A stretch of 64,000 nt of DNA from contig NC_092326.1 in assembly GCF_036785885.1 (NCBI RefSeq), positions 43,477,072-43,541,071 of the forward strand. Direction: 5' to 3'. Under the pieces are notes generated by a model, which was not told the origin of the DNA, searched no databases, and saw nothing but the letters and a program-made list of their open reading frames with translations. This stretch comes from Coffea arabica (lineage: Eukaryota; Streptophyta; Magnoliopsida; Gentianales; Rubiaceae). Below are positions 1-64,000 of the stretch, one piece after another. The translations under genes and the position numbers were made by a program. Position 1 is the stretch's first letter. Each line of letters starts with the position of its first letter.

Positions 1-543
1 AGTTTGATGCATAAAGATGCCCATAAGGGTGCTATAATAACACTGGGCACCATCCTGCCGATATAGCCACCCCTAGATCTAAGGAATGGCAAACTTGTAA
101 GTATCTAGGAGTTGGGAAAGGTGAAAGACAGTGCCTAAAGTTGGAGGTAACAAGCTTAAGAATGTCTTGTTAGGTTCATTACAAGGTACGGTTGGGTGAA
201 ATTAGCATATAGGCTCAGCACAGCAGCATACAAGAATATAGTTAATATTAGAATCAATGGCTCCAGAAGCCAGCATACTATAGAAACAAATTTATAGCTA
301 TCAACTAACCACTTATGTTAATCCTAGAGTAAAAATAGGAAAAGCAAAGTCATCTCCAATTCAAACTCCCAAGTCCATTTTCTCATCACAGCTTTTAAGC
401 ACGGCACAACAAAAGCTTAAATTACCTAGACAACATGACTTGCAAGCTTGAACCAACTCATATAGAGGTACAATATTGGCCAATTCCTATCTCCAATCTC
501 CAAAGAAAAGAACAGAAAATACAGTTGAGTGTAGGAAACCAAC
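1..543. other. Probable intron and downstream part of the SYF2-like gene, unresolved
   Basis: This stretch lies 3' of the donor site of the SYF2-like exon on the minus strand, so it is expected to be the first coding intron and possibly the next exon. I could not find a second exon whose protein sequence I recognise in any minus-strand frame. The remaining exons probably lie beyond the window edge. Confidence 0.35.
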
Positions 544-667
544 CTGTATTATTTGTATTCATCTTCTTCTTGAGCTCAGCAATGATCTTGAAACAATATT
601 CACTACATTCATGGTAAGGGTTAGATGCATTCCTGCAATCAGGATGCACCCTTCCTTCTTCGGTCAT
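544..667 (-). CDS. SYF2: First coding exon of a SYF2-like pre-mRNA splicing factor, partial
   Basis: The exon encodes about 41 residues beginning MTEEGRVHPDC and containing NASNPYHEC..YC followed by a KIIAE helix start. This resembles the conserved N-terminus of plant SYF2/GCIP-interacting proteins, which belong to the Prp19/NineTeen-associated spliceosome and act in the nucleus. The exon ends at a clean donor (AATACAG then GTTGGT on the minus strand) after 124 nt, leaving phase 1. Reading past the donor gives only a short unrelated tail, so splicing is expected. The rest of the gene, including the SYF2 coiled-coil domain, should lie to the left of the window. The family call rests on recalled similarity of the N-terminus only. 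The exon itself is well supported, the name less so. Confidence 0.6.
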
Positions 668-1530
668 CCCGTTAATACTGTATCACTAGGAATAGAAACA
701 TCAACAGACACCCATATCAGAAAAGGGATCAAGTTTCAAACAACAGCACAAAACTAATGGAATATGACGTATCAGATAAATCAACTGAAGTACCCCACAA
801 AAATTTTAAAAACTACACCCCAAGTAAGAATACAAAACTTCCAACTGATTATTCAGTCTAACACAATGCCATCTCCAGACAAGAAAAGAGGGAGGGGGTA
901 CTGAACCTAATAACCTCGTCGATTTGCAAGTAAAACCGAAGCTAAAAACCATCATTCTTTAATTTCTAGAAGCAGTTACTGATCAACCGATAGTACCATA
1001 GTAAACGAATTGCAACCACCGAGACGTTAAATTAGGTTACTATTACTCCTTTAGCCCGCATCACAAAACAATATGAAAAAGTTTAGAGGTAATTCAGGGA
1101 AGGGTATTCTAATTGTAGCTGCCGTACAAGTTATGGAAGAGCATACCCGGGAATAAGAGGACTTTGGGTCGATCTGTGTAGGTGCTCCGGTTTGCTGGTG
1201 TGCGGGGGCCAAATTGGGGAGCGAAGGAGGAATGATGTGCAACGCCGGGAATAAGGGAGAGTAATGGAGGTTCGGCGTTGGAGGCGGAGGCGAGGAGTGA
1301 AGAAGAGCAGGGAAAAGCAGTGCTGCTATAAAAAGGGCAAAAGGGAAGACAGATAGAAAGAGGGCCGACGACGGAGAGGGCTCTGGTGGACTCCTCCTGG
1401 GATAAACACTTTCGCGGTCTTTGGTTGTGTTTCGGAATCTGTTATCCCGGGGGATATAAGTATATAACTGATATCCCCTGATTTATGGCGGCCCAAACAC
1501 GCCCTTGATGCGAAATGAGGAAAGATTTTA
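668..1530. promoter_or_regulatory. 5' UTR and promoter region of the SYF2-like gene
   Basis: This region lies upstream of the SYF2-like start codon on the minus strand. The part from about 1240 to 1420 is richer in G and C than its surroundings and purine-rich on the plus strand, as plant 5' leader or promoter regions often are. A 63-codon minus-strand reading frame at 1051-1242 has no recognisable protein content and is treated as chance. I did not find a dependable TATA box for the minus strand. Confidence 0.3.
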
Positions 1531-1962
1531 TGGCAAATTACGGTTTACCTCCTGTAATTTAGTATTTTTTTATATAACCCCCTTATAGTTTCAAAAATTA
1601 TACATAATCCTCTCATAGTTTGGATTAAAGTGTCAAAATAACAGAAATGATCCTTTATTTTTAAAATGCAAAAAATACTCTTATGTAAAATTGAAAATTA
1701 TTTGTTAATCAAGGGGGGTTATGTGTATATTTCAAAAATTATAAGGGAATTATATGGTAAAATATAAAAATCATACAGGGCTAGTGTGTCATATATATAT
1801 ATATATATATATATATAAGGGTATTTTCAATATTTTTAAAAATTTCATTACGAATGACTATTTTCGTCACTTTATCACTTTAATTTAAACTATTGCTTTT
1901 GAGATTATAGAGAGGTTATGTCAAAAATACTAAACTTTAGGGAGGTAAAATGTAATTTATCC
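1531..1962. mobile_element. Mutator-like MITE with 9-10 bp target duplication
   Basis: The two ends form long imperfect inverted repeats. The left end begins TGGCAAATTACGGTTTACCTCC; the right end, read in reverse complement, begins GGATAAATTACATTTTACC, and similarity continues inward for well over 100 bases. The element is flanked by AAGATTTTA at 1522-1530 and 1963-1971 (10 bp if the following T is counted). A 9-10 bp duplication is typical of Mutator-like (MULE) elements. There is no coding capacity, so it is non-autonomous. The arms have diverged, but the intact duplication argues against great age. Confidence 0.75.
1791..1817. repeat. (AT)n microsatellite
   Basis: A pure run of about 13 AT units sits in the middle of the MULE-type MITE. 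It is a likely length polymorphism. Confidence 0.9.
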
Positions 1963-2148
1963 AAGATTTTATACTCGTGGTATATGCGCACTCATACGGA
2001 GTGAGGTTGCTTACGAGGATGAATTGTGAATATCATTCACATACTCCCATAAAAAAATTGATAAAAAAATTCACATACACCATGCCTAGATATAGTAGTA
2101 TGATTATGCAAAACTAAAATAAAATGAAAGACAAAACAAATATAAAAT

Positions 2149-2584
2149 GGGTAAAAAATAAAAAAACCCCCTGTGGTAAGCCTAATACACAAAAAAGTCC
2201 CTTATGGTTTCAAAATATACAACACGACACCTCATGCTTTGAACTAAATTGTAAAGGTGACGGAATCCGTTAAATTTAACGGAAATAACTTATTGGAACC
2301 TAAAAAAAAATTTTATACCTAATTTTTATCAAATATACCTATTCTACCCCTTAACCCTCAATTCTCTCTATTTAGAGAATAAAACAAATGATTTTTTTGA
2401 ATTGTCTTTTGCTTTATTATATCAGGGCATTTTTGTCATTTTGTTCATTTCTGTTAAGTTTAACGGATTCCGTCACCTTTACAATTTAGTTCAAAGCATG
2501 AGGGGTCGTGTTGTATATTTTGAAACCATGGGGGACTTTTTTATGTATTAGGTTTATCACAATGGGCTTTTTTGTTTTTTACCC
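2149..2584. mobile_element. Fold-back MITE, probably Mutator-like
   Basis: Arms of roughly 135-140 bases at each end are inverted copies. The left arm starts GGGTAAAAAATAAAAAA and the right arm ends TTTGTTTTTTACCC. Inner arm borders both carry the motif ACGGAATCCGTTAAATTTAACGG in opposite orientations (right copy near 2457-2473). The flanks AATATAAAAT and AATATAAAT match as an imperfect 9-10 bp duplication, which suggests a MULE-type origin. No open reading frame of note lies inside. The central loop is about 150 bases and AT-rich. Confidence 0.75.
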
Positions 2585-2870
2585 AATATAAATTGATGGA
2601 AAATCTCCCTCGCAACAAAACATATCAAGGAAATCCATGCGATCATCCAGGACTATTATGCAGACATTCCAATCAATTACCTTTAAGCATGTCTATAGGG
2701 AGGCAAACTTAGTGTGCGGATTTTTTGGCCAAGATGGGTGTAGAAGCAGAAGAAAATTTTATTTTGTTTGATTGTATTCCCTTGGCAATTTCTAGACTTT
2801 TAGAACTTGATTGCAGAGGCTTTGCCCTCCCTCGGTTTGTAAACCTCTGTTAAATGTTATTTTGAATGTA

Positions 2871-4028
2871 GGGTATGTTTGTTTGAACTGAAAATATTTT
2901 CCCTAAAAAATTTTCCAGAATTTCTGGTGTTTGGAAGCAAAAGAGGTTGGAAAATGATTTCAGCTGGAAAATGTTTTCATGCCACCGGGTGGAAAATGAC
3001 TTCCACAACAACTTTCCTGAAGTTAATTTCCGATAACCAAATAACCCACAGTGCTAGAGAATCACCAGCAGCAGAATCATATTAGTCACAATATCAGTGG
3101 GTGTTCCACTGGAATTTTTAACAACTTTGGTTGCACATAATTTGCCGAGCAATTTGAATTGATAAATAAAAAGTATCTGCACTCAACCTGCAAACTAAAG
3201 TATTGCTGTAGAAGTACTGAATTATGACATCAAACCTCGTGCTCTAACACATAACGACCTATCTGCTATTCTCCCTTGAACCCATGAAACATCAGACAAC
3301 AAAAATAAAATCAATAGCTCCAGTCGGATTTGCGTTCATCTCAAAAATATCCCAGACATTTTTCTTTCTCCTTTCTACTAATTAGAAATAACTTAAGGCA
3401 AGTAAACAACGCTGCAAGAATATCAAACTGTCCTACACTATTCTAATTCAATTGCTAATATATTTTATGTGATAATCAAGTCTAATGTGAAAGATTGCAT
3501 TTGTGTCAGGTGGTGGTGGTAGGATTTGACAATTTAGTTCTTTTAGGATTACAAGTGTCCTTTTTTCTATGAATGATCGAAAGAACCACTTTAATTTAAA
3601 TAATGAATATTAATTAAATTTTGAGACGAAAGAATTCATTTTCTTTCAAATATCAAAATATCCAATATTTTTAGTTTGATCTAGATCTATCCTAATTCCA
3701 CCCTGTATTCGAGTTGGGAAATTTAAGAATTCATGGTGTAATATGAATAAATATTTTATAAAAATGATAATATGATTATAATGGATAGAAACTAAAATTA
3801 ACTTGTAATGCAATGAATGTTTTGAGAGTAGAAAAATATTTGCAATATAACAGCAAACATATTAGAAAATATTTTCATTGACAAACCAAACACCGGAAAA
3901 TTATGAAAAAAGGAATTCGAAAAATATTTTCACTTAATAACCAAACACTGGAAAATTATGGCGAAGGAAGTGATTTTCCAAGAAAATGACTTCGATGGAA
4001 AATATTTTCAGTCCAACCAAATAGACCC
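2871..4028. mobile_element. Non-autonomous TIR element of about 1.16 kb, Tourist/PIF-Harbinger-like
   Basis: The left end reads GGGTATGTTTGTTTGAACTG and the reverse complement of the right end reads GGGTCTATTTGGTTGGACTG. Both are followed by AAAATATTTTCC and further subterminal GGAAAAT/ATTTTCC repeats. A GTA trinucleotide borders both ends and may be a 3 bp duplication. GGG..TGTTTG termini with a 3 bp duplication fit Tourist/PIF-Harbinger, although that group usually duplicates TAA or TTA, so the superfamily is tentative. It encodes no transposase that I can see; a 68-codon frame at 2879-3085 is terminal repeat sequence. Confidence 0.65.
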
Positions 4029-4489
4029 GTAGTCTTTCTTACCAAAAAAAAAAAAAAAAAAAGTGGTATAGTAACTGGAGAAGTTCTTTGTCATGGTATC
4101 AGAATTGGTGGAATAATGATGGCATAGTAATTGGAGAATTACTTTGTCATGGTAGACGGCAAAAGATTTTTTTATGGAGTGAAAATTTAAAAGTTGTAAA
4201 CATGAAAATTTTTAGAAGTTGTATGATGTCTAGCAGTTCAGTTTAATGTATAATTTGGTTAATTGGGTGAAAAGGAGTTTATAATCGCAGAGAATTAGTT
4301 TTGAGGGAATTGTGGTATATCGACAGTTATGCAGTTAAATTTTAGTGGTATATGTATTTATTGGTTAATAATTAATTCGAAGGGTAAAATTGAAATCACA
4401 AAAAATGATACTAAATTGTTTCTACCAAACTAAACTCTTGCTCCTGCTTTATTATTGTAGACATAATAATATTGTCAGAAAATCATACT

Positions 4490-4637
4490 GCGTTTGTTTG
4501 GATAGGAGTTTATTTGCATGATTTATTTGAAATAATTACTGTAACACTTTTTGTGATGTGATGTATGTGAGATAAGAAGGTGATTGGGATCTGTGAAGTA
4601 AATTATTTTTTTTCAAATTATCTCAATCCAAACACCC
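4490..4637. mobile_element. Short MITE, copy 1 of a family
   Basis: The inverted ends are GTTTGTTTGGATAG and the reverse complement of CTCAATCCAAACACCC. The interior contains CTGTAACACTTTTTGTGATG and a GTGAGATAA..AAGGTGATTGGGA block. The same interior occurs in the element at 5549-5712, so this is a repeated family. The superfamily was not determined. Confidence 0.6.
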
Positions 4638-5014
4638 TAACTAGTACTATTATTGTTAGTATATTGTTTGATAAGTATACTAAACCACTTGTACTGTTAC
4701 ATTGGATTAATTAACTAATGAGTTGTTTGAATGGAAATTATAATCTTCACCTTCAATGTTTGATTTCAATTAACATGCCTTTCATAATTCCACTATATTA
4801 ATGAGTTAATCCATTTCAAATCCAAGTAGGAATGGTAAGGTTACATATTTTAAAACTTCTATTTTTAGAAAATGACACCTGTAATACTTAACCAAACAAA
4901 TGGTAATTAATTTGCATGCCGATTTCTAACGCTCATGCTTGTAAACCAAACATCCCTAAAGCTACTTGTGAATTGCTTACAATGCCCCCTTGATTTATTA
5001 ACATTCCCACCCCT

Positions 5015-5029
5015 CCCCCCCCCCCCCCC
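5015..5029. repeat. Poly-C tract
   Basis: An uninterrupted run of 15 C lies within a longer C-rich stretch (about 4985-5037). It lies between repeat-derived segments. Such runs recur several times in this window and are prone to sequencing error. Confidence 0.85.
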
Positions 5030-6093
5030 AACCCCCCAAACAACTTAAACAGCTTTGGAGTTCACATTCAACTCGAATGGTGCTTCTTTGGACTTCTATA
5101 AAACAAAAATTGGCAATAACAAAATCCTTGGACACAAGGGAAAGTTAGAGAAGACCAAGTTGTTGATTTATGTCCAAAGAATAAAATGGAGGAAAGTAAC
5201 ATAATCTTGGACTCACTTAAATCTCTTAAATGCGTCTTGTTTGCTTCAGATTTATACTTTTGGCTTCCAAACAATTTCCCTCTTAGAGTTGTCTGACATA
5301 GGGTGAGACTTTGTGAAGACAAAAGTGGTTGAAAATGGTTAACTAGAACTTTAGGGAATCTTATTATCTAGTGTTTGATTGGTTTTATATTAGCTGCGAG
5401 GTGTCAGGGAATAACATCATCCTGTGTTTGCGTTTTGTTAGATATAGGATGAAATGGAATTGCGGAATTATAAACCACAAGATCCTTTTGTCAAACCAAC
5501 AATTAGAAGTTTTAATCGAGCTTGATAAACCCAAATTCGACTCGTAACTTGTTTGAATTGTAAGTTATTTGGAATATTTTTACTGTAGTACTTTTTGTAA
5601 CGTGATATACGTGAGATAAAAAGGTGATTGGGAAGATAAAAAGATGTATTGGAAATTGTAATGATGATGTAAGCAAATAAAATTGGAAAAATAATGCTCA
5701 ATCCAAACAATCCACATTCAGGGACACAAATATATTGGAGTTTCGAGCTTAGTTTTAAAAGCACCTTGGGGAAAAAGATCATAACACTTGCTTGAGGCAA
5801 TTATTTTTCCACAGGCAATTATTGTTCTAAAAAAATTTAAAACAAACTTGCTATTTCTGTGACCTTTATTTTGCAGTACAATGGATCCACTTTTTCCTTC
5901 TAAATCCTTTGTTTTGAGAGCCCTTTACTGCTAACGGCAGCTAGTGAGAGAGAATAGGAGCAAGACTGGGCAAATAGTAGTAGTATTGGATATCAAACAC
6001 AGCATCCACTGACAATCACTTCAATCTTTTCAGTTACATACCCTAATAAAAAAAAAGTTCTCTACATCATACTAGTATAAATATTTAGCATCA
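5030..6093. other. Intergenic DNA with degenerate repeat sequence
   Basis: Minus-strand frames at 5068-5322 and 5468-5800 have no recognisable protein content, and the second overlaps a MITE. I see no gene here apart from the probable 3' UTR of the phytocyanin gene at its right edge. Confidence 0.4.
5549..5712. mobile_element. Short MITE, copy 2 of the family at 4490
   Basis: It shares with 4490-4637 the core CTGTA(A/G)(C/T)ACTTTTTGT followed by ACGTGAGATAAAAAGGTGATTGGGA. The ends TTGTTTGAATTG and the reverse complement of CTCAATCCAAACAATCC form a TIR. It keeps about 20 extra internal bases relative to copy 1. Confidence 0.6.
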
Positions 6094-6787
6094 TCAAAAA
6101 AATTTCAATAGTAAATCAAGTACAAGAAGAAGGTAAATCACAGAAGTCCCTCTTTCGGATGCATTATTTGGGTTTGGATTGAACGGCAGTGGAGCTGAAG
6201 CAGACGTTCCTGATGCAGTAGTATTGCTGGCTGCGCCTGCTTGACTTACATCGACACCAAACCTCATCCCATCCAGACAGTGCCCAGATATGTCACAAAT
6301 AAACCAATACTCCTTGGCTTCTTTGAGCTCAATTTGATCGCTTCCAGTTGTGTATTTTGCCACAACTCCGCTGCTTGCATCGCAAGATCGAAAGGTGGCC
6401 TCACTCACTTCATACACATTATGTTCCCCTTTTGTATACTTGAAAACTAATCCACCAGAAAGCAAAAAACATGTACCAGTAATCAAGGGTTTTTCTTTTT
6501 TTTGTAGTTCTTCGTTATGGAAATCGTAGAAAAGAAAAATTAACTTGAGGGACGAAGGATGCATATACATAGATATATATATATACATACATACCCAAAA
6601 TATCATCAACCGTGAAGTTGTACTTGGTAGACCAGGCGAGATAGTTGACTCCAATGCTCCAATTATCCTCATCACCTACCGTGTAAGTCTCGCATCTGGC
6701 GCCGCACAGCAGCAGAACGCAGACTAAAGAAGCATGCAAGAAGCAGCTGAAGGAGATGCCATAGCGAAGCTTAATTTCTTTTTTCAT
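6094..6787 (-). CDS. Phytocyanin (uclacyanin/plantacyanin-like), GPI-anchored copper protein
   Basis: Two exons (6787-6595 and 6446-6094) join in phase 1 to give 181 codons before the stop. The joined junction restores the family motif ILVFKYTKGEHNVYEV. Residues 1-32 form a signal peptide with a strong hydrophobic core. The plastocyanin-like domain spans about 33-133 and keeps all four type 1 copper ligands: His73, Cys115, His120 and Met125. Cys86 and Cys121 are the expected disulfide pair. A Ser/Thr/Ala/Pro-rich linker with N-glycosylation sites and a hydrophobic C-terminus ending LLLVLDLLLKFF suggest a GPI-anchor signal, placing it at the outer plasma membrane or wall. A Met axial ligand is the uclacyanin pattern; early nodulin-like proteins usually lack the ligands. 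The intron is 148 bases with GT-AG borders and carries a short (TA)n stretch. The physiological substrate is unknown for the family. Confidence 0.92.
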
Positions 6788-8491
6788 AGCCTGAAAAGCT
6801 ATAAAGATGTTGATCGACCGGAACCCTTGTCAATTCCGCACAGTTTCACCTATCTTCCACCATTGCTTAAAACAGAAGACTTTCTTTGTACAGTTTTATG
6901 TAATTATACGAAGACAGCTGCAGGGTGATTGATACATATGGCCTGGTGTGACTTGTTGGAAAACACCGGCTTGTTGTAGGCCCTTTCCCACTTGCAATTT
7001 CAATATTCATAAATGCTACCAGCATTGAGTAGACCATGATAAGTACTACTAGTAGTTTGATAACTCCAATGAAGAAAAATGAGGAATAAGAAACTGATTT
7101 GTGGGGACAAGTCGTGACCGTTGATCTCGTTTGATCAAAATTATTGAACTCGGCTCAAGCTCAAGTTGAAGTTTATCCCATCCTTAAGAAACTGTTCTGC
7201 AATGATGAACCGACGTTCGTTGTAAATGGACTACTCTATAAATTGGTGTACAAGTAAATTAAGTTGTTCTTGTTTGGTTTGTACATAGTTACAATATGGA
7301 ACTCCAAAACCTGGTGTGACATGTTCAAACTTGAGCTGAACTAATGACTGTCTCTCGTGTAGTATGCTCAGGCAAAAAGAATATGTATACTCGATCCTTC
7401 CCTTTCTCCTTCTCTCTCGTAAAGACTTGGGAGTTTTCTCCGAAACCGAAAAAGAATATATGGAGAATCCGGTTTGAGATTTGTTCTCCAAAAGAGCTGA
7501 TTGCATTCGAGTATTAGCAGTTAAACGAACCAAGCTTATGGTTAGTTCAACTCGTCTAGGCTCATTCATTCGAGTATTAGCAGTTAAACGAACTAACCCG
7601 AGAGTTAGTTAGCTCGACTTGTTTAGGCTTTGTTCGTGTTTGATAACAACTCGTTAGAAATTTTATATTAGTCGAATTCGAACAAATATTTTGACTGTAT
7701 AAATAATAGAATGAACATGAACTCGTTCGTGAATTTAAACAATTGTTCGCGAACATGGGCCTAATTATAATTTCACAAAACTTATGGTTAATATTATATT
7801 CCTAATTTTCTAATTCCATGTGTAATTGTTTGCGAACGGCTCGTTTATATTAAACGAGTCGAGTTTGAGTTCAAATTCAAACTAAGATTTTGCTTGAAGA
7901 GCCCAACACAAATTTGAAACTCGAATATTATCGAACGAATACGAGCCTTATTTGAATAACTTAACGAACATATTCGACTCGACTTATTTTTAGCTCTAAG
8001 ATTCAATAGTCTCTGCCCCATTGAGGAAAAAATTTTGAAATAATTTGATGCAAATAAGTCAACGTGCTCAAATAAGGTATAAATAATGAGCAATAATTTC
8101 ACATGGTAGCAGGAGAAGTACAATTTTTACTTGAAGCCCAAGCGCATTAGTACTAGTGTAGCACCCACAAGAAGCCCAACCATATCCATCATATGCAGTT
8201 TGGTAATTGTGATCAGGCTACGACATCGTATACACACTATTATTTACGCTCGCCCGAGAAGACCTTTCCCCTCCCTCAAGAATTTTCCAAAACCCTACTG
8301 CAACTACACTGCCTATTCTACTGTGTCCCCACCCCAATACCCCATCCCAAAACCCTCCAACTCCCGCTGCTTAAACTTGTCGTTCAGAATAACTCTCTCT
8401 CTGCCTGGTTATACATACAAATTCTACAGAAGCGGATGCGGATTAGCCGTCAGATTCATTGATCGTAAGAAAAGAAAGAAGAGTTTGGGAC
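6788..8491. other. Intergenic region with degenerate repeats and the DUF1279 promoter
   Basis: The left part is the upstream region of the phytocyanin gene. From about 7130 to 8000 the sequence is dense in degenerate AACGAG/CTCGTT and CGAGTCGAG words of the kind seen in the hAT-like MITEs elsewhere in this window, but clear ends were not found. The last 250 bases are the probable promoter and C/T-rich 5' leader of the DUF1279 gene. Confidence 0.4.
7504..7629. repeat. Tandem duplication, two units of 63 bases
   Basis: Both units begin CATTCGAGTATTAGCAGTT and continue AAACGAAC; the first is 7504-7566 and the second 7567-7629. The first 27 bases are identical and the remainder has diverged. Confidence 0.85.
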
Positions 8492-8944
8492 ATGGCAGGA
8501 GGGAGATTTAGGGAACTGTTGAGGAAGTACGGAAAGGTCGGATTGGGTGTCCACCTTTCTGTATCTGCGGCTTCCATCACCGGGCTGTACGTGGCGATTA
8601 AGAATAACGTCGACGTGCAGGCCTTGTTCGAAAAGGTCGGCGTGCAGGCCCCGTCCAAAGAAGGAGGAGGAGAAGCAGCAGCAGCCAAACCCGGAGGAGC
8701 CCAAGATCTCAATACCAACCCCGAGACTTCCACCACCACATCCACAGATGGGTTCGTCGTGGAGGAGGAGTTCAAGAAGAGGAATCGGACTGCCGAGCTG
8801 GCGGCATCCAGTGGTGGGGCACTGGCTCTGGCATTGCTGCTTAACAAGGCTCTGTTTCCTATAAGGGTTCCCATCACCCTCGCTCTTACACCTCCCGTGG
8901 CCAGGTTTCTCAGGAGCCGACAAATTATCAAGAACGGTCTATAG
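8492..8944 (+). CDS. DUF1279 (FAM210-like) small membrane protein
   Basis: This single-exon gene encodes 150 residues beginning MAGGRFRELLRKYGK. An upstream in-frame ATG at 8459 would add 11 residues, but the MAGGRF start matches the usual start of plant members and sits directly before the conserved domain. The DUF1279 domain appears split: residues 5-45 (RELLRKYGKVGLGVHLSVS, with a hydrophobic segment ASITGLYVAI) and about 105-145 (a second hydrophobic segment, then PIRVPITLALTPPVARFL). Between them lies a variable, low-complexity linker rich in Gly, Ala, Thr and Glu. Animal FAM210 proteins are mitochondrial. A mitochondrial or plastid location here is inference, since no clear transit peptide is visible. 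Its function in plants is not established. Confidence 0.87.
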   Translation: MAGGRFRELLRKYGKVGLGVHLSVSAASITGLYVAIKNNVDVQALFEKVGVQAPSKEGGGEAAAAKPGGAQDLNTNPETSTTTSTDGFVVEEEFKKRNRTAELAASSGGALALALLLNKALFPIRVPITLALTPPVARFLRSRQIIKNGL

Positions 8945-11359
8945 GTTTTTCACTACTTTCCCTTTTTCTTCTTGCTCGTCCTTCCCCTTCCCCCCACCCC
9001 CTCCCTCTTGCCCCGAATGGCAGGCTGGGGCCGGGGGAGAGACATCAGAGTTGTCTTGATGCTATTTGCTTGATATTGGGTTCGGCTTTGCAAGTTGTGA
9101 TTTTGGGTCACATTGCTGAGGAAATCATTATGACAGAGAGAAAGGAACATCTGTGAATTACTGCTATTACATACTACTAGTCTTTATATATGGTTCTGCA
9201 TTTGTATAATTTCTATGGAATTTTGGTCTTTACGAATTTTGGGGCTGAGACTGAGGATTCATTCATTAGCCTTGCTACTAAAAGGTGAGCCTGTCAACAG
9301 AAGTTCATGTTAAAATCTTCAAACACTCCTTAAACATCAATAAACGCAAAAGAAGGGATTTCTGAAGAGTGCTAATATCATTTCCCTCCATTCTTGAGTC
9401 GACTTGGGGCTATTTGCAGTCTTGTATACTGAAGGCAATCTATGTACTAATTGTGGATATATGAACTATTTTTGTTCACCCTGCATTAGTTCATTAGTGT
9501 GCATCTGAAATCTATAGGATTAATCTTTTCTATATTGATAACGAATGATAACTATACAAAATTTGAATTTAAAATTTAATTTTTGCACACATGTCATGTC
9601 ATGAATCTAACGGTGATAATATAGACACTGTAGTGCATATAAGATTTACTCAAATCTATATTGCTTCATCTTTCATGACAAATTGTTAACCTCAATCCTC
9701 GTTTGGATTTTGTTTGCATCATTAACACATTTTTCAATCAGTATTCGTTTCAAAAAATTATCCCAAATAATCTACTAATAGTAACGATACTCGGAAAGTC
9801 TCAAACACCTCGCCATACAGTTTAAGTGGAGCTGTCACTGATCTAATGTACAGCTTTCTTTTCCTGGGACCAACAGGGTAACTAACTAATAGGGAATCAT
9901 ATTAAACCACTGTAGCTTTGAGTTTAAAGGGATGTTATCTCCTGCTTACTTGACACAGCACTAATTGCAGCATACCGTGTATTTCCTTCAGATTGCATTC
10001 ATGAAAGGTGTCATGATGAGCTTGGGGCAGGGTGATCATCAAATCACTGCATGAACATTTTTTTTAACGTCAGGCAGGGAACTATACAAATTTGTTCTAT
10101 ATCTTGTAAAATTGGACCTATAAAAATTTGTTCTACATCTTATGGAAATGGACAAAACCAGCAGACAACAACGCCTGACCGAGTCATGGAGTCATATCAA
10201 GTATGCTTTGGATGCATATTCACACGAAGTGGGATGAAAGCCTATCACTCTCCCATCCCAGCCTGAGAATTAGACTCAGCTATATGGGGAATGGAAATCT
10301 TTGAACCCAAAAAAAAAAAAAAAATTCCCACCTCTTAAACAGAGATGCTATTTCTGGGTACAAATCCGGTCACTAGCTTTTTGTAATTAGAACAACTCCA
10401 CCTCTAATGATTAGCTTGCATTGTCTTCTATTTTAATCCGGGGTCCCAAGCGCAAGCTACCAAGCTTTCCCCATCCGTCTTTGGGTCGTTAGGATGGATT
10501 CCACTGCATTATCTAATGACATTTTTGCCAATCAGCAGGGTAACAATTTGAGATAACGAATCCTACAACCCCTACAAGCAAATCCTCATTACAAATTTTC
10601 CATGACTAGTGAGCTTTACCTAAATTGCAGAACAAGTTGGCAAACGACAATGAGCATCTCAGGAACGGAAATCTTCTTCAGCAGAAAAGTATCTTACTTA
10701 AGTTGCGAGTCAGTTTAGAGCCCACCCTCATTTCTGGATCTCTAACAAAACTGAAGCCCAACCAATAATGAGGTAGGGATCATAAGATCAATCATTGTTT
10801 CCAAAGTAAAACAAGTCATACAAGATCCAGGAATACACCCAAAAACAAAACAGGATGAAAAAAGAATACCTAGACTACAATAACACCTCCCACTCTAAAG
10901 GACAAACAAAAATGCCAAAAGATAGTACAAAGACTGTAAATACATGAGAAATCTCACTTCTCAGAAAAGCAATACAAGAAAAACAGAAGAGGGTATCTCA
11001 AATATATCCTCTTTCAGTGATGCAAAACTGGAAAGCTCTATGTAGGTACCCTGAGTACTCAAAGCCATCAGAGATTGTAACAATGAATTAGTTGTGTTAG
11101 TTCATGAAATTTTACAATTAACAAACAGCAGCAGTAGTCCTTGGAACTTCTGCTCTGAAGGACTCGTCCTACTGGGCTTTTAATACATGATAATGCATCT
11201 TGGGTTTCCCAATACTAAAGTTAGACAGAATCTAAAGCTTTATCAACTAAGACCATGTAAGGTCAAATGGTCTTGAAATCAATGCAGTTAAATGATTACA
11301 CTGACCTTATTGGATTTGGATGAAGAAGATGTACAGCTGGCCCTGCAAGACTTCCAAGG
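8945..11359. other. Intergenic DNA with the 3' UTRs of DUF1279 and UBC23
   Basis: The first 250 bases are the likely 3' UTR of the DUF1279 gene and the last few hundred (right side) the 3' UTR of the convergent UBC23 gene. A 17-base poly-A run ends near 10325. A 71-codon plus-strand frame at 10051-10266 has no recognisable content. I see no other gene. Confidence 0.4.
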
Positions 11360-14300
11360 TTATTGCAGGTGCTTAAACTCCTGACAGTTGGCTCCAATTT
11401 CACTTAACGATATGTAAAGTTTTGGCACAATCTTTGCCAGCATCAGTTTAAAGCCAATGGAATTTGAATTAGCATGGGTATTACTGCTAATGGAAGCATC
11501 TTTTGTGAGTGAACCAATAAGATATCCCTTCATATAAGTATCACAGGCTTTGAGGATGCAGTAACCACGTCTTCTAAAGTGCTGTTGGACAAGCTCTTCA
11601 AAGTCCTGGAAACAGTTTCATAGTAGGATTACAAAGACATTAGTAGCTGATTTTGAAATTTTATGCTTATATAGAATTATGCAGTCCCAATTAATGATGA
11701 AAAATCTTAGGCATGGTACAAAGGGGAACACAAATGAAGCAACGGAACCATACGTAGGCATCAGAAGTTTGAACATTGGATGCAGCATGGCACAAAACTT
11801 CTTCCATAGAACTAGGTTTTATCTTTTGAAGTGATTTGCTAGCTTCTTCTTAGAATAGAATAATCACATCATGCAAAGGTGGAACAAAGGAACTTATCTG
11901 GAAAAAGCACTAAAAAGATTGAAAACTTCGCAAAGAACAATCATCAAATTGGTCCACCAACACGACATTTTTACAGAAGTCTCTAATGTGGATGCTAACT
12001 AAAGTTCAGATGAAAATCAAGAAAATATCAAATAAGAATGATTTTTGTAACAATATGACAAAAGCATTCAGCCTAGAAAACAAGAAAGGCTTCTGCACCA
12101 AGAAAACCAGGAACTAAAAGTCTAGGCGAACATCAAAGAAGAAGTAAAAATAACCAACTGCAATCTCCTAGCTTGTTCCACTCTATATAAAATCTATTCT
12201 TCTCCATCAGGTGAACAGATTAAAAAAAAGTAATATAACCACTTAAAACAGACAGCATGCAGTCTCAAAACAAACAAACACAGTGAACTCTCCATAGTGA
12301 AACCCAGGACAAACTGTACATGTTCACATGAAACCATTAAATTGACAGAGGAGTTTAGGCATTCATCACCTTGGGAGGTTTCCGTATGAGATACATCATT
12401 GTCTTGCAGTTGAGTAAGAATGTATTCTCATTGTACGACAAAGAATTTTTCTCTCCCTCAGCTGTCCCAATTTGTTTGTCATATCCAGCTTCATTGAAAT
12501 ATGGCTTGGAATTTAGCACTAGCCCTTGAAGCGAAACTAGGACTTGAAGAATGCTCGATGATGAAGGATCCCACACCTCATTTCCTCTGCCTGTCCAAGT
12601 ATTCAAAAGGCTCAAGCAAACTTTGCCTTCCTCATACAGATTCGGATTTATTCGCCACCCTCCAGAATGATAATAGGCAGACTGCAATGTTAAAGAAGCA
12701 ACAGAAGACAAATAAGGAAGAAGCAATTCTGCAACAGAGTTTAGTAGAATGCAAGTAGCTGCCGAAATAAAAGAACCTATCCAATCTATAAAAGAATTAT
12801 CAATCTTTCTTACTGGTGGGACATCAGGGTACTCTAGTGGGAGGTGAAAGTCAAAGAAGAAAAGGCCATCTTGGTAAGGTGTTCCATACGCTCCAACTAT
12901 GACAGCCCTCAATAGATCCATTCGATCTTCATAAACACGTACAAAGATCCCCTCTACAAACGTTTGTAACAGTTTAGAACCAAAGGAGCTCATACTGTTT
13001 CCATGCAGTAATGTGAAATCTAGTATAAAGGATTTGAACATACCAGGAAGGTTATTCTGCAAAATATTCCAATCTTGTTGAACCTTCCTGAGCCACTTCC
13101 TACTCGCATTATTCTGTGGTGAAAATGTAAAGGATTATTATGATGCAACTTCAAAGCAATGACAAGTAGTAGAAAGAGATTTAAGCATGTGATACATTAG
13201 GCAGGATTGCTACCAGCTCATCATTTTTGAAAATGAGTTGATCCATCAGCCATCATTTACGTGAAATTTGAATTAAACTGAATCAGGCTTTTCAACAAAA
13301 TTAAAGCTGGTGATTATTGCATTGTTTTGTACTAGATCAAGGACATCTCAGTACTATATAGGCAGTCACAGCATTTAGAATGAAAAATAATAAAGTCAAA
13401 AACCATGGACAGACGACTAACCTGTTCATTTGTACCACGAAAATAATGATCGTAAGGATCTTTGGTGATATCAAATCCTTTGAAACTAGACGCTCGATCA
13501 TCATGATAAGTTGGGACATTTGCTTCTGGCTTCAAGTTACAAAGAGCTTCAGCCGCATCCAATAAATCTGCAACCTCTTTGTCATCTTGTTCCTCTGCCT
13601 TCACTTTAGTGCTCAGACTTCCAATGCTATCACCACCATTAGATCTCTGGGAACATGACTCATCATCAGTATCTATTTTGACAGCCAATTCCCGCAGCTG
13701 AAGTTCATCATCACTCCTGGAATCTGGATCAGTGTGTTTTCGCCCCCTTGAAAATATGCCAGAGGCCAACCTGGTCACAAACCCAAGTGCAGCCAGGGGA
13801 ATGGAAAGAGCCCCATTTCTTCCAGAACTATCAGAGCCATCTTCATTGTCAATTCTAATGTCAGTGGCACTTCGATTTTTAACACCCTAGATAGCAACAA
13901 AATCTGTCATACATGATATCTTTTGATGACACATATCATATAAAATACAAAAATTGCTAGGGCCTGTAACGTTCTTACTAAAAGTTTCAAGCATCAGAAA
14001 CAATTTAGAAAAGAAAAAAAAATACTTGTCAGTCATTATTCCACTCCGCATCAAATAAAACTCTCTGGACATCTAGTTTATCAAGCTAATATTCTATAAT
14101 CAACTCAAACAAAAACTATCTGGTAGGAACCTATTTACTTTTGGTCAGTGGAGACAATCAACTAGCATATCTACATAATGAGCTGATAAATGCTATGAAG
14201 TCTGCCAAAACACTTGAAGAATCCCGACCGTAGCAACCATTATAAAACTTCTACACCATGTTTCCTTTTCCACAGGTTTACAAAGAAGCAATTGAGTTTT

Positions 14301-17099
14301 TAAGAAACATTTGGTGCAACAAACAAATTTCATTTAGTATAAACCTCGTCAGCATTCTCAATAGTATCCATCTCATCATCCTCAACGGTTTCCCAGCTGG
14401 CTGCATCATCACTAATTTCACTTCCACCTGTAATTGACTCATCATCATCGCGACCAACAACATATATTGCTTGAGGACCAACCTAACAGGGAAAAGTACA
14501 GTGTCAACCATGTACAATTACAAACTCCTATACAATGCAGTACTACAAGATGAGTACAATACATTGAACCGTAGAAAAATGAAAAAAAACATAATAATAT
14601 CACATGCAACAGAAAGCCAAAGTATGTCTCATAGCTGCAGTAGTAATTCAAACTGTTAGCATCCACTTTTTTTAGATGAAAATCTAAATAAGCAAAATAA
14701 TCAAATATTCTTGGATGTTTCACTTCTTTGACATCTTACTATTCAAGTGCTTTGCAGTGTTGGTGATACACAACAAACCATTAGTTCAATTTTATATAAC
14801 CACCTATGCATTTTACCACCATCAATCACATTATGAGAATATAAGTGCAGATGTCTCTCTGGGTGTATACCAATATGTAATAAGAAGAGGAGAAAAACAA
14901 TAAGGGTTTCGAAATTATATCTTCAACATATGAAAGAAAGGGAACCAGCACAAGACCAGAGTAAGATCATATAGTAAAGAAGAGATGGTGGATGAAGGCA
15001 TCCCCATTTGAAACAAACCAATGATGTTATCACTAGTCCAGCAGAAAATGTACCATTGAGACCATTCCATCAGCCCATGTAACCTCAATGTCACCATTCC
15101 TGAGTCCAGTAATATTCCCAACCCAGGAGAGATCTGAGAATTCAGTACAAACTTCATCAGTTGATTCATCCTCAACCTTCTTACATCCAATGTGTTGTTC
15201 TGCATCTTGCTCTTCCTCATATGTACCATGCAGCAGCTCAGACTCTTCAGCAGAGTTAGTAGTGGATAGAATTTCTACTGGAAGAGAAACAGGTGATAAT
15301 CGAACAACAACATCTCCATAGCAGTAATCATAGTCAGGATGGCCCTCCAACTCATAAACGCTTACTACTTCTTCTCTATCAAATTCTCTGGGATCCTCAG
15401 CCCTAGTAACTTGCTTTAACCACCTCACATGAGCTGTCTTCTCCTTTGCATTAACACTTTTCACAACCCCGACACGTCTAGTTTCACCAGTATCATAACC
15501 GTCATCGGCAGCTTTCTCAACTATATACTGTTCTGCAACAAATTCATGATCTCCTGGACTCTCAATAGGAATCAAACTCGTGGAATTTATACCTCTTTTT
15601 ATTGTTCCATCCTGCCAGGCTACATCAACACTAGTCCTAGTATTAACGATCAACAGGGCTCTTTCAAAATTGTCCTCTTTTTTCCTTGCTTTTTTGTCCC
15701 TCCTGACTATAACTTTACGGATCTTCTTACGATGTAAGGGCCAAGATTCATGGACTGACTCCTTGGAAATAGACAATGAACTAGAACATGAACTAGATTC
15801 TGCAGGAGCTTTAGCTTCAGCCTTCCCATTATTTGCTTCCAGTGAAACCTCTGCATCAAGTACTATTAATTCACCGTTCCCATTTGATTCCTCCGAAGTG
15901 ACAACTTCAGAACATTCTGCTCCTGTTTGAGCAGATTCTGATTCCTCTTTGACAGAATCACAAAGTTCTAGTTTTGATAATCCCTTGTCCAGAGGAATGC
16001 TGGACAATAGCACAGGTGAAGGAAGAAGGCACCAATCACCCAATTGCCAGTTTGCATGTGAAAAACAAGACAAAAGTTTTAAATTTTTGGGACTTTGCTC
16101 TTCTGCTGGCGTTGTAGAAGAGTCAGGTCCATAACCAGCAGAAGCAATCCAATATATGAATACAGAACCTACTGTAACTTTAGTCACTGTACCCTCTAGA
16201 CGGTTAGCTTTCCATAAGCCAGAAATCCATCTTGAGTTCTTAAAGACTGACGAAGAGTTTGCCTTGACACGCTGCCCAGGATAGTAAGGAAAGTGCCCAT
16301 CTTCAAGAATATTCTTGCCAACAGGTTTAAGACGAAGTGGGTCAGCTTTCATAACTTTGCATACGGAGCCATCATCAAAAAGAACCGTGACATTATCCAA
16401 GACATCATCAATTCTACCTAACCAGGGACCAAGAACTACATAGTCACCGATTGTGAAATCCCTGACACGTTTCAAGTCCCTGGCAGAAATATTTTCAATG
16501 ATAGAGCCATCATGAGTTAATAAATCAACAGAAATATCGACATCTACCACGACACCCACTTGACCCGTTGGGTCTGAAGCAGCAGCAACATAATCCCCAT
16601 GCAGAAATCCCCGATCAACAACTTTCACATTATTTATACTTTCTGTCGTCTCAGATTCATCTATCCAGAGCACCCTAACTTGATCAGCTGGGAGGTTATG
16701 ATTCTTTTGACTATCAGAATCTTTAGTCTGGTTAACTTTTTGAGAGTTATCCACTTCAGCATCGTCATCGTCACCATCATCGTCATCTACCTCATCATCA
16801 TCATCATCATCATCGTCATCAGTTAAGCTTCCATCGGAATCAGAGTCACCAGCAACTTCAGTGACAATTCCAAGCTTACTATTGATACTGCTTCTTACAA
16901 CATCTTGTCTGTATACATAGGATACATTCTGTAAATTCTTGAGAATATCTCCTGGTTTATTTGCAGGTATCACATTTTGGTTATAATAAAGTCCATTTAC
17001 AGGTGAATCATCTTCCTTCAAATCCGCATTTTTATTTGCGGTGGTTACTGGTACAACATCTTTGGAAGCAACATTGTGCTGCCCCGGCCCAGTATCCAT
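11360..17099 (-). CDS. UBC23: UBC23-like giant E2 ubiquitin-conjugating enzyme (UBE2O family)
   Basis: Seven coding exons: 17099-15054, 14482-14345, 13886-13422, 13113-13044, 12953-12814, 12681-12370 and 11605-11360. All join in frame to give 1138 residues, close to the size expected for the family. The N-terminal half has an Asp-rich tract (residues 94-116) and repeated SH3/tudor-like segments (FLHGDYVAAASDPTGQ, YYPGQRVKA, NWQLGDWCLLPS, VTWADGMVSM) typical of UBE2O/UBC23. The UBC fold spans roughly 884-1060 (KWLRKVQQDWNILQNNLP, YEDRMDLLRAVI, YPDVPP, SGGWRINPNLYEEGKVCLSLLNTW). Cys975 in KVCLSLL is the catalytic cysteine that carries ubiquitin. The family can act as a combined E2/E3. UBC24/PHO2 is the paralogous alternative, but the motifs match UBC23 better. 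The splice acceptor of the 5' UTR intron abuts the ATG directly. Confidence 0.93.
16752..16820 (-). repeat. Asp-codon repeat in UBC23 (residues 94-116)
   Basis: On the plus strand this is a run of CAT/ATC/GTC-type triplets that encodes blocks of 9, 4 and 4 aspartates separated by EV, G and similar residues. Trinucleotide slippage within the coding exon probably makes this acidic tract variable in length. Confidence 0.85.
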
Positions 17100-18180
17100 C
17101 TAATGAACACATGAAGAAACTTGAGGAAATCATTAAATGGAAAACACAAAAATAGAGAAAAAAAAAAAGCCTCCATAATAGCAAATAGGTTAAGAATACT
17201 TTTCATGCACACAAGAAGTGAGTTTAGACCAGCAGGTGACGACATCTCCACATGAACTATCAAAACTGCTCATGGTTCTTGATTCCACTCACAAAAGTAC
17301 TCATGGTTAAACGTTAAAAAGACACCGAAAACCTCAATTTTCATGCTCTTAATCAGCAAAAAGCTATGAGAATCGATTTTTTCTGCTTCTGTTGGAGCCA
17401 AAGCAAGAAATTTGCGTGAAAAAGAACTCAAAAACCATGCATCTTTAATTTAAGTATGCGTTGGCATTTAGAATCTAGTCAAATTTCATTATAAAAAACT
17501 TTTAAACTCTTCACACCGGCTATTTTTTGGTTTTTTAATCACCAAGATGTAATCACATGTTCCAACATTAGCAGGACCGACTTTTCTTCGTGGTAACCAC
17601 AAATGACGGATAGGTAATTCGACCAGTTTGAACCTCAAATTTTAGAACCCAAAATCCAATTCAAATAATAATAATAAGAAACAAACCCTCATATACTCGA
17701 AAGAAAAATTCCACCAAAATCCTCGATCATCGCTCATGCCCAGCTGAAATCATTATTCAAATTGGAAAACAAGACAAGAACGCCCCTTCCCCAAACTAAA
17801 TTTCAATTGAAAAAACAAGACTAAATCTACCAAATACTCATCAGAAACACAACAGAATGCTCCCTGACAACAACAAACAGGCCACAATCAATAGGCTCAA
17901 TGAGCTGTAAATTCTGATGACAAAATTACTTGCATTATTAAATAAATTCAACAAGAATCTCTTAAAAATGCGCGATTGCAGATAATGGCATTAAAAACAA
18001 ACAAAAAAATGGCAAAGAACATAAAAATACCTCAGAAAATCGGTGAATTTGGGAAGGGCTGAGAGGAGAGGGGTGTTTTGTAGGCAACAAGAAGAACTGA
18101 TCCTGGAAAAATGAATACTACCTCATTATTATTATTTACCCACCACTCCACCTCCTCCTATGTTTTACTTTGTAATCGTT
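17100..18180 (-). promoter_or_regulatory. UBC23 5' UTR exon and leader intron
   Basis: Minus-strand acceptor TTCATTAG directly precedes the ATG. A matching donor CTGAG|GTATTT lies at 18031/18030, giving a leader intron of about 930 bases. The non-coding exon runs from 18031 to roughly 18180. A TATATATATATA stretch at about 18208-18226, read on the minus strand, could serve as the TATA box. Long leader introns commonly enhance expression in plants. The transcription start is estimated, not observed. Confidence 0.55.
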
Positions 18181-19157
18181 TCGTTTTTTTTTTTTTTTTT
18201 TTCCCTTCTTATATATATATATAGATAGATGTTATTTATTTATTTTAGGCAAAGGGAAGGAGAAGACATTGGCCGAAGCCCAAAGTATATTCGATTACCA
18301 GAGAGACGGAGGAGCTAAAGAGCGGTCAGCCGGTGACTAATGTTAGGCGTCCACTTTAGGGACATTATTGTAATTACGTGCCGTACAAGTGCCGCTTTTC
18401 TTTTGCCTCAACTTTGTGTGCTTCTTTTCTTTTCCTTTCCTTTTTCCCCCACCTTGAATTTTCAAGGTTGTGTACTTGAATGGAACTTGCAAAGCAATGC
18501 CGTAATAAAAAGTTCCCTTCCTTTAAACCTTTTCTTTAACAAAATTTAAATTGAGATTTTCTTGATTCTCCTTCAAGCCCCTGATGGAATGTAACTTTCA
18601 TTGACCGTGCACGAGTCAAGCTCGAGCATCTTGATTTCATTAGCTGAGCAGTGAATTTCATATATTATTATGTTTGTAAGTCGTAATTTTAAAAAGTTAA
18701 TGAATATCGAGATCTAGTTCTAAATTCGTATGGGTTGGTTCGCGTATCAATAATGAGAAGCCTTGATTTAATGGTTAAGATCGATTCAAGTTTATGTCAG
18801 CACACGACATTATAGAGGTGGGAATTGCTCTTTTCTAATTTCTCTTGATTCAATTAGGCTGTCTCTTAATATAAGTTAAAATAGGAATATCGTAGGAGTT
18901 GATAATTAATCAAAAAGCAAAAGAAAAAAAAAGTCGATTGTGACTTATGGATAAATGTAGTTTTAGAGTTTAGATTTAGCCTATTCTTAAATTAATCAGT
19001 TAAAAATATAGGATGGATGAACTTGGTCTGATAATAAAAGTAAGGGACGACATCTGTAGGATGACTAATTTAATCAGGCTCAGTATAATATTATTAATAT
19101 TTCAGGGTCTAATTTATAGTGGAAGGTCCAAATCAACTCGAATAATAAAATTTTTGG

Positions 19158-20511
19158 GGGATAATTTTAGAAACCTCCCTTGAGGTTTCTAACCATTTCA
19201 CCGCTCTCTCTCTCCAGGTTTCGAAATTACACTACTCTTCCTTGAGGTTAATTATCTTGTAATATTTAGATTTAGGTTGCAAACGAATCGAACCGCTCGC
19301 GAAGGGTTTGAGTCAAAGTTCGACTCGAGTTTGATATTGCTCGAGCTCGAGAGAAGCTTGAGTTGGCCAAATCGAACTCAAACTCGAACTTGAGTTCAAA
19401 TTCAAAAATATTAAACTCATTAGCTCGCAAGTTGATACTCAAACTCGAGTATCTATATACATATATATATTATTTTTAATTTTACTAGTAAAATTACATA
19501 TATTTTCCTAATGTTTTATTATTTATTAAGAAAAATATTATTTTATTTATTTTCAAAAAATAAAATAATTATTTTTTATTTTTTCAAGCTCGACCGCGAG
19601 TTCGAGACGAATTGGCAGCTCATCGATCTTGAGTTCGAGTTCAAATTTGATAAAACTAAGTCAAGATTTGGCTCAATTAGGCTAAAACTTGTCTCGATTC
19701 AATTTGTTTGCAACCCTATTTAAATTCAATCAATAATTAAAAAATAATATTAGAAAAGAGAAGATAATATGAATGTATGATTCAATCATTGTCCCTCATC
19801 TACTATATGATTTAGTTAATTCAATACCAATCCACACATTAAAGAAAAACACTTAAAATTTTGCTATTTATTATTAAGGATCAAATAACATATAGTATCA
19901 AAAAATAGTATATCATTTTATATTTTTTACTTAATATAAGATTCAAATTACTCTTTTCAGTTACATACCTATTGTCAAATACGATCAACAAAAATAATAC
20001 AAAAAATTTGTAACTAAAATATTACAGAGAACAAACTTTAACATCACAAATTTTCTTGTTAATATATTAAAGTTAGTTGCTGAAATTTTTATGATATTAA
20101 AATTCATTTTTTGTAATATTTTGGTTACAGATTTTTTTGATTATTTGTTGTTGACCTTGTTTGACAATGGGTTTGAAACTAAAAAGAATAATTTGGGTCT
20201 TATATTAAATGAAATATATAGAATGATATACTATATTTGATGCCATATGTAATTTAATCCTTGATGATATGCAAATTTTAGTGTTTTTTTTAATGTTTGG
20301 ATTGATATTAGATTAATTAAATAATTTAATATATGAGAGGTAATAGTGAAATCACATTATCTTCTCTCTCTTAATATTACTTTTTAATTGGTGGTTGGAC
20401 CTAGATATTACAAGATAATAAATTTCAAGGGAGGTTAATGCAAATTTCAAAATCTGAATGGAGGCCAGTGAAATAGCTATAAACCTTAGGGGAGGTTTCT
20501 CAAATTATCCC
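19158..20511. mobile_element. Long fold-back Mutator-like element (with a nested hAT-like MITE)
   Basis: Ends GGGATAATTTTAGAAACC and the reverse complement of GGTTTCTCAAATTATCCC are inverted, and the inverted similarity runs to a centre near 20069, so nearly the whole element is two arms of about 450 bases. It is flanked by a perfect 9 bp duplication AATTTTTGG (19149-19157 and 20512-20520), diagnostic of MULEs. The left arm is interrupted by another element at 19273-19718. No transposase frame is present. A related shorter copy lies at 23662-24405. Confidence 0.85.
19273..19718. mobile_element. hAT-like MITE nested in the MULE arm, diverged
   Basis: Ends TAGGTTGCAAACGAATCGAA and the reverse complement of TTGTTTGCAACCCTA are inverted, with CGAG/CTCG-rich subterminal repeats. 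Flanking 8-mers TTTAGATT and TTTAAATT differ by one base, consistent with an 8 bp hAT target duplication that has since mutated. It belongs to the same family as 28181-28542 but is more degenerate. A 70-codon frame at 19511-19723 is repeat sequence only. Confidence 0.75.
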
Positions 20512-20679
20512 AATTTTTGGGACCAGAGTTAAAGTTAAAGGACCAAAATTGGTTCAGTAAAGAGCTGAAAGACTATTTGGTCAATTTGCCCAGAAGAGAC
20601 CATATAGATCTCGCGGCGTCCCTCCGACTGGTGCAGCGGCAAAGGGGTTGGTCCCAGTGCTGATCGGACTGAAGAGACG

Positions 20680-23162
20680 ATGATCGTTTGCGTTGCAGTC
20701 GTCGGCCACCAGGTACGCTGCCCATTCACCTTTCTGTAATGTTTTGGATCCTAATAAGACAATCTCGTTCGTTCTTTCATTTTCAATAAACACATCACAT
20801 GGCAAAGACGCAGCGGCCAACTGATGGCATTTCTTGATTTTCCGGCGGCGGGATTAGAATAATCCCTTATACATACAGAGCTTCACGGAAGCAGATGATG
20901 CCCTCAAGCTTCACCACATCGTCCACTGCTCCCTTGACGTCGTTGACGAAAGAGGTCCTCTTCCTCTTCCTCTTCCGGATCTTGCCTGGTGTTTTTGCTT
21001 CTTAATGACTACTTGGTTCTTTTAAGCGCTCCCGTTCAAGTAAATAACCTATATTAGCAGTAAATGCATTGATTTAATTGTTGTACTAATGAGATGGAAT
21101 CATTATATGCATAACTTTCAGTTACGAGCTAAGCAACACTTGTTGTAGTCTGAACTCATCTTCACTAGATAGAGTCTTCTGAATTTCTGATATTCTAAAC
21201 TATTATTTTGCTGAGCTCAACATATATACATTTCATACACGATTTCCACTGTTCGATTTGTTCGCTTATTTTTTCTTGTTTGGCGTTGCCTATTTATCTC
21301 ATTTCTTGAATAAAGGTTTAGCTCACTCAACCTGCTGTACTGTACTGCTAAATTTTGTATAATTAAGATAGTCAGAAGCCATGCCAATTTGCATATGTAT
21401 TTCGCTTAGCCAGCTTCATTTAAAAACATTTAACTAGAGAGATTAATATTCACGGCACTAGATCTTTATCGATTGGAGTTACTTGCTGGAGACAAATGCA
21501 AATGCTTTGTTCACTTCTCAGTCTGGAATGAACGCTTCTGTCAATCTTTTCTGGTTACTATCTCTCCTTCTGCTGGTGCAATATCCTGTTCCAAAGGCTG
21601 ATTATTTCTAGCAGTGTCACATTTCTTTAGTGTGCTTATATCTCTGCCTGCGTGTACTAGGAGAGAGTAACAGAATGAGTGGTTACTGTGCGAGTTATTG
21701 CTGATTCCATATGTTTGTATATGATGTATTCTTCTGTATTGATTGATAGTACAGAATGTGGCGTTTCAGTTATTGGGCATTTAGCATGTGAAGTCTAGCA
21801 TGATTAGTTTTTTGATGAGAACTATTACATGTGGTTCTGCAACTGTGTCCCATGGCATAAGTTCCTTTATGTTTCTCCCTGTTTTTGTGTAAACATCGCT
21901 GCTCCTTCCTTTTTTTGGGCCCCCAGGGGGGGGGGATATATTAGCAATAATTTAATGATATGATCATGTTCTTGCTCTGATTGTGGATAAAGGCTTCATT
22001 AGAAAGAATTATGGTAGGCGTAATTCTTGTCTGAAGCATCTCAACTTAATCTGTATCTATGTCTGATGATTGAGAAATTCTGGATCACCAAAAATCATGT
22101 TTACACATTTTCTTTGGCATTTTTTGACAAAGAACACTTTAAAAGTTCATCCTCATTCTCTTGCAGTGAACAATCCGAAAAAATCTGGCCCCACTCTGAA
22201 TGAGACATTTCTTGGTATGCTGTATCCGACTGAAAACTACAAAGTGTAAGAGTATTTTGATGCTTAAATATCCAATCCACTCATATAGGAGTGGGAACTT
22301 ACAAGATTATTACATAGCTGTTGTTGCTCTATTTGGTCTTTACATCTCTCTGCATATTTGCAGGTATGGTTATCTGACTAACACAAAGGTCAAGTTTATA
22401 TTGGTTACAACAGATCTGGACGTCCGGGATGCAGATGTTAGAAACGTAAGTTTTTTTTCTCTGCAAATGTGAAAATTTTGATTCCATAGCTTATTGAGCC
22501 ATGATCTATGTAATAATGGGCTTAAACACTGGTAATATCCCCTCCATTTTCCCCCTCTTCCTCCCCAGCACTGCTGGGTCAAGTTTCACACTCAATGCTT
22601 TGAACATTCACAAATCTCGCATCATTGAGTTGCAAGAATAATATGAGCACAAATGATGATGTTGAAAGCTGCAATGAGGTTGTATCGCCCCTCTCTCTGG
22701 CTGTAGTTGGTTTTCAATGAACTCGTGCCTGTGCCGTGACAAATTAATTGGTGCTACTGAACTTCAAGTCTTGATGCAGATCATGTCCCTCCCTCTCCCC
22801 CCCCCCCCCTCTTCTCTTCAAACAACAAAAAAAAAGAAATCTTTTTGATGACTTCGTCTTGCACAACTTCTTCTTCATCGTCATCATCTTTTCTTTCAAT
22901 AAACTCGTGATAGTAGAAATTCAATAATGGTACTAGTTTGGTTAAGTTTTAATGGTTTGTAGGGTGTCTTTAACTTCTGGACATCTCAGCTGACTTTGAT
23001 TTATTTGATGTAAATTACTAGTTCTTCAGGAGGTTCCATGCTGCTTATGTTGATGCAGTATCAAACCCGTTTCATGTCCCTGGGAAGAAAATAACCTCAA
23101 GGGTTTTTGCAGATAGAGTCAGCAACATTGTCAAGTCTTTTGGATTTAGTCCAACTGGGTGA
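20680..23162 (+). CDS. TRAPPC2L: TRAPPC2L, trafficking protein particle complex subunit 2-like
   Basis: Five exons (20680-20712, 20858-20954, 22167-22245, 22364-22445, 23022-23162) join in frame to 143 residues, matching the small size of the family. The protein begins MIVCVAVVGHQNNPLYIQSF and contains LHHIVHCSLDVVDERVNNPK, LYPTENYKVYGYLTNTKVKF and FFRRFHAAYVDAVSNPF, all characteristic of the plant orthologue. It adopts a longin/SNARE-like fold and is a core subunit of TRAPP complexes that tether vesicles and activate Rab GTPases at the Golgi. All introns are GT-AG; intron 2 is about 1.2 kb. An identical second copy lies inverted at 54507-56989. Confidence 0.94.
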
Positions 23163-24774
23163 TGATGCACAAATGTGGATATAGTCACCTGTAGCAGCAG
23201 CTCTCTGTTATTTGCGAGGCCATTTACCAGTAATTCCAGCTTGGATGTGGGTGGGTTAATTTTGCTGGTCAATTGATTTCAGCTGTATGCCTGGAAAGGA
23301 AATGTAAAGAATTCTAGTCCTTATTTTGTAGCAATAAAATAGGTGTGGACCTTTATACTATACTCTACATATTCTCTTTTTAATTCTCCTCGACATAATA
23401 CTTTGACTTGCATATCATTCTGTCGAAGACTTTGACTAGAAATCTAAGGACTTAATTTTTGTCTTTTGAAGCTGTTTCGACCGACCATGAGTAGCAGAGA
23501 TACTAAAAATCAAATGAGACGCCAAATCTGAAAAACTGAAAACTTGATCATAATACTGGAACTCCAGGAGTATCATAAGATGAATGTCAGATCTGAATAA
23601 AATTGCTTCAAGTTTGAAGAAAAAAATTTAGATCTAACTTCAAGATTTGGTGATTTTTAGAGGGATAATTTTAGAAACCTCCCGTAAGGTTTTTAACAAT
23701 TTCAACTAGTTCTTTTGAGATTTGAAAAATTACGTATACCTCTCTCTCGAGGTTACTATTTTGGTTACAAAAACTATTTAATGGTCAAATTTTTGAATGA
23801 ATAATCCAAAATGCCCTCATGAAATTGTGAGGTTCAGTTTACCTTCTTACATAATTATTTAAAAATTAGGGAACATGAACAAAATCTCAAATTCATTTTC
23901 AACGCTCATCTCTGCTATTTTAAACCTTTAATATTACCACATTTCAAATTAGTACTATTATCACCATGACCATTATCACCATGACACCATCAACCCCTAA
24001 ATTCTAAAACCTCAATCGAAATTAAAAAGAAATATGCACTGTTAAACTTAAAAAATTTCAATAACCACATCAATATAACATCCTATCTCTCAAATATTAG
24101 AGTATCCTATCCTTTTTAATCCCAATTTATATCTTCTTCTATTCATCTCCAAATCATCCAAACAAGCCTAAAATTAATTTTTAATATATTATTATTGTGT
24201 TTAGGACATGATCGGTTATTCCACGAGTGAATTTTATTTTTATTTTCATTAAATATCCAATTGTGTGATTCGTTCATATGAACAAGATTAGCAGTGTATT
24301 GTTTAATTGCATGGAAAAATATTAATATGTTAAGGCTATTATGATCATTTTGGTGTAATATTGAAAATCTCAAGGAAACCTCAGGGAGGTTCCTGAAATT
24401 ATCCCACTTATAAAATCTAACAAATCTCTAATCTCACCCACTGAAACAGAGACCAAAAATTTCCATAATCGAGTATAGGCCTGCTGTTGCAAGTAAATAA
24501 AAAGCAATCGAATGAGCCAAAATCAATGGTTAGCTGGGGTAAGTACGAATACCCTGAGGAGATTAATTAACAGGTTTATGCAATGTAAGTTAAATGATGA
24601 AACAACAATAACTGAAACTAAAAGAAAAATCTCACGTCCCGACGTAAAAGAATGGCAAAAGCTATTCAAAACAAGTAGTACAAGCAGTAGCAGTTGAGTT
24701 TCAAGGAAAAAGGAGCAGTTCCGACAGGGAAATCATCTTGCATGGTCCCGAGATTGCCTATCACGGGCCTTCCA
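23163..24774. other. Intergenic DNA between TRAPPC2L and RPN3 (convergent 3' ends)
   Basis: It contains the TRAPPC2L 3' UTR (to about 23350), a MULE-type element (23662-24405) and the RPN3 3' UTR (about 24480-24774). The genes converge. Nothing else was recognised. Confidence 0.5.
23662..24405. mobile_element. Mutator-like MITE, second copy of the GGGATAATTT family
   Basis: Ends GGGATAATTTTAGAAACCTCCC (split in two here: GGGATAATTTTAG and AAACCTCCC) and the reverse complement of GAGGTTCCTGAAATTATCCC match those of 19158-20511. The 744-base element has diverged arms. Flanking 9-mers ATTTTTAGA and ACTTATAAA agree at only 6 of 9 positions, so the duplication is decayed and the insertion probably older than the longer copy. 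Confidence 0.7.
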
Positions 24775-26345
24775 TTAGAACTCGTCATCATCCTCTTCGG
24801 CTATGTGCTTAGCGAGCTCTTGCTCTTGCTGTTGTCTTTCTCTCCTCTTCTCAGCACATTCTTTTTCCTTGTGTGAATTTGGTGGAAATCGGAGGGCACG
24901 AACCGCCTCGTTATGCATATTAAGACAGAAAGCAATTCTTGAATTAAAAGCAATTTGAGGCTCATTAGTAGAGTAAATGTCCCCAGTCTCCTTGGACACC
25001 ATCCATCCATTAGCATGATCCAGTGTAGCATCAATGGCCCCATCCCGAATTGCTTTAGCCACAATGCTCTCAGCATCAGCAACAGGGTTTGCTGAATCCA
25101 ACCGCAGCTTTTTAGCAACATCAGCCAGTGAAATCCTGGAATATGAGATACTAATGTTACGTAGCCCTGTCCTAATGACATTATGCCGCAATCTCACAAT
25201 CAAGTTGTTGGTTCGGTCTGAGCTGAAAGTGCTTGAGAACTTCTCAGCAACTGTCCTAAACAACTCCAGATCTCCAATTCGGACAGCCTGAATCATTGTA
25301 ACCAACGAAGAATCAATTTCTAAAGCCAAAATCAGGAATATATTAACATGCTAATTGAATCCTTTTTATTTACGATTGCTTGGGATTCTCATCGCTCTGC
25401 AGTTGTGAAAGATTCTTCTGGTATGAGGGGGCTGCAAACTGCCAGTGTCCTCAATTCATGACCAAGCAGAATAAAAGGTCTCAAACAATTAGCCTACTAC
25501 TTTAAATATTGCAATTCCGTCCTACAATTAACTAATTTCTCCACTGCTACACTACTATTGTTCACATGCAATAAGTATCATTAGCCCCTCTCGTGTGTTT
25601 CCCACACAACGAAATCTTTAAATCATGCTACCTTAAGGTTCCAAATTTTACATACCTTTAAAAGTTCCAAATTTTATGAACCAAAAAGATAAGAAACCAG
25701 ACAACACAAACTCACATTTGTAAGCTCAAAGTATGGTCTCAAAGCTTTCTCCATTCCTTTTTGCATAAAAACAGTCCTCTCAGGGATCTCTCCAAGCAGT
25801 AAACGTACTATCACAGCCCATTTAGTGCATTGAACTCGGAAACCGAGAGCCGCAACAGGGGCTTTCCTTGCAGCTTGCAGAAGGGATTCTTTAGCATCAG
25901 TATATTCCAATTGAATTGTCCTGATCTTTCCAAGGTAAAAGAGGTAGCGACAAAACTGGAATAAAGAAATCGAGGATGAGGCATAGAAGATTGCAGATTC
26001 TAAGCATCCATATTATGCATCAAACAGATTAGACCAGATGATCAAATAATAGAATGTAGTTTTTTTTTTATGTACTACTATGGTGCATTACCCCTTTGAT
26101 TAGTGCTGCCATGAACATTTTCTGACTCAATCAGAACAAACCTTTTTTTTCATTCCCATTTGATTAGTCTAGTAGCAAAGCTTCTACATTTGAAATACCC
26201 TTATTGAGTACCAAAATTGTAAAATATAAAATGTCTTCCATTAGACCATTCAAACCTTCTACAGCAATCTAATAGCCCAACTACCATCTCAACCACCATA
26301 CCAAAGTAACATAGTGTGAATCGGAACCCATTCAACGAGAGCCCC

Positions 26346-26376
<31 letters not shown>

Positions 26377-29300
26377 AAAACCAAAAGAAGAAGAAGAAAA
26401 ACGATTAAACGGAGACATCCTTCCAGCAGTAAAATTAAAAAAATTAATCAAGTTTCTTTGGGTCTGCCAAATCGATTAAGAGAACAAATTGAATTTCCTC
26501 CCACTTTATTACTAAACTTTTCCTTGAAAGAAAAAAAACTAAAATAGTGTTTGTCGTCAAGTCAAAGTTCCATTCCAGGTTCTTTTAGTTTGAATAGCCT
26601 TGGAAACCGTCTTTTTCCATCACTTTGCCATTTAATTATTGTCCCAATTCATTCTAATATAATTTCAGCAGATATTTTTCCAATCAATATATCTACAGAT
26701 TGCTTCTTGTTCCTCTAACAAAACTTGCCCTCAATCATAGGAGTTATTCATGAAAGAGTTTTTGTTTTTCTTCTTTCTCTTTCCAGCCAGAGAAGTTGTT
26801 CAACAATGGCTGTGGAGTGGTTGAGAAGCGGAAGGGGTTCAATGTAATTTGTCCAAGTCTGAGGGGAGTAAAAGTAATTAACCCAAATATACTCCTTCAT
26901 TTGATCCTTTGATTCTAATACTTATTGGTGCAGAAAAGTCAACAAGTTCCAGACAAGATAAGATAAAATATCCCAAGCACATGGACGGATTCTGCACGAG
27001 AGAAAACTAAGATAAAAAGAATATTGGATTTACCTGCTGATTTGAATGAGCTTCAAAACGGGGTGCCTTGGATCTCAGCTTCTCTGCTTGGTCATATAAA
27101 TTATAATGGAGGTAATTTCGAAGCAACAGATTGAGAAGTGTTTCCTGTATCAACTAAGCTGTTAAGTATGATGAAGGCTGCCACTAAGACAACAAACTAG
27201 CTACTGTTTTAGGTTACAAACCTGACCCAGCTCATCACGGCGAAGTGTTGCAATCCGATGCAGAGCAAGCAGGTTTCTGCGATTTAAACTTTCTGTTAGG
27301 CAAAGTTTTGGAAGGAAAGGGTACTGAAGAAAAATATGCCCACAAATACACAGACAGATGCAAACGCACACAGAAATGGAAAATAAGCGTCTGAATTATT
27401 TCTGAACCATTTATTCCATGCATCATATATTCATATGAAATGGAAAAATGAGCACCAGCTGCCAAATGCTCATGAACCAATTATATCATGCATCATACCA
27501 AGGGGATGAAGTATATGCAATAGCAAGTAAAAATCATAACTCACCCACGAATTTCAGCAAGATCACCAGTAAGTTCATAGCTCAAAGAGTAATAGAAATA
27601 AAGCCTGGATGTTAGAACGTCAAGAGTTCGCTTATTGAAGTTCTTTAAGCGTCCAATGCCTGCTGAGGCACATGCTTTAGCCTGTAGAACAACAGGGAGA
27701 TAGTCTTTTACATTAAGAACTATATCGGAATATACAAAAATGTGGGGTGACAGAAAGTATACCTCATTGTATCTTTTTTGATCAATGAGAAATATGAGGA
27801 CAAGCAAGCAAGAATAAATCTCAAGCTCTGGCAGAGAATGCTTTGTAGGGGCTTGGGTTGCAGATGTTGCAGTATCAACTTCCATTTCATGTTCATCATC
27901 CTATAAGAAGCATTTAAGTTTGTCAAGCTGCATAATTATTAACAGCACTGCATTTGTTTGACAATACAATGGAAAAAACATGATATTTGCACTAAACGGA
28001 AGGCAATGAAGACATACCAATTACGAGTCCATTTTGTTGGATAGAAAATGTCTGACAGACATATAATGGATACGATTTTGTACAAAGAAAATCATCTCTC
28101 AATTCTTTTCGTATTACTTACATGATAATTCAAAAGCCATTTCCACAATTCCCACAATAGGATTAACGCACCACCAATACTAGGGGTGCAAACGAGCCGA
28201 GCCGAGTCGAGCTTTGGCCTTATCGAGTCGAGCCTTAACTTAATTTCATCGAACTCGAACTCGAGCTCGAGCTCGACGAGCTGGTAATTTTCAAGCTCGA
28301 GCTCTAAAAAAATAAAAAATAATTATTTTATTTTTAAAAAAATAAATAAAATAATATATTTTCTTAATAAATAATAAAATATTAAGGATATTTATGTAAT
28401 TTTACTATTAAAAATAAAAAAAATAAATATATATATATTCGAGCTCGCGAGCCTAACGAGCTTAATGTTTTGAGCTCGAGCTCGATATTGATCGAGCTCG
28501 AGTCGAGCTCGAATCGAGCGGCTCGATTCGTTTGCACCCCTAACCAATACCACTAGAAAACCTTTAATTAAATAATTCCCATTTCCAGTTGCTTCATCAA
28601 CTGATGTCACTTTCGTTGCTGCAATATTGCAAGTAATATTCATGGAGACACTACAGCAACAATTGTAATGGCAGTAAATGTTATCTAAGAAGGTAGCAAA
28701 ATAACAAAAAATCGGAGGTATAACAAGCAAATTAAAGGCAGGGTGCAGGAATTTGAGTTTCAGCATATAAATGCAAGCACTAATAGCAGTAGGGCCAATA
28801 TTCCTCTACTGTTGTCTCACTGGATGGAAGCAGGAGCAGCATATGGGCATAATAACTTTAAATTTTACAAGGCTTTATACTTTCAAGTTGATGAAAAAGA
28901 TGAAACCAAGGATGTTACCATGTACAATGAGTACAGGAGTTACTTTTTCACCCTTAATATGAAACTAATTGACACTTTGCACTTCCAACAACTACTTTGC
29001 ACACAGCACTCTATTCCACTCTTCCCCAACTATTAATAGACCATTGAACAAAATATTTTTAGAGCTTGAAGAATGAAATCAAATTTAAAAGTGACGGAAT
29101 TTGTCCTAAAGGCGATTAAAAGAGAAGATATAATGACAAGCTGAAGTGGTGGGATAACTAGAGTCTCCAGCTTCCAATTAAAGCTCATATTAACAAACGA
29201 TGAAACCAACACTCATGTCCATGTCCTATTTTCATAAACCATTTAGACCCTTTTTTGCATGTGATCACACAAATCTTGTCCACAGAATCAATCAGCCCTG

Positions 29301-29964
29301 TCTAGTTTTGCCACACTAATTCAAAAATGGGGTAAAGTTGACTATGATAACTGTAAGATGCAATTTGTCCAAAGTCCAGAACAATAATTTGAGGAGTAAA
29401 GTCCCCAACACACTGTAGAATATAGTCATGTACAAACAGAATATTCTTCCTTCAGCAACAAACATGCTACAACTGCCAGTTCATCAACAAAAGCCACTTA
29501 AGAAATAACCGAGGCAAAAACAAAGAATGGTGCCAAGCCAAAGAACTGAAATTCCACATATTTAAAAAAATTGAAAGAGGACTTTCTTACCTTGGGAATG
29601 TACGAGGACAACCGTGAATGCACCTCTGATCCAGGTGTAAGGGTATGAGTTAAGAATGCAGAAATCACAGACGCCTTTAACTTCTTCCTCAAAGCTATAG
29701 TTAGCCGAACTGCCCTAACTATTCTCCGGACCTCCCGGGCATATGCACCCGTCTCAATAAGTGATGCTATCTCTTTCAAGTCTGAAACCCCAAGTTTTCC
29801 ATTAAAGAAATAGTAATTAATCAATATTGATTAAAGACCAAGCAACGCAGTAAAAGGGTTAGAAGATGAACAGAAAGATACTTACGCTGCAGAGTGGATG
29901 GGGCAGTCAAGGCGACAGAATTTGAGGTGGCTGGTTGCTCTTTCATCTCAACGTCTTGAGTCAT
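24775..29964 (-). CDS. RPN3: RPN3 (PSMD3), 26S proteasome lid subunit, copy 1
   Basis: Eight exons: 29964-29886, 29781-29591, 27900-27763, 27681-27545, 27276-27222, 27144-27034, 25955-25716 and 25287-24775. They join in frame to 487 residues, the usual plant length. The protein begins [11 protein letters not shown], has helical repeats ([41 protein letters not shown]), then a PCI domain (about 300-430: [39 protein letters not shown]) and an acidic C-terminus EEDDDEF. RPN3 is a scaffold of the regulatory-particle lid and is needed for degradation of ubiquitinated proteins, so it shares a pathway with UBC23. The leader is interrupted: an acceptor TTTTCACAG lies 10 bases 5' of the ATG. A hAT-like MITE sits in intron 2. 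The inverted copy at 47707-52894 encodes the same protein. Confidence 0.96.
26342..26366. repeat. Poly-C tract, 25 bases, followed by poly-A
   Basis: Twenty-five C then fourteen A lie within RPN3 intron 6. The paired tract in the other arm (51305-51327) has 23 G preceded by fourteen T. This is the only difference between the arms that I detected. Confidence 0.95.
28181..28542. mobile_element. hAT-like MITE in RPN3 intron 2, with perfect 8 bp duplication
   Basis: The element starts TAGGGGTGCAAACGAGCCGA and ends in the inverted form CGTTTGCACCCCTA. It is flanked by ACCAATAC at 28173-28180 and 28543-28550. TAGGG-type ends plus an exact 8 bp duplication point to the hAT superfamily. Its inner part is built of CGAGCTCGAGCTCG-type palindromes around an AT-rich core. 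The intact duplication suggests it is younger than its relative at 19273-19718. There is no coding capacity. Confidence 0.85.
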
Positions 29965-32856
29965 TTTTGATGTGCTGTGAAAAATCAAAGTCAATATCAT
30001 TGAGAGGACGACCACCTAATCAGGCTAACACGAATGCAAATTTAATTGATCAGTCCTCCTTAAAGTTGATAAAAAAAAAAAAAATCATTTTCCTTGCATT
30101 TCTCGTTACTAAGTTTATGGCAAACGTATTTAGATTGCATATATCGATACGGCATAGATGGATTCATGAGGAAAATTGACGAGGGCCTGGGAGGTAACGG
30201 GTTTCAGCCAATCTAAAACATCCAAAAGCGAGAATAGCGAAGCTCAAAAATGCACTCCATCAAAACCAAGGAAATACTGTCCAATAAAGACAGTCCCCGA
30301 TTTTCAACCTCAAATGCAAATTCTCAAAAGGAAGAAACCCAGTCTAAATTATTAACAATTCCCACAAACAATACCGCAAAAACCACAAATTTAATCAATC
30401 AATCAGTTACCCATTTCTACAAACAATACTCGCATAGGCTACAAAAAAATTTAATCAACCAGTTTCTAAATTTCGCATCTGAACTACTAATAGAAGGAAA
30501 AAAAAATTGAACAAAATCAAAATAACATCTAAGCTCTGTTGGACTGCTTAACTAGTTCCCTGGGCAGGCAGCAAACCGATGGTTGAGGAGGGATACCAAG
30601 CCAGAGATCTGAGTGAATGCCGCTCTGACAATTAGATGCCTTCGTGGAGGAGATGGAATGGGAAATGGTAAAATAAGGTACCAAAAGTGATTTAGAATCA
30701 AAAAAGAAGAAAAAGGAAGATAGTATTATAACTTTCTTTCGCTACAAGAAAAGAAACTTGAGGGGAAAATAAAACTCTAATCTCCACGTAGAGAAATCTG
30801 TCGTATCAACAGCGTGGGGTAAAGTAAAGGAGAAGATGAATCGAACCTGAGTTATTCCGATTTCCGACTTCCGAGAGTGAATTTAAAAAAACATAAAAAA
30901 AAAACCCTAGGATTGGAAATCACTTTGGGATTGCGGGTTCTCTTTCAAAAGCTTTTTTCAGTCTCAAGATGACGAGTGACGACAAAACCCCAAAGGCCTC
31001 TTCGGTCACCTGCTCAACTCCAGCTTCGAGCTTTACTCTTGGCTTGGGAGTTTAGGATAGAAAAGAAAAGAAGGGAAAAATTAATAAGTTATGAGAGAAG
31101 AAAATGGATTGTTATTTGTTTGAGGGTTTTTTGGGAGTCAGTGAAATGATTTTGAATATGAAAGTCATTAAATATTTGTTTAAAATTTTTTTAAGAATAA
31201 AATAGATATTTTAAAAAAAAATTGACAAGTTTTCTCAAAGTTTCTTTTTCATTTCCATCCAATTTGAGAGGGAAAGTTTAGCTTGCTGTTCATCCTTTTG
31301 AATCCTCCCATTTCCTTGCTTTTCTTTTTTACTAAAAACTAACAGCTAGTTTGTGAGCTGAGGATAGAAAAAGAAAAGAAGAGAAAGATTAAGTTACGAG
31401 AGAAAAGAAGAGAAGAGATTTTAGGAAATGGAATAATTCCTAGAGAGCCCAGGGTTTTGGTCAATTCCTCCCAATTTGATTGGGAATTATGAATGGCTAA
31501 ATTTTAAGGCATGACTCCAATATTTCAATTCTTATTGCACTGGACATAGAGCGCAATTTTAGAATTATTGTAATTCCAAATACCAAAATCCCTAAACCAA
31601 GCGGCCCCTTAATGTTGTTTATGAGTTTATGAAAGAAAAGAGATGATTTTGGACATATTAATCAATAAATATTTCATTCAATAGCTTTTTAAGTATAGAG
31701 TGGGCAATTTAAAAAATTTTTGCAGCCTTTCTGTAGCTTTCCTTTGCTTTCTGTCCGATTTGGGCCAGAAAATTTTTTTTTTTTATTGTAGCGGGTCTCT
31801 TCCTCCTCTCCAATTAGTCGTATTCTCTTCCTTTCTATTTCACTAAAACTCTCAAACACGAAAAATACCTGCCTTTCTCTTCCCTTCTTTTCTTTTCTGC
31901 TCAAATCTCATCTCCCAACTAGGCATAAGAGTATTTTTAAACTTTCTCTTCTTTCCCTTTCTTTCCCCATCCAAAATCTCAACTCGCAAACCGAGTATTT
32001 TTACACTTTTTGGTCTTTAGTGTCAAATTTTTAGATAATTCAATTCCTCAATAATAATAAATTTCACGAGCCTATTGTCCTGTAAAGTTTCGTGAGATGC
32101 TATGATCTCTTTTGAATACAACGCCCATGAACTTAATCTATTTAAATCTTGTCATATCATTTAGTAGTTTAAACTTTCGAAATATTATAATTCCTATCCT
32201 GTATCCAACAGTAAATTTAATCTCATCGATACAAACTATATAGTATCCTAAAGGGATCGTAGATAAAATTTTTAGGCATGAAAAATTTCAGCTTATTTTG
32301 TTACACGTTCCTTAGAAGGACCAAACCAAAAATGCTACTCATAATTCGGAAGGAAAGCCATTTTGATGAAAATTACTTAAGCCCCACCTATTGAGCTTTC
32401 TTTTTTTTTGAAAAAAAAATTAAAGAATGCGATTTAAATACTCCGCGTTCAATGTGGCTATGAATTAAGGTTTTTCTTATTGGAATGGCACTGAATTTCA
32501 ATACGTTCAAATCATCAACATTATTTGTAAATTAAAGAACGGCTCCTACTCTTTTAAAACAAGAGAAAAAAAAAGAAAAGAAGAAAATGGATATTACAAT
32601 TATAAAATGAGAAGATGTGAAGTATCCCTTTATACATGGGACAAATCTTGTATTTATCGCCACTTACATTGATTGAGGTTCATATCTTTGATCATACAAT
32701 AACAACCTATGCTATAGCGTTCCTGTCTGATACAAAACTCCACCAGCTAAGTGGAAGGTAGCCAGAAGAAAATGATGCAAAAAGAGCAGCAAGGCTGGTA
32801 ACACGAGCAGGAGTGTGCACGAGATTTCGTCTATTCTTTAAATGAATGGGCACGCC
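29965..32856. other. RPN3 promoter and repeat-rich intergenic DNA
   Basis: The first ~900 bases hold the RPN3 5' leader and its likely intron (candidate donor CTCAG|GTTCG near 30847 on the minus strand). The region 31030-32000 is a patchwork of AAAAGAAAAGAAGAGAAAG-type segments: 31040-31120 and 31345-31420 are similar to each other, and a GGGGCCGCTTGGTTTAGGG terminus lies at about 31593-31611 on the minus strand. These look like overlapping or truncated MITEs, but I could not define both ends. The far right is the 3' UTR of the CC1-like gene. Confidence 0.4.
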
Positions 32857-33465
32857 CTACTTGCTCTGGGGAAACGTGACCTCGTAATTCTGCGGCACCT
32901 GCATAAGTAGTAGTGCACAAATTCATCTACTTCTACCACATTTTTGTCACTGACATAAACAAAAAAAAAGAGAGAAAACGGCTAAATCATGATCCATATT
33001 ATGACAATCCACCAGTATGGTTTAGCATATGCAGTTCTTGACTGTTGGAACAACATATATGTTATTGATTTAAGCATATGGGATTTTTTGTCACCATGAA
33101 CGTTGCAAGGATCATCTTCCCAGCAAACCATCTACCATGAAGTGCACGCTGCGCAGCAATTGCAGCTTGATTGTTCTCAAACCGCAGGTACACCAACCCG
33201 TCGCTTTTCCTGCTCGTCAAAAAGATTGAATAGAAACAAGGAGGTAGAAGAGATTACTTGTTAGCTAAATGCGCATCGCCACCAATTTGCAGCCATGAAC
33301 ATCTTTCAACTCACATTTACTGCAGGATAGGGCAATACATGCATAGACAAGATTTGGGATACACAAAAGTTTGCAAATTCAAGCTAGTTAGCAGCCAAAA
33401 TCAGTTATGGTACTAAAAGATAGTACGAACTTATCCACATAAATGTGCTTCAACTTTCCGAATTT
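32857..33465 (-). pseudogene. 3' end fragment of the CC1-like (RBM39) gene, cut by the N gap
   Basis: It contains the last exon (32898-32857), the penultimate exon (33209-33095) and 35 bases of exon 11 (33465-33431), identical to the intact gene at 44206-44814. They encode the end of the C-terminal UHM domain, including GRWFAGK, and the final VPQNYEVTFPQSK. The gene stops at the N run, so it is unknown whether upstream exons exist behind the gap. I class it as a fragment only because the required exons are not in the assembled sequence. Confidence 0.85.
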
Positions 33466-33965
33466 NNNNNNNNNNNNNNNNNNNNNNNNNNNNNNNNNNN
33501 NNNNNNNNNNNNNNNNNNNNNNNNNNNNNNNNNNNNNNNNNNNNNNNNNNNNNNNNNNNNNNNNNNNNNNNNNNNNNNNNNNNNNNNNNNNNNNNNNNNN
33601 NNNNNNNNNNNNNNNNNNNNNNNNNNNNNNNNNNNNNNNNNNNNNNNNNNNNNNNNNNNNNNNNNNNNNNNNNNNNNNNNNNNNNNNNNNNNNNNNNNNN
33701 NNNNNNNNNNNNNNNNNNNNNNNNNNNNNNNNNNNNNNNNNNNNNNNNNNNNNNNNNNNNNNNNNNNNNNNNNNNNNNNNNNNNNNNNNNNNNNNNNNNN
33801 NNNNNNNNNNNNNNNNNNNNNNNNNNNNNNNNNNNNNNNNNNNNNNNNNNNNNNNNNNNNNNNNNNNNNNNNNNNNNNNNNNNNNNNNNNNNNNNNNNNN
33901 NNNNNNNNNNNNNNNNNNNNNNNNNNNNNNNNNNNNNNNNNNNNNNNNNNNNNNNNNNNNNNNNN
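33466..33965. other. Assembly gap, exactly 500 N
   Basis: The round size suggests a scaffolding placeholder rather than a measured distance. It falls inside an exon of the CC1-like fragment and precisely at the inner edge of arm B. Confidence 0.98.
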
Positions 33966-34383
33966 AGGATTTCCCTAATCCTCCCTTCCCGAAAGGAAGA
34001 GCGTGAAATTCTTTTCCCTCCCGCAGGAACCGAGAGATTGGATCTAGCCATAAGAAGAATGCTTGGTATAAATAGACTATGGGGAAAGTTTAGTAGTTAC
34101 CCGTTAATTGTCCTCAATCCCATTTGTCCAAATTTGAACCCATGACACGCTCATTTGTTAAATTCATATATATTACTCTTTATCACATTCAAAAAGGTTT
34201 GTTGTACATTTGCAAGTTGTAGTTGTAACAAGAAAAAGGATTTCATTCTTTTCTATCTATTGGTTTTTTTTTGTTCCTTTTATTTTTTATATACCAAAGA
34301 CTAGAGGTACCTCGACTCTGCAAGGCACAGCCAGGACCCCCTAGAAACTTAGTTGAATACATAATAACAAATCATTTTGGTAC
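33966..34383. other. Unmatched segment C between the gap and arm D
   Basis: These 418 bases are not repeated elsewhere in the window. They contain a TATAAATAG word near 34068 and a reverse-strand GGGTTCAAATTTGG word near 34128-34141 that loosely resembles a Pol III B box. Neither is enough to call an element. It replaces the sequence found next to D' at 63783-64000. Confidence 0.5.
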
Positions 34384-37300
34384 AATTCAAAACAACAATT
34401 AGTTTGATAGCAAAAATGTCTTCTTAATTAAAATTAAATTTTGTAATAATACTTTATCAAGTGACACTCTAGATTGAAAGCCTCAATGCTAACTTCCACC
34501 ACTAACTACACTCCTTTGACAATTGCAATCATTTCTACTAGTTAAAATATAATATCTAAAGAAACTTTATCAACTCCTTCAGCCAAATAATAATGATATG
34601 TCTAGTTCCATGCCTAGCAAGTTAGCAATTATCTCAAACTCTAATTAAATTATCTATCATCAGGGACAATAAAAAAAAATAAGATTACAAAGTCATATAA
34701 AACCAGTTTAAACAAAAGATTCTGAAATCTAATTTTACACTTCTTTTATTCTCAAGATATTATTTGTTAAAATTTAAAATCATGAAAATAAACTACCTGT
34801 CATGGATATAGGCTAGTAATTCAAAATGAAGAGATACGAAATATTTTCTTCACATCCCAAATTACTGAGCCCAACAATTATTTTACATATCATCCACTTG
34901 ATCCATTAAATAAGCACTTTTCATTATTAAGAAACTTTATATAAATCAAACTATCAAAATATAATTATCTATCCACAAATTTTTCATCAAGCTTCAAAGT
35001 ACTGGTGATTCACTTTCCATGCAATATTTATTTTGTGTTTTGGATGCAAATAAAACAACTAAAACAAATAGAAAATTCCTTTTATCAAAGAGCACCGTGA
35101 GCACCAGTTGATTAATACTATTTGTGAGCACTTTTTCTCTGAGAAAGCAACTTGTGTCTGAAAGCTTTCGAGACCTTATGGAGGTTATGCTTTTCATCTG
35201 AAATTGAAGACTATGGAACACCAAAAGACTCTGAAACCGTAGAAATCAAAAAGGCCCAAACGAAAGAATGCAGACAATTAAAAGTTTCAACTCATATTGT
35301 TAGAGTGAGATAAACGTTATGAGTGCAAAATTTAATCTTCATTTCAATACCCCAAGTTTAACTCATTTAATTGAGTAGTAAATTAAATGAATTAAACATA
35401 TACAAAAGACACATGTCATGTGCTTACAAATATACTCTCAGGAAAGTGAAGCAAAATTTAAAGGAGAAATGGCTCTCAAACATACTCTCAGGTCTACTTA
35501 CAAACTTATTTCATTTGGGCATTTTGTCAAAAAGATTAAGGTCATCACAAAAATTGAATATTTCGTATGAAATTTGATTATGGCTGAGTCGAAAAATATC
35601 TTGTCAAGCCTTATTCAGGCAGAAAAGGTGAAAAAGAAACAACAAAATTGCAGCATCACTGTCCCATTTCATTCATCTACAAAACAAAGCAAACGGGAAG
35701 AAGATAGCAATTTCAACAGTCAAAAAAATCATCTCAACCTAGAGATTAAAACAAAAAAAGGATTATGGAAACCTCACACTGCTTCCTTCATGATGATTTA
35801 TAAGTAGTGGTGGTTCTAGCAAGAAGATAGCAACTCCGGCAATGGTGATGGCAGCAGCGAGCTCCTCTTGCTCCTCAGATTCCCTCAATGTATTTGTTGG
35901 TTTTCTGTTTTTGGTTCTTTTCTTCTTTTCTTGGAAAGAAAATGGAGTATACAACTCTACAACTGAAAAATTCCGCAAGAATTTTGGAGAGATTCTTATG
36001 AGTTCATATGAAACTCATGGTGAAAAATGAATGATGACTAGTCATGAGAGAGTTGAAGGACGAAAATGGATCGGTAGTGATAATTGATGGTGTCTTTGCT
36101 AGCAGCCATGAATGGAGGATAAAAAAATCAGAACCAAACAAAATGAGTTTGCCGGTGAGTAGATTTAAAATTGTGTATGAGAGAAATTTATTCTTCAAAT
36201 TTTGCTTCAATTTTCATTTTGGTTTTTGGTTTTCTATTTTTTTCTCATGGATTTTGTTTCTTGATTTGAGTGTGTGAGAGAGAGTCTGGGTAAGTTTCCA
36301 ATAAATTCAGATGAAATTTTCGGTGAAATTTTTCGAAGAAGAAGAACTATAGTCAAAGTTCCGTATAAATTAAAGAATCTAATTTAAAATGACAAATATA
36401 CCCATTATCGATTATACGAAATATGTAAAATGTGGTGTTGCCGTTGTAAAAGTCCTAGATCAGAGACTTCAAAATAATGGAAGGATTAAATTGGTTAAAA
36501 AAATTATAAAGGATGAAATTGATTTTAGTGTAAAAGTTTATGGACGAAAATGGTGAAATTCCCTTTTTTTTAATCTGTCGTATGGATTTTCAAATTCTCC
36601 AGACTCGGTTGTGCCTTGTAGTAGTATTTGATAGCCTTGTCGAGCAATCGAAACTAATGGATTAAATGTGTTGTTGTCTTGGAAAAAAAATACACTACTG
36701 TATAGTTAGTAGTATATTTCTGTCATCTCTTGAGGAAGCAGATTGTTTGGGTTTTGAAGGGTTTTTCCCAAATGGAATTTGACGAGTTTGATGATTACTC
36801 GGAGAAAACAGCGGAAAATCCTGAGACGAGCAATGGCGGTGATCAAGTGGATAAATCTGGCGGAGGCCAAGACCCAATTAAGAGGCCAATGCATAAAAGT
36901 GATCATCATCATCATCAACGCGTTAAGCGTTCAAGGACGCGGGAAGAGTTCCATGAAGACGAGGAGGAGAGGAGCTCAAGCTACCGTCTCCATTCCCCTT
37001 CAAGAGATAGAGAGAGGAGTGGGAGGGAGAGATACAGGAGTAGCCGAGAATCCAAGGACAGGGACAAGCATAAGAGCAGCAAGAAGGAGAGAGATGGGGA
37101 CAAAATCAAAGAAAGCGACAGAGAAAGAGATACCAACAAAGGCGAAGATAGCGGAAGGAGAGGTCGTGGCCGCGAAGATGAAAGACAGAGAGGTAGGGAG
37201 AGAAATCAAGACCTGTCGAATCGTACAAGTCATTCAGAAAGGCATCTGGTTGATGGAGAGAGAGAGGAGAGCCGAGACAGGGAGAAGAATGGTGATAGGG

Positions 37301-37905
37301 AGTATGGAGGAAGGGAAAGACAGAGCCAGTTACAAGAAGGGGACCGAGAAAGCAGGTAATGCGCGGATTCCCTCAGTGGTTTTGTTATAATTCTAGGGGA
37401 ACTTTGATGATTTTCTGCCTGACTTGAATGAAAAAGTTATATTTCCTTGTTCTGAGCTAGCTAATAGGTAGAAATGCAGAGTCATGCATTTGCATAGTTG
37501 TAAGTTGTTAGGGCCCTTGGGCAGATTTACAACGTACACAAGATAATCTACAAAATATTTGCTTATCGTAAATCAGTTGTCAGTTGGCTTCAAGATTTAT
37601 ATTCTGCTTACAAAATATTCTACTTTCTTAAGTATGTTTTTTTTATTCTGGAGTTAACAATCACACTGGTTCTTGGTAGTTTTTAAGCAAATAATTTGCT
37701 TGCACTAAGCTGACCTGTATCGCACCTGTGCTTTTGGCTAACAGAAGTTGAATTGGTTTGGCTTTGTCTCTTGTAACTAAGATCAGGGTCGGTATCTTTA
37801 AATGTAACCTGTTTCCTTAAAAAGAGTTGGACAATTTTCTTTTGGCATTTAACCAAGCTGATCTCTGTATACAGAGTTTAATTTAGGTTTGTTCTGGTAG
37901 TTAAC
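34384..37905 (+). repeat. Arm D of a 3.5 kb inverted duplication
   Basis: This is the reverse complement of 60261-63782; paired positions sum to 98166 throughout, and paired frames translate identically. It carries upstream DNA, the promoter, exon 1 and part of intron 1 of the CC1-like gene. Confidence 0.96.
34386..36771. other. Upstream region of the CC1-like gene, no gene recognised
   Basis: AT-rich DNA with several short frames of no recognisable content (for example 34994-35224, 35574-35807 and 35842-36277). The segment 36330-36570 has the look of old repeat-derived sequence but no clear ends. The last ~130 bases before 36772 are the presumed 5' UTR. Confidence 0.4.
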
Positions 37906-40900
37906 TGTTACCTCCTACTCTGAGAAGCACAACAGTTGGCTATTATAACTGTTGAGCTTAGTTTGGGTTTTCAGCTCAGTAAATAGTAGTTCATTTATTT
38001 CCTTTTAGGATGTTCTAGCCTGTTGATCACTTCTTCTGAGGGTTATAATTGTTATACATGTGTGTGTGTGTGTATTTGGCAGGAGATTTAAAGAAAAAAA
38101 GGAAGAAGTGGCCGAGCCACAGGCTGATCCTGAGCATGATCGACGGACAGTTTTTGCTTATCAGGTAGTTAAGTTACCTGACTAATCTGTTTTCCTACTA
38201 ATTTACTGGCTTACAACAGCATTTCTTCTGACATGGACTTCCTCTTGTGATTTTGGCAGATTTCTTTGCAGGCAGATGAAAGAGATGTCTATGAGTTTTT
38301 TAGCAGAGCTGGCAAGGTTTTGCTATGCTAGGGCGGGACCCAAATACTTATCTTACGAGACATTAATTAAATGATACTCCATGTTTTGTTGCAGTGAATT
38401 GGAATCTGTATTTGCTTTGTGCCTGCTTCTGCTTGTTTAATAAAAACTAAAAGAACATTACAAATGAGACATACAAGATTTATCTTTGATCTCCTCCTTA
38501 CTGCCCTGACACTCTACTATATTCGATAAGATGATCTATCCATTGAAGCCAATTTTACCCTTGAAGTTCTTTATTCTGCCATAAATCTTCTGAATCAAGC
38601 AATATTTCACCACTTAAAATAATGGATTTCAGCTTATGACTAAAATGCCACAGTAGTGCTGAAGCTGATGTTGTGTAAAATATGCAAAGACTTGTGTGCC
38701 TAATAGGATCTAGGTCTTGAATAGATTTGTTGTCTAACCATGATATCTAGCATAATAATTAATGCGACTTGTATGGCTTGTACCAATAGTCTAAAATAAG
38801 CTGTAAGCAGGTTTTTCTGCATTTAATAAAAAAGTCTCCCTTGATTTGCTTTTCAAAATAGCTGTTAGCTTGGCAATATGTTGAAAGTTAAACATCTTTT
38901 CAATCTTTCAGTAGATTCACAATATTAACTTCTTTTTCAATTTCAGATAAGCTGCTTATAACTTATTTTGAGCTGTTGAGTTTTAAGCATAAGCCCATAA
39001 TCTTTTACTGGGTTGAGTAGGTATGCTGGAATTTTGTGACACCCTGCCTGCTCCCATCATTAGTATTCTTTGTCCCCTGAATTCTCTGAACTCAACTTGA
39101 GTAATAGTTTCATCTGTCAACCTCAACATGACATGCACATGCAAAAATAAATATAATGAATAAACAATTGAATTGTTGCTATATACGATTGTCATGGTGT
39201 CATGATTCCTTCAGAATGATGACTTACCCTCATTGTTGGATAACATTTACCAAGTATTAGGAGTTATTGACAGACAACTTTCATGCAATATCAGGTCAGA
39301 GATGTACGCCTCGTAGTGGACCGCATTTCTAGACGCTCCAAAGGCATTGGGTAGGAAACTACTGACAGAGAAACACACACGACATCACAACTGTATACTA
39401 TCTCAATTTCTCAGAATTTTTATCTTTGTTTTCTTCTTCATATGCTAAATTTTTGTTCTGCAGATATATTGAATTTTACGATGTCATGTCGGTCCCTATG
39501 GCGGTAGCCCTGTCCGGCCAACCTCTTCTTGGTCAATCAGTGATGGTTAAACCATCAGAGGCTGAAAAGAATCTCGTTCAGTCAACTGCATCTGTGGCTG
39601 CTGGAGATACTGACCTAAGATGCCCGTACTCAGGTGGAGCTAGGAGGTTGTATGTTGACAATCTGCATTCTAACATCAAAGAAGATCAACTTCGTCAGGT
39701 AGATATATCCTCCAGTTGGTGGTTTTGCATCCAGTTCTCATTGTATGTATTCAAATAAGCATGGTCATGAATGTTGTGATCTACAATAAGCGTACGGATT
39801 ATAGCTTTTCAAGTTAAATACACCAAATTAAGAATTTCATGGTTCCAATTAAAAGGATAGAGTTTTCAGGATAAAAGGAAAAAGTTTGCAGGTGGGTAAG
39901 TGTCATGATTGAATGAGATGTAACAGTTCGCAACTCCTTTAAATGTCTTTCAGCTTTAACAAATTTTGGAAAGGTCAAGGATGCTAGTGCCTGCAAAAAC
40001 TAATCCAGTTCTTTTCCGGCATTTTAACAAAATGATCTAGTGCTTCCTGATGTTAAAAAGGAACCTTGAAGTTAATTTAATTAGCTACTATGTTTCCAGA
40101 GCTTCTAAACACCTTCATAGGTTTATTTTACTTAATACAACGGACAAATCTAGTATGACTGGGTGACTTGATGTTGTATTTGCTTAAGCTGATTGCCCTA
40201 TATGTAGAAAAGAAAGTTAAGCTCTTAAAACTCGATTTGACACTGTAATTGAACCTTGTGAACAGTTGGGGTCACTCATATTACTTTCTGTTACTGCATG
40301 TGCTTATTGTCTGGATGAATGACATAGCTTACGCGTTTTTCTTATTGGACAATCAGTTGCACGCCGTAAAAGAGAGTCATTATCATTTGCTTGTTCAAAG
40401 AGTAGCAATTTAGTGAAAAGAAAAGATGTTTTAGGCTGGTAGGCACTGATATGTATTTGGCAACAAAAGGATGATATACTTATTGAGCCAAATGGTATAA
40501 GGTTGGCACTGCAGTGTCACACACCATGGATCACTGTTCTGACAAGGAAGGTGTTATTTTTTGAACTCTCTTGGGTTTATACTAGTTGTCTTGATTTTGC
40601 AGCAGATATTTCTCCTGTTAGTCAAGATTCTGATCTTTCCTTTTCAAAAAGTCAGGTTTTTGAACCATTTGGTACTGTTGAGTTGGTGCAGCTGCCTCCT
40701 GACCTGGAGACTGGGCATAGCTGCCGCTATGGTTTTGTGCAGGTGATTGTAGTTCTAGATATGAGTTGTCACAACATTTAAATCATGCATATTGAGTATG
40801 AGCTAACGTAATAGTCTGATGCAGAATAGCTTCACCACATAAAATAGCCTTCTTTGTAGTGAGATCTCAGTGCTCTTCGATGAACCAAGTTAAATCTTTT

Positions 40901-43900
40901 TGTGCACAACCATCTTGCAGTTTTCTCGCCTTGAAGATGCTAGAGCTGCACTAAGTTTAGATGGACAACTGGATATTGCAGGCCGAGTTATGAAGGCAAG
41001 TTATTTATTCTGTTTAAAACTCATGACAACCTTCATGGATTATCATTTACATTTGACATTTTGTGGCTATTTAGTGCTATGGCTCTGTTAGTGTAATAAT
41101 AGCTTGGATTGTAATTAAATTTATCACGAACAAATATTGCTTTCAATACCAGGTGCTCTTTTTCTGGCTTCTACTGATCACCTTAGCTTGTATTAATGGT
41201 TGAATGACTATGGTAGATTGCAGATGACAATGTTCTTCAACCCTTCTGTTTTTCGTTGGCTGGGATTTGCACTAATTATGAGAATTGATTGCAGATGACT
41301 AATTGCCGAATGACTATGGTAGATTGCAGATGACAATGTTCTTCTAATTCTCTTCTTTTGCGCTGGGCTGGGATTTGCACTAATTATGAGAACTGATTCA
41401 TTATCTTTACTCGTTTTTTCTTCATAATCAACAAATAAGACAATAATAAGGCAAGGAAAAAAATGGAAAGGCTTCAATTAGTATTGAAGCTCTATGCGTC
41501 TTGAAAGGCTCTATGCATATTTATTTCTCAAGAGCTAAATTTCTTGTTACCCTCTCTTGTTTCTAAGACACTTTTCCCTGTCATTGGACAAAATTTTGGA
41601 CGTGTAACATTGATCCACATTAAGCACTGAGGGTATTCAAATGATGGGAGTTTCTTGGCCCTGCTGAATCTTAAGAAGGTATAGGTGTAATTACTATTGG
41701 ACTTGCAAATTTTCTTTATACTCAATTCATATGTTTTGCAACCATCAAAATCCATCTAAACCAGAATTTGCGGCCACAATGCAAGTTCATATTATACCAA
41801 GGTAAACTACTGAAGCTAATTTTGGAGATTGTAAGATCAGCCTCTGTACCTAAGAGTTCTCTTCCCTACTGATCTGCATAAATAGATGTGGACAATCACA
41901 TATTTGTATAATGAAATTTATAACTGAAATTAACTAAACAACTGATTTCAACAGTCTTGATGCTGATGTTTTGTTGCCTTGTCAAATTTATCTCTAGCTG
42001 CACTTCAAAACTTGACCACAACTACTTTGCTTAAGTGTGAGGAAGTGAATCAAATGTGTTAGTGGAAAATCTCTCCTCTCTCTGTGGCATAACTCTTTGT
42101 GTTCTGAGCTGCATTTGAACTATCCTTTGTACTTAAGTTTGAAGTTTTGAACATCTTGCGGGATCCCGTGGCAAATGAGGTAGAGATTATATCATCCTTT
42201 TTAGTTAGTTCTTGGTTTATCTCAATTGGCTGCTTAAACCATTGTCCATAAAGCATTAATTTGAATTCCATATTAGGTTCTATCTCGTGCGTTGCTTCCT
42301 TTCATCTATGCATTACCACAATTCATATTTCATAGGTCAATTTGTTTCCTTTTCTTTCATTCTGGGTGACATTCTTCACTGCTTCCTACTTATTGGCTGT
42401 GCAACAGTTGATTAGTAAGTTGGGATCTATAGTTTTTGCCTCAATGGGACAAATGTCACCATAAGAGGAGAGGGCTTCTCCCTTAGAAAATTGAAAATTT
42501 TGGAAAATATCCTTTATAAGTTTAAACTTTTTCCCCTGAAAAACTTGCAAATAGTTAATATTATATACCCAAACTTAGATATGTTAAAGTTTAACCCCAA
42601 GTAAATTTTCTGGTTACGTCTATGACCGTCTCTAATTTTGTTTCAACATTCTTATGCAGGTATCAGCTGTTACAGATCAAACTTTAAGACAAGAAGTTGG
42701 TGCAAATGCTGGAGATTTTGGTGATGATGAGGGTGGTGGTCTGGTAAGCCATTTGTGCAATATAATTGCTGGTTCTACAGCTTAATTTGGTCAAAAGTCC
42801 ATTTCTTTGTCTGTTAATTTAAAGGTCATTCAAAAACTGTTTTCTGCTTGGTGTCTTTTGGGGACAACTTTAGAGATAAGTGAACTTATTCGGGCCGTAA
42901 AAGTTAGTTATGGCTCGTCAAGAAATGAATTGATATCATGCGAAAATATCATTAACAGAGACATGTCTGCTTTGTTGTCGCCTACATAAGTAGAGCTTAT
43001 CTAAATTTTGATTAAAGAAAAGTATAACCGATACAAGATCTACAGAGGGAAGGAAAGGGTAAAATCTTTGTTTTTGTGGTGTTAGCGGCGATTCTGTTTG
43101 AAGGTCTAGTGATGGAAGAGTTATATGCAGAGTATGGTGATGGAAAATGCTCAGCCATTCAGGAGGTACTACTTTATTGGAGATCTAACTTTGATAATAA
43201 ACAACTAGTCAGTGTTTTTTAGCTCTAGTAAGCTACTTTTTTTCATCTGTGTACTTTCTTTGAGAAATATTGCCACATCCAACCCAAGGGCCTCCCATTT
43301 TTTGAAAAGAAATTGTAAGTTCTTGCTTGGAATTCTTTGGTCATCCTTTCTGTTTGGCGTAACGGTACAATATAGAGTACTGAAATTCCACAACATATGC
43401 TTGGTTTCTTATTTAGTGTTGTTATATTTGTTCTGGTTTCTTCCTCAACATTCACCGTGAGCGTTGATTTAGTATCACATCTCAATTTAGTCTAGTCAAA
43501 GATAATTCAAATTAGATAATAGTTAAATCTCCAGGAATGAATATGTTCATTGCTAAATCTTTTCACTTTCCCAGTTATCCCATGCCTTAAGCTGAATGGT
43601 TTCATCTGTTTTCTTTTCTAGGTACCGTTCTTAATACTTTGCTTTTCTTTAATACCGCAAATATTGACGTCATTTTTTGAATGTTTTTCAGTCTCTGAGT
43701 GCTGAATCTCTAACACTTCTCATGCAGAAGAAGCTGGATCATACTAGGATAACATCAAGGTTTGACGTATGCATTTTTTAGTGATTGCTGAATTTTTTGT
43801 ACCTGTTCTTACATATCCTTCCCTCCTCCATAGTGGTGCTGGTTCTGTTGGCAGCCAGGTTGTTGATAACCCTGGCCTTTCTGCACCAGCAGCTCCAGTT

Positions 43901-44814
43901 CTTGGTGCTGCCCCTGAGGTATCTCCTCTTGCTCCTTTTGGACAGATTCCTGTTCCAGCACTTGCGGGATGGCCTGCTGCAGGTCTCTCACTGCCTTCTG
44001 TTACTTTTCCTTCAATTGATACTATAGGCATTCCAAGTGAATGTTTATTGTTGAAGAACGTGTTTGATCCAAAATTAGAGGTTGGTGCTGGAGACATTGT
44101 TTTGCAATCCTCCTTCTTCTTGTTTCTTTTATTGATGTATTACTTTTGCAGTCTGAACCTGAGTTCGACCAGGATATTAAGGATGATGTTGAGGATGAAT
44201 GTTCAAAATTCGGAAAGTTGAAGCACATTTATGTGGATAAGTTCGTACTATCTTTTAGTACCATAACTGATTTTGGCTGCTAACTAGCTTGAATTTGCAA
44301 ACTTTTGTGTATCCCAAATCTTGTCTATGCATGTATTGCCCTATCCTGCAGTAAATGTGAGTTGAAAGATGTTCATGGCTGCAAATTGGTGGCGATGCGC
44401 ATTTAGCTAACAAGTAATCTCTTCTACCTCCTTGTTTCTATTCAATCTTTTTGACGAGCAGGAAAAGCGACGGGTTGGTGTACCTGCGGTTTGAGAACAA
44501 TCAAGCTGCAATTGCTGCGCAGCGTGCACTTCATGGTAGATGGTTTGCTGGGAAGATGATCCTTGCAACGTTCATGGTGACAAAAAATCCCATATGCTTA
44601 AATCAATAACATATATGTTGTTCCAACAGTCAAGAACTGCATATGCTAAACCATACTGGTGGATTGTCATAATATGGATCATGATTTAGCCGTTTTCTCT
44701 CTTTTTTTTTGTTTATGTCAGTGACAAAAATGTGGTAGAAGTAGATGAATTTGTGCACTACTACTTATGCAGGTGCCGCAGAATTACGAGGTCACGTTTC
44801 CCCAGAGCAAGTAG
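36772..44814 (+). CDS. CC1-like splicing factor (RBM39/CAPER family), intact copy
   Basis: Thirteen exons: 36772-37355, 38083-38164, 38260-38316, 39295-39350, 39464-39698, 40656-40742, 40921-40995, 42660-42743, 43692-43759, 43834-44080, 44152-44240, 44462-44576 and 44773-44814. They join in frame to 606 residues. An ATG at 36730 is in frame, but MEFDEFDDYSE is the family-like start. Residues 1-210 form an Arg/Ser/Glu/Asp-rich RS-type region. RRM1 (about 216-295) has RTVFAYQ and SKGIGYIEF; RRM2 (about 321-395) has RRLYVDNL and YGFVQFS. The C-terminal UHM-type RRM3 (about 505-593) has CLLLKNVFDP, ECSKFGKLKHIYV and the RWF of GRWFAGK, which binds ULM peptides of U2AF65/SF3B1-type partners. The family acts in nuclear 3' splice site selection. 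Intron 7 uses a GC donor. The gene crosses D, E and B'. Confidence 0.94.
38047..38073. repeat. Short (TG)n run just upstream of exon 2
   Basis: A TGTGTGTGTG run lies about 10-30 bases before the acceptor of exon 2 of the CC1-like gene. Variation in its length could affect the polypyrimidine context of that acceptor. Confidence 0.7.
41203..41399. repeat. Tandem duplication of about 90 bases in intron 7 of the CC1-like gene
   Basis: The block starting AATGACTATGGTAGATTGCA and ending GGGATTTGCACTAATTATGA occurs at 41203-41290 and again at 41309-41399, offset about 106 bases, with small differences in the middle. The word ATTGCAGATGAC also occurs a third time between them. Confidence 0.85.
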
Positions 44815-47706
44815 GGCGTGCCCATTCATTTAAAGAATAGACGAAATCTCGTGCACACTCCTGCTCGTGTTACCAGCCTTGCTGCTCTTTTTGCATCATT
44901 TTCTTCTGGCTACCTTCCACTTAGCTGGTGGAGTTTTGTATCAGACAGGAACGCTATAGCATAGGTTGTTATTGTATGATCAAAGATATGAACCTCAATC
45001 AATGTAAGTGGCGATAAATACAAGATTTGTCCCATGTATAAAGGGATACTTCACATCTTCTCATTTTATAATTGTAATATCCATTTTCTTCTTTTCTTTT
45101 TTTTTCTCTTGTTTTAAAAGAGTAGGAGCCGTTCTTTAATTTACAAATAATGTTGATGATTTGAACGTATTGAAATTCAGTGCCATTCCAATAAGAAAAA
45201 CCTTAATTCATAGCCACATTGAACGCGGAGTATTTAAATCGCATTCTTTAATTTTTTTTTCAAAAAAAAAGAAAGCTCAATAGGTGGGGCTTAAGTAATT
45301 TTCATCAAAATGGCTTTCCTTCCGAATTATGAGTAGCATTTTTGGTTTGGTCCTTCTAAGGAACGTGTAACAAAATAAGCTGAAATTTTTCATGCCTAAA
45401 AATTTTATCTACGATCCCTTTAGGATACTATATAGTTTGTATCGATGAGATTAAATTTACTGTTGGATACAGGATAGGAATTATAATATTTCGAAAGTTT
45501 AAACTACTAAATGATATGACAAGATTTAAATAGATTAAGTTCATGGGCGTTGTATTCAAAAGAGATCATAGCATCTCACGAAACTTTACAGGACAATAGG
45601 CTCGTGAAATTTATTATTATTGAGGAATTGAATTATCTAAAAATTTGACACTAAAGACCAAAAAGTGTAAAAATACTCGGTTTGCGAGTTGAGATTTTGG
45701 ATGGGGAAAGAAAGGGAAAGAAGAGAAAGTTTAAAAATACTCTTATGCCTAGTTGGGAGATGAGATTTGAGCAGAAAAGAAAAGAAGGGAAGAGAAAGGC
45801 AGGTATTTTTCGTGTTTGAGAGTTTTAGTGAAATAGAAAGGAAGAGAATACGACTAATTGGAGAGGAGGAAGAGACCCGCTACAATAAAAAAAAAAAATT
45901 TTCTGGCCCAAATCGGACAGAAAGCAAAGGAAAGCTACAGAAAGGCTGCAAAAATTTTTTAAATTGCCCACTCTATACTTAAAAAGCTATTGAATGAAAT
46001 ATTTATTGATTAATATGTCCAAAATCATCTCTTTTCTTTCATAAACTCATAAACAACATTAAGGGGCCGCTTGGTTTAGGGATTTTGGTATTTGGAATTA
46101 CAATAATTCTAAAATTGCGCTCTATGTCCAGTGCAATAAGAATTGAAATATTGGAGTCATGCCTTAAAATTTAGCCATTCATAATTCCCAATCAAATTGG
46201 GAGGAATTGACCAAAACCCTGGGCTCTCTAGGAATTATTCCATTTCCTAAAATCTCTTCTCTTCTTTTCTCTCGTAACTTAATCTTTCTCTTCTTTTCTT
46301 TTTCTATCCTCAGCTCACAAACTAGCTGTTAGTTTTTAGTAAAAAAGAAAAGCAAGGAAATGGGAGGATTCAAAAGGATGAACAGCAAGCTAAACTTTCC
46401 CTCTCAAATTGGATGGAAATGAAAAAGAAACTTTGAGAAAACTTGTCAATTTTTTTTTAAAATATCTATTTTATTCTTAAAAAAATTTTAAACAAATATT
46501 TAATGACTTTCATATTCAAAATCATTTCACTGACTCCCAAAAAACCCTCAAACAAATAACAATCCATTTTCTTCTCTCATAACTTATTAATTTTTCCCTT
46601 CTTTTCTTTTCTATCCTAAACTCCCAAGCCAAGAGTAAAGCTCGAAGCTGGAGTTGAGCAGGTGACCGAAGAGGCCTTTGGGGTTTTGTCGTCACTCGTC
46701 ATCTTGAGACTGAAAAAAGCTTTTGAAAGAGAACCCGCAATCCCAAAGTGATTTCCAATCCTAGGGTTTTTTTTTTATGTTTTTTTAAATTCACTCTCGG
46801 AAGTCGGAAATCGGAATAACTCAGGTTCGATTCATCTTCTCCTTTACTTTACCCCACGCTGTTGATACGACAGATTTCTCTACGTGGAGATTAGAGTTTT
46901 ATTTTCCCCTCAAGTTTCTTTTCTTGTAGCGAAAGAAAGTTATAATACTATCTTCCTTTTTCTTCTTTTTTGATTCTAAATCACTTTTGGTACCTTATTT
47001 TACCATTTCCCATTCCATCTCCTCCACGAAGGCATCTAATTGTCAGAGCGGCATTCACTCAGATCTCTGGCTTGGTATCCCTCCTCAACCATCGGTTTGC
47101 TGCCTGCCCAGGGAACTAGTTAAGCAGTCCAACAGAGCTTAGATGTTATTTTGATTTTGTTCAATTTTTTTTTCCTTCTATTAGTAGTTCAGATGCGAAA
47201 TTTAGAAACTGGTTGATTAAATTTTTTTGTAGCCTATGCGAGTATTGTTTGTAGAAATGGGTAACTGATTGATTGATTAAATTTGTGGTTTTTGCGGTAT
47301 TGTTTGTGGGAATTGTTAATAATTTAGACTGGGTTTCTTCCTTTTGAGAATTTGCATTTGAGGTTGAAAATCGGGGACTGTCTTTATTGGACAGTATTTC
47401 CTTGGTTTTGATGGAGTGCATTTTTGAGCTTCGCTATTCTCGCTTTTGGATGTTTTAGATTGGCTGAAACCCGTTACCTCCCAGGCCCTCGTCAATTTTC
47501 CTCATGAATCCATCTATGCCGTATCGATATATGCAATCTAAATACGTTTGCCATAAACTTAGTAACGAGAAATGCAAGGAAAATGATTTTTTTTTTTTTT
47601 ATCAACTTTAAGGAGGACTGATCAATTAAATTTGCATTCGTGTTAGCCTGATTAGGTGGTCGTCCTCTCAATGATATTGACTTTGATTTTTCACAGCACA
47701 TCAAAA
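44815..47706. other. CC1-like 3' UTR, repeat-rich intergenic DNA and RPN3 promoter, copy 2
   Basis: Mirror of 29965-32856. The 3' UTR of the CC1-like gene occupies the first few hundred bases. RPN3 lies in the same direction downstream, with candidate leader donor CTCAG|GTTCG at 46824/46825 and acceptor TTTTCACAG ending at 47696. Confidence 0.45.
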
Positions 47707-50700
47707 ATGACTCAAGACGTTGAGATGAAAGAGCAACCAGCCACCTCAAATTCTGTCGCCTTGACTGCCCCATCCACTCTGCAGCGTAAGTATCTTTCTG
47801 TTCATCTTCTAACCCTTTTACTGCGTTGCTTGGTCTTTAATCAATATTGATTAATTACTATTTCTTTAATGGAAAACTTGGGGTTTCAGACTTGAAAGAG
47901 ATAGCATCACTTATTGAGACGGGTGCATATGCCCGGGAGGTCCGGAGAATAGTTAGGGCAGTTCGGCTAACTATAGCTTTGAGGAAGAAGTTAAAGGCGT
48001 CTGTGATTTCTGCATTCTTAACTCATACCCTTACACCTGGATCAGAGGTGCATTCACGGTTGTCCTCGTACATTCCCAAGGTAAGAAAGTCCTCTTTCAA
48101 TTTTTTTAAATATGTGGAATTTCAGTTCTTTGGCTTGGCACCATTCTTTGTTTTTGCCTCGGTTATTTCTTAAGTGGCTTTTGTTGATGAACTGGCAGTT
48201 GTAGCATGTTTGTTGCTGAAGGAAGAATATTCTGTTTGTACATGACTATATTCTACAGTGTGTTGGGGACTTTACTCCTCAAATTATTGTTCTGGACTTT
48301 GGACAAATTGCATCTTACAGTTATCATAGTCAACTTTACCCCATTTTTGAATTAGTGTGGCAAAACTAGACAGGGCTGATTGATTCTGTGGACAAGATTT
48401 GTGTGATCACATGCAAAAAAGGGTCTAAATGGTTTATGAAAATAGGACATGGACATGAGTGTTGGTTTCATCGTTTGTTAATATGAGCTTTAATTGGAAG
48501 CTGGAGACTCTAGTTATCCCACCACTTCAGCTTGTCATTATATCTTCTCTTTTAATCGCCTTTAGGACAAATTCCGTCACTTTTAAATTTGATTTCATTC
48601 TTCAAGCTCTAAAAATATTTTGTTCAATGGTCTATTAATAGTTGGGGAAGAGTGGAATAGAGTGCTGTGTGCAAAGTAGTTGTTGGAAGTGCAAAGTGTC
48701 AATTAGTTTCATATTAAGGGTGAAAAAGTAACTCCTGTACTCATTGTACATGGTAACATCCTTGGTTTCATCTTTTTCATCAACTTGAAAGTATAAAGCC
48801 TTGTAAAATTTAAAGTTATTATGCCCATATGCTGCTCCTGCTTCCATCCAGTGAGACAACAGTAGAGGAATATTGGCCCTACTGCTATTAGTGCTTGCAT
48901 TTATATGCTGAAACTCAAATTCCTGCACCCTGCCTTTAATTTGCTTGTTATACCTCCGATTTTTTGTTATTTTGCTACCTTCTTAGATAACATTTACTGC
49001 CATTACAATTGTTGCTGTAGTGTCTCCATGAATATTACTTGCAATATTGCAGCAACGAAAGTGACATCAGTTGATGAAGCAACTGGAAATGGGAATTATT
49101 TAATTAAAGGTTTTCTAGTGGTATTGGTTAGGGGTGCAAACGAATCGAGCCGCTCGATTCGAGCTCGACTCGAGCTCGATCAATATCGAGCTCGAGCTCA
49201 AAACATTAAGCTCGTTAGGCTCGCGAGCTCGAATATATATATATTTATTTTTTTTATTTTTAATAGTAAAATTACATAAATATCCTTAATATTTTATTAT
49301 TTATTAAGAAAATATATTATTTTATTTATTTTTTTAAAAATAAAATAATTATTTTTTATTTTTTTAGAGCTCGAGCTTGAAAATTACCAGCTCGTCGAGC
49401 TCGAGCTCGAGTTCGAGTTCGATGAAATTAAGTTAAGGCTCGACTCGATAAGGCCAAAGCTCGACTCGGCTCGGCTCGTTTGCACCCCTAGTATTGGTGG
49501 TGCGTTAATCCTATTGTGGGAATTGTGGAAATGGCTTTTGAATTATCATGTAAGTAATACGAAAAGAATTGAGAGATGATTTTCTTTGTACAAAATCGTA
49601 TCCATTATATGTCTGTCAGACATTTTCTATCCAACAAAATGGACTCGTAATTGGTATGTCTTCATTGCCTTCCGTTTAGTGCAAATATCATGTTTTTTCC
49701 ATTGTATTGTCAAACAAATGCAGTGCTGTTAATAATTATGCAGCTTGACAAACTTAAATGCTTCTTATAGGATGATGAACATGAAATGGAAGTTGATACT
49801 GCAACATCTGCAACCCAAGCCCCTACAAAGCATTCTCTGCCAGAGCTTGAGATTTATTCTTGCTTGCTTGTCCTCATATTTCTCATTGATCAAAAAAGAT
49901 ACAATGAGGTATACTTTCTGTCACCCCACATTTTTGTATATTCCGATATAGTTCTTAATGTAAAAGACTATCTCCCTGTTGTTCTACAGGCTAAAGCATG
50001 TGCCTCAGCAGGCATTGGACGCTTAAAGAACTTCAATAAGCGAACTCTTGACGTTCTAACATCCAGGCTTTATTTCTATTACTCTTTGAGCTATGAACTT
50101 ACTGGTGATCTTGCTGAAATTCGTGGGTGAGTTATGATTTTTACTTGCTATTGCATATACTTCATCCCCTTGGTATGATGCATGATATAATTGGTTCATG
50201 AGCATTTGGCAGCTGGTGCTCATTTTTCCATTTCATATGAATATATGATGCATGGAATAAATGGTTCAGAAATAATTCAGACGCTTATTTTCCATTTCTG
50301 TGTGCGTTTGCATCTGTCTGTGTATTTGTGGGCATATTTTTCTTCAGTACCCTTTCCTTCCAAAACTTTGCCTAACAGAAAGTTTAAATCGCAGAAACCT
50401 GCTTGCTCTGCATCGGATTGCAACACTTCGCCGTGATGAGCTGGGTCAGGTTTGTAACCTAAAACAGTAGCTAGTTTGTTGTCTTAGTGGCAGCCTTCAT
50501 CATACTTAACAGCTTAGTTGATACAGGAAACACTTCTCAATCTGTTGCTTCGAAATTACCTCCATTATAATTTATATGACCAAGCAGAGAAGCTGAGATC
50601 CAAGGCACCCCGTTTTGAAGCTCATTCAAATCAGCAGGTAAATCCAATATTCTTTTTATCTTAGTTTTCTCTCGTGCAGAATCCGTCCATGTGCTTGGGA

Positions 50701-51294
50701 TATTTTATCTTATCTTGTCTGGAACTTGTTGACTTTTCTGCACCAATAAGTATTAGAATCAAAGGATCAAATGAAGGAGTATATTTGGGTTAATTACTTT
50801 TACTCCCCTCAGACTTGGACAAATTACATTGAACCCCTTCCGCTTCTCAACCACTCCACAGCCATTGTTGAACAACTTCTCTGGCTGGAAAGAGAAAGAA
50901 GAAAAACAAAAACTCTTTCATGAATAACTCCTATGATTGAGGGCAAGTTTTGTTAGAGGAACAAGAAGCAATCTGTAGATATATTGATTGGAAAAATATC
51001 TGCTGAAATTATATTAGAATGAATTGGGACAATAATTAAATGGCAAAGTGATGGAAAAAGACGGTTTCCAAGGCTATTCAAACTAAAAGAACCTGGAATG
51101 GAACTTTGACTTGACGACAAACACTATTTTAGTTTTTTTTCTTTCAAGGAAAAGTTTAGTAATAAAGTGGGAGGAAATTCAATTTGTTCTCTTAATCGAT
51201 TTGGCAGACCCAAAGAAACTTGATTAATTTTTTTAATTTTACTGCTGGAAGGATGTCTCCGTTTAATCGTTTTTCTTCTTCTTCTTTTGGTTTT

Positions 51295-51325
<31 letters not shown>

Positions 51326-52894
51326 GGCTCTCGTTGAATGGGTTCCGATTCACACTATGTTACTTTGGTATGGTGGTTGAGATGGTAGTTGGGCTATTAG
51401 ATTGCTGTAGAAGGTTTGAATGGTCTAATGGAAGACATTTTATATTTTACAATTTTGGTACTCAATAAGGGTATTTCAAATGTAGAAGCTTTGCTACTAG
51501 ACTAATCAAATGGGAATGAAAAAAAAGGTTTGTTCTGATTGAGTCAGAAAATGTTCATGGCAGCACTAATCAAAGGGGTAATGCACCATAGTAGTACATA
51601 AAAAAAAAACTACATTCTATTATTTGATCATCTGGTCTAATCTGTTTGATGCATAATATGGATGCTTAGAATCTGCAATCTTCTATGCCTCATCCTCGAT
51701 TTCTTTATTCCAGTTTTGTCGCTACCTCTTTTACCTTGGAAAGATCAGGACAATTCAATTGGAATATACTGATGCTAAAGAATCCCTTCTGCAAGCTGCA
51801 AGGAAAGCCCCTGTTGCGGCTCTCGGTTTCCGAGTTCAATGCACTAAATGGGCTGTGATAGTACGTTTACTGCTTGGAGAGATCCCTGAGAGGACTGTTT
51901 TTATGCAAAAAGGAATGGAGAAAGCTTTGAGACCATACTTTGAGCTTACAAATGTGAGTTTGTGTTGTCTGGTTTCTTATCTTTTTGGTTCATAAAATTT
52001 GGAACTTTTAAAGGTATGTAAAATTTGGAACCTTAAGGTAGCATGATTTAAAGATTTCGTTGTGTGGGAAACACACGAGAGGGGCTAATGATACTTATTG
52101 CATGTGAACAATAGTAGTGTAGCAGTGGAGAAATTAGTTAATTGTAGGACGGAATTGCAATATTTAAAGTAGTAGGCTAATTGTTTGAGACCTTTTATTC
52201 TGCTTGGTCATGAATTGAGGACACTGGCAGTTTGCAGCCCCCTCATACCAGAAGAATCTTTCACAACTGCAGAGCGATGAGAATCCCAAGCAATCGTAAA
52301 TAAAAAGGATTCAATTAGCATGTTAATATATTCCTGATTTTGGCTTTAGAAATTGATTCTTCGTTGGTTACAATGATTCAGGCTGTCCGAATTGGAGATC
52401 TGGAGTTGTTTAGGACAGTTGCTGAGAAGTTCTCAAGCACTTTCAGCTCAGACCGAACCAACAACTTGATTGTGAGATTGCGGCATAATGTCATTAGGAC
52501 AGGGCTACGTAACATTAGTATCTCATATTCCAGGATTTCACTGGCTGATGTTGCTAAAAAGCTGCGGTTGGATTCAGCAAACCCTGTTGCTGATGCTGAG
52601 AGCATTGTGGCTAAAGCAATTCGGGATGGGGCCATTGATGCTACACTGGATCATGCTAATGGATGGATGGTGTCCAAGGAGACTGGGGACATTTACTCTA
52701 CTAATGAGCCTCAAATTGCTTTTAATTCAAGAATTGCTTTCTGTCTTAATATGCATAACGAGGCGGTTCGTGCCCTCCGATTTCCACCAAATTCACACAA
52801 GGAAAAAGAATGTGCTGAGAAGAGGAGAGAAAGACAACAGCAAGAGCAAGAGCTCGCTAAGCACATAGCCGAAGAGGATGATGACGAGTTCTAA
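47707..52894 (+). CDS. RPN3: RPN3 (PSMD3), 26S proteasome lid subunit, copy 2
   Basis: Eight exons: 47707-47785, 47890-48080, 49771-49908, 49990-50126, 50395-50449, 50527-50637, 51714-51953 and 52382-52894; 487 residues. The coding sequence is the same as copy 1 as far as compared, with the PCI domain and acidic tail intact. In this orientation it lies about 2.9 kb downstream of the intact CC1-like gene in the same direction, which is the natural neighbourhood if arm B' is the collinear copy. The promoter and leader are also duplicated, so both copies should be expressible if the duplication is real. Confidence 0.95.
49129..49490. mobile_element. hAT-like MITE in RPN3 intron 2, copy in arm B'
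   Basis: Reverse-complement counterpart of 28181-28542, with the same 8 bp duplication. Its presence in both arms shows that the insertion came before the arms were copied. Confidence 0.85.
51305..51327. repeat. Poly-G tract, 23 bases
   Basis: Counterpart of the 25-base C tract at 26342-26366, shorter by two. It lies in RPN3 intron 6. Confidence 0.95.
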
Positions 52895-54506
52895 TGGAAG
52901 GCCCGTGATAGGCAATCTCGGGACCATGCAAGATGATTTCCCTGTCGGAACTGCTCCTTTTTCCTTGAAACTCAACTGCTACTGCTTGTACTACTTGTTT
53001 TGAATAGCTTTTGCCATTCTTTTACGTCGGGACGTGAGATTTTTCTTTTAGTTTCAGTTATTGTTGTTTCATCATTTAACTTACATTGCATAAACCTGTT
53101 AATTAATCTCCTCAGGGTATTCGTACTTACCCCAGCTAACCATTGATTTTGGCTCATTCGATTGCTTTTTATTTACTTGCAACAGCAGGCCTATACTCGA
53201 TTATGGAAATTTTTGGTCTCTGTTTCAGTGGGTGAGATTAGAGATTTGTTAGATTTTATAAGTGGGATAATTTCAGGAACCTCCCTGAGGTTTCCTTGAG
53301 ATTTTCAATATTACACCAAAATGATCATAATAGCCTTAACATATTAATATTTTTCCATGCAATTAAACAATACACTGCTAATCTTGTTCATATGAACGAA
53401 TCACACAATTGGATATTTAATGAAAATAAAAATAAAATTCACTCGTGGAATAACCGATCATGTCCTAAACACAATAATAATATATTAAAAATTAATTTTA
53501 GGCTTGTTTGGATGATTTGGAGATGAATAGAAGAAGATATAAATTGGGATTAAAAAGGATAGGATACTCTAATATTTGAGAGATAGGATGTTATATTGAT
53601 GTGGTTATTGAAATTTTTTAAGTTTAACAGTGCATATTTCTTTTTAATTTCGATTGAGGTTTTAGAATTTAGGGGTTGATGGTGTCATGGTGATAATGGT
53701 CATGGTGATAATAGTACTAATTTGAAATGTGGTAATATTAAAGGTTTAAAATAGCAGAGATGAGCGTTGAAAATGAATTTGAGATTTTGTTCATGTTCCC
53801 TAATTTTTAAATAATTATGTAAGAAGGTAAACTGAACCTCACAATTTCATGAGGGCATTTTGGATTATTCATTCAAAAATTTGACCATTAAATAGTTTTT
53901 GTAACCAAAATAGTAACCTCGAGAGAGAGGTATACGTAATTTTTCAAATCTCAAAAGAACTAGTTGAAATTGTTAAAAACCTTACGGGAGGTTTCTAAAA
54001 TTATCCCTCTAAAAATCACCAAATCTTGAAGTTAGATCTAAATTTTTTTCTTCAAACTTGAAGCAATTTTATTCAGATCTGACATTCATCTTATGATACT
54101 CCTGGAGTTCCAGTATTATGATCAAGTTTTCAGTTTTTCAGATTTGGCGTCTCATTTGATTTTTAGTATCTCTGCTACTCATGGTCGGTCGAAACAGCTT
54201 CAAAAGACAAAAATTAAGTCCTTAGATTTCTAGTCAAAGTCTTCGACAGAATGATATGCAAGTCAAAGTATTATGTCGAGGAGAATTAAAAAGAGAATAT
54301 GTAGAGTATAGTATAAAGGTCCACACCTATTTTATTGCTACAAAATAAGGACTAGAATTCTTTACATTTCCTTTCCAGGCATACAGCTGAAATCAATTGA
54401 CCAGCAAAATTAACCCACCCACATCCAAGCTGGAATTACTGGTAAATGGCCTCGCAAATAACAGAGAGCTGCTGCTACAGGTGACTATATCCACATTTGT
54501 GCATCA
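52895..54506. other. Intergenic DNA between RPN3 copy 2 and TRAPPC2L copy 2
   Basis: Mirror of 23163-24774, with 3' UTRs of both convergent genes around a MULE-type element. Confidence 0.5.
53264..54007. mobile_element. Mutator-like MITE, arm B' counterpart of 23662-24405
   Basis: Identified by position and identical ends (GGGATAATTTCAGGAACC at the left, GAGGTTTCTAAAATTATCCC at the right). Confidence 0.7.
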
Positions 54507-56989
54507 TCACCCAGTTGGACTAAATCCAAAAGACTTGACAATGTTGCTGACTCTATCTGCAAAAACCCTTGAGGTTATTTTCTTCCCAGGGACATGAAAC
54601 GGGTTTGATACTGCATCAACATAAGCAGCATGGAACCTCCTGAAGAACTAGTAATTTACATCAAATAAATCAAAGTCAGCTGAGATGTCCAGAAGTTAAA
54701 GACACCCTACAAACCATTAAAACTTAACCAAACTAGTACCATTATTGAATTTCTACTATCACGAGTTTATTGAAAGAAAAGATGATGACGATGAAGAAGA
54801 AGTTGTGCAAGACGAAGTCATCAAAAAGATTTCTTTTTTTTTGTTGTTTGAAGAGAAGAGGGGGGGGGGGGGAGAGGGAGGGACATGATCTGCATCAAGA
54901 CTTGAAGTTCAGTAGCACCAATTAATTTGTCACGGCACAGGCACGAGTTCATTGAAAACCAACTACAGCCAGAGAGAGGGGCGATACAACCTCATTGCAG
55001 CTTTCAACATCATCATTTGTGCTCATATTATTCTTGCAACTCAATGATGCGAGATTTGTGAATGTTCAAAGCATTGAGTGTGAAACTTGACCCAGCAGTG
55101 CTGGGGAGGAAGAGGGGGAAAATGGAGGGGATATTACCAGTGTTTAAGCCCATTATTACATAGATCATGGCTCAATAAGCTATGGAATCAAAATTTTCAC
55201 ATTTGCAGAGAAAAAAAACTTACGTTTCTAACATCTGCATCCCGGACGTCCAGATCTGTTGTAACCAATATAAACTTGACCTTTGTGTTAGTCAGATAAC
55301 CATACCTGCAAATATGCAGAGAGATGTAAAGACCAAATAGAGCAACAACAGCTATGTAATAATCTTGTAAGTTCCCACTCCTATATGAGTGGATTGGATA
55401 TTTAAGCATCAAAATACTCTTACACTTTGTAGTTTTCAGTCGGATACAGCATACCAAGAAATGTCTCATTCAGAGTGGGGCCAGATTTTTTCGGATTGTT
55501 CACTGCAAGAGAATGAGGATGAACTTTTAAAGTGTTCTTTGTCAAAAAATGCCAAAGAAAATGTGTAAACATGATTTTTGGTGATCCAGAATTTCTCAAT
55601 CATCAGACATAGATACAGATTAAGTTGAGATGCTTCAGACAAGAATTACGCCTACCATAATTCTTTCTAATGAAGCCTTTATCCACAATCAGAGCAAGAA
55701 CATGATCATATCATTAAATTATTGCTAATATATCCCCCCCCCCTGGGGGCCCAAAAAAAGGAAGGAGCAGCGATGTTTACACAAAAACAGGGAGAAACAT
55801 AAAGGAACTTATGCCATGGGACACAGTTGCAGAACCACATGTAATAGTTCTCATCAAAAAACTAATCATGCTAGACTTCACATGCTAAATGCCCAATAAC
55901 TGAAACGCCACATTCTGTACTATCAATCAATACAGAAGAATACATCATATACAAACATATGGAATCAGCAATAACTCGCACAGTAACCACTCATTCTGTT
56001 ACTCTCTCCTAGTACACGCAGGCAGAGATATAAGCACACTAAAGAAATGTGACACTGCTAGAAATAATCAGCCTTTGGAACAGGATATTGCACCAGCAGA
56101 AGGAGAGATAGTAACCAGAAAAGATTGACAGAAGCGTTCATTCCAGACTGAGAAGTGAACAAAGCATTTGCATTTGTCTCCAGCAAGTAACTCCAATCGA
56201 TAAAGATCTAGTGCCGTGAATATTAATCTCTCTAGTTAAATGTTTTTAAATGAAGCTGGCTAAGCGAAATACATATGCAAATTGGCATGGCTTCTGACTA
56301 TCTTAATTATACAAAATTTAGCAGTACAGTACAGCAGGTTGAGTGAGCTAAACCTTTATTCAAGAAATGAGATAAATAGGCAACGCCAAACAAGAAAAAA
56401 TAAGCGAACAAATCGAACAGTGGAAATCGTGTATGAAATGTATATATGTTGAGCTCAGCAAAATAATAGTTTAGAATATCAGAAATTCAGAAGACTCTAT
56501 CTAGTGAAGATGAGTTCAGACTACAACAAGTGTTGCTTAGCTCGTAACTGAAAGTTATGCATATAATGATTCCATCTCATTAGTACAACAATTAAATCAA
56601 TGCATTTACTGCTAATATAGGTTATTTACTTGAACGGGAGCGCTTAAAAGAACCAAGTAGTCATTAAGAAGCAAAAACACCAGGCAAGATCCGGAAGAGG
56701 AAGAGGAAGAGGACCTCTTTCGTCAACGACGTCAAGGGAGCAGTGGACGATGTGGTGAAGCTTGAGGGCATCATCTGCTTCCGTGAAGCTCTGTATGTAT
56801 AAGGGATTATTCTAATCCCGCCGCCGGAAAATCAAGAAATGCCATCAGTTGGCCGCTGCGTCTTTGCCATGTGATGTGTTTATTGAAAATGAAAGAACGA
56901 ACGAGATTGTCTTATTAGGATCCAAAACATTACAGAAAGGTGAATGGGCAGCGTACCTGGTGGCCGACGACTGCAACGCAAACGATCAT
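54507..56989 (-). CDS. TRAPPC2L: TRAPPC2L, copy 2
   Basis: Exons 56989-56957, 56811-56715, 55502-55424, 55305-55224 and 54647-54507 encode the same 143-residue protein as 20680-23162. All splice sites and the start and stop codons are kept. It converges with RPN3 copy 2, as in the other arm. Confidence 0.93.
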
Positions 56990-57157
56990 CGTCTCTTCAG
57001 TCCGATCAGCACTGGGACCAACCCCTTTGCCGCTGCACCAGTCGGAGGGACGCCGCGAGATCTATATGGTCTCTTCTGGGCAAATTGACCAAATAGTCTT
57101 TCAGCTCTTTACTGAACCAATTTTGGTCCTTTAACTTTAACTCTGGTCCCAAAAATT

Positions 57158-58511
57158 GGGATAATTTGAGAAACCTCCCCTAAGGTTTATAGCTATTTCA
57201 CTGGCCTCCATTCAGATTTTGAAATTTGCATTAACCTCCCTTGAAATTTATTATCTTGTAATATCTAGGTCCAACCACCAATTAAAAAGTAATATTAAGA
57301 GAGAGAAGATAATGTGATTTCACTATTACCTCTCATATATTAAATTATTTAATTAATCTAATATCAATCCAAACATTAAAAAAAACACTAAAATTTGCAT
57401 ATCATCAAGGATTAAATTACATATGGCATCAAATATAGTATATCATTCTATATATTTCATTTAATATAAGACCCAAATTATTCTTTTTAGTTTCAAACCC
57501 ATTGTCAAACAAGGTCAACAACAAATAATCAAAAAAATCTGTAACCAAAATATTACAAAAAATGAATTTTAATATCATAAAAATTTCAGCAACTAACTTT
57601 AATATATTAACAAGAAAATTTGTGATGTTAAAGTTTGTTCTCTGTAATATTTTAGTTACAAATTTTTTGTATTATTTTTGTTGATCGTATTTGACAATAG
57701 GTATGTAACTGAAAAGAGTAATTTGAATCTTATATTAAGTAAAAAATATAAAATGATATACTATTTTTTGATACTATATGTTATTTGATCCTTAATAATA
57801 AATAGCAAAATTTTAAGTGTTTTTCTTTAATGTGTGGATTGGTATTGAATTAACTAAATCATATAGTAGATGAGGGACAATGATTGAATCATACATTCAT
57901 ATTATCTTCTCTTTTCTAATATTATTTTTTAATTATTGATTGAATTTAAATAGGGTTGCAAACAAATTGAATCGAGACAAGTTTTAGCCTAATTGAGCCA
58001 AATCTTGACTTAGTTTTATCAAATTTGAACTCGAACTCAAGATCGATGAGCTGCCAATTCGTCTCGAACTCGCGGTCGAGCTTGAAAAAATAAAAAATAA
58101 TTATTTTATTTTTTGAAAATAAATAAAATAATATTTTTCTTAATAAATAATAAAACATTAGGAAAATATATGTAATTTTACTAGTAAAATTAAAAATAAT
58201 ATATATATGTATATAGATACTCGAGTTTGAGTATCAACTTGCGAGCTAATGAGTTTAATATTTTTGAATTTGAACTCAAGTTCGAGTTTGAGTTCGATTT
58301 GGCCAACTCAAGCTTCTCTCGAGCTCGAGCAATATCAAACTCGAGTCGAACTTTGACTCAAACCCTTCGCGAGCGGTTCGATTCGTTTGCAACCTAAATC
58401 TAAATATTACAAGATAATTAACCTCAAGGAAGAGTAGTGTAATTTCGAAACCTGGAGAGAGAGAGCGGTGAAATGGTTAGAAACCTCAAGGGAGGTTTCT
58501 AAAATTATCCC
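57158..58511. mobile_element. Long fold-back Mutator-like element, arm B' copy
   Basis: Counterpart of 19158-20511, with the same 9 bp flanks and the same nested insertion. Confidence 0.85.
57951..58396. mobile_element. Nested hAT-like MITE, arm B' copy
   Basis: Counterpart of 19273-19718, lying within the fold-back element. Confidence 0.75.
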
Positions 58512-59489
58512 CCAAAAATTTTATTATTCGAGTTGATTTGGACCTTCCACTATAAATTAGACCCTGAAATATTAATAATATTATACTGAGCCTGATTAAA
58601 TTAGTCATCCTACAGATGTCGTCCCTTACTTTTATTATCAGACCAAGTTCATCCATCCTATATTTTTAACTGATTAATTTAAGAATAGGCTAAATCTAAA
58701 CTCTAAAACTACATTTATCCATAAGTCACAATCGACTTTTTTTTTCTTTTGCTTTTTGATTAATTATCAACTCCTACGATATTCCTATTTTAACTTATAT
58801 TAAGAGACAGCCTAATTGAATCAAGAGAAATTAGAAAAGAGCAATTCCCACCTCTATAATGTCGTGTGCTGACATAAACTTGAATCGATCTTAACCATTA
58901 AATCAAGGCTTCTCATTATTGATACGCGAACCAACCCATACGAATTTAGAACTAGATCTCGATATTCATTAACTTTTTAAAATTACGACTTACAAACATA
59001 ATAATATATGAAATTCACTGCTCAGCTAATGAAATCAAGATGCTCGAGCTTGACTCGTGCACGGTCAATGAAAGTTACATTCCATCAGGGGCTTGAAGGA
59101 GAATCAAGAAAATCTCAATTTAAATTTTGTTAAAGAAAAGGTTTAAAGGAAGGGAACTTTTTATTACGGCATTGCTTTGCAAGTTCCATTCAAGTACACA
59201 ACCTTGAAAATTCAAGGTGGGGGAAAAAGGAAAGGAAAAGAAAAGAAGCACACAAAGTTGAGGCAAAAGAAAAGCGGCACTTGTACGGCACGTAATTACA
59301 ATAATGTCCCTAAAGTGGACGCCTAACATTAGTCACCGGCTGACCGCTCTTTAGCTCCTCCGTCTCTCTGGTAATCGAATATACTTTGGGCTTCGGCCAA
59401 TGTCTTCTCCTTCCCTTTGCCTAAAATAAATAAATAACATCTATCTATATATATATATAAGAAGGGAAAAAAAAAAAAAAAAAAACGAA

Positions 59490-59638
59490 ACGATTACAAA
59501 GTAAAACATAGGAGGAGGTGGAGTGGTGGGTAAATAATAATAATGAGGTAGTATTCATTTTTCCAGGATCAGTTCTTCTTGTTGCCTACAAAACACCCCT
59601 CTCCTCTCAGCCCTTCCCAAATTCACCGATTTTCTGAG
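59490..59638 (+). pseudogene. UBC23 promoter and 5' UTR exon fragment without coding exons
   Basis: The non-coding first exon ends at the donor CTGAG|GTATTT (59638/59639). The leader intron follows for 622 bases and is cut at 60260, before the acceptor and the ATG. Transcripts from this promoter would run into arm D', antisense to exon 1 of the CC1-like gene. The exon start is an estimate. Confidence 0.6.
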
Positions 59639-60260
59639 GTATTTTTATGTTCTTTGCCATTTTTTTGTTTGTTTTTAATGCCATTATCTGCAATCGCGCA
59701 TTTTTAAGAGATTCTTGTTGAATTTATTTAATAATGCAAGTAATTTTGTCATCAGAATTTACAGCTCATTGAGCCTATTGATTGTGGCCTGTTTGTTGTT
59801 GTCAGGGAGCATTCTGTTGTGTTTCTGATGAGTATTTGGTAGATTTAGTCTTGTTTTTTCAATTGAAATTTAGTTTGGGGAAGGGGCGTTCTTGTCTTGT
59901 TTTCCAATTTGAATAATGATTTCAGCTGGGCATGAGCGATGATCGAGGATTTTGGTGGAATTTTTCTTTCGAGTATATGAGGGTTTGTTTCTTATTATTA
60001 TTATTTGAATTGGATTTTGGGTTCTAAAATTTGAGGTTCAAACTGGTCGAATTACCTATCCGTCATTTGTGGTTACCACGAAGAAAAGTCGGTCCTGCTA
60101 ATGTTGGAACATGTGATTACATCTTGGTGATTAAAAAACCAAAAAATAGCCGGTGTGAAGAGTTTAAAAGTTTTTTATAATGAAATTTGACTAGATTCTA
60201 AATGCCAACGCATACTTAAATTAAAGATGCATGGTTTTTGAGTTCTTTTTCACGCAAATT
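59639..60260 (+). other. Truncated UBC23 leader intron
   Basis: It matches 17409-18030 in reverse complement. The intact leader intron continues to 17100 in the other copy, whereas here it stops at CACGCAAATT and changes to arm D'. Confidence 0.85.
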
Positions 60261-60810
60261 GTTAACTACCAGAACAAACCTAAATTAAACTCTGTATACA
60301 GAGATCAGCTTGGTTAAATGCCAAAAGAAAATTGTCCAACTCTTTTTAAGGAAACAGGTTACATTTAAAGATACCGACCCTGATCTTAGTTACAAGAGAC
60401 AAAGCCAAACCAATTCAACTTCTGTTAGCCAAAAGCACAGGTGCGATACAGGTCAGCTTAGTGCAAGCAAATTATTTGCTTAAAAACTACCAAGAACCAG
60501 TGTGATTGTTAACTCCAGAATAAAAAAAACATACTTAAGAAAGTAGAATATTTTGTAAGCAGAATATAAATCTTGAAGCCAACTGACAACTGATTTACGA
60601 TAAGCAAATATTTTGTAGATTATCTTGTGTACGTTGTAAATCTGCCCAAGGGCCCTAACAACTTACAACTATGCAAATGCATGACTCTGCATTTCTACCT
60701 ATTAGCTAGCTCAGAACAAGGAAATATAACTTTTTCATTCAAGTCAGGCAGAAAATCATCAAAGTTCCCCTAGAATTATAACAAAACCACTGAGGGAATC
60801 CGCGCATTAC

Positions 60811-61394
60811 CTGCTTTCTCGGTCCCCTTCTTGTAACTGGCTCTGTCTTTCCCTTCCTCCATACTCCCTATCACCATTCTTCTCCCTGTCTCGGCTCTCC
60901 TCTCTCTCTCCATCAACCAGATGCCTTTCTGAATGACTTGTACGATTCGACAGGTCTTGATTTCTCTCCCTACCTCTCTGTCTTTCATCTTCGCGGCCAC
61001 GACCTCTCCTTCCGCTATCTTCGCCTTTGTTGGTATCTCTTTCTCTGTCGCTTTCTTTGATTTTGTCCCCATCTCTCTCCTTCTTGCTGCTCTTATGCTT
61101 GTCCCTGTCCTTGGATTCTCGGCTACTCCTGTATCTCTCCCTCCCACTCCTCTCTCTATCTCTTGAAGGGGAATGGAGACGGTAGCTTGAGCTCCTCTCC
61201 TCCTCGTCTTCATGGAACTCTTCCCGCGTCCTTGAACGCTTAACGCGTTGATGATGATGATGATCACTTTTATGCATTGGCCTCTTAATTGGGTCTTGGC
61301 CTCCGCCAGATTTATCCACTTGATCACCGCCATTGCTCGTCTCAGGATTTTCCGCTGTTTTCTCCGAGTAATCATCAAACTCGTCAAATTCCAT
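60811..61394 (-). pseudogene. Isolated exon 1 of the CC1-like gene, 5' fragment
   Basis: The exon (MEFDEF through the RS-rich region to the donor at 60811) is identical to 36772-37355. Only 550 bases of intron 1 follow before the junction with UBC23 leader intron sequence, so no downstream exon is available. Reading past the donor gives just a few residues. Its promoter appears intact, so a short or read-through transcript is possible. Confidence 0.85.
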
Positions 61395-63782
61395 TTGGGA
61401 AAAACCCTTCAAAACCCAAACAATCTGCTTCCTCAAGAGATGACAGAAATATACTACTAACTATACAGTAGTGTATTTTTTTTCCAAGACAACAACACAT
61501 TTAATCCATTAGTTTCGATTGCTCGACAAGGCTATCAAATACTACTACAAGGCACAACCGAGTCTGGAGAATTTGAAAATCCATACGACAGATTAAAAAA
61601 AAGGGAATTTCACCATTTTCGTCCATAAACTTTTACACTAAAATCAATTTCATCCTTTATAATTTTTTTAACCAATTTAATCCTTCCATTATTTTGAAGT
61701 CTCTGATCTAGGACTTTTACAACGGCAACACCACATTTTACATATTTCGTATAATCGATAATGGGTATATTTGTCATTTTAAATTAGATTCTTTAATTTA
61801 TACGGAACTTTGACTATAGTTCTTCTTCTTCGAAAAATTTCACCGAAAATTTCATCTGAATTTATTGGAAACTTACCCAGACTCTCTCTCACACACTCAA
61901 ATCAAGAAACAAAATCCATGAGAAAAAAATAGAAAACCAAAAACCAAAATGAAAATTGAAGCAAAATTTGAAGAATAAATTTCTCTCATACACAATTTTA
62001 AATCTACTCACCGGCAAACTCATTTTGTTTGGTTCTGATTTTTTTATCCTCCATTCATGGCTGCTAGCAAAGACACCATCAATTATCACTACCGATCCAT
62101 TTTCGTCCTTCAACTCTCTCATGACTAGTCATCATTCATTTTTCACCATGAGTTTCATATGAACTCATAAGAATCTCTCCAAAATTCTTGCGGAATTTTT
62201 CAGTTGTAGAGTTGTATACTCCATTTTCTTTCCAAGAAAAGAAGAAAAGAACCAAAAACAGAAAACCAACAAATACATTGAGGGAATCTGAGGAGCAAGA
62301 GGAGCTCGCTGCTGCCATCACCATTGCCGGAGTTGCTATCTTCTTGCTAGAACCACCACTACTTATAAATCATCATGAAGGAAGCAGTGTGAGGTTTCCA
62401 TAATCCTTTTTTTGTTTTAATCTCTAGGTTGAGATGATTTTTTTGACTGTTGAAATTGCTATCTTCTTCCCGTTTGCTTTGTTTTGTAGATGAATGAAAT
62501 GGGACAGTGATGCTGCAATTTTGTTGTTTCTTTTTCACCTTTTCTGCCTGAATAAGGCTTGACAAGATATTTTTCGACTCAGCCATAATCAAATTTCATA
62601 CGAAATATTCAATTTTTGTGATGACCTTAATCTTTTTGACAAAATGCCCAAATGAAATAAGTTTGTAAGTAGACCTGAGAGTATGTTTGAGAGCCATTTC
62701 TCCTTTAAATTTTGCTTCACTTTCCTGAGAGTATATTTGTAAGCACATGACATGTGTCTTTTGTATATGTTTAATTCATTTAATTTACTACTCAATTAAA
62801 TGAGTTAAACTTGGGGTATTGAAATGAAGATTAAATTTTGCACTCATAACGTTTATCTCACTCTAACAATATGAGTTGAAACTTTTAATTGTCTGCATTC
62901 TTTCGTTTGGGCCTTTTTGATTTCTACGGTTTCAGAGTCTTTTGGTGTTCCATAGTCTTCAATTTCAGATGAAAAGCATAACCTCCATAAGGTCTCGAAA
63001 GCTTTCAGACACAAGTTGCTTTCTCAGAGAAAAAGTGCTCACAAATAGTATTAATCAACTGGTGCTCACGGTGCTCTTTGATAAAAGGAATTTTCTATTT
63101 GTTTTAGTTGTTTTATTTGCATCCAAAACACAAAATAAATATTGCATGGAAAGTGAATCACCAGTACTTTGAAGCTTGATGAAAAATTTGTGGATAGATA
63201 ATTATATTTTGATAGTTTGATTTATATAAAGTTTCTTAATAATGAAAAGTGCTTATTTAATGGATCAAGTGGATGATATGTAAAATAATTGTTGGGCTCA
63301 GTAATTTGGGATGTGAAGAAAATATTTCGTATCTCTTCATTTTGAATTACTAGCCTATATCCATGACAGGTAGTTTATTTTCATGATTTTAAATTTTAAC
63401 AAATAATATCTTGAGAATAAAAGAAGTGTAAAATTAGATTTCAGAATCTTTTGTTTAAACTGGTTTTATATGACTTTGTAATCTTATTTTTTTTTATTGT
63501 CCCTGATGATAGATAATTTAATTAGAGTTTGAGATAATTGCTAACTTGCTAGGCATGGAACTAGACATATCATTATTATTTGGCTGAAGGAGTTGATAAA
63601 GTTTCTTTAGATATTATATTTTAACTAGTAGAAATGATTGCAATTGTCAAAGGAGTGTAGTTAGTGGTGGAAGTTAGCATTGAGGCTTTCAATCTAGAGT
63701 GTCACTTGATAAAGTATTATTACAAAATTTAATTTTAATTAAGAAGACATTTTTGCTATCAAACTAATTGTTGTTTTGAATT
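61395..63782. other. Upstream region of the CC1-like gene, arm D' copy
   Basis: Mirror of 34384-36771, without any recognised gene. Confidence 0.45.
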
Positions 63783-64000
63783 TGTATATGTAGATCTGGA
63801 AATATGGCATTCATATTTTTATCTAAAATTACTATTTGTATTCTAGAGCTATTTGGTGAGATAATGTTCTCACCTATTTGTAATGCTATTAGGCATGATT
63901 TAAATGAGTGGATTAACTTGCTTTTTCTCTTAAAAAGAAAGAAAAATGTGCACGTTTATATGTTTTTATTGATGTTGAAAACTGTAACATGTTTTGGTGG
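63783..64000. other. Unmatched segment F beyond arm D'
   Basis: These 218 AT-rich bases occur once in the window. They sit where segment C would be expected if D' continued as D does. Nothing recognisable is seen. Confidence 0.5.

Follow-up and report, generated by a model that had tools for sequence, protein, structure and literature searches.

Organization and gene content of the locus

The window (the whole stretch of DNA analyzed here, 64 kb) is made up of two contigs, 1-33465 and 33966-64000. Its segments follow one another in the order L, B, gap, C, D, E, B', D', and R, with a prime marking the inverted orientation (Table 1). A preliminary description of this DNA had given the order B-gap-C-D-E-B'-D' together with position sums for the paired segments, and self-BLAST confirmed both. 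Judging by its genes, we take the DNA to be that of a plant.

The UBC23-like gene of the left flank was recognized with Pfam through the tSH3-B_UBE2O (2.5e-47), SH3-B_UBE2O, and SH3-A_UBE2O families in the ORF at 15033-17099 and through UQ_con in the ORF at 12358-13134; its 688-aa ORF starts ~ 310 bases from the edge of B. A plastocyanin-like ORF and a FAM210-like ORF are also carried by this flank. At 2139-2594, two inverted arms of ~ 150 bases, 89-91% alike, lie close together and have the look of a small hairpin (MITE-like) element.

Segment B contains the pieces of a Sedlin-family gene, with Sedlin_N (7.6e-11) at 23019-23135 and a weaker piece at 20855-20953 under the curated cut-off, and an RPN3-like gene, whose ORF at 24778-25350 matches Rpn3_C (2.7e-26) and PCI (7e-20). 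TPR_PSMD3_N pieces were also found in the RPN3-like gene, the one at 29585-29788 being under the curated cut-off. Both the RPN3-like and the Sedlin-family gene, given in the preliminary description as doubled RPN3 and TRAPPC2L, are mirrored in B'; the Sedlin-family gene may be of either the TRAPPC2 or the TRAPPC2L type. Within B, 19455-19718 and 28181-28438 are inverted relative to each other and ~ 80% alike over 267 aligned positions; this pair, mirrored in B', looks like a small dispersed repeat.

The CC1/RBM39-like gene has its last part in B and its middle in E, where we found RBM39 matches at 39459-39575 and 40656-40742, RRM_1 at 40653-40742, and RBM39linker at 43979-44086 (below cut-off). 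The stretch encoding its third RRM is unbroken across the E/B' border (44205/44206), and the gap cuts its left copy. An Arg/Ser-rich ORF, putatively the first exon of this gene at its 5' end, lies in D at 36706-37359, where Pfam reported no family for it, and an orphan second copy is found in D'. The gene had been thought to survive across D-E-B', but only portions of RNA-binding domains were recognized, which does not bear out an intact copy. The coding pieces at 39366-40781 seem to deviate from the usual RNA-binding motifs; one piece reads LYVDNL, the usual motif being presumably LYVGNL. The CC1-like gene may be diverged or decaying.

The stretches next to D and D' carry less recognizable content. 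The first ~ 110 bases of C (33966-34075) seem to us to resemble, though differing at several points, the 16S-trnI spacer of plastids, and may thus go back to an old transfer of plastid DNA to the nucleus. Pattern searches with C covered viral, genome, and plasmid sequences: a 39-base pattern had no match in viral and genome contigs and none in plasmids, and a 21-base pattern had no viral match, its single hit in a Legionella genome being due to chance. R was rejected as the edge of a neighboring gene, given no Pfam match in the six frames of 63501-64000, no solved-structure match for one frame, and a length (214 bases) that is too short. Neither tRNA genes nor Rfam matches at the gathering score were found in the window.

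Table 1 Segments and genes of the 64-kb window.
Feature	Position	Strand	Remarks
L, left flank	1-17408		
UBC23/UBE2O-like E2 ubiquitin-conjugating gene	12355-17099	-	In left flank; seen once; Pfam
B, left copy	17409-33465	+	Ends on the right with its contig, at the N gap
Sedlin-family (TRAPPC2/TRAPPC2L type) gene pieces	20855-23135	+	In B, mirrored in B'
RPN3/PSMD3-like proteasome gene	24778-29788	-	In B, mirrored in B'
N gap between contigs	33466-33965		500 N
C	33966-34383		Start of right contig; adjoins D; unlike R
D	34384-37905	+	
E, single-copy core	37906-44205	+	6,300 bases
RBM39-like third RRM coding stretch	44149-44247	+	phmmer to 4ru2_A, E 1.8e-05
B', inverted copy of B	44206-60260	-	
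B'/D', closed novel junction	60260..60261		Without N
D', inverted copy of D	60261-63782	-	
R, outer neighbor of D'	63783-64000		Cut by window end

Identity of the copies

Aligned in inverted orientation by self-BLAST, B and B' show 0 substitutions over 16,055 bases. Their sole difference is 2 bases in a poly-C tract, with 25 C at 26342-26366 and 23 at 51305-51327, and this accounts for the two position sums (77669 and 77671) of B. D and D' (inverted) are identical at all 3,522 of 3,522 bases, showing that the limits previously proposed for D (position sum 98166) are exact; BLAST extends the pair to 34381/63786, for which it needs a gap and gains three bases. B and D together are thus free of substitutions in 19,577 compared bases (16,055 + 3,522). 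No second copy of E was found among the listed self-matches of more than 100 bases in the window, and E may be duplicated, partly or wholly, behind the N gap.

Chance is excluded as the source of the inverted copies, because, when the window was freed of N and shuffled 100 times by two-base units, the longest inverted self-match was 56 bases, and it was 67 bases in a 20-shuffle control from which matches of at least 400 were discarded. If the duplication is real, its age is less than ~ 10,900 generations at an assumed mutation rate of 7e-9 per base per generation and less than ~ 51,000 generations at 1.5e-9 (95% bounds). For two haplotypes at 0.05% allelic difference, the probability of no substitution in 19,577 bases is 6e-5, which speaks against B and B' jointly being two haplotypes; zero substitutions in D/D' alone (3,522 bases) says much less.

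Segment edges and ancestral order

On its right, B extends to the final base of the left contig, where the 500-N gap begins, and this edge falls within the CC1-like (RBM39-like) coding stretch. Because B ends at a contig end, this edge is not an observed breakpoint: the B/E "breakpoint" is simply where the assembly stopped, mid-gene, and any true breakpoint would be hidden by the gap.

The left edge of B (17408/17409) and the D/E border (37905/37906) meet at 60260/60261 as B'/D', between the UBC23 upstream region and the interior of the CC1-like gene. This join is blunt, as neither side has a base in common with the native neighbor of the other, and no inserted bases or microhomology were found at 60260/60261. 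Its sequence is present once in the window, where the L/E junction (17408 joined to 37906) has 0 occurrences. The D/D' pair and the B'/D' join lie inside a single contig, uninterrupted by N. A second junction of a dupINVdup would fall in the gap/C stretch, and B'/D' itself is present in the assembled sequence.

The outer edge of D is bordered by C in one copy and by R in the other, and comparing C (415 bases) with R (214 bases) gave only short chance matches. Either one of the two is foreign to D, or C and R are its neighbors on two haplotypes.

By convention, near-neighbor locus numbers in Arabidopsis denote near-neighbor genes. We favor L-B-E'-D' as the ancestral order and B'/D' as the derived join, because the RBM39-like coding sequence, interrupted by the gap in the left copy, is continuous over 44205/44206 in the right contig, and because UBC23 and the CC1-like splicing factor have near-neighbor Arabidopsis locus numbers, At2g16920 and At2g16940, respectively, according to passages of PMC4641371 and PMC5873924. 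On the left contig, the UBC23-like and CC1-like genes, whose orthology was judged from their domains, lie ~ 16 kb apart. Coding continuity and the Arabidopsis locus numbers thus support the order B, E', D' from which the preliminary description had started.

Origin of the inverted copies and comparison with known cases

The best explanation of the locus is a false duplication in the assembly, which we hold to be somewhat probable and likelier than a real rearrangement. With more assurance, we consider that the duplications are probably false in one way or another, whether by plain assembly error or by a stitched heterozygous inversion; B and D would then be single-copy in the plant. In the case of plain assembly error, two contigs that overlap would have been built from one locus (left flank-B-E'-D'-outer flank). 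Of these, the left one would pass through B and halt in the CC1-like gene, and the right one would hold B, E, and D, flipped through a false join at 60260/60261 that could stem from read chimerism, a mistaken assembly path, or an error in gap-filling. At scaffolding, the two would have been placed next to each other, separated by a nominal gap of 500 N, and the overlap left untrimmed.

The length of homopolymers is error-prone, and false duplication is favored because only such a length differs, with 0 substitutions in 19,577 bases. It is also favored because B stops exactly at the gap, in the middle of a coding sequence that continues in the right contig, because the gene order suits an uninterrupted left flank-B-E'-D' locus, and because the blunt B'/D' join connects the UBC23 upstream region with the interior of the CC1-like gene. 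A further reason is that passages of Ko et al. 2022 (PMC9516828) name, as a hallmark of false duplication, two copies that share a scaffold and are separated by an assembly gap.

Two points count against false duplication: C and R at the same edge of D require either one more false join or a difference by insertion, and zero substitutions are also compatible with a real, very young duplication. Moreover, D/D' and B'/D' lie within one contig, so that a flipped contig is insufficient and a second, in-contig error is needed. The artefact that the preliminary description offered as an alternative fits better than template switching, but a misoriented contig alone leaves B'/D' and D/D' unexplained.

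A real and very young DUP-INV-DUP, with B and D each present twice, inverted, around a single E, seems unlikely to us, though it is the strongest competitor of false duplication. The gap would represent a long inverted repeat that the assembler had not crossed, and C would be filler inserted where the first junction lies hidden. Assemblies tend to break at an inverted repeat of such length and near-perfect identity, the B'/D' join lies within one contig, and zero substitutions permit an age of up to ~ 11,000 (7e-9) or ~ 51,000 (1.5e-9) generations. On the other hand, the first junction is unobserved, the observed B'/D' junction is without microhomology, and the coincidence of the end of B with the gap, as well as C, require extra assumptions. 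The DUP-INV-DUP shape claimed earlier is borne out by the order and orientation of the duplicated segments; its first junction would lie in the gap/C stretch.

Template-switch copying usually leaves microhomology. Since blunt joins are also reported at inversion junctions, in passages of PMC7702065, the blunt B'/D' join tells mainly against template switching and less against the event being real. Replication template switching, previously put forward as the cause, finds no support in the sequence, as the closed junction is blunt, the gap conceals the B/E breakpoint, and C has to be explained separately. A DUP-INV-DUP of recent generations in this plant would rather have been joined bluntly by end-joining than by microhomology-guided copying, an event that we regard as rather improbable. 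The segment order does match the class that carries this name in passages of PMC5338099.

A third option, absent from the preliminary description, also fits, and we give it slightly less credence than a real DUP-INV-DUP: a plain balanced heterozygous inversion of B-E', with breakpoints 17408/17409 and 37905/37906, whose haplotypes were stitched into a chimeric contig. Stitching through the common 22.4-kb B-E segment would give D-E-B'-D' with D falsely doubled; the duplications would be false, the inversion real, and C and R the neighbors of D on the two haplotypes. No false join would be needed, all of L/B, D/E, E/B', B'/D', C/D, and D'/R being genuine. B'/D' is exactly one of the two junctions of such an inversion, and its bluntness suits end-joining. 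However, the predicted partner junction L/E (17408 to 37906) is absent from the window, D and D', supposedly two haplotypes, have 0 substitutions in 3,522 bases, and a haplotype difference exactly at the outer edge of D is an extra assumption.

Finally, a single 29-kb mobile element (34384-63782) with D/D' as its long terminal inverted repeats, suggested by inverted 3.5-kb ends around 22 kb, is extremely improbable and was rejected, as there is no target-site duplication at the exact ends 34384/63782, only 9 matches of 3-4 bases (chance level) with the ends shifted by up to 6 bases, B inside the element also stands outside it adjoining UBC23, and D includes part of a cellular gene.

Raw reads could tell the first three explanations apart by means of the six junction sequences seen here and the predicted L/E junction. 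If the structure is an artefact, the counts of RPN3-like and Sedlin-like genes are each too high by one, the annotation of a truncated CC1-like gene is false, and gene-family and inversion calls at the locus would be wrong. If it is real, the complex rearrangement would be very young, and one of its junctions could be read base by base; RPN3 (proteasome-lid) and Sedlin-family genes would be doubled whole, and the first part of a CC1-like splicing-factor gene would adjoin, as an orphan, the UBC23 upstream region. It would also provide, at base level, a plant case of a class otherwise found, in the literature searched, in human disease papers.

In the literature searched, no paper came up on inversion breakpoints of Arabidopsis that combine inverted duplications with microhomology. 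Inverted duplicates at both edges of the inverted segment are predicted for staggered-break inversions such as Drosophila O7 (PMC7584159), and the present locus is similar, except that its edges are not both observed and that a staggered overhang of 16 kb would be very long. The dupINVdup class was named in human structural-variant work (Collins et al. 2017, PMC5338099), where, in the passages concerned, it comprises two flanking duplicated segments and an inverted single-copy middle, as seen here. In contrast to the human cases in those passages, which rest on reads and dosage, the present structure is read from the assembled sequence, with one junction in an N gap and the unexplained C in between. 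As for the false duplications described in passages of Ko et al. 2022 (PMC9516828), our locus differs from them in that the copies are inverted and that no gap separates D from D', the second and smaller pair. It resembles them in having near-identical copies on one scaffold, a gap between B and B', and whole genes that would be falsely doubled.
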